Below, one piece after another: positions 1-43,500 of a stretch of DNA of 43,500 nucleotides (its first letter is position 1; every line of letters begins with the position of its first letter). The DNA lies in NCBI RefSeq assembly GCF_026151205.1, contig NC_087076.1, positions 15,285,919 to 15,329,418 on the forward strand. The letters run 5' to 3'. Made by a program: the position numbers and the translations under genes. The stretch is from Bolinopsis microptera (lineage: Eukaryota > Ctenophora > Tentaculata > Lobata > Bolinopsidae). Below the pieces are notes generated by a model, which was not told the origin of the DNA, did not search any database, and worked only from the letters and a program-made list of their open reading frames with translations.

Positions 1-2334
1 TCCCTTCAAAAGATTCTTTCAGTGATCTTTCACTCTCCCAGTTAGATCACTTCACCCACCCCAGAAAATGGATAATTACATTAGACATTCTTCTCAGTAA
101 TTATGATAACACAATTCGATAACTTGAATGTATGTGATCCTATTCCGTGGCAAATCTATCATTTTCCTGTCACTTTTTTCAATTAAAACTCTTTTCCCCC
201 CCAAGAAAACTCCTAACGTAAAATCTATAATTATAAAAAGCAAACTGGGAATGATTAATCGTGATTATGCCGATAATTGGCCAGTCCTAGAATGCCTAGA
301 TCCTGAATCGTCTTGGTAAGTTAGTTTTAAAGACTGCATATAATTAAGTTGATATACATATTCCTAAAGTACATTTAAATCAAGTTTCAACCCACGTGGT
401 TCCAAGTGATACTTTTTTTCTTCATGCCGTAAAAATGGATAGACTCAATATCTAAATTTAAATTTCTGGTTCTATTTCTGATATTTAAAGATTTTACTAG
501 CCGTAAAGGATTTAAAGAAGGCTTTCCATCAGCCAAAATAAGAGACAATCTTTTCAATAGTGATGATCCAGCGCTAATAACTAAGAAGTTTTGTACATTT
601 TAATATAAATCTAACTCCTGCCTAATCCTAATTTGTTAGATATTCCTGGACAGCTTCCGTTCAAAACCCAAAGCTCAAGCTGAACTTTCAATCTTTCTTT
701 TATAACCAGTTTACGGGAATCCTTCACTTTATGAACACGTACACCTAGTCAATGATGTTGAATTTTGATATTGACTTCGATAATCGGGAATGTTCTACTT
801 CTTTCAAATAATAATTCAAATAAAGCCCAGGACCAGATGCATACACGGAAAAATTTCTCAAAATTGTTCCTAGGATTAGCTTACCTCTTAACATTGCAAT
901 TTTTCGTGGATCTTACAACAGCGTACATTCCACAAGAATGGAAACTTTGCAATGTTGTCCCAATATTTAAGAAAGTAAGAAAAGTGAGGTTGAAAACTAT
1001 AGACCAATAACCCTTACTTGTTTAGTCATGAAAGATTTTTGAGCGCATTTTAAACGTAAACTGCTTTCTTTGACAAGTCCCCTTCTTGATCCCAGCAGCA
1101 TTTTCTAGAGCACAAGTCATCACAACCAATAGGTTGACTTGTGATAGCCAGGCATTGTCTCTTAACGAAAAATTATCAATCATGTGTGTATTTTGATTTT
1201 GCTAAAGGCATTTATTCTGTAAATCATGATATCCTTCTTCATAAGCTAAAGGACTTATATACCATGGATGGTAACACTTCTCAAATTTCTTTACCAATTA
1301 CCTTCAAGCCGTTACCAAAGAGTTTGTTATATGTATGAATTCCATCTACCCCTCAGTTAATTCTGGTGTCCCCCAGGCACTAATCTTGCCCTTACTTTTT
1401 GTATTTTACAATGATATATCCTCTTGGCCTTTCGGATAATACTGATATTGTTTTTTGTATGCCGATGATACAAAAATCGCTAAAAAACATTCATCTTCTG
1501 ATAATTCTAATTATACAAAATGGATATAACGATCTCTCTGACTGGGCACTAAGAAACAAAATGCATTCCATCCAGTCAAAATGGAAGTGCTTATTGTTTT
1601 CAAAAACCATCTTTACCCTCCATTCGCATACAACTTGATGGCTCTCCTCTTGTGTATGTAGATTAGAAAAAGATCTTGGATCGATGTTACTCCAACTAAG
1701 TGGAATATCCCAGTGCCGACAGAATTTTCTACTAAGCCGCCAACAACTTGGTATGGTCAGAAGAGATGGCCAAATTGTCATTGATCAAAACGTCGCCGCG
1801 CTTCCTCTCCCTGGTTCGTAGCCAATTCGAAATTGTTCCATAATCTGCCCCTTTAATAAATCACCTTATGAGAAATTTAAAAGTCTCCAAAAGAGAGCTA
1901 TTTAATATTCTGTCTGAAGAAGTGGCCCAGTTATCCACCTGAGCATTATGTCAAAAAAGTGCAACTTGGTGACCGATCTCCCTTTGTCTCAAATTTTGAC
2001 TTAAGATCTTATTTTTTCCACAAAGTTCTTACAATTTTAATTCCGTATCACGCCCACTAGCTCTCTTTTATCAGGGCACTTTCACGACTAAGACTTGCCA
2101 CCTCACAGTCTGTCTATTGTGTCATCAATTTTACCTAGATAAGTCAGAATTCACACATCAAACAACCCCACCCCCACCACATGTACTCAAATACCCACTG
2201 CAAAATCATTTTTCTACAGAACCATATACTGAGAATGGACCCCTTTTACAGTAAACAGATGTGTCTACTTAGTCGTGTTCAAATCTGAGTCACTAGCATC
2301 TATAAATGTTTAATGGATAGAAACAACAGTCTAG
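1..2334 (+). pseudogene. LINE ORF2 (endonuclease tail and reverse transcriptase), frameshifted copy 1
   Basis: This is the 3' part of a non-LTR retrotransposon polyprotein that nicks the target and copies its own RNA at the nick. The endonuclease end (SDHFPV, about 153-180) is followed by the RT domain: PQEW at 930-942, VPIFKK at 953-973, FDFAK..SVNHDILLHKL at 1191-1250 (readable in frame), the PQGS block near 1361-1380 and the catalytic YADD at 1458-1469. The thumb-like C-terminal part ends with a block matching LWNGLP near 2221-2250 and a TAG at 2332-2334. Many one-base indels break the frame; the other copies show different breaks, so I read them mainly as sequence error. The clade looks CR1/L2-like from the esterase-EN-RT layout and the LWN-LP ending; this is moderately sure. 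Confidence 0.88.
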
Positions 2335-2835
2335 CCTAGTCTCTTTGCTCCCCATATTATTATTATTATTTGTTTTATTAATGTTTTTTATCTACCTTCC
2401 TATAAGTCAACATCATATCACACTCACCGCACACCTCCAAACATTAATACCATTTCAACCTGTATCTATGTATCTGGAATTTTGACGTATTAAATACAAA
2501 TTTTACTCTATATCCACAGTTATTCACCATGATTTGTTTGTATAAATAGTTTTTCATAAATTTTTGATTTAAGGTTTCAGTAAATGTCAATTTAATGCGA
2601 CCATATTCACTATTGTTTAACCGTTTAGGTGCCAATTCATATTACAGAGGGTGCTATATTTTGAACGAGTCTATTTTATATTCATCTAATGCTGTTACTC
2701 TGTAAAATTTAAAGTATTTTAATAAAAAAAATAAAAATAAACTCAAACTTTAACTAAATCAAAAACTAAATCAGACGAAACGAAACGAAATAGGAAACGA
2801 AAAAATACAAAACAAAACATAATTAAATAAAATTC
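2335..2835. other. AT-rich stretch between the LINE stop and the Penelope-like stop, copy 1
   Basis: No coding was seen. An (ATT)n run at about 2355-2370 follows the LINE stop and may be its short-repeat 3' tail. From about 2700 there are A-rich tracts, with an AAACG tandem near 2775-2800. The rest is probably the 3' untranslated part of the Penelope-like element on the minus strand. The exact border between the two elements is not visible. Confidence 0.6.
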
Positions 2836-3385
2836 CTAAAAGCAGTTTTCATCAGCAAAAACTTTTGTGTGCCTACATTTCCATTATGAGTTCCCTCCTC
2901 CTATTTAATAAGAATGCCATCTTTATTTAAAATATTAAATTTTTCATAAGCAAGATACAATCTTTCGTACCCCCCTTGTACGATGCGATGTTGATTATTT
3001 TCCAAGATATTTAAATGGTGGTTTGTTTATCTTTCAACCTCCCATATTTTCTTAGATAGCTCCGTCTGATTTTCGTACTTCTCGATTGAAAGAGCTTTGT
3101 GTGAACTGAAACGTCTTAAAATTTTCAGTAAGCCCAATATATTTTGTGCTCCTTTCTTTACATTTTCACTCAATAGTTGCTTCTATATCCTCTGCTTCCA
3201 GGCAATGTCCGTTCATGGGCACATTCCGCTTTCTTCTCAATTGCATCGTTTTTCGATTTAATTGTATTCTTTTCTGAGCCTGTGTCCCTGGTGCTCGCTA
3301 AGATGGATCCTACTTGGGGTGGCAACTGTATGATAGCTTAATTGTTTTCTGTTGAACATTTTGTGAAATTGTTCCTCTTGAAGTG
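2836..3385 (-). pseudogene. Penelope-like GIY-YIG C-terminal fragment, copy 1
   Basis: Read on the minus strand from turn A1, this is the end of a Penelope-like element protein, whose GIY-YIG nuclease makes the nick used for insertion. The complements of CPLNGQC (about 3202-3232), YIGLT (3123-3152) and CHLCLTEKL (2934-2963) are present, and the stop complement CTA is at 2836-2838. No Penelope-type RT lies upstream; the element is cut at the A turn. Indels break the frame. Confidence 0.75.
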
Positions 3386-3523
3386 CTTGTCTAGTAATCG
3401 AGAAACTCTTGCCTTTTTGTTGTTACATTTCAGAAAGCCGAAATGTCCCACAGAACGACAGTATCTGCCGAACAGCAGGGTATAATATGAACCAACTATT
3501 GCAGGGAAAAATGTAAAAGTAGA
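3386..3523 (+). other. Asymmetric centre of turn A1
   Basis: This is the unpaired segment between the two inverted arms. The first ~44 nt continue the left Penelope-like copy further upstream on the minus strand (compared across copies, the frame reads NKHRQELPALL). From about 3429 a ~97-nt extra plus-strand piece repeats the CRKPEMCPLNGQC...ENEKKEH part of the GIY-YIG region. It then jumps back at a shared GCAC to join the right-hand copy. Confidence 0.75.
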
Positions 3524-4079
3524 CACTTTCCCCAGAGACAACCAATTTCACAAAATTTCAAACAGAAACACAATCAACTATCATAACAGTTGCCTACCCA
3601 ACTAGGATACATCATAGCGAGCACCATACACAAGCTCAGAAGAACCTACAATTTAAACGAAAACCAATTGCAGAAAGCCAGAAATGTCCCCACAGACAGC
3701 GGACAATGCCTGAAGGCACAGTGAATATGAAGCAACTATTCAGTGAAAATGAAAAGAAAGAGCCCAAATATATTGGGCTTACTGAAAACACTTTAAGACC
3801 GTTTCGGTTCACACACAAGCTCTTTCAAACCGAAACTACAATTCAACGACTAATCTAAGAAAATATGGGGAGTTGAAAATAAAACAACACATATAAAAGA
3901 ATCTTGAAAATAATCGAAACCATGCCATTTCCGTACAAGGGGAACGAAAATTGTCATCTCTGCCTTACTGAAAAACTTTTATAAATTTTAAAATAAAGAT
4001 GGCAATTCTATTAAATAGGAGGAGGAACTCATAAGTAAATGTATGCACACCACAAGTTTATGCTGAAGAAATGCTTTAG
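3524..4079 (+). pseudogene. Penelope-like GIY-YIG C-terminal fragment, copy 2
   Basis: About 185 codons diverging from turn A1. Comparing copies gives, in order: NRNTIKLSYSCLPN; CNCRKPEMCPLNGQC (about 3655-3700), a cysteine-rich linker; VIYEATI; YIGLTENTFKTRF (3767-3800), the GIY-YIG core with its arginine; TELSKKIWELKD; CHLCLTEKL (3954-3978), which follows a G run that is 4 long here but 6 on the opposite strand in other copies (6 restores the frame); and ISKCRHTNKF (4028-4060). TAG is at 4077-4079. The order and spacing match the GIY-YIG ends of Penelope-like elements. The RT part is absent. Confidence 0.8.
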
Positions 4080-4603
4080 GGATATAATTTAATTTTTCTT
4101 TTTGTTCTTGTATTTCATTTCGTTTCAATTTCGTTTACGTTGTCGTTTGATTTTTGTTTTTGTTTAGTTAAGATTAGTAATTTTATTTTTTTTTAAAATA
4201 CTTTCCAAATTTACAGAGTACACAATAGATTGAATAAAAAATAGAATCGTTCAAAATACGCCCCATCTGTAAAAATATGATGGCACCCAAACACGTATAC
4301 ACATAGTGAACTATGTCCGCAGTAACTTGACCCATTACAACATCGACTTAATCTAAATCCAAAAATTTATGGAAAAACTATTTAATACAACAAATCCATG
4401 GTGGAAATAACTGTGGATATAAGTCAAAAAGTTTATTTCAATACGTCAAATTCCAGTACATAGATACAGGTCTGAAATGGTCCATTAATGTTAAGAAGGT
4501 TTGCGGTGAAGTGTGATATGATGTTGAAGTAATTAGGAAGGTATTTAAAAATAAAAATTAATAAAACAAAAAATAATAATAATATGGGGACCAAGAGACT
4601 AGG
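4080..4603. other. AT-rich untranslated stretch, copy 2
   Basis: T- and A-rich, with CGTTT-type tandems after the GIY-YIG stop and a 16-nt near-palindrome ACATAGTGAACTATGT at 4301-4316. An (AAT)n run at about 4571-4585 sits next to the LINE stop. No coding was seen. Confidence 0.6.
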
Positions 4604-7535
4604 CTAACTGTTGTTTTCACTATCCAATAAACTTTTCCATAGCTGATGCTTAAGTGACCTCAGCTTCGAAAAGACTATAGACACAATCTGTCTTTACCAT
4701 AAAGGGAGTCCATTCCACATTATATGGTTTCTGAATAAAGAAAACTGATTTTGCAGTGGCTATTGAGTACATGTGTATGTGGTGAATTCTGACTTAACTT
4801 AGTAAAATTGATGACACAATAGACACGTCGAGGTGGCACGTCTTAGTCGAGAAGTGCCCTGATCAAAAGAAGAAGTGATCAGTGATACATAATTAAATTT
4901 GTTAAAACTTTGTGGAAAAAAATAAGATCTTTCAATCAAACTTTTGAGACAAAGAGAATGTCGACAATCTTGCACTTTTTGACATATTGCTCAGGTGATA
5001 ACTGCGGCCCTCTTCAGACAGAATCCATTTAAAGCTCTCTTTTGGAGACTTCTAATTTATCACTAGTGATTTAATTACAAGCGCCAGATATAACAATTTT
5101 CGATTGCGACGAACCAGGAGAGGTAAAGCGCCCGGCACGTTTTTTCTGTCAATGACAATATGGCCATCTCTTCTTCCATACAAGTTGTTGGCAGGCCTTA
5201 GTATAAAATCCAGTCGCACAGACTATTCCAACTTAGCTTAGAGAACATCGACTCCAAATCTTTTTCTAACTCTACATACACTAGAAGACCATCAAGATTG
5301 TATGGCGAATGAGAGATAAAGATGTTTTCCGAAAACAATAAGCACTTTACATTTGCTGATGGAATCGCAATTTTTATCTTAGATGCCGCATCAGAGAGCT
5401 AGTCTATATCCATTTTGTAAATTATATTATCAGAAGATGAATGTATTTACGCCATATTTTTGAAATCTCGGCATACAAACCAATATCAGTATTATCCGAA
5501 AGCCAAGAGGAATATCATTGATAAACACTACAAAAGTAAGACCAAGAATAGAGCCCTGAGGACACCAGAATTAACTTGAGAGGGGTAGCTGACAACTCAT
5601 TACCAATAACCCTCTTTGGTAACAGGCCTTGAAGGTAAATTGGTAAAAATTTGAAAATGACATCATTGTTATATAATACCCTTAGCTTATGAAGAAGACA
5701 TCATGATTTTCAGAATCAAATGCCTAGCAAAAATCAAAATACAACAACAGATTGATATGTTTCGTTAAAACAATGCCAGGGCTATCACAAAAGCAACCAT
5801 ATTGGTTGTGCATGACTTGTGCAATAGAAAACCATGCCTGCCTGGATCAAAAGGGTACTTTCAAAGAAAGCATTTACGTAACAATGCGGCTCAAAAACTT
5901 TCATGACAAACAAGAAAGGGATATAGTCTATAGTTTTCAACCATTCAACCCCTCACTTTTCTTACATTCTTAAATATGTACAACATTTGCAAGTTTCCAT
6001 TCTTGTGAATGTAGCCGCTGTTTAAGATCCACACGAAAAATGCATGTTAGAGGGTAAGCTAAACTACGTACAATTTTTTGAGAATTTAAACCGTGTATGC
6101 CATCTGGTCCCTGGGGCTATATTTGAATAATATTTGAAAGAAGCTTACGGAACATCCGATGATCGAAGTCAATATCAAAATAACAAAATTGACATAGGAG
6201 ATATCAGGTCATAAAGTGAAGATCCGACGAACAGTGACAAAAAGAAAAATTGAAAAGTTCAGCTTGAGCTTTGGTTTGAAACCGAACTGACCAAAAAAAC
6301 TAACACAATTAGGAATACGGCAGGATTTAGATTTAGTTCATAACATGTTGACCTAAACCTTCTTATTAATTAGCGCTGGATCATCACTAAGAAAAGATTG
6401 TCTTCTATTTTGGCTGATGAAAGCCTACTTTAAAATCTTTCGCTAGTACAAACTTTAACTCATCAGAAATAGAACCAGAGATTTTAAATTAGTTCTGAGT
6501 CCTATCTTCCTTTATACGCATGAAGAAAAAATTCACTTCGAAACCACGGGGATTAAAAATCTGATTAAAAGTTACTTTAGAAAATGTAATCAACTAAATT
6601 CATAATGCAGTCTTTAACTAACTTCCAAAGACGAATCAGTATCTAGGCATTCTAGGACTTGCCAAATAATCGAGCATAATTCAACGATTAATCAGTCCCA
6701 GTTTGCTTTCTTATAATATATATTTACGTTTAGGAGTTTTCTTGCGGGAAAAGGAGCTTTAATTGAAAATGACCGGGAGGAAAATGAACAGATTGCACAC
6801 GAATGAAGATCACAGACATTATCAAGTTATCGATTGTGTTATCATAATTACTGAAATAATGTCCTAATGTATACCTTACTATTTATGGGTGGGAGATGTA
6901 TCAACCTGGAGATAGAAAGATCACTGAGAAAGAATCTATGAAGTATTGCTCAATAGTTACGGTACGATGAAGATAGCCAGTCTAGTCTGGGGGAGATAAA
7001 TCACCAATAACATAGATTTTAGGGGGATTCTTGTTTGGAAACAAGCTTGCGAATAAACTAACTATGACAACATGATTAGGTAACCCAGAGTTCTACTCTA
7101 TAACAAGTACAGATTACAATACCTCTTTGTAGTAAAAGCAATTTAATAACGGCAACATTTCTGCACCTCGCTAACTGGTAGTCGGGTTGTAGTGGCAATC
7201 GAGATCAGCCCGAACAGCCAAAAGAACACCACCTCCATTTTCCCTAAACATTTTGGGATATAAGGTCTGAGGATGAGTCTTTCTTCGTGCGGTCATTGCG
7301 AAGATTTCAAATTGAGAATAAGGCGAAAGATTTCGTTGCTAGAATAGATTTTTTAGCAAGTCTCATTTAGGGGCAATTTATGTCAGGCTGCTCTATGTTT
7401 AGCAAAGGATTGAAGTTCGGAAATCTATTACCACAAGAAGGGATGGGAGGAAGCTATAGGTTATGAAAGGAATAAGAACCATGGTACATTTTGGAAGAGT
7501 ATAGATAAGGGAGTTGGGGACCTGATTAAGCATGA
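4604..7535 (-). pseudogene. LINE ORF2 (APE endonuclease and reverse transcriptase), frameshifted copy 2
   Basis: Minus-strand motif complements, 5' to 3' of the gene: NPGP at 7511-7534, NETWL at 7345-7372 (catalytic Glu of the APE family), GDFN at 7001-7013, SDHF at 6781-6796, PQEW at 5998-6012, FDFAK at 5725-5748, PQGS at 5551-5566, YADD at 5455-5476, LWNGLP at 4709-4727, and the stop complement CTA at 4604-4606. The domain order EN then RT with no RNase H seen, about 975 codons, is usual for this kind of LINE. The upstream start is uncertain; I set the border at the NPGP block. Confidence 0.88.
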
Positions 7536-8161
7536 GAAGGATTAACAAGAGTAAACAAAAGAAAGTTAAGGAGGAAAACCAAAGAATGAATAAAGATACT
7601 AACGCCTGAGGCGGCTGGAATTCTACCTCTATTCATCTTACCAGGGAGAAGAACATTTCTATAAACCATGAGAGATAATTACAAAGAAAAGTATATGTGG
7701 AGCAAGCAAGAAATGTATAAGATAACGTTTGCTGTCGAAGGAGTAGAGAGAATGAATATAAGATCTAGGGGAAAACGGTGTTTCAATGGACCTAGTCGTG
7801 GAGAGAAGAAATGGAGAAGTAAGTCATGATGAGAGGAATAGAATAGAACATATGATTATGATAATTGTAGTTGAATTGTGTGGGGTGCCATGGAGAAATT
7901 AAATGTTTAAATTTTGTTAGTATAAACGTTTGATATGTATATGTCATTTCTTGACTGTGTAAGGCCTTTTGCATGCAAAAAGACCTATTTCTAAGTCAAA
8001 ACGATTCATTTCTAACATATGGAAAAATGGGCAGTGACCGAATGTACCTGAAATAGGAGGGCATAAAATTGAGAAAAAGATTAAATCGAGAGAGTTTTTG
8101 AGTTTTAATTTTAGGCGCAACGTCTTAATCAAAATAGTAAATGAAAGAAAAAGATCAAAGA
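7536..8161. other. Linker between the LINE esterase ORF1 and ORF2, copy 2
   Basis: About 630 bp separate the esterase stop from the NPGP block. On the minus strand a hydrophobic run just before NPGP (FLLITLVNPSMLNPGP when copies are compared) probably belongs to the start of ORF2. The rest gives no family I recognise. Confidence 0.5.
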
Positions 8162-8725
8162 TTAAATTCCCAGAAGATTATTTTACAACCCTGTCAAAAA
8201 CTGTGTACCGTTTACAACCAACCTTAAGCCAAGTGGAACAGTAAACCTACTCCTCTCATGTTGAGATGAAAGCCAATCAATGTATAGAAGTTCATTACAT
8301 GATCTAAAGTCTCGATAAAAAGTTTGAGAAACAGTCAGGAACACGCAATTATTCTTTAGGCATAAGTCTTTAGTTAATTGTTAAAATCTAGAACATTCTT
8401 TGCTAGTAGGAATAAAAACACTTAATAGGAAACAACAATTGACAATATAAAAAATGCAGCGAAATAACTGCTTAGTGTGGCAATTAATTCAGTAAGATAC
8501 TTCCTAAGGAACTGAACCCCATACTTAGAACATCTGCTCGTTTAAAGGCATTAGTACCAACAAACAATATAATTTTTTTCAATATCGTCAGCATCTGCAA
8601 TCTGCATGAGTTTTAATGTAAAATATGAAGGAAGCTTGTAAGGAAAACATGGATATATTATTTAAATAGTATTCTGACACTGAGATTGCATTTGCATGAA
8701 ACTCTGAGATTTGTAGACATCGTCG
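8162..8725 (-). pseudogene. SGNH/GDSL esterase ORF1 remnant of the LINE, copy 2
   Basis: Minus-strand complements of GTNDI (8546-8566) and DWLHLN (8262-8280), with the stop complement at 8162. These are the Gly-x-Asn-Asp block and the catalytic Asp-His block of SGNH hydrolases, which occur in ORF1 proteins of CR1/L2-type LINEs. The first block with the catalytic Ser (GDS) is missing: recognisable coding stops at the TA tract, so the gene is truncated at its 5' end. Confidence 0.75.
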
Positions 8726-8727
8726 TT

Positions 8728-8815
8728 TTATTATAATATATATATATATATATATATAAAATATTAATATGTATATTATATAAAATATATATATATCTAG
8801 TATTATATTTATTAA
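8728..8815. repeat. (TA)n tract left of B1
   Basis: TA/ATA-rich simple sequence with imperfect interruptions. A mirrored tract lies at 9786-9858 on the other side of the foldback. Confidence 0.85.
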
Positions 8816-9785
8816 ACTTGACGAATTATCCCCGCAACGGACATAGAAGAAAAAACACCGAAATCGACCTCAAAATACCCTCTGTGATGCCAAACCCAGC
8901 TCCACGCAAATGAGTTGAAACCTCGCCATTTTTAGCAGGGTGTAAAAAAGGATCGAAAAGGCCTATAGCCTTCTTAAATTTTTGATTTGCTTTAGATTTT
9001 TTTATAATTAACGGTCGTAAGTGAGGTAAATAATCGTTAGAATAATGGCGTTTATTTAAGCAAAGGTTACTGCGCTGTTGCGAACAACGTTAAAAATGCA
9101 CGTGCGCGGCAACCATCAGAATACAACAGCCGTTGATTATGTTTGTTTTGTATGCACGTCATAATTTCAAAACTAGCTCACATTTCACGCTCACCATGAC
9201 TTCATATAACTTTGTTGTGAATGGTATATTTGAAGCGGTAAAAAGTAATCGATTTGGGAAACCGAACTACTAACAACGCTGTCGACATCATGGAAATTTA
9301 CTCTAACCAATGGCGTACAGCGTTGTTAGTATTCTATTCCCAAAACGATACTTTTTACCGCATCAAAAATACCAATCACAAACAAAGTTATAAAAGTCCT
9401 AGCGTGAGCGTAACATGTGAGCTAGTTTTGAAATTATGACGTAGCATACAGCCTAACAACGCGCGTTGTTAATCTGTGGTTTGCCGCGCACGTGCTTTTA
9501 ACGTTGCTACGCACAGCGCAGTAAAACCTTTGCTAATAACGCCATTTCTTCTAACGATTTATTTAACCTCACACCGACGATTAATTATAAAAATCTAAAG
9601 CCTAAATCAAAATTCAAAGAACTATAGCCTATCCTATCCTTTCCTACAACCCTGCAAAAAATGGCGAGGTTTCAACTCCATTTGCGAGCTGGTTTGGCAT
9701 CACCAGAGGGTCGATTGAGTCGATTTTCGGTGTTTATTTCTTTCTTATGTCCCCGTTTGCCCGGGGAAATTCTCAATTTAGAAAT
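8816..9785. mobile_element. Foldback (MITE-like) inverted repeat centred on turn B1
   Basis: Two ~470-bp arms read as reverse complements, with the inner stem CTAACAACGCTGTCG at 9270-9284 answered by 9314-9329 around a ~29-nt loop (9285-9313). The outer sequence next to each TA tract holds a GC-richer CCCCGTTGCCGGGG-type block. The arms contain further short palindromes, such as TAACAACGCGCGTTGTTA at 9454-9471. There is no coding I can support. It resembles a non-autonomous foldback transposon sitting between TA tracts; no target duplication can be defined because the flanks are mirrored too. Confidence 0.6.
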
Positions 9786-9858
9786 CTAATAAATATATCT
9801 ATAATATATTATATATATACATATATTATATATATAATCAATATATATATATATATAA
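9786..9858. repeat. (TA)n tract right of B1
   Basis: Imperfect TA repeats directly before the first recognisable esterase codons. The length differs from its mirror at 8728-8815, as expected for slippage or read error. Confidence 0.85.
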
Positions 9859-9861
9859 TGA

Positions 9862-10430
9862 AAACACGATTTCCTACAAACTCAGAGTTTCATGCAAAAG
9901 TGCAATCATCAGTGTCAGATAACTTATTAAGAATAATAAATCCATGTTTTTCCTTACAACTCCTTCATCATTTACATAAAACTCATGCAGCCTGCAGAAG
10001 CTGACGAATTGAAAAAATTAATATTGAGTGTTGGTACTAATGACATTAACATTCTAAGTATGGGGTTCAGTCCTTTAGGAAGTATCTTTCCTGAATTAAT
10101 TGACACCAACAAAGCAGATATTTCCCGCTGCAATTATAATAGTCCAATGTTGCTTCCTTATTAAGTGTTTATATACCTACAATAGCAAAGAATGTTCTGA
10201 TTTTTAACAATCCTACTTAAGACTTATGCCTAAAGAATAAATGCTTGTTCCTAGACTGTTTTTCTCAACTTTTAAACTCGAGACCTTTAGATCATGTAAA
10301 TGAACTTCTATACCATAGATTGGCATCATCTCAACAATGAGAGGAGTAGGTTTACTGTCCACATTGGCTTATTTTTGTTGTAAACGAACCACAGTTTTGA
10401 CAGTGTTGTAAATACTCTTCGGGCATTTAA
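9862..10430 (+). pseudogene. SGNH/GDSL esterase ORF1 remnant of the LINE, copy 3
   Basis: About 190 codons. Sequence leading into GTNDI sits at 10032-10046 and DWLHLN at 10314-10340, followed by MRGVGLLSTW-like residues, and the stop follows GGGCATTTAA at 10421-10430. Between the motifs, hydrophobic beta-strand-like runs (AAIIIVQCCLP) fit the SGNH fold. The GDS serine block is absent upstream. In LINE ORF1 proteins this domain is thought to help in RNA or membrane handling; its role here is unknown. Confidence 0.78.
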
Positions 10431-11075
10431 ATCTTTGATCTTTTCTATTCATTAATATTTTATTAAGACGTTGCGCCTAAAATAAAACTCAAACTAATCT
10501 CTGATTTAATCTTTTCTCAATTTTATGCCTCCTATATCAGGTTACATTCGGTCACTGCCCAATTTTCCATATGGTTGAGACAATGAATCGTTAGACTTAG
10601 AAATAGTTCTTTTTTGCATGCAAAAGGCCTCGTACACCAGGTCAAGAAATGCACTATATACATATCAACACGGTATACCTAACAAAATTTACACATTTAA
10701 TTCTCCCATGCACCCCCACACATAACTACAATTATCATAATCATATGTTTCTCCTTCTATTCCTCTCATCAAGACTTACCTCCTCCAATTCTTCCTCTCC
10801 CACGACTAGTTCCCATGAACACCGTAATCCCCCTAGATTCTAATATTCATTCTGCTCTACCCTTGACAGCCCACGATACATTATACCATTTCTTGCTTGC
10901 TCCCACATTCAAACTCTTCTTTGTAACTATCTCCTCATGTTTATAAAAATGTTCTTCTCCCTGGAAAGATGAACTAGATCAAGTATTCCAGCCGCCTCAG
11001 GCTTCCTAGTATCATTATTCATTCTTTGGGTATTTCTCTCTTACCTTTTCTTTTGAATATCTCTTGTTTAATCCT
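10431..11075. other. Linker between esterase ORF1 and ORF2, copy 3
   Basis: It holds a CA/CTT-rich stretch, a TTGCATGCAA-like short palindrome near 10614-10625, and no recognisable gene. The last ~60 bp probably encode the hydrophobic leader before NPGP. Confidence 0.5.
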
Positions 11076-13997
11076 TCTATGCTTAATCAGGTCCCCAACT
11101 CCCTATCTAATACCTACCAAAATGTCCAAGGGTCTTATTCCTTTCAGTAACACCTAGCTCCTCCATCCCCTTCTTGAATGGTAATAAGATTTCGAACATC
11201 AATCTTTTGCTACATAGAGCACCTGACATAATGCCCTAAAATGAGACATGCTCAAAAAATCTATAACTAGCACCGAAATCTTTCCTTCTTCTCAATATGA
11301 AATCTTCCGCAATGACCGCACGGAGAAAGACTCATCCTCAAATCCTAATAACCCTAAAAAGTTAGGAATATGGAGGTGGAGTTCTTGGCTGTTCGGTCTG
11401 ATCTCGAGCCACTACAACCCCGACTACCAGTATAGCCTGAGGCAGAAAATCTTGCCGTAAAAATTGCTTTTCCTAACACAGAGAGTATTGTAATCTGGAC
11501 TTTTATAGAGTAGGGAACCCTGGGTTACCTAACATGATTTCTAAGTTAGTTATATCCGCAAGTAGTTTCCCCAAAAAGAATCCCCCTAAAATCTATTTAA
11601 TTGGTGATTTTTAATCTCCCCATACAACGGCTATCTTCCTCCAGTACCGTACCTATGTGACAATCCTTCATAGATTCTTTCATTGATCTTACTCTCTCCC
11701 AGTTTGATCACATCACCCACCCATAAAAAGTGGATAAAACATAGAACCTTCTTCTCAGTAATTATGATAACTACAATCGAAACTTGAATGTCTGTGATCC
11801 ATTCCGTGTGCAAATCTCTGATCATTTTTCCTGTCATGTTTTCAATTAAAAAGGCTCCTTTTCCCGCAAGAAAACTCCAAACGTAAAATCTATAATTAAT
11901 AAAGAAAGCAAACTGGGACATGATTAATCGTGAATTATGCTTGGAAATTAATTGGCAATCCTAGAAGCCAGAATTCCTATTCGTCTTGAATTAGTTAAAG
12001 ACTGCATTATGAATTTAGTTGATATACATATTCCTAAATAACTATTAAACAGAGTTTCAACCCCCGTGTTTCGATATGAACTTTTTTCTTCATGCCGTAA
12101 AAAATAGACGTCAATCTAAATTTAAAATTCTGTTCTATTTCCAGATGATAAAAGTTTGTTACTAGACCGTAAGATTTTAAAGCTTTCTCCAGCCAAAATA
12201 AAGACAATCTTTTCAATAGTGATGATCCAGCGCTAATAACTAAGATGTTTTGGTCACATGTTTAAGATAAATCAAACTCCTCCGTATACCTAATTGGTTA
12301 GTTATTCAGGACACTTCGTTTCAAACCCAAAACCTCAAGCACTTTCAATTCTTTCTTTTATAACCATTTTTCGATCCTTCACTTATGACACTGATATCTC
12401 CTATGTCAATGATGTTGATTTGATATTGACTTCGACATCGTGATGTCGTAACTTCTTTAAATATTAATTCAAATAAAGCCAGGGCCCAATGGCAATACAC
12501 GGTAAAATTCTCAAAAATTGGTTCCGAAGGTTTAGCTTACCCTCAAACAAGCATTTTTCGTGGGATCTTACAACCAGCGTACATTCCACAAGAATGGAAA
12601 CTTGCAAATGTTGTCCCAATATTTAAGAAAGGTAAGAAAAAGTGAGGTTGAAAACAAAGACCAATATCCCTTACTTGTTTTAAGTCCCATGAAAGTTTTT
12701 TGAGCGCATTGTTAAACGTATAACTGCTTTCATTGACAAGTACCTTCTTGATCCGCAGCAGCATGATTTTCTAGAGCACAAAGTCATTCACAACCCATAT
12801 GGTTGACTTTTGTGATACTGGCATTGTCCTTAACAACACATTTCAACATGTGTGTATTTTGATTTGCTAAGCATTTGATTCGTAAATCATTATATCCTTC
12901 TTCATAAGCTAAGACCTTATATAACATGATGGTACGACATCTCAAATTCTTACCAAATAACCGTTCAAGGCCGTTACCAAAGAGTGGTTATTGGTAATAG
13001 ATGGTCATCTACCCATCCTCAGTTAATTCTGTGTCCCCCAGGGCTCTAATTCTTGGTCCCATACTTTTGTATTTTTATCAATGATAATCCTCTTGGCCTT
13101 TCGGATAATACTGATATTGTTTTGTAATGCCGATGATACAAAAAATCTGGCGTAAATACATTCATCTTCTGATGAATACTAATTTACAAATGGATATAGA
13201 CTATCTCTCTGACAGGGCACTCAGAAACAAAAAATGCGATTCCATCCAGCAAAATGTAAGGTGCTTATGGTTTCAGGAAACATCTTTATCTCCTCCATTC
13301 GCATACAATCTTGATGGCTCTCCTCTTGTGTAATGTGATTAAAAAAGATCTGGAGTCGATTTACTCCTAAGCTAAAGTTGGAATAGTCATGCGTCAGAAT
13401 TTATACTAAGGCCTGCCACACTTTGTATGGTCAAAGAGATGGCCATATGTCATTGATCCAAAACGTCGCCGGGCGCTTTACCTCTCCTGTTTCGTAGCCA
13501 ATTCGAAATGTTTCCATAATCTGGCGCCCTTTGTAATAAATCACTTAGTGATAAAATAGAAAGTCTCCAAAAGAAGCTATTAAATTGGATCTGTCTGAAG
13601 AGGGCCGCATTATCCACCTGAGCAATATGTCAAAAAGTGCAAGCTTGTCGACAATCTCCTTTTCTCAAAAGTTTGACTTGAATGATCTATTTTTCCACAA
13701 AGTTCTAACAATTAATTTCCTGTATCACTAGCCTCACTATCTCACTTTATATCAGTGGCACTTCTCGACTAAGACCGTTGCCCACCTCGACAGTCTGTCA
13801 ATTGTTTCATCAATTTACCGTAAGTTAATCAATTCACACTCCACATGTACCTCAATAGCCCACGGCAAAATCATTTCTACAGAACCCATATACTGTGGAA
13901 TGGACCTCCCTTTACAGTAAACAGATGTGTCACTAGTCTTTTTCAATGCTGAGCACTAGCATCTTGGAAATGTTTTTGGATAGTGAAACAACAGTCA
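11076..13997 (+). pseudogene. LINE ORF2 (APE endonuclease and reverse transcriptase), frameshifted copy 3
   Basis: Motifs: NPGP at 11082-11096, NETWL near 11230-11260, SSQYEIFRNDR at about 11288-11325 (in frame), GDFN near 11602, SDHF at 11813-11828, PQEW near 12581, FDFAK..SVNHD at 12850-12910, PQGS at 13031-13050, YADD at 13126-13140, and the end near 13994. The endonuclease covers roughly the first third and the RT the middle third. The last third carries LESLQKRAIKWIL- and LWNGLP-type blocks typical of CR1/L2/Jockey-group ORF2. The frame is broken many times at places different from the other copies. Confidence 0.9.
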
Positions 13998-14516
13998 GCC
14001 TAAGTCTCTTTGCTCCCGATATTATTATTATTTTTTGTTTATTAAATTTTTATTATCTACTTCCTATACTTTCAACATCATATCACACTTCACCCCACAC
14101 CTTCACACACATTAAATGACCTTTCAGACCTGTATTATAATGTATCTGGACTTTGACGTATGAATTACAAATTTTGAATCTATAATCCACAGTTATTCAC
14201 CATGGATTGTTGTTATTAAATAGTTTTGTCATAAATTTTTGGATTTAATTAATTCGATTAATGGGTCCATGTTACTGCGGACTAGTTTCACTAAGTGTTT
14301 ACGTGTTTGGGTGCCCATCAATTTTACCGATGGGGGCGATATTTTGAACGATCTAATTTAAATTCAACTATTGCTGACTCTGTACAATTTGAAAAAGTAA
14401 TTTAATAAAAAAAATAAATTAACTTAATAAACTAAATCAAAACAAATCAAACGAACGAACGAAATTGAAACGGAAAATGAAATACATAGAAACAAAAACT
14501 AAATTAAAATAAAATT
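13998..14516. other. AT-rich untranslated stretch, copy 3
   Basis: It starts with ATT repeats (about 14021-14035) and ends with A-rich sequence carrying AACGA-type tandems (14450-14465). No coding was seen. Confidence 0.6.
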
Positions 14517-15077
14517 CCAAAAATCAATACTTCAGCATAAACGTTGGGTGCCTACATTTACTTATGGGTCCCTCCTCCCAATTAATAGATGGCATCTTTA
14601 TAAATAATATTAAAGTTTTTCAGTAAGCAGAGATGACAATCTTTCGTAACCCCCCTTGTAACGATGAGCATGTTGATTTATTTTTCCAAGATATTTATAT
14701 GGTGGTTAGTTTATCTTTCAAACTCCCAATAAAAAATTTTCTTAGATAGCTCCGTCTGATTTCGTACTCTCGAGTTTGAAAGAGCTTGGTGTGAACAGAA
14801 ACGGTCTTAAAAGTGTTTTTCACTAAGCCCAAATATATTTTGTGCTCTTCTTTTCATTTTCCACTGCAATAGTTGCTTCATATATCACTGCTTGCTTCCA
14901 GCAATGTCCTCATGGCCCATTCCGCTTTCTGCAATTGCACGTGTTTCGAATTTAATGTATTCTTTCTGAGCTTGGTGTCTGGGTGCTCGCTAAGAGATCC
15001 ACGTTGTAGGCAACTGTATATAGCTTAATTGTGTTTCTGTGAACATTTTGTGAAATTGGTGTCCTCTGGGGAAGTGC
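14517..15077 (-). pseudogene. Penelope-like GIY-YIG C-terminal fragment, copy 3
   Basis: Minus-strand complements of CHLCLTEKL (about 14610-14645), YIGLT (14819-14840) and CPLNGQC (14899-14933). The stop complement is damaged here (CCAAAAATC where other copies have CCTAAAAGC). It runs to the A2 turn. Confidence 0.75.
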
Positions 15078-15218
15078 TTGTTCTAGTAATGCAGGAAGCT
15101 CTTGCCTATGTTTGTTTGTTACATTGTGCAGAAAGCCGGAAATGTGCCCACTGGAACGACCTCCTGAAGCAGCAGTGATATATGAAGCAACTATTGCAGT
15201 GGAAAATGAAAAGAAAGA
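15078..15218 (+). other. Asymmetric centre of turn A2
   Basis: 15078-15122 extends the left Penelope-like copy upstream on the minus strand (NKHRQELPALL is readable in frame). 15125-15222 is the extra plus-strand GIY-YIG piece, which ends in GAGCAC and joins TTTCCCCA. Its orientation is the same as at A1, A3 and A4. Confidence 0.78.
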
Positions 15219-15782
15219 GCACTTTCCCCAAGACAACCAATTTCACAAATGTCAACCGAAACACTAATTAAGCTATCATACATTGCCTACCCAACTTAGG
15301 ATCCATCTAGCGAGCACCAGACACCCAAGCTCAGAAAGAACCTACAATTAAAATCGAAAACGTGCAATAGCAGAAAGACCGGAAATGTGCCCACTGTGAA
15401 CGGACAATGCCTGAAGCAGCAGTGATATATGAAGCAACTATTGCAGTAAAATGAAAAGAAAGAGCAAAAATATATTGCTTCCTGAAAACCACTTTTAAAG
15501 ACCCGTTCATTCACAACACAAGCTCTTCAAACTCGAGAGCTACGAAATTCAGACGGACCTATCTAAGAAAATGATGGTAGTTAAAAGATAAACAAACACC
15601 ATATAAATACTTGGAACATAATCAAACATGCTCATCTACAAGGGGTTACGAAAGAATTGTCATCTCGCCTTACTGAAAAACTTTATATTATTTTAAAAAA
15701 AGATGCAAATCTTATAATAGAGGAGGAACTCATAAGTAAAGTAAGGCACACCAACAGTTTATGCTTGTAAGAAATCTTTTAG
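15219..15782 (+). pseudogene. Penelope-like GIY-YIG C-terminal fragment, copy 4
   Basis: CPLNGQC at 15383-15410, a damaged YIGLT block at 15465-15490 (GG missing), CHLCLTEKL at 15660-15685, and the stop at 15780-15782. Diverges from copy 3. Confidence 0.75.
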
Positions 15783-16299
15783 AATTTTTATTTTAATTTT
15801 AGTTTTGTTCTTGAATTTCATTTTCGTTTCAATTTCGTTCGTTTCTTTGATTTTGTTTTTTGATTTAGTTCAGTTAAGTTAATTTTATTTTTTTTATAAA
15901 TACTTTTCATTTTACAGAGTAACAGCAATAGATGAATATAAAATAAATCGTTCAAATATCGCCCCCATCTGTAAAATATATGGCACCCAAACACGTAAAC
16001 ACATAGTGAACTATGTCCGCAGTACCTTGACCATTACATCGAATTCATCTATATCCAAAAATTTATGAAAACTATTTAATAACAAAAAAATCCATGGTGA
16101 ATAACTGTGGATGATAGAGTCAAAATATTTTGTATTTCAATACGTCAATTCCAATACATTTAGATACAGGTCTGAAATGGCATTAATGTGTGAGAAGGTT
16201 GTGCGGGTAAGTGTGGATAGATGTTGAAATGTATAGGGAAGTAGATTAAAAAAAATTAATAAAACAAAAAAATAATAATATGGGGAGCAAGAGACTAGG
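15783..16299. other. AT-rich untranslated stretch, copy 4
   Basis: T-rich tracts, the near-palindrome ACATAGTGAACTATGT near 16001-16016, then (AAT)n at about 16271-16280 before the LINE stop. No coding was seen. Confidence 0.6.
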
Positions 16300-19272
16300 C
16301 TAACTTTGTTTCACTATCCAAAAAACATATCCATAGATGCTTAGTGACCTCAGCTTTTGAAAGACAAAGAAGACACAAACTTCTACCTGTAAAGGGCGTA
16401 CCATACACAGTAATATGGGTATCTGTAGAAAAATGATTTGCCAGTGGGCTATTTGAGGTTAACATGGTGGTGTGGTGAATTCTGACTTACTTAGGTAAAT
16501 TGATGACACAATAGACAGACTGTCGAAGGTGGCAACGTCATAGCGAGAAGTGCCCTGATATAAAGAGAATAGTGAGTCAGTGAAACAGGAATTAAATTGT
16601 TAAACTTTGTGAAAAAAATAGATCATTCAAGTTCAAACTTTTGAGACAAAGGAGAATGTCACAAGCTTGCACTTTTTGACATATTGCACAGTGGATAACT
16701 GCGGCCCTCTCAGACAGAATCCATTTAATAGCTCTCTTTTGGAGACTTTCTAATTTATCACTAAGTGATTTATTCAAGGCGCCAGATTATGGAACAATTT
16801 TCGAATAGTACGAAACCAGGAAGGTAAAGCGCCCGGCAACGTTACTGATCAATGACAATATGGCCAACCTCTTCTGACCATAACCAAGTTGTTGGCAGGC
16901 CATTATTTAGTATAAATTCTGACGCACTGACTATTCCAACTTAGCTTAGGAGTAAATCGACTCCAAGATCTTTTTCTAACTCTAACATACACAAGAGAGA
17001 GCCATCAAGATGTATGCGAATGAGGAGATAAAGATGTTTTCCTGAAACATAAGCACTTTACATTTTGCTGGAAGGAATCGCATTTTTGTTTCTTAGTGCC
17101 CAGACAGAGAGATAGTCTATATCCATTTGTAAATTATGAATTATCAGAAGAGGAATGTATTTTACGCCAGGATTTTTGTATCATCCGCATACAAAACAAT
17201 ATCAGTATTATCCGAAGCCAAGAGGAATATCATTGGATAAACAATACAAAAAGTAAGGACCAAAATAATCCCCTGGGGACACCAGAATTAACTGAGAGGG
17301 TAGATGACATCTCATTATACCAATAGACCACTCTTTGGTAACTGTCCTGAATGGGTAATTGGTAAAAATTTGAGAAGTGTACCATCAAGTTATAAAAGGT
17401 CTTATAGCTTATGAAAAGATATCATGATTTACCAGAAACAAAATTGCCTTAGCAAAATCAAAATACTCAACATGATTGAATAATGTTTTCGTTAAGAACA
17501 ATGCCAGGCTATCACAAACGTCAACCCATATTGGGTTGTGCATGACTTGTGCTCTAGAAACCATGCTGCCTGGATCAAGAAGGTACTTGTCAAAGAAAGC
17601 ATTTTACGTATAACAAGCGGCTCAAAACTTTCATGACTAAACCAAGTAAGGAATATTGGTCTTAAGTTTTCAACCTCACATTTCATACCTTTCTTTCTTA
17701 AATATTGGGACAGAACATTTGCAATTTCCATTCTTTGGAATTAGCCCGCTGTGAAGAGTCCACGAAAAATGCAAGTTAGAGGATAAGCTAAACTACGGAA
17801 CAATTTTTGAGAATTTTACCGTGTATGCCATCTGGTCCCTGGCTTTATTTGAATTAATATTTGAAAGAAGCTTACAACATCCGATGATCGAAGTCAATAT
17901 CAAAATCATCATCATTGACATAAGAGATATCAGTGTCATAAAGAGAAGATCCGAAAACTGGTTATAAAAAAAAAATTGAAAGTTCACCTTGAGCTTTGGG
18001 TTTGAACGAAGCTGTCCATATAACTAACACAATTAGGAATAAACGGCAGATTAGATGTAATACTTATACATGTGACCAAAACTTCTTAGTTATTAGCGCT
18101 GAATCAACACTATGAAAAGATTGTCATCCTTATTTGCTGATGAAAAGCCTCTTAAAATCTTTACGGCTAGTAACAAACTTAACTCATCAGAAATAGAACC
18201 AAAATTTTAAATTTAGATCTGAGTCTATCCTTTTTTACGGCATGAAGAAAAAAGATCACTATCGAACCACGGGGGTTGAAACTCTGAATTAATAGATACT
18301 TTAAGGGGAGGGAATATGTATATCAACAAAAATCATAATGCAGACTTTAATAACTTCCAGACGAATCAGGATCAAGGCAATCTGGACTTGCCAAATTAAT
18401 CGAGCATAATTCACGATTAATCATGTCCCATTTGCTTTCTTATAATTATAGAATTTTACGTTTTAGGAGTTTTCTTGCGGAAAAGGAGCTTTTAATTGAA
18501 ACATGACAAAAATGATCAGATTTGCACACGGAATTAGGACACAGACATTCAAGTTATCGATTGAGTTATCAAAATTACCTGAAAGAAATGTCCTAATGAT
18601 TACCACACTTTTATGGGTGGGTGATGTGATCAACTGGGAGAAGAAAGATCACTGAAAGAATCTATGAAAGATTGCTCAATAGATCGGAAACTGATGAAAT
18701 AGCCAGTCTGTAAGGGGGAGATTAAAATCACCAATAACATAGATTTTAGGGGATTCTTGTTTGGAAACTAGCTTGCGAATATAACTTAACAATGACATCA
18801 TTATTAGGTAACCCAAGAGTTCCTTACTCTATAACAATACAGGAATTTACAATACGTCTCTTTGTTAGGTAAAGCAAATTTTAAACGGCAACCATTTCTG
18901 CACATAGGCTAACTGGTATCGGGTTGTAGGTGGCAAACGAGGATCAGACCGAACAGCCAAAAGAACTCACCACCATTGATCCCCTAACTTTTTTAGGGTT
19001 ATAAGATCTTGAGATGAGTCTTTCTCGTGCGGTCAATGGCGAAGATTTATATATGAGAATAAGGCAAGATTCGTGCTAGAAATAGATTTTTTGACCAATC
19101 CCTCATTAGGCAATTATGTCAGGCTGCTCTATGTTAGCACAGGATTGAAGTTCTGGCAATCTATAACCATCAAGAAGGGGATGGTAGGAGCTTAGGTAAC
19201 TGAAAGGAATAAACCCTTGAATTTTGGTAGAGTATAGAATAGGGAGTTGGGACCTGGATTAATGCATAGAAG
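16300..19272 (-). pseudogene. LINE ORF2 (APE endonuclease and reverse transcriptase), frameshifted copy 4
   Basis: Complements: NPGP at 19250-19272, NETWL at 19091-19118, GDFN at 18721-18742, PQEW at 17727-17742, FDFAK at 17446-17475, PQGS at 17262-17283, YADD at 17174-17192. An in-frame piece at 16592-16777 reads KSLSDKLESLQKRAIKWIL, the cleanest view of the C-terminal part in the window; another at 17492-17731 covers the first RT blocks. Confidence 0.88.
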
Positions 19273-19900
19273 GATTAACAAGAGTTATCAAAAAAATTAA
19301 GAGAGAAAACCCAAAGAATGAATAATGTACTAACGCCTGATGCGGCTGAATACTATGACTCTATCATCTTACCAGGAGAAAGAACATTTCTTAAACCCAT
19401 GAGGAGATAATTACAAAGAAAAGGTTTTGATGTGGGAGCAAGCCAGATAAGGTATACGATAACGTGGGCTGTCACTGAGTAGAGAGGAATAATAATAGAA
19501 ATCTAGGGGTATACTGTGTTTCTTGGACCTATGTCGAGAGAGAAGAATGGAGAAGGTAAGTCATGATGAGTAGAATATAAGAGAAACATAAATTATGATA
19601 ATTGTAGTTGATGTGTGGGGTGCATGAGAAAATAAATGTGTAAAACTTTGTTAGGTATAAACGTGTTGATATGATATGTGCATTTTCTTGACCAGTGACG
19701 AGGCCTTATGCAATGCAAAAAGACCTATTCTAAGTCTAAACGATTCATTGTCAAACATATGAAAAATGGCAGAGACCGAATGTACCTGAACTAGGGAGGC
19801 ATATAATTGAGAAAAAGATTAAATCAGAGATTTTGTTTGAGTTTTAAATTTTAGGCCGCAACGTTTAATCAAAATATAAATGAAATAAAAGATCAAAGAA
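19273..19900. other. Linker between esterase ORF1 and ORF2, copy 4
   Basis: No gene recognised. It matches the linkers at 7536-8161 and 10431-11075. Confidence 0.5.
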
Positions 19901-20452
19901 TTTAAATCCAGAAGATTATATACAACCCTGTCAAAAACTGTGTACGTTTACAACAACTTAAGCCAAGAGGCCAGTAAACCTACTCCTCTCATGTTGAGCT
20001 GAACCAATCATGGTATAGAAGTTCATTACATGATCTAAAGTCTCGAGTTTAAAAAGTTTGAGAACAGTCTAGAACACGCAATTATCTATAGGCAAAAGTC
20101 TTTTAAGTAGATTTGTTAAAATCTAGAACATTCTTTTGCTATGTAGGAATATAAACACATACTAGGAAGACAACATTGTACAATTAAAATTGCAGCTTGT
20201 AAATAACTGCTAGTGTGTCAATTAATTCCAGTAAATACTTCCTAAGAGAACTGGAACCCCATACTTAGAATGTATTAATGTCATTAGTACCAACACACAA
20301 TATAATTTTTTCAATATCGACAGTTCTGCAGCTGCAAGAGTTTTTATGAAAATCATGAAGGAGCTTGTAAGGAAACATGGATTATTAATTTAATTAATTA
20401 TCTGACACTGATGATTGCATTTGCATGAAACTCTGAAGTTTGTGAATCTTTG
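19901..20452 (-). pseudogene. SGNH/GDSL esterase ORF1 remnant of the LINE, copy 4
   Basis: Complements of DWLHLN (19992-20014) and GTNDI (20277-20296), with the stop complement at about 19901. Coding fades out at the TA tract, as in the other copies. Confidence 0.75.
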
Positions 20453-20458
20453 TTTTCA

Positions 20459-20533
20459 TTAATATATATATAATATATATATATATATAAATTATTAGTA
20501 TTTATCTCTAATATATCTATCATATTATATTTT
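20459..20533. repeat. (TA)n tract left of B2
   Basis: Imperfect TA simple sequence, mirrored at 21518-21587. Confidence 0.85.
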
Positions 20534-21517
20534 AAACATGAACGAAATTTCCCGCACGGACATAGAAGAAAACCACCGAAAATCGACCTCAAAATGGACC
20601 CTCTGTGATGCCAAACCTCACTCGCAAATGGAGTGAAACCGCCATTTTTTAGCAGGGTTGTAGAATAAGGATAGGAATAGGCTATAGCATTCTAAATTTG
20701 ATTTAGAGGCTTTAATTTTTATAATTAACGTCGAAGTGGAGGTTAAGATAATCGTTAGAATAATGGCGTATTTAAGCAAAGGTTTACTGCGCTGTTGCGG
20801 TTACAACTTTAAAATGCACGTGCGCGAGCAACCAAAGATAAACAACGCGCGGTGTTATGGGCTGTATGCTACGTCCATAATTTCAAAACAACTCACATTT
20901 CCGCTCACTCCTATGACTTCTTATAACATTGTTTGTGATTGGTTAATTTTGATGCCGGTAAAACTAATCGTTTTTGGAATCCGCATACTAACAACGCTGT
21001 CCGACATAATTGAATTTATCAACAATGGCGACAGCGTTGTTAGTATTCGGATTCCCAAAACGATATACTTTTTACCGCATCAAAAATACCAATCACAAAC
21101 AATATATAAGAAGTCATAGCGTGAGCGTAAATGTAGCTAGTTTTGAATAAAGACTAGCAATACAGCATAACAACGCGCTGTAATCTGTGGTGCTCGCCCG
21201 CGCACGTGCAATTTTAAAAAATAAACGTTGCTACGCAACAGCGCATGTAAATCCTTTGCTTAAATAAACGCATTATTCTGAACGATTATTTAACCTCACT
21301 TCCGACAGTTAATTATAAAAAATCTAAAGCCTAAATCAAAAATTCTAAGAATGCTAAGCTATTCCTTATCCTTTTCACAACCAGCTAAAATGGCGAGTTT
21401 CAACTCCATTTGCGAGCTGGTTTGGCATCACCAGAGGGTCCATTTTGAAGGTCCGATTTCGGTGTTTTTTCTTCTAAGTCCCCGTTGCCGGGAACTTTTC
21501 GTCAGTTTAAAAGATAA
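20534..21517. mobile_element. Foldback (MITE-like) inverted repeat centred on turn B2
   Basis: Inner stem at 20988-21003 answered by 21029-21043, with a ~25-nt loop ACATAATTGAATTTAT.. in the same orientation as B1. The longest open frame in the window (20736-21119) runs straight through this hairpin and is not a gene. Confidence 0.6.
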
Positions 21518-21587
21518 AATAGATATAATCTATATATATATATATACATATATATATAACTAAATATATATAATAAATATATATAAT
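21518..21587. repeat. (TA)n tract right of B2
   Basis: Imperfect TA repeats between the foldback and the esterase remnant. Confidence 0.85.
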
Positions 21588-21588
21588 G

Positions 21589-22151
21589 AAAACAACTAAT
21601 CTACAACTCAGAGTTTCATGCAAATGCAATCTCAGTGGTCAAATAACTTATTATATTAATAAATCCCTGTTATTCCTTACAAGCTCCTCATCATTTTCAT
21701 AAAACACAAGCAGCTGCAGAAGCTGACGATATTGAAAAAATTATATTGAGTGTTGGTAACTAATACATTAAACATTCTAAGTATGGGGTTCAGTTCCTTA
21801 TGAATTATCATTTTTACAAAACAGAATTAATTGACACCAGCTAAGCAGTATATTTTCCCCTGCAATTATAATTGTCCAAATTTTTCTTCTAATAATGTTA
21901 ATATTTCCTACATACAAGAATTCTAGATTTAACAATCTACTTAAAAGACGAATCCTAAAGAAATAATTGCGTTCACTAGACTGTTTCTCAAACTTTTTAA
22001 CTCGAGACATTAGATCATGTAATGAACTTCTATACCATGATTGCCTTCATCCTCAACATGATAGGAGTAGGTTTACTGTCCACTTGCTTAAGTTTTTTGT
22101 AAACGAACAACATTTTTGACAGGGTTTTAAATAATCTGTCTGGGAATTTAA
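21589..22151 (+). pseudogene. SGNH/GDSL esterase ORF1 remnant of the LINE, copy 5
   Basis: GTNDI block at 21751-21770 (damaged by one inserted A), DWLHLN at 22037-22062, stop in GGGAATTTAA at 22142-22151. Confidence 0.75.
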
Positions 22152-22795
22152 ATCTTTGATCTTTTCTTTCATTTAATATTTGATTAAACTTTGCGCCTAA
22201 AAAATTAAAACTCAAACAAATTCTTCATGAAATAATCTTTTTCTCAATTTCTGCCTCCTATTTCAGGTACATTCGGTCACTGCCCATTTTTCCATATGAA
22301 TAGACAATGATTCTTTAGACTTAGAATAGTCTTTTTGCATGCAAAAGGCCCTCGTACCCATTCCAAGAAATGCACAATAGCATATCCAACACGTTTAACC
22401 CTAACAAAATTTTACACATTTTAATTCTCCATGCACCCCACCCATCAACTACAATTATCATAATCCAATGTTTTCTCTTCTATTCTCTCATCATGACTTA
22501 ACCGTTCTCCCAATTCTTCTCTCCACGACTAGGTCCCAGAACACCGTAATCCCCCTAGGATTCTAATATTCATTCCTCTCGTACTCTTGACAGACCCACG
22601 TTATCTTATACCATTTCCTTCTTGCTCCCACATCAAACTTTTCAGTTGTAATTATCTCCTCATGGTTTATAAGAAATGTTCTACTTCCTGGTAAGATAGA
22701 ATAGATTCAAGTATTCCAGCCGCCTCAGCTCTATATCTTTAATTCATTCTTAGGAGTTTTCTCTCTTACTTTCTTTGATATCTCTTGTTAATCCT
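22152..22795. other. Linker between esterase ORF1 and ORF2, copy 5
   Basis: No gene recognised; pyrimidine-rich in its second half. Confidence 0.5.
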
Positions 22796-25717
22796 TCAAT
22801 CTTAATCCAGTCCCACTCCCTATCTATACTCTACCAAAAATGTCCAAGTCTTATTCCTTTCAGTAACCAAGCTCCCTCCATCCCCTTCTTGATTGGAAAT
22901 AAAGATTCCGAACTTCAATCCTTTGCTAACATAGAGCACCCTGACATAATTGCCCTAAATAGACTTTGCTCAAAAATCTATTTCTAGCAACGAAATCTTT
23001 CCTTCTTCTCAATATGAAATCAGCCGCAATGACCGCGAAGAAAGACTCATCCTCAAGTCCTAATAAGCCCTAAAAAGTTAGGGAAAATGGAGGTGGTGTT
23101 TCTTTTGGCTGTCCGGTCTGATCTCGATGCCACTACAACCCGACTACCAGTTAGCCTAGTGCAGAAATGCTTGCCGTTTAAAATGCTTTTCCTAACAATG
23201 AGAGTAATGTAATCTTACGTGTTATAAGTAGGAACTCTTGGGTACCTAATCATGAGGTCCATAGTTAGTTATATTCGCAAGCTAGTTTTCCAAAAAGAAC
23301 CCCCTAAAATCTATGTATTGTGATTTTAATCTCCCCCCATACAGACTGGCTATCTTCATCCATAACCGTACCTTAGAGCCAATCCTTCATAGATTCTTTC
23401 AGTGATCGTTCTCTCTCCCAGTTGATCACATCACCCACCCATAAAAGTGTAATACATTTAGACATTCTTCTCAGTAATTATGATAACAACATCGATAACA
23501 TGAATGTCTGTGATCCTCATTCCGTTGCAAATCTGATCATTTTCTGTCACTTTCAATTAAAAGCACTTTTCCCGCAAGAAAACTCCAAACCTAAAATCTA
23601 TATTATAAGAATGCAAACTGGACATTATTAATCGTGAATATGCTCGATTAATTGCAAGTCCTAGAAAGCCCTAGATCCCAGAATCGTCTTGAAGTTTAGT
23701 TAAAGACTGCATATGAAGTTAGTTGATATAACATATTCCTAAAGTAACTATTAAATCAAGACTTTCCAACCCCCTGGTCGATATGAACTTTTTCTTCATA
23801 GCGTAAAAAATAGACACAGATTCTGAAATTAAAATTTCTGTGTCTATTTCTGATGAGTTAAAGTTTGATACTACCGTAAAATTTTAAGAGCATTCATCAG
23901 CCCAAAATAAAGAGGACAATCTTTTCAATATGATGATCCAGCGCAAATAACTAAGAATTTTGTCACATGATAAGTATACATCTAACTCTGCGTATTCCTA
24001 ATTGTGTTAGTTATTCTGGACAGCTTCGGTTTAAAAAAAAAAAAAAAAAAAAACAAACCCAAAGCTAAGCGAACTTTTCAATTCTTCTTTTATAACCCAG
24101 TTTTCGGATCCTTCACTTTATGACACTGATATCTCCTATGTCAATGATGTAGATTTTGATAATTACTCGATCATCCGGATGTTCGTAAGCTTCTTTCAAA
24201 TATTAATCAAATAATGCCAGGGACCATATGGCAGGTACACGGTAAAATTCGCAAAAAATGGTTCCGTGAGGTTTAGCTTACCTCTAACATGCAGTTTCGT
24301 GGAACTACAACAGCGGGCTACATTCCACAAAAAGATGGAACTTTGCAAATTTGTCACAATATTTAAGAAAGGTAAGAAAGAGTGAGGTTGACAACTATAG
24401 ACCAAATCCCTTACTTGTTATCATGAAAGTTTTTGAGCGCATTGTTTAAACGTAAACTGCTTTCTTTGACCAGTACCCATCTTGATCCCAGCACATGGAT
24501 TTACTAGAGCAACAAGTCATGCACCAACAATATGGGTGACTTTTATAGCCTGCATTGTCTTCTTAACGAAAACATATCAATCATGTTGTGTATTTTGATT
24601 TTGCAAGGCATTTGAATTCTGTAAATCATGATATCCTTTTCATAAGCTAAAGACCTATATAACAATGATGTACACTTCTCAAATTTCTTACCAATTACCT
24701 TCAAGCCGTTACCAAAATGTTAATGGTAAGAGATACATCTACCTCTCAGTTAATTCTGGTGTCCCCCACTCCATTCTGGTTCCCTTACTTTTGTATTGTT
24801 TATCAATGATATTCCCTTGGCCTTTCGGACAATACTGATATTGTTTGTATGCAGATGATACAAAATCTGGCGAAAAATACAATTCATCTCTGAAAATACT
24901 AATTTACAAATGGATATTAGACTAACTCCTTACTGGGCACAAGAAACAAAAAGCGATTCCCATCCAGCAAAATGTAAAGTGCTATATGTTTCAGGAAAAC
25001 CATCTTGATCCCTCCATTCGCATACAATCTTGATGGCTCTCCTCTTGAGTATTAGAGAGTTAAAAATAACTTGCTCGATGTTACTCTAAGCTAAGTTGGA
25101 ATAGTCATGAGACAGAATTTATACTAATGCCTCAACAACTTTGTATGTCAAAGAAGATGGCCCATATTGTCATGATCAGAACGTCGCCGGCGCTTTACCG
25201 TCTCCCTGGTTCGTAGCCAATTCGAAAATTGTTCCATAATCTGGCGCCCTTGTTAATAAATCACTAGTGATAAATTAGAAAGTCTCCAAAGAGAGCTAAT
25301 AAATGGATTCCTTCTGAAGAGGGCCGCTTATCAGCCTGCAATATGTCAAAAAAGTGCAAGCTTGTCCGACATTCTCCTTTGTCTCAAAAGTTTGACTGAA
25401 TAGATTCTTATTTTTTTCCACAAAGTTCTTAACAATATAAATTCCTGGTATCACGCCTCACTATCTCTCTTTATATCAGCACTTTCGACTAAGACGTTCC
25501 ACCTCGACAGTCTGTCTATTGTGTCATCAAATTTACTAATTAAACAGAATTCACCAACACCTGTACCTCAAATAGCCCACTGCAAAATCATTTTTCTACA
25601 GAACCCATATACTGTGGAATGACTCTTTACAGGTAAGACAGATTTGTTCTACTATCCTTTCAAAGCTGATGTCACTAAGCATCTATGGAAATGTTTATGG
25701 ATAGTGAACAACAGTCT
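22796..25717 (+). pseudogene. LINE ORF2 (APE endonuclease and reverse transcriptase), frameshifted copy 5
   Basis: NPGP block at 22803-22817, DIIALN at about 22943-22962 leading to NETWL (22951-22975), GDFN at 23317-23330, and an in-frame endonuclease piece at 23422-23631 reading ITSPTHKS..LDILLSNYDN. SDHF is at 23530-23550, PQEW at 24321-24340, FDFAK..VNHD at 24586-24631, the PQGS block near 24758-24775, YADD at 24848-24861, LWNGLP at 25604-25630. The frame is broken by an A-run insertion at 24033 and many small indels. Confidence 0.88.
24033..24053 (+). other. Single-copy poly-A insertion inside arm 5
   Basis: 21 A residues interrupt coding sequence (other copies read CGGTTCAAACCCAAAG here). 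It is absent from all seven other arms, so it is more likely a read artefact than a tail or microsatellite. Confidence 0.75.
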
Positions 25718-26234
25718 ACCTAGTCTCTTTGCTCCCATATTATTATTATTTTGTTTTATTAAGTTTTTTATCTACCTTCCTAACTTTCAACATCATATCA
25801 CACTCACCCGCACAACCTTCTCACACATTAATGACCATTCAACCGTATCTAAATGTATCTGGATTTTAGACTATTGAAATACAAATTTTGACTCTATATC
25901 CACAGTTATTCACCATGGATTTGTTTGTTATTAAATAGTTTTTCATAAATAATTGATTTAGATTAATCGATGTAATGGGTCCAAGTTACTGCGACATAGT
26001 TCACTATGTGTTTACCGTGTTTGGTGCCCATCAAATTTTACAATGGGGGCGATATTTTGAACGATTTCTATTTTAGTCTTCATCTTTGCTGATCTGTAAA
26101 ATTTGAAAAGTATTTTAATAAAAAAAATAAAATTTTAACTGTAACTTAACTAAATCAAAAACAAAATCCAACAAACGAAAACGAAATTGAAACAAAATGT
26201 AATACAAGAACAAATACAAAATTAAAATAAAATT
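25718..26234. other. AT-rich untranslated stretch, copy 5
   Basis: ATT run at 25739-25750, then the near-palindrome ACATAGTTCACTATGT at about 25994-26009, then A-rich sequence with AACGAAA motifs. No coding was seen. Confidence 0.6.
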
Positions 26235-26784
26235 CTAAAAGCATTTCATCAAGCATAACTTGTGGTGTTCCTACATTTACTTATAGTTCCCTCCTCCTAT
26301 TTAATAGATTGCCATCTTTTTTAAAATAATATAAAGTTTTTCAGTAAGGCAGAGATACAATCTTTCGTACCCCCCTTGTACGGCTGAGCATGTTTTGATT
26401 ATTTCCAAGATATTTTATATGTGTTTGTTTATCTTTCAACTCCCATATTTTCTAATACTCCGTCTGATTTCGTAGCTTCTCGATTAGAAAGAGCATGTGG
26501 TGAACTGAAACGGTCTAAAAGTGTTTTCAGTAAGCCCAATAAATGTGCTCTTTCTTTTCCATTTTCCACTGCAAAGTTGCTTCATATATCACTGCTGCTT
26601 CCAGGCATTGTCCGTACATGGGCACATTTCCGGCTTTCTGCAATTGCACGTTTTCGATTTAATTGTAGGTCTTCTGAGCTTTGGTGTCTGTGCTCGCTAA
26701 GTATGATCCCTACGTTGGTACACGATGATAGCTTAATTGTGTTCTGTTGAACATTTTGTGAAATTGGTTGCCCCTGGGAAGTGC
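26235..26784 (-). pseudogene. Penelope-like GIY-YIG C-terminal fragment, copy 5
   Basis: Stop complement CTA at 26235, CHLCLTEKL complement near 26335-26365, YIGLT at 26528-26550, CPLNGQC at 26606-26630. The 109-codon plus-strand frame over this region is an antisense shadow. Confidence 0.75.
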
Positions 26785-26921
26785 TTGTCTAGTAACGGAG
26801 AAGCTCTGCCAATGTTTTGTTGTTACATTGCAGAAAGCGAAATGTGCCCACTGAACGGACAATGCCTGGAAGCAGCAGTGATATAAGAAGCAACTCTTGC
26901 AGTGGAAATGAAAAGAAAAGA
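26785..26921 (+). other. Asymmetric centre of turn A3
   Basis: Left Penelope-like extension at 26785-26827, then the extra GIY-YIG piece at 26828-26924 (HCRK..CPLNG region) joined at GAGCAC to TTCCCCAG. Same orientation as the other A turns. Confidence 0.78.
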
Positions 26922-27486
26922 GCACTTCCCCAGAACACCAATTCACAAAATGTTCAACAGAAACACAATTTAGCTATCATACGTTGCCTACCCAACGTAG
27001 ACTTCCATCTTAGCGAGAGAACCTACACCAAGCTCAGAAAGACCCTACCAATAAATTCGAAAACGTGCCATAGCGAAAGCCGGAAATGTGCCCACTGAAA
27101 CGGACAATGCCTGAAGCACATGATATATAAGCAACATTGCATGGAAGAATGAAAAGAAAGAGCACAAAAATATTGGCTACTGAAAACACTTTTACGACCC
27201 GTTTCATTTCAACACACAAGCTCTTTCAAACTCGAGAAGCAAACTAAATCAGACTGAGCTATCTAAAAAATATGAGTTTGAAAGATAAACAAACACCAAT
27301 AAACTATCTTGAAAATAATCCAAACATGCACATCCGTACAAGGGGTACGAAAGATTGTCATCTCTGCCTTACGGAATAAACATTATATATTTAAAAAACA
27401 GATGGCAATATATAAAAGAGGAGGAGGGAACCATTAAGTAAATGTAGCACACCAACAAGTTTTATGCTGAAGAAAATGCTTTTAAG
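26922..27486 (+). pseudogene. Penelope-like GIY-YIG C-terminal fragment, copy 6
   Basis: CPLNG at 27085-27110, damaged YIGLT at 27165-27185, CHLCLTEKL at 27357-27380, end near 27486 (the TAG is altered to AAGG here). Confidence 0.75.
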
Positions 27487-28014
27487 GAATTTTATTTTAA
27501 TTTTTTAGTTTTTAGTTCAGTGTTTTCATTTTCTTCAATTTCTTCGTTTCGTTTGATTTTGTTTTTGATTTATTAAGTTAAGTTAATTTTATTATTGTTT
27601 TTTATTAAATACTTTTCAAATTTTACAGAGTACAGGCCAATAGAATTAATATAAAATAGAATCGTTCAAAATATCGGCCCCAACTGTAAAATATGATGGG
27701 CACCCAAACACGTAAACACATAGTGACTATGTCCGCATAAACTTGGACCCATTACATCAATTAATCTAAATCCAAAAAATTATGAAAAACAATATAATAA
27801 CAAACCCAAATCATGTGTGAATAACTGTGGATATAGAGTCAAAATTTTGTATTTCCAATACGTCAAATTCCAGATACATTAGATACAGGTCTGAAATGGT
27901 CATTCAGTGTGAGAAGGTGTGCGGGTGAAGTGTGATATGAGTTAAAGTATAGAAGGTAGGATAAAAAAATTAAATAAAACAAAAAAATAATAATATGGGG
28001 AGAAAGAGACTAGG
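27487..28014. other. AT-rich untranslated stretch, copy 6
   Basis: T-rich with CGTTT motifs (27540-27560), (AAT)n at about 27985-27996. No coding was seen. Confidence 0.6.
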
Positions 28015-30962
28015 CTGACATGTTGTTTCACTATCCAATAAACATTTCCATAGAAGCTTCGTGACCTCAGCTTTGAAAAGACTAGTAGACACAATCGTCC
28101 TTACCTGTAAAGGGAGTCCCATTCCACATATCTGGTCTGTAGAAAAATGATTTTGCATTGGCTATTGAGGTACATGTGGGTGTGTGAATTCTGACTTAAA
28201 CTTAGGTAAACTTGATGACACAAAAAGACAACAGTCGAGTGCAACGTCTTAGTCGAAATGCCCTGATATAAAGAGAGAATAGTGAGCATTATTACAGGAA
28301 TTAATTGTAAAGAACTTGTGAAAAAATAAGACATTCAAGTCAAACTTTTTGAGACAAAGGAGAATGTCGACAACTTTGCACTTTTGACATATTGCTCATG
28401 TGATAATCATGCGGCCCTCTTCAGACAGAATCCATATACAAGCTCTCTTTTGGAAGACTTTCTAATTTAATCACTAGTGATTTATTACAAGGCGCCAGAT
28501 TATGGAACAAATTTCGAATTGGCTACAACCAGGGATAGGTAAAGGCGCCCGCGACGTTTCTGATCATACAATATGCCATCTCTCTGACCATACCAAGTTG
28601 GTTGGGCAGGCCATAGTATAAATTCTGTCGCACTGACTATTTCCAACTTAGCTAAGGAGTAACATCGACTACCCCCTGCAAAGATCTTTTTCTAACGCTA
28701 ACTCTACATACACAAGAGGAGAAGCCACAAGATTTGAATGCGAATGAGGAATAAAGATGGTTTCCTGAAACAATAACACTTTTCATTTTGCTGGATGGAA
28801 TCGCATTTTGATTCTTATTGCCCGCAGTCAAGAGATAGTCTATATCCAATTGTATATTAAATTATCAGAAGATGAATGTAATTTAACGCCAGATTTTTGT
28901 ATCATCGGCAAACAAAACAATATCAGTTTTAGCCGAAAGTGCCAAGAGGAATATCATTTAGATAAAGCAAAACAAAAGTAAGGGACCAAGAATAGAGCCC
29001 TGGGGGACACAAATTAACTGATGAGGGTAGATGACATCTTCATTACAATTACCATCTCCTTTGGTAACGGCCCTGAAGGTAATTGGTAAGAAATTTGAGA
29101 GTGTACCACAATGTTATATAAGGTCTTTAAGTCTTAGAAGAAGGATATCATGAATTTACAAATCAAATGCTTACAAAATCAAAATACACATCAGCTTGAT
29201 AATGTTTTCGTTAAGAGAAATGCAAGCAATCACCAATATCAACCATATTGGTTGTTCAGACTTGTGCTCAAGAAAAACCATGCACCTGGTGATCAAGAAT
29301 GGTACTTGTCAAAGAAACAGTTACGTTTAACAAATTCGCTCAAAAAATTTCATGACTAAACAAGTAAGGGATATAGGTCTATAGGTTTTTCAACCTCACT
29401 CTACTTACCTTTTTTAAATATGGGACACATATGCAAGTTCCATTCTTGTGGAATGTAGCCGCTGTTGTAAGATCCACGAAAAATGCATTTTAGAGGTAAG
29501 CCTAAACCTACGGAACAATATTTTTTGATGAATTTACCGTGTATGCCACCTGGTCCTGGCTTTATTTGAATTAAAATTTGAAAGAAGCTTACAACATCCG
29601 ATGATCTAAGTCAATTCAAAATCAACATCAATGACATAGGATATCAGAGTCTAAAGTAGGATCCGAAAACTGTTATAAAAGATAGAATGAAAAAGTTACA
29701 GCTTGAGCTTTGGTGTTTGAACCAAAGCAGTCCAGAATAACTAACACAATTAGATACGGCAGGAGTTAGATTATACTTAACAATTGACCAAAAAACTTCT
29801 TAGTTATTACGCTGGATCATCACTATTGAAAAGATGTCTCTTACTTTTGGCGATGAAAGCCTCTTAAAATCTTTACGGCTAGTAACCAAACTTTAACTCC
29901 ATCAGAAATAGACCAGAAATTTTAAATTAGATCTAGTCTAACCTTTTATACGCATGAACGAAAAAAGTTCACTATCGAACCACGGTTGAAACTCTGCTGT
30001 AATAGTACTTTAGAAATATGTATATCAACTAAATTTCATAATGCACTTAACTAAACTTCCAATACGAATCAGGATCTAGCATTCTAGGACTTTTCCCAAA
30101 TAATCGAGCATAATTCCCGATTAATCATGTCCCAGTTTGCTTTCATATAATTATAGATTTTACGTTTGGAGTTTTCTTGCTGAAAAGGAGCTTTTAATGA
30201 AAAAGTGACAGAAAATGAACAGATTTGCACACGGAATGAGGATCACAGACATCAAGTATATTCGATTGTGTTATCTAATTACTGAGAAAAAATGTCTAAT
30301 GTATTACCACTTTATTGGTGTTGATGTGATTACACTGGGAGAGAGAAAGAACAACTGAAAAATCTCTGAAGGATGGCTCAATAGGAACGGTACTGGATGA
30401 AGATAGCCAGTCGTATGGGGAGATTAAAACACCAAAACATAATTTAAGGGGGATTTCTTTTTTGGAAACTACTTGCGAATATAACTAACTATGACATCCA
30501 TATTAGGTAACCCAAATTGTCCTACTCTCTAACACGTACAGATAACAATACTCTCTTGTTAGGAAAAGCAATATTAATAACGCGAAGCCCATTTCTGCAC
30601 CTAGGCCTAACTGGTAGTCGGTTGTATTTGCATCGAGATCAGACAGAACACCAAAAGAACACCAACTTCCATTATCCCTAAACTTTTTTAGGGTTATTAG
30701 AATGAGGAAGAGTCTTTCTCGAGCGGTCATTGCGGAAGATTTCATAATGCAAGAAGGAAAGATTTCTATGCTAGAAATATATTTTTTGAGCCAAGTCTCA
30801 TTTAGGCAATTTATGTCAGGCTGCTCTATTTAGCAAAGGAATGAAAGTTCGGAAATCTATTACCAACAAGAAAGGGATGGGATGAGCTTAAGTTTACTGA
30901 ATAGGAAGAAACCTGGACATTTTGGTAGAAGTATAGAAAGAGTTGGGGACCTGAATAAGCAT
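28015..30962 (-). pseudogene. LINE ORF2 (APE endonuclease and reverse transcriptase), frameshifted copy 6
   Basis: The last codons are readable in frame at 27970-28158 (FKAEVTKLLWKCLLDSETT), giving the best view of the C terminus. Complements: LWNGLP at 28117-28136, YADD at 28894-28913, PQGS at 28998-29013, FDFAK at 29169-29190, PQEW at 29439-29456, SDHF at 30211-30227, GDFN at 30421-30440, NETWL at 30788-30810, NPGP at 30944-30962. Confidence 0.88.
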
Positions 30963-31600
30963 AAAGGATTAACAAGAGTTATCAAAAGTGAAAGTTTAGA
31001 GAGAAAACCCAAGAATGAATAAAGATACTAGACGCCTGAGGAGGCTGGAATACTTGACTCCTATTCATCTATACCAGGGAGAGAACATTCTTATAAACCA
31101 TGAGTGATATTATCAAAGAAGTTTGGATGTGGAGCAAGCAATAATGGTACAGATAACGTGGGCGTGTCAAAGGAGTAGAGAGGAATGAATATTAGAACCT
31201 AGTGAATACGGAGTTCATGACAAGTCGGGAGAGAAGAATTGGAGAAGGTTAAGTCATGAATGAGAGAATAGAAGAGATACTATGATTATGAAAAATGTAG
31301 TTGATGTGTGGGGTGCATGGAGAATTTAAATGTGTAAATTTGTATGGTATAAACGTGTTGATATGTATATGTGCATTTTCTTGACTGTGTAACGAGGCTT
31401 TTTGCATGCAAAAAGACCTATTACTAAGTCTAAAACGATCATAGTCTAACATATGTGACACAATGGGCAGTGACCGAATGTACCTGAAAAAAGCGAGGCA
31501 TAAAATTGAGAAAAAGATTAAATCAGAGAATTTGTTTTGAGTTTTAATTTTAGGCGCAACGTCCTTAATCAAATATAAAATGAAAGAAAAGATCAAAGAT
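30963..31600. other. Linker between esterase ORF1 and ORF2, copy 6
   Basis: A 115-codon minus-strand frame (31249-31596) is open only in this copy; the same sense sequence has stops or shifts in the others and matches no family I know. I do not call a gene. Confidence 0.5.
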
Positions 31601-32155
31601 TTAAATTATGTCCAGAAAGATTAATTACAAACCCTGCAAAACTGTGTCTCGATTACAACAAACTTAAGCCAAGTGGACAGAAACCTACTCCTCTCATTTG
31701 AGATGAAGCCCAATCAAGTATATAAGTTCATTACATGATCTAAATCACGAGTTAAAAAGTTGAGAAACAGTCTAGTACACGCAATTATTCTTTAGGCATA
31801 AGTTTTCCAGTAGAATTGTAAAATCTAGAACATTTACTTTGCTATGTAGGAAAAAACACTTAATAGAAGACAAACATTGACAAATATACTTTCAGCGGGA
31901 AATAACTGCTTAGTGGTGTCAATTAATTCAGTAAGATACTTCCCTAAGGAACTGAACCCCATACTTAGAATGTTAATGTCATTAGTACCAACACTCAATA
32001 TAATTTTTCAACATCGTCAGCTTTCCTGCAGCTGCAATGATTTTATGAAAATGTGAAGGAGTCTTGTAAGGAAAACATGGATTTATAATTTAATAAGTAT
32101 TCCTACACTGATTGATTGCATATGCATGAACTCTGATTTTGTAGACATCGTTGTT
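31601..32155 (-). pseudogene. SGNH/GDSL esterase ORF1 remnant of the LINE, copy 6
   Basis: Complements of DWLHLN (31694-31718) and GTNDI (31972-31997), stop complement near 31601. Confidence 0.75.
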
Positions 32156-32157
32156 TA

Positions 32158-32243
32158 CAATATATAAAAATTATATATATATATAAATAATATAAATATG
32201 AATATTATTAAATAATATATAAATATATCTATATTATATTTTA
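32158..32243. repeat. (TA)n tract left of B3
   Basis: Imperfect TA/ATA repeats, mirrored at 33240-33315. Confidence 0.85.
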
Positions 32244-33239
32244 TCCTTTGCCGAAATTTCCTCACGCAACGGGGACATAGAAGAAAAAACACCGAATAAT
32301 CGACCTCCAAATACCCTCTGGTGATGCCAAAACCCAGCTCGCAAATGAGTTGAAACCTCCCCATTTTTAGCAGGTTGTAGAAAAAGATAGGAATAGTCTA
32401 TAGCATTCTTAGAATTTTGATTTAGGCTTTTAATTTTTTATAATTAACGTCGGAAGTGAGGTTAAATAATCGTTATAAATAATGGCGTTATTTAACAAAA
32501 GGTTTACTGCCGGTTGCGTAGCACGATAAAATGCACGTGCCGCGAGCAACACAGATTAACAACGCGCGTTTGTTATGCTGATCTACGTCATAATTTCAAA
32601 ACTAGCTCACATTTACGCCACAGCTATGAATTCTTATATAAACTTTGTTTTGTTGATTGGTATTTTTGATGCGGTAAAAAGTATCGTTTGGATCCGCATA
32701 CTAACAACGCTGTCGACATAATGGAATTTATTCTAACAATGGCACAGCGTTGTAGTAAATCGGATTCCCAAAACGAGACTTTTTACCGCATCAAAAATAC
32801 CAATCACAAACTAAATTTATAAGAAGTCATAGCCGAGCGTAAATGTGAGCTAGTTTTTGAATTATGACGAAGCAAACAGCATAACAACGCGCTGTTGTTA
32901 ATCTGAGAGGTTGCACGCGCACGTGCGATTTAAAAACGTTGCTACGCAACAGCCGCAGTAACCCTTTGCCATAAATAACCCTTATTCTTAACGATTATTT
33001 AACATCACTTCCGACTTAATTATAAAAAATCTAAAGCCTAAAATCGCAAAATTCTAAGATGCTATATCCTATTCCTATCCTTTTTCTAAAAAAAAAAAGT
33101 AAAGGTATGGGCACCCTTAAAAAGGCGAGTTTCAAACTCATTTGCGAGCTGGGTTGGCATCACCAAGGGCATTTTGAGGTCCGATTTTTCGTGTTTTTTC
33201 TTCTATGTCCCCCGTTGCCGGGAAATTTTCGTCAAGTGT
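32244..33239. mobile_element. Foldback (MITE-like) inverted repeat centred on turn B3
   Basis: Inner stem CTAACAACGCTGTCG at 32701-32715 answered by 32743-32755, loop 32716-32742. A ~30-base burst at 33088-33119 enlarges the right arm and is absent from the other copies. Confidence 0.6.
33088..33119 (+). other. Single-copy insertion burst in the B3 right arm
   Basis: An A run followed by unrelated bases replaces the short CTACAACCCTGC seen in other copies. It probably comes from the read. Confidence 0.65.
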
Positions 33240-33315
33240 AAAATAAATATAATATATAAATATAAATATATATAAACATAAATATATTTAAATATAATAT
33301 ATATATATATATAGA
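33240..33315. repeat. (TA)n tract right of B3
   Basis: TATAAA- and TA-type repeats between the foldback and the esterase remnant. Confidence 0.85.
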
Positions 33316-33317
33316 AT

Positions 33318-33862
33318 GAAAACATCGATCTACAAACTCAGTTTCAGCAAATGCAATCATCATGTCAGAATAACTTATTAAATTAATAAATCCATGTATT
33401 CCTTACAAGCTCCTTCATCATTTCATAAAACTCATCAGCTGCAGAAGCTAACGATATTGAAAAAAATTATATGAGTGTTTTGGTACTAATGACTTTAAAC
33501 ATTCTACGTATGGGGTTCAGTTCCTAGGAAGTATCTAACTGATTTAATTGACACACTAGCAGTTAAATTTCCGCTGACAATTATAATTGTCCAATTATTT
33601 CTTCAATTAAGTGTTTAATATACCCTACATAGAAAAGAATGATCCTAATTTAACGGAAAACAACTCTACTTAAAGACTTATGCCTACAGAAAAATTGCGT
33701 GTTCCAGACTGTTTCTCAACTTTAACTCGAGACTTTAGATCATGTAAGAACTCTATACTGATTGCTTCATCTCAACATGAAGAGTAGGTTTACTGTCCAC
33801 TGCTTAAGTTTGTTGTAAACGAACACAGTTTACAGGGTTGTAAATAATCTTCTGGGAATTAA
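33318..33862 (+). pseudogene. SGNH/GDSL esterase ORF1 remnant of the LINE, copy 7
   Basis: GTNDI block at 33479-33500, DWLHLN at 33760-33780, stop in GGGAATTAA at 33854-33862. Confidence 0.75.
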
Positions 33863-34495
33863 TCTTTGATCTTTTCATTCATTTTAATATTTTATTAAGA
33901 CGTCCGCCTAAAATTAAAACTCAAACAAAACTCTGATTTATCTTTTTCTCAAATTTATGCTCCTATTTCAGGTACATTCGTCATGCCATTTTTTCCATAT
34001 GTTAGACAATGAATCGTAAAAGGTAGACTTAGAAAATAGGTCATTTTTGCATGCAAAAGGCCTCGTACACAGTCAAGAAATGCCATAACATAATCAACAC
34101 GTTTATACCTAACAAAATTTACACATTAATACTCCATGCACCCGACACATCAACTACAATTATCATAATCATATGTTTCTCTTCTATTCTCTCATCATGA
34201 CTTACGCTTCTCCCATTCTCACTCCACGAACTAGTCCCTGAACACCGTATCCCCTGGGGGGGGGAGATTTCTAAGATTCATTCCTCTCAACTCTTGACAG
34301 CCACGTTATCTATACCATTTCTTGCTTGCTCCAACATCAAACTTTTCTTGTAAATTATCTCCTCATGGTTTATAAGATATGTGCTCTCCTAAGATTGAAT
34401 AGAGTCAAGTATGCCAGCCGCCTCAGCGTCTATATCTTTATTCATTCTTTGAGTTTTTCTCCTCATAACTTTCTTTTGATAACTCTTTTAATCCT
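33863..34495. other. Linker between esterase ORF1 and ORF2, copy 7
   Basis: No gene recognised. Contains a G run at 34256-34264 seen only here. The hydrophobic leader before NPGP begins in the last ~60 bp (HNFLLITLL is readable). Confidence 0.5.
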
Positions 34496-37429
34496 TCTAT
34501 GCTTCATCCAGGTCCCCATACTCCCTATCTATACTCTACCAAAATGTCCAAGTCTTATTCCTTTCAGTAACCTAAGCTCCTCCCACCCCTTCTTGATGTA
34601 ATAAGATTTCCCGAACTTCTATCCTTTGCTAACATAGAGCAGCCTGACATCATTGCCCTAAAATGAGACTTGGCTCAAATAAATCTATTTCTACAACGAA
34701 ATCTTTCCTTCGTCTCAATATTGAAATCTTCCCAATGACCGCACGAGAAATAATCTCCTCAAGATCCTAATAACCTAAAAAAGTTTAGAGAAAAGGAGGT
34801 GGTGTTCTTTTGCTTCGTCTGATTCTCGATGCCACTACAACCCGACACCAGTAGCCTAGTGCAGAAAGCTGCCGTTAAAATAGCTTTTCCTAACAAAGAG
34901 ATTATTGGTAATCTGTAACTTTTATAGAGTAGGAACTCTTGGTACCTAATCATGAATGTCATAGTTATTTATATTCGCAGCTATTTTTCCAAAAAGAATC
35001 CCCCAAAAATCTATGTGTATTTGGTGAATTTTTAATCTCCCCCTTTTAAAAAACAACTGCTACTTCATCCAGATCCCGTACCTATTGACAACCTTCATAG
35101 ATTCTTTCCAAGTGATCTTTCTCTCTCCCAGTTGATCACATCACCCACCATAGAAAGTGTAATACATTAGACATTCTTCCAGTAATTATGATAACACTAT
35201 CGGAGAACTTAATGTCTGTGATCCTCATTCGTGTCAAATCTGAATCATTTACCGTCACTATCAATAAAAGCTCCATTTCCCGCAAGAAACTCCTAAACGT
35301 CAATCTATAATATAAAAAGCAACTGGACATGATTAATCAGGAATTATGCTCGATTCAATGCAAGTCCTAGAATGCCTATATCCCTGATTCGTCTTGGAAG
35401 TTAAGTTAAAGACTGCATTATGAATTAGTTGATATACATATTCCTAAAGTAACTATTAAATCAAGTTTCAACCCCCCGTGGTCGATAGTGAACTTTTTTC
35501 ATGCCGTAAAAAGGAAGGACTCAATCTAAATTTAAAATTTCTGGTTTCATTTCTGATGAGTTAAAGTTTTGTTACAGCCGTAAAGATTTTAAGAGGCCCC
35601 TTTCATCAGCCAAAATAATAGACAATCTTATCAATAGTGATGATCCAGCGCTAATAACTAAGAAGTTTTGGTCACATGTAAGTATAAATCTTAACTCCTG
35701 CCGTATTCCTAATTGTGTTTAGTTATTCCTGGACAGCATTCGGTTCAAACCCAAAGCTCAGCTGACTTTCAATTCTTCTTTCATAACAGTTTTTTTCGGA
35801 TCTTCACTTTATGACACGATATCTCCCTAGTCAATGATTGATTTTGATTTGACTTGATCATCGGAGTTCTAACTTCTTATCAAATATTAATTCAAATCAA
35901 GCCCAGGACCAGATGGCATACACGGTAAAAATCCTCAAAATTTTTCGTAGTTTAGCTTACCCTCTAACATGCATTTTTCGTGGGATCTTACCACAGCGGC
36001 TTACATCCACAAGAATGGAAACTTGCAAATGTGTTCCCAATAATAAGAACGAAGAAAAGTGAGTGAAAACTATAGACCAATATCCTTACTTTGTTAGTCA
36101 TGAAGTTTTTTGAGCGCAATTAGTTAAACGTAAACTGCTTTCTCTGACAAGTACCCTTCTTGATCCCAGCACAATGGTTCTAGAGCACAATCCATCTCAA
36201 CCAATATGGTTTGACTTTTGTGATTAGCCTGGCAATGCGTCTCTTAACGAAAACATTAATCATCATGTTGTGTATTTTTGATTTTGCTAAGCAATTTGAT
36301 TCTGTAAATCATGTTTAACCTTCTTCATAAGCCAAGACCTTATATAACATTGATGGTACTCTTCTCAAATTCTACAAATTACCTTACACAGGCGTTACCA
36401 TAAGAGTGGTTATTGTAATGAGATGTATCTACCCTCTCAGTTAATTCTGGTGTCCCCCCAGGGCTCTATTCTTGTCCCTTACTTTTTGTATGTTATCAAT
36501 GAAAATACCTCTTGGCTTCGGATAAATACTGAATAGTGTTTGTATGCCGATGATACAAAAAATCTGGCGAAAAATACATTCACTTCGAATAATACTAATT
36601 TACAAAGTGGATATAACTAACTCCTCTGAACTGGGCACTAAGAAACAAATCGATTCCAGCCGACAAAATGTAAAGTCATATTGTTTTTCAGAAAACATCT
36701 TATCTCCTCCATTCGCATACAATCATTATGATCTCCTCTTGTGGTATGTAGAGTTAGAAAAAGATCTTGGAGTCGATGGTACTCCTAGCTAAGTTGGCAT
36801 AGTCAGTGCGACAGAATATAGACTAAGCCCTGCCACAAATTGTATGGTCAAATAGATGCATGATTGCATTGATCAGAACTCGCCGCGCTTTAACCTCTCC
36901 CTGTTCTAGCCCAATTCGAAAATGTTCCATAATTCTGGCGCCCATGTAATAAATCAACTAGTGATACATTAGAAAGTTCTCCAAAAGAGAGCTATTAAGA
37001 TGGATTCTGTCTGAGAGGCCTGCAGTTATCCACCTGAGCAATATGTCAAAAGTGCAAGCTTGTCGACAATCACCTTTTGGCTCAAAAGTTTGACCTTGAA
37101 TGATCTTATTTTTTTCCACAAATATCTTAACCATTTTAATTCCTGGTATCACTGCCTCACTATTCTCCTTTATATCATGCACTTCTCGACTAAAGACTTG
37201 CCACCTCGACATTCTGTCATTGTGTCACAATTTTACCTAAGTTAAGTCAGAATTCACACACCACCAATGTACCTCAAATAGCCCACTGGCAAAATCATTT
37301 TTCTACAGAACCCATATACTGTGGAATGACTCCCTTGTACAGGATAGACAGATGTGTCTACTAGTCGTTTCAAAGCGAGTCACTAAGCATCTATGGAAAT
37401 TGTTACTGGATAGTGAAACAACAGTCTAG
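34496..37429 (+). pseudogene. LINE ORF2 (APE endonuclease and reverse transcriptase), frameshifted copy 7
   Basis: NPGP at 34501-34516, NETWL at 34654-34678, GDFN at 35018-35035, SDHF at 35237-35258, PQEW at 36006-36019, FDFAK at 36271-36320, PQGS at 36450-36465, YADD at 36543-36554, LWNGLP at 37311-37330, stop TAG at 37427-37429. A burst at 35042-35060 damages the residues after GDFN. Confidence 0.88.
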
Positions 37430-37941
37430 CTAGTCTCTTGCTCCCCATATTATTATTATTTTTTGTTTTATTAATTTTTTTTATCTACTCTCCAATACAT
37501 TCAACATCATATCAAACTTCACCCCACACCTTCTCACCACAATAATGACCATTCCGCCGTAACTAATGATCTGGAATTTGACGATTAAATACAAATTGTA
37601 CATCATATCCACAGTTTCGTCACCATGGATTTGGTGTGTTATTAAATATTGTTCATAATTTGATTTAGATTAATCCGATGTAATGGGCCAAGTTACTGCG
37701 ACATAATTCACTAGTGTTTACCGTTTGGTGCCCATCATATTTTTACAGATGGGCATATTGAACGAGGCTATTCTATATTCATCTATTTGCTGTACTCTGT
37801 CAAATTGTGAAAAGTTAAATTAATAAAAAAAATAAAATTAACTTAACCTTAACTAAATCAAAAACAAAAATCAAACGAAACGAAACAAATTGAAAACGAA
37901 AATGAAATACAAGAACAAAAACTAAAATTAAAATAAAATTC
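37430..37941. other. AT-rich untranslated stretch, copy 7
   Basis: ATT run at 37449-37460; AAACGAAACGAAAC-type tandem near 37874-37888. No coding was seen. Confidence 0.6.
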
Positions 37942-38533
37942 CTAAAAGCATTCTCAGCATAAACTTGTTGGTGTCCTACATTTACTTATAGTTCCCTGCC
38001 CCCTATTTAATAGATTGCCATCTTTATTAAAAATAATATAAAGTTTTTCAGTAAGGCAGAGATGAACAATCATTCGTAGCCCCCCTTGTAAGGAAAGCAG
38101 TTTGAATATATTTTCCAAGAAATTTTATATGGTGTTTGTTATCATTCAACTCCCATATTTTTCATAGATTAGCTTCCGTCTGATTTCGTAAGTTTTGTTT
38201 TGTTTTTTGTGTTTTCGTTTTTTTTTCTTTCTCGAGTTGAAAGACTTGTGTTAACTGAAACTTCTTAAAGTGTTTGTTCAGTAAGCCCAATATATTTGTG
38301 CTCTTTCTTTCATTTTCCACTGCAAGTTGCTTCATATATCACTGCTGCTTCCAGCATTGTCCGTTCAGTGGCACTTTCCGGCTTTCTGCATTGCACTTTT
38401 CGATTTAATTGGTAGTTCTTTCTAGCTTGTGTCTGTCTCCGCTAAGATGGGATCCTAACGTTTTGTAGCAACTGTAAGATACTTAATTGTGTTTCTGTTG
38501 AACATTTGTGAAATGGTGTCCTCTGGGAAGTGC
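37942..38533 (-). pseudogene. Penelope-like GIY-YIG C-terminal fragment, copy 7
   Basis: Stop complement CTA at 37942-37944, CHLCLTEKL complement near 38042-38072, YIGLT at 38279-38300, CPLNGQC at 38356-38380. A T-rich burst at 38190-38230 lies inside and makes this copy longer than the others. Confidence 0.75.
38190..38230 (+). other. Single-copy T-rich insertion burst
   Basis: About 40 bases of TTTTG/TTT-type sequence split the segment that reads CGTAGCTTCTCGAG elsewhere. Not seen in any other arm. Confidence 0.65.
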
Positions 38534-38672
38534 TTGTCTATAATCGAGGAAGCTCTTGCCTATGTTTGTTGTACAATTTGCAGAAAGCCGGAAATGTGCC
38601 CCCTGAAACGGACTATCCTGGAAGCAGCGTGAATTGAAGCGAACTATTGCAGTGGAAAATTAAAAAAGAAAA
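38534..38672 (+). other. Asymmetric centre of turn A4
   Basis: Left Penelope-like extension at 38534-38578, extra GIY-YIG piece at 38579-38676 joined at GCAC to TTTCCCCAG. Same orientation as A1-A3. Confidence 0.78.
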
Positions 38673-39225
38673 GCACTTTCCCCAGAGGACACCAATTTCA
38701 CAAATGTTAACAGAAACACAATTAACTATCAACAAGTTGCCTACCCAACGTAGGATCCATCTAGCGAGCACCAGAACACCAAGCTCAAAAGAACCTACAA
38801 TTAAAACGAAAAACTAATTGCAGAAAGCCGAAATGTGCCCACTGAACGACAAAGCCTGAAGCAGCCGTGATAATGAAGCAACTATTGCATGGAAAATAAA
38901 AAAAGACACAAAAATATATGGCTTACTGAAAACACATTAAGACCCGTTTCCAGTTCACACACAAGCTCCTTTCAAACTCGAGAAGCTACGAAATCAGACG
39001 ACTAACTAAGAAAATATGGGATTGAAAGCTAACAAACACCATTAAAAAATAACTTGGAAAATAATCAAACATTCTCAGCCCGTACAAGGGGTACAAAGAA
39101 TCTGTCATCTCGCCTTACTGAAAAACTTTATATTATTTTAAATAAAGAGCAATCTATTAAAATAGAGGAGAACTCATAAGTAAATGTAGCACACCAACAA
39201 GTTTATGCTGAAGAAATGCTTTTAG
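38673..39225 (+). pseudogene. Penelope-like GIY-YIG C-terminal fragment, copy 8
   Basis: CPLNG at 38833-38860, damaged YIGLT at 38908-38935, CHLCLTEKL near 39105-39130, KCRHTNKF near 39183-39205, TAG at 39223-39225. Confidence 0.75.
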
Positions 39226-39737
39226 AATTTTATTTAATTTATAGTTTTTGTTCTTGATTTCCTTTTCGTCATTTCGTTTTCGTATCGTTTGGATTTGTTT
39301 TTGATTTATTAAGTTAAGTTACTTTATTTTTTTTATTAAATACTTTTCAATTTTACAGAGTAACAGCAATAGATGAATATAAAAAAAGAATCGTGCAAAA
39401 ATATCGCCCCCATCTGTACCAATATATGGTCACCAAACACGGTAAAACACATAGTGAACTATGTCCGCAGTTACTTGGACCATTAACATCGAATAATCTA
39501 AATCCGAAAAATTTATAAAAACTATTTATACCAAACAATCCATGGTGAATAACTTTGGATATAATCAAAATTTGTATTCAATACGGCAAATTCCAGATAC
39601 ATTAGATACAGGTCTGAAATGGTCATTAATTGTGAGAAGGTGTGCGGTGAAGTGTGATATGATGTTGAAAGTATGGAAGGTAGATAAAAAAAATTATAAA
39701 ACAAAAATAATAATAATAGGGTAGCAAATAGACTAGC
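39226..39737. other. AT-rich untranslated stretch, copy 8
   Basis: Near-palindrome ACATAGTGAACTATGT at about 39449-39464; (AAT)n near 39708-39717. No coding was seen. Confidence 0.6.
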
Positions 39738-42695
39738 CTAGACTGTTGTTTCAACTATCCAATAAACATTCATGAGCTTAGTGACCTCAGCTTGAAAAGA
39801 CTAGTAACACAATCCTGTCTACCTGTAAAGGATCCATTCCACATATATGGGTTCTGTAGAAAAATGATTTTTGCCATGGATTATTTGAGGTACATGTTGT
39901 TTGTGAATTCTGACTTACTTAGGTAAAAATGATGACACAATAGACAGACTGTCGAGTGGAACGCTTAGTCGAGAATGCCCTGATATAAAGAGAGATAGTG
40001 AGATCAGTATACAGGAATTAAAATTGTAAAAACTTTTGGGGAAAAAAATAAGATCAATTCAATCAAACTTTTGAGACAAAGGGAAGAATTCGACCAAAGC
40101 CTTGCACTTTTTGACATATTGCTCATGTGGATACTTGCGGCCCTCTTCAGACAGAATCATTTAATACTCTCTTGAGACTTTCTAATTTTATCACTAAGTA
40201 GTTAATTACAAGGGCGCCAGATTATGAAACATTTTCGAATTGGCTACGAACCAGGGAGAGGAGAAGCGCCCGGCGACGTTTCTAGATCAATGACTAAATA
40301 TTTGTGCCATCTCTTCTGACCCATAACCAAGTTGTTGGCAGCCTTAGTATAAATTCGTCGCACTGACTATTCCAACATAGGCCCTTTAGGATAACATCGA
40401 CTCCAAGAAGCTTTTCTAACTCTACATGCACAAGAGAGTGCCATCAAGATTGTATGCGAATGGAGGAAGATAATGATGTTTTTCCAGAAACATAAGCACT
40501 TAACATTTTGCAGGAAGGAATCGCTTTGTCTTAGTGCCCAGTCAGAGAGATAGTCTATATCCATTTGTAAATTAGTATTATCAGAAGATGAAGTGTATAT
40601 TACGCCAGATTTATGTATCAACGCATACAAAACAATATCAGTAATTATCCGAAAGGCCAAGAGGAAAATCATTGATAAACAATACAAAAAGAAAGGACCC
40701 AGAAAATAGCCCTGGGGACACCAGAATAAACTAGAGGGTAGATGACATCTCATTACCAATAACCAACTCTTTGAAACGGCCTGCAGGTAATTGGTAAGAA
40801 ATTGTGAGAAGTGACCACAATTTTATATAAGGCTTTAGCTTATGAAGAAGGAAACATGATTTACAGAATCAAATGCCTATCAAAATCAAAATCCTCAATC
40901 ATGATTGATAATGTTTTCGTAAGAACAATGCCAGGCTATCCACAAAAGTCAACCATATGTTTGTGCATGACTTGTGTCTCTATAAAACCATGCTGCCTGG
41001 GATCAAGAATGGTACTTGTCAAAGAAGCATGTTTACGATTAACAAGCGCTTCAAAAACTATCATGACTAAACAAGTAAGGGATCCTTGGGTCTATAGTTT
41101 TCAACCTCACTTTTCTTACCTTTCTTAAATAATGGGACAACATTATGCATTTTCCCATTCTTGTGGAATGTACCGCTGTTTGTAAGATCCACGAAAATGC
41201 ATTTTGAGGGTAAGCTAAACCTACGGAACATTTTGAGAATTTTTACCGTTCTGCCATCTGGTCCCTGGCTTTATTTGAATTAATATTTGAAAGAAGCTAC
41301 GAACATCCCGATGATCGAAGTCAATTAACAAATCAGACATCAATTTGACATAAGAATCAGTGTCATAAAAAATTTGAAGGATCCGAAAACTGGTTATAAA
41401 AGAATGAATTGAAAAGTTCAGCTTAGCTTTGGGTTTGAACCGAAGCTGTCCAGAATAACTAACACAATTAGGAATACGGCAGGAGTTTAAGATTTAAACT
41501 TAACATGTACCAAAACTTCTTAGTTATTACGCTGGATCATCACTATTAAAAGATTGTCCTATTTTGGCTGAAGAAAGCCCTTAAAATCTTTACCGGGCTA
41601 GTAACAAACTTAACTCATCAGAAATAGAACAGAAATTTTAAATATAATCTGAGTCTAGACCTTTTACGGCATGAAGAAAAAATTTCACGTACGAACCACG
41701 GGGGTTGAAAACTCTGATTAATATTACTTTTAGAATATGTAAATCAACTAAATTCATAATGCAGTCTTTAACTAACTTCCAAGACGAAATCAGGATCTAG
41801 CAATCTAAGGAGCTTGCCAATTAATCGAGCAATAAATCATCGATTAATCAGTCCCAGTTTCTTTCTTATAAATATAGAATTTACGTTTAGGAAGTTTTTC
41901 ATGCGGAAAAGGAGCTTTTAATTGCAAAAGTGACAGGAAAATGATCCAGAATTGCACCTATAAACACGGAATGAGATCACAGACATTCAAGTTATCGATG
42001 TGTATCATAATTAGCTGAGAAGAATTCGAATGAAATACCACATTTATGGGGGTTGATGTGATCAACTGGTGAGAAGAAAGATCACGAAAGGAATCTATGA
42101 AGGATTGCTCTATAGGATAAGTACTGGTGAAGATAGCCATCGTTGAGGAGATTAAAAACACCAATAACAATAGATTTTAGGGGATTCTTTTTATGAACTA
42201 GCTTGCCGAAATATAACTACCTATGCATCATGATTTAGTAACCCCAAGAGTTCCTACTCTATAACAAGTACAGAAACCAATACTCTCTTTGTTAGGAAAA
42301 GGCAATTTTAACGGCAAGCATTTCTGCACCTAGGATAACTGGTAGCCGGTTGAAGTGGCACGAGATCATACCGAACACCAAAAGAACACCACCTCCATTT
42401 TCCCTAAACTTTATAGGGTAATTAGGATCTTGAGATGATCCTTTCTCGTGCGGTCATTGCGGATGATTTCATATTAGAAGAAGGAAAGATTTCGTTGCTA
42501 GAAATAGATTTTTTGAGCCAAGTCTCATTATGGCAATTGATGTCAGGCGCCTCTATGTTAGCAAATGATTGAAAGTTCGTAATCTTATTAACCATCAAGA
42601 AGGGGATAGGGAGGAGCTTAGGTTACTGAATAGGAATAAGACCTGTACATTTTGGAAAGAGTATAGATAGGATTTGGGACCTGGATTAAGCATAG
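39738..42695 (-). pseudogene. LINE ORF2 (APE endonuclease and reverse transcriptase), frameshifted copy 8
   Basis: Stop complement CTA at 39738-39740, LWNGLP at 39831-39850, YADD at 40610-40630, PQGS at 40707-40724, FDFAK at 40870-40900, PQEW at 41151-41170, SDHF at 41936-41955, GDFN at 42150-42170, NETWL at 42513-42535, NPGP at 42676-42695. The in-frame piece 40367-40759 spans the PQG and DNTNLQMDIDYLSDWALR blocks; 41958-42170 shows the endonuclease stretch EQSFIDSF. Confidence 0.88.
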
Positions 42696-43316
42696 AAGAG
42701 TTAACAAGAGTTATCAAAAGAAAGTTAAGGAGAAAACCCAAAGAATGAATAAAGATACTAACGCCCTTAGCGGCTGGAATACTTTGACCTCTATTCATCT
42801 TACCAGGGAGAAGAACATTTTCTATAAACCGATGAGAGATAATTACAAAGAAAAGTTTGATGTGGAGTCAAGCAAGAAATGGTATAAGATAACTGCTGTC
42901 AAAGAGAGAGGGAATGAATATTAGAATCCTCGGGGAATACGGGTTCATGGACCTAGTCGTGTGAGAGAAGGAATTGGAAAGGTATCATGATGCGAGAATA
43001 GAAAGCAACATATATACTGATAATTGTAGTTGATGTGTGGGGTGCATGGAGAATTAAATGTGTAAATTTTGTTAGGTATAGTAACGTGTTGATATGAATA
43101 TGTCATTTACTTGACTGAGTACGAGGCCTATTGCTGCAAAAGACCTATTCTAAGTCTAAACGATTCATGTCTAACATATGGAAAAATGGACAGTGACCGA
43201 ATGTAACCTGAAATAGAGGCAAAAAATTGAGAAAAAGATTAAATCCGAGATTGTTTTGATTTTAATTTTAGGCGCAACAGTCTTAATCAAAAGATTAAAT
43301 AAAGAAAAGAACAAAG
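42696..43316. other. Linker between esterase ORF1 and ORF2, copy 8
   Basis: No gene recognised. The minus-strand frame 42595-42798 shows the leader SLGFLLNFLLITLVN before the NPGP block. Confidence 0.5.
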
Positions 43317-43500
43317 ATTTAAATTCCCAAGAATATTACCACCCTGTTCAAAACTTTGTTCGTTTCCAACAAACTTAAGCCAAGTGGACAGTAAACCTAC
43401 TCTCACATGTGAGATGAAGCCCCACTCAGGTATAAAGTTCCATTACAAGATTAAAAGGTCCTCGATAAAAATTGAGAAACAGTCTATGAACACGCAATTA
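43317..43500 (-). pseudogene. SGNH/GDSL esterase ORF1 remnant, copy 8, cut by the window end
   Basis: Only the C-terminal part is present: stop complement near 43317 and DWLHLN complement at 43402-43430. GTNDI lies outside. Confidence 0.65.

Follow-up and report, generated by a model that had tools for sequence, protein, structure and literature searches.

A regular palindromic ladder in a Bolinopsis microptera scaffold is very probably raw single-molecule read sequence inserted at a gap

The stretch of Bolinopsis microptera DNA analysed here (the window: 43,500 nucleotides, positions 15,285,919 to 15,329,418 of NC_087076.1) consists of one arm of about 5.85 kb, written eight times in alternating orientation. 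This ladder is truly present in the database sequence, but there is no evidence that it is a structure of the chromosome at this spot: the window very probably consists of single-molecule read data in raw, uncorrected form, placed in the scaffold by a gap-closing program. Our high confidence covers this raw-read and gap-fill part of the explanation, not the nature of the founder molecule.

Comparison of the window with itself by self-BLASTN, as in a dot plot, gave alternating direct and inverted diagonals: a direct match of 3-31787 to 11665-43500 (82.0% identity), and inverted self-matches at 3528-15073 (81.1%) and 15218-38534 (80.9%). This bears out the earlier note, which had described a regular ladder rather than a scatter of transposon insertions, with no single-copy sequence between the arms. 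The seven turn centres that it listed also hold: the mirror centres found by local mirror alignment fall within about 20 bases of them, and the period is fixed, with listed centres 5845, 5849, 5868, 5837, 5876 and 5874 bases apart. The turns are of two alternating kinds, A (3454, 15148, 26853 and 38603) and B (9299, 21016 and 32729). Only the first and last arms are partial, leaving six complete ones. The forward arms, running from B to A on the plus strand, are arm 1 (1-3454, partial), arm 3 (9300-15148, our reference arm), arm 5 (21017-26853) and arm 7 (32730-38603); the reverse arms are arm 2 (3455-9299), arm 4 (15149-21016), arm 6 (26854-32729) and arm 8 (38604-43500, partial). The key fact, absent from the earlier note, is that arm-to-arm identity is only 79-82% and that an alignment gap opens roughly every 15 bases.

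Each arm contains a 5'-truncated LINE set within a repeat X, with a second repeat, Y, alongside, their boundaries being set by comparison with clean copies elsewhere in the assembly. In arm 3, where all of these features lie on the plus strand, the LINE occupies 9964-14414 (arm coordinates about 665-5115). A clean, longer copy of this LINE (L008) carries an ORF1 that encodes a GDSL-type hydrolase and an ORF2 with endonuclease and reverse transcriptase, as judged from open reading frames and Pfam. Repeat Y adjoins turn B at 9302-9859 (arm 3-560) and occurs as an inverted pair at locus L023. Repeat X is split into an outer part at 9826-9968 (arm 527-669), matching loci L022 and L024, and an inner part at 14416-15125 (arm 5117-5826), found as inverted pairs at the same two loci; both loci also preserve the LINE-free site, in which arm position 5117 follows within two bases after 669. 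Like foldback-type transposable elements, X and Y form inverted pairs about a centre, and it is for this form that we call them "foldback-type".

The structure of the turns was resolved with turn consensus sequences. At turn B the sequence folds back within repeat Y: the strand switch lies at 9279-9288 (and likewise at 21016 and 32729), where two Y strands meet with an overlap of about 10 bases and an unpaired loop of about 28 nt, and the clean matches to the turn B query cover 1-59 on the minus strand and 50-141 on the plus strand. Turn A (15126-15222, with the same kind at 3454, 26853 and 38603) consists of X forward, then a 101-bp reversed piece of X, then reversed X, that is, two template switches inside X with overlaps of 3 and 5 bases. 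One possibility was that the turns are simply the centres of natural X or Y elements, but among the matches scored (the best 40 of 45 and the best 40 of 248 candidates) whole turn queries were covered only by ladder pieces, while clean copies matched halves. A pre-existing 6-bp inverted repeat was also dropped as the cause of turn B: it is seen in the ladder consensus, whereas both clean copies of Y at L023 hold only CTGT/ACAG (4 bp), and since fold-back copying would itself lengthen such a match, the 6-bp repeat is not taken as pre-existing. For turn B this leaves a fold-back in which any homology was short.

The nature of the differences between arms is revealed by comparison with the clean LINE copies. 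Four such copies are 99.1-99.5% identical to one another, with 0-1 gap openings per pair, whereas each of the four matches arm 3 at only 90.0-90.5% identity with 231-232 gap openings; thus the gaps belong to the window. The LINE parts of arms 1 to 8 are 88.6, 89.2, 90.5, 90.5, 90.0, 89.5, 88.7 and 90.0% identical to L008, respectively, with mismatches of 2.5-3.4%, insertion events of 2.4-2.8% and deletion events of 3.3-5.1% in all eight. Because each arm is about 90% identical to a clean copy, two arms should be about 81% identical to each other, as is observed. In all eight window arms, deletions are shared with same-orientation arms at 2.1-3.5 times expectation, compared with 1.1-1.9 times for opposite arms (narrowest case, 2.14 versus 1.92), while insertions show little strand dependence. 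Such strand-dependent sharing of deletions is a mark of raw single-molecule reads. Its phase is kept in all seven other ladder pieces on scaffold C5 and reversed in all six on C7, C11 and C13, a count that excludes one piece overlapping the window (L004a) and includes two that carry identical letters (L012 and L014). Once these errors are set aside, the arms share a single sequence: 19 substitutions relative to L008 each occur in at least 75% of the arms, and all 19 are in the majority in both orientations, so that no real difference between forward and reverse arms appears among them. Among columns of intermediate frequency, four of eight lean to one orientation, with few sequences. The excess of deletions over insertions in the ladder departs from the classic PacBio error profile, a point against our explanation.

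The same letters recur at unrelated sites. Six scaffolds carry ladder pieces, C5 at two places and C1, C7, C9, C11 and C13 at one each, with a summed fill length of roughly 235 kb over six of these seven places (all but C1, and including 5000 N in C5). On C5 the ladder extends past the window, from about 15,244,855 to 15,360,982, as judged from matches and edges with the stretches between them sampled. A run of 5000 N precedes the window, and by hand arithmetic the phase of the ladder is kept across it to about 107 bp. Window positions 1-1000, 8500-16000 and 15879-24070 are letter-identical to sequence on C9; pieces on C5 (L039) and C1 (L040) are identical over 3198 of 3198 bases; and a piece on C13 (L014) is identical to one on C5 (L012) over 2646 bases and overlaps one on C7 (L018) by 645 identical bases. 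The pieces on C7, C13, C5 at 15.2 Mb and C5 at 9.5 Mb (the last by constant offset only) share letters, as do the window, C9 and C1.

The flanks of these fills point to how they may have been placed. Seven of the twelve edges examined lack a LINE match of at least 300 bp in the stretch of flank covered; at four of the five that have one, at least one match is in register with the read, and over all edges four of seven such matches are in register, although the 300-bp limit was chosen after the matches were known and four matches of 81-179 bp are out of register. The offsets are 5 bp at the low side of C9 (hand arithmetic), 38 bp at the low side of C13, 49 bp at the right C5 edge and 109 bp at the right edge of C5 9.57 Mb. 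At the left C5 edge both LINE matches of at least 300 bp are out of register, as is the nearest LINE match at the right C5 edge. We also considered that the fills were anchored by a LINE right at the edge; for most edges this does not hold, and a fit is seen only by extrapolating the register (four of the five edges with a LINE match of at least 300 bp). Raw-read errors, identical letters at unrelated sites and LINE register at several fill edges, a pattern expected from a gap closer, leave the ladder unsupported as a chromosome structure here. The repeated arm, its alternation and its fixed period in the earlier note stand, but as a description of the chromosome at this place they are not supported.

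According to the B. microptera genome paper, the 13 chromosome-scale scaffolds were built from PacBio CLR reads at more than 70-fold coverage with wtdbg2, TGS-GapCloser and pilon. TGS-GapCloser picks candidates by their alignment to the flanks and closes each gap using part of a single long read; the estimated gap size plays no role (PMC7476103). The inserted read would then be a PacBio CLR read, which TGS-GapCloser may have chosen through alignment of the ladder's LINE copies to those in the scaffold flanks. The ladder departs in two respects from the use described there: one or few reads fill at least seven places, and errors remain, whereas the described run corrects its candidates. Since such correction is the program's normal practice, it must here have been off or failed. 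Among the results listed by our literature searches on missed-adapter or palindromic PacBio reads and on raw gap-fill artefacts, there is no report of this ladder.

Several other origins must be weighed against these data. An old array whose arms truly drifted 18-21% apart in the genome would account for the pairwise identity of 79-82%, but it is exceedingly improbable, given that the indels are private to the arms while clean copies are 99% alike, that shared deletions follow the strand, and that one set of 19 substitutions is common to the arms. An ordinary linear insert, read in many passes that stayed unsplit when two SMRTbell adapters went unrecognised, would show alternating orientation, a fixed period and raw errors; we nevertheless consider it very unlikely, as the turns are made of rearranged X and Y sequence. 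No PacBio adapter was found at the seven turns, either in the window or in the turn consensus, with scores of 17-21 against up to 24 in shuffled sequence, whereas adapters simulated at the error level of the ladder never scored below 47 in 200 trials, with a median of 75. The query was what we take to be the standard adapter sequence, and the failure holds for that adapter. Whole-genome amplification, with repeated re-priming of the polymerase on displaced strands that have folded back at X and Y, is an improbable source. Multiple displacement amplification does give pervasive palindromic reads with several inversions each (PMC13265396), and with self-priming at both ends, A and B turns would presumably alternate and no ligase would be needed; the ladder differs from the reads described there in having just two kinds of turn, repeated at a constant distance, a pattern that random fold-back would not yield unless one founder was copied. 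The accessible text of the B. microptera genome paper mentions no amplification.

Somewhere in the genome, an 11.7-kb palindromic unit might form a true tandem array on a chromosome, and unpolished reads of that array might fill several gaps; such a founder is distinctly possible, if unlikely. This account shares its raw-read part with our preferred explanation and differs on the founder. It would explain turns that are junctions inside X and Y without an adapter, a young array would likewise have identical arms, and the 13 distinct A turns seen (copies being counted once when identical, or when score and offset agreed) imply a long ladder. However, the more than 70-fold PacBio coverage given in the genome paper should yield many independent reads of such an array, yet the pieces share the same letters; no clean locus joining Y, X and LINE was found among the scored matches, at most 40 candidates per search; and the turns, which occur in the ladder alone, show no better correction than its other parts, at 85-91% identity to a consensus partly built from themselves.

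As founder, a small duplex with hairpin caps, or the corresponding inverted-dimer circle, is most likely; a true array is less so. We suggest that copying turned back at X and at Y around a LINE that sits in foldback-type repeat X with repeat Y beside it, giving a palindromic unit of about 11.7 kb. Fold-back in Y and template switching in X would have formed this unit, either in the animal or in the tube, and a polymerase, or replication before it, would then have circled it many times. A closed dumbbell would leave the circling polymerase in need of a primer, yet the turns hold no adapter. It is rather doubtful, though conceivable, that the founder was a real extrachromosomal palindrome in vivo, hairpin-capped (about 5.85 kb) or an inverted-dimer circle (11.7 kb), formed around a LINE copy in an ODIRA-like manner and caught in a rolling long read. 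The hairpin-capped duplex and inverted-dimer intermediate of ODIRA, copied in a circle, would give such a ladder; unlike in ODIRA, turn A is a two-step template switch and the clean Y copies at turn B offer only a 4-bp match as an interrupted inverted repeat, which makes this reading a little less likely.

Whatever the founder, the ladder pieces introduce spurious inverted repeats and duplications, as well as broken transposon genes, into what is probably a reference genome for work on deep animal phylogeny, and studies of palindromes, arrays or LINE divergence in this genome should mask them. If the founder is real, it offers a rare view of two foldback-type repeats turning a locus into an inverted dimer; and if the in vivo palindrome is true, it would represent an ODIRA-like event in a comb jelly, an animal far from the usual models.

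Self-BLASTN of the window shows direct and inverted diagonals alternating over its entire length and leaves no single-copy sequence, as the earlier note had claimed. Mirror centres (turns) of two kinds alternate, A at 3454, 15148, 26853 and 38603 and B at 9299, 21016 and 32729, and in local mirror alignment all seven centres fall within about 20 bases of the positions originally listed. The count of eight arms holds, but only six are complete, with lengths of 5837-5876 bases. The arms match one another at 79-82% identity with very frequent small gaps, and only two open frames of at least 120 codons (standard code) occur in the window despite abundant transposon coding sequence. Although the ladder was correctly observed, it is unsupported as a chromosome structure at this site on scaffold C5; the likeliest account, which we hold with high confidence, is gap filling with raw reads.

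The arm is a composite, described here along arm 3 (window 9300-15148, plus strand): a foldback-type repeat Y (3-560), the outer part of a second such repeat X (527-669), a LINE (665-5115), and the remainder of X (5117-5826), which reaches turn A. At two loci outside the ladder (L022 and L024), X is present without the LINE, arm 5117 coming no more than two bases after arm 669, and inverted pairs of X and of Y are present elsewhere in the genome. One inverted Y pair on C3 (L023:2960-5010) is accompanied by tandem repeats with a 10-bp period, as judged from match spacing. The ladder LINE is 5'-truncated, with the break inside ORF1. Clean copies of this LINE (L007-L010, on C10, C8, C5 and C2) have a common stretch of about 5.55-5.6 kb and agree pairwise at 99.1-99.5% identity (0-1 gap openings); in L008, ORF1 (460 codons) encodes a GDSL-type hydrolase domain, and ORF2 (1171 codons) endonuclease and reverse transcriptase domains. 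Because the four copies are so similar and both L008 frames are open, the family appears young and is perhaps active. The L008 ORF1 (L008:5337-6719, minus strand) also has a sub-threshold match to a 2OG-Fe(II) oxygenase before the hydrolase domain (E 0.0044; 17.8 bits against a cut-off of 23); if real, it would be an AlkB-like domain, which to our knowledge LINE ORF1 sequences do not usually carry. The landmark motifs noted earlier are distributed as follows: YADD and GDFN belong to ORF2 and GTNDI to ORF1, CPLNGQC is readable by eye in the X sequence of the turn A consensus, and TA tracts lie beside turns B (8732-8812, 9789-9857 and four other such places).

Each of the four clean copies aligns with arm 3 at 90.0-90.5% identity and 231-232 gap openings; since the gap load is the same against all of these near-identical copies, the indels are private to the window. 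All eight arms match L008 at 88.6-90.5% identity (mismatches 2.5-3.4%, insertion events 2.4-2.8%, deletion events 3.3-5.1%). Deletions at the same place are common to arms of the same orientation at 2.1-3.5 times expectation, compared with 1.1-1.9 times for arms of opposite orientation, and sharing is greater within an orientation for every arm (narrowest in arm 3, 2.14 against 1.92); insertions show little orientation dependence. We compared thirteen further ladder pieces, excluding L004a, which overlaps the window: the deletion phase is kept in 7/7 pieces on C5 and reversed in 6/6 on C7, C11 and C13, not all of them independent, as L012 and L014 have the same letters. Orientation-dependent deletions have no reason in a biological array and are expected of a sequencer reading one strand. 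Clean context sufficed in 3610 columns; at least 75% of arms agree on a substitution in 19 of these, and 8 more are intermediate. All 19 are the majority in both orientations, and L007 carries 17 of these alleles. Once the errors are set aside, the arms are a single sequence.

The same letters recur at other sites. Window 10000-14500 is found on C9 at 100% identity, the agreement having been checked over window 1-1000, 8500-16000 and 15879-24070. L039 (C5) and L040 (C1) are identical across 3198 bases, L012 (C5) and L014 (C13) across 2646, and L014 overlaps L018 (C7) by 645 identical bases. Between C5:9.54-9.57 Mb and C5:15.25-15.28 Mb, the scores agree and the offset stays constant in all 11 listed pairs (the comparison covered scores and offset, not letters). 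Among the matches listed, ladder pieces occur at no fewer than seven places on six scaffolds (C1, C5 twice, C7, C9, C11 and C13). The genome comprises 264.65 Mb in 232 contigs, with 97.51% of bases in thirteen contigs of 15-26 Mb and a fourteenth of 198 kb; the window lies at C5:15,285,919-15,329,418. The Bolinopsis microptera assembly, probably the same one, is described with 13 chromosome-scale scaffolds with 97.23% of bases, built from PacBio CLR data with wtdbg2, HiRise, TGS-GapCloser and pilon (PMC10232365). TGS-GapCloser places one long-read segment per gap, leaving the estimated gap size unused, and normally corrects candidates first (PMC7476103).

We extrapolated the ladder past 12 fill edges (C1 edges left out) and compared LINE copies in the flanks, six of which were fetched deeper than the rest, with the position that the read predicts. 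Matches of at least 300 bp, a limit chosen after the matches were seen, exist at five of the 12 edges; at four of these edges one match is in register, so that four of the seven matches fit. The offsets are 5 bp at the C9 low side (hand arithmetic, on a match absent from the list made by the edge scan), 38 over 8.8 kb at the C13 low side, 49 over 7.3 kb at C5 right, where the nearest match is out of register, and 109 over 9.5 kb at the right edge of the C5 9.57-Mb fill; both matches at the C5 left edge are out of register, and none of the smaller LINE matches in the flanks (81-179 bp) is in register. For the first three fits, agreement this close has a probability of about 5e-8 by chance, calculated post hoc and without counting the misses. 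A gap closer would behave in this way if it matched a repeat carried by the read with a copy of that repeat in the flank. Just outside two ladder edges (L012:6536-7255 and L015:7815-8730) there are tandem duplications of about 380 and 460 bp (99.6-99.7%), perhaps overlaps that gap closing left untrimmed.

The turns are composed of X and Y sequence, and the SMRTbell adapter is absent from all seven (scores 17-21; 200 simulated adapters carrying the same error level have a median score of 75 and never fall below 47). At turn B, the clean-copy matches to the two Y strands overlap by about 10 bases where the strands meet, and the loop spans about 28 nt. The inverted repeat there is 6 bp and interrupted in the ladder consensus; because the two clean Y copies of L023 have only CTGT/ACAG, a pre-existing repeat is supported to 4 bp at most. 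At turn A, forward X is followed by a reversed 101-bp X piece (3-base overlap) and then by reversed X (5-base overlap). Among the matches listed, 20 rows span turn A, representing 13 distinct turns when each copy is counted once; all 20 align across the junction, which therefore seems to have formed once and then been copied.

What molecule was read? Provided that every fill comes from one read segment, the identical stretches that overlap between fills require a single ladder read no shorter than about 62 kb. Exactly 5000 N (L003:4001-9000) interrupt the ladder, the last being the base preceding the window, and ladder phase is kept across this run to about 107 bp (hand arithmetic); if the run stands for withheld sequence rather than a gap, the read would be about 139 kb. 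An adapter-free PacBio insert of that length would be unusual, and many rounds of copying on a small closed molecule are therefore a better fit than a linear array fragment. We tentatively prefer a hairpin-capped or inverted-dimer founder, made in vivo or in vitro, to a true chromosomal array, which we consider unlikely. For polymerase priming without an adapter, a nicked inverted-dimer circle would serve, while a closed dumbbell would not. The proposed founder would be the same kind of molecule as the yeast intermediate of ODIRA, in which interrupted inverted repeats give rise to a hairpin-capped duplex and then an inverted-dimer plasmid (PMC4689423).

On C9, the ladder piece adjoins an apparent exon of a WDR36-like gene (L011:1268-1709, by eye), and the paste there may affect the gene model.
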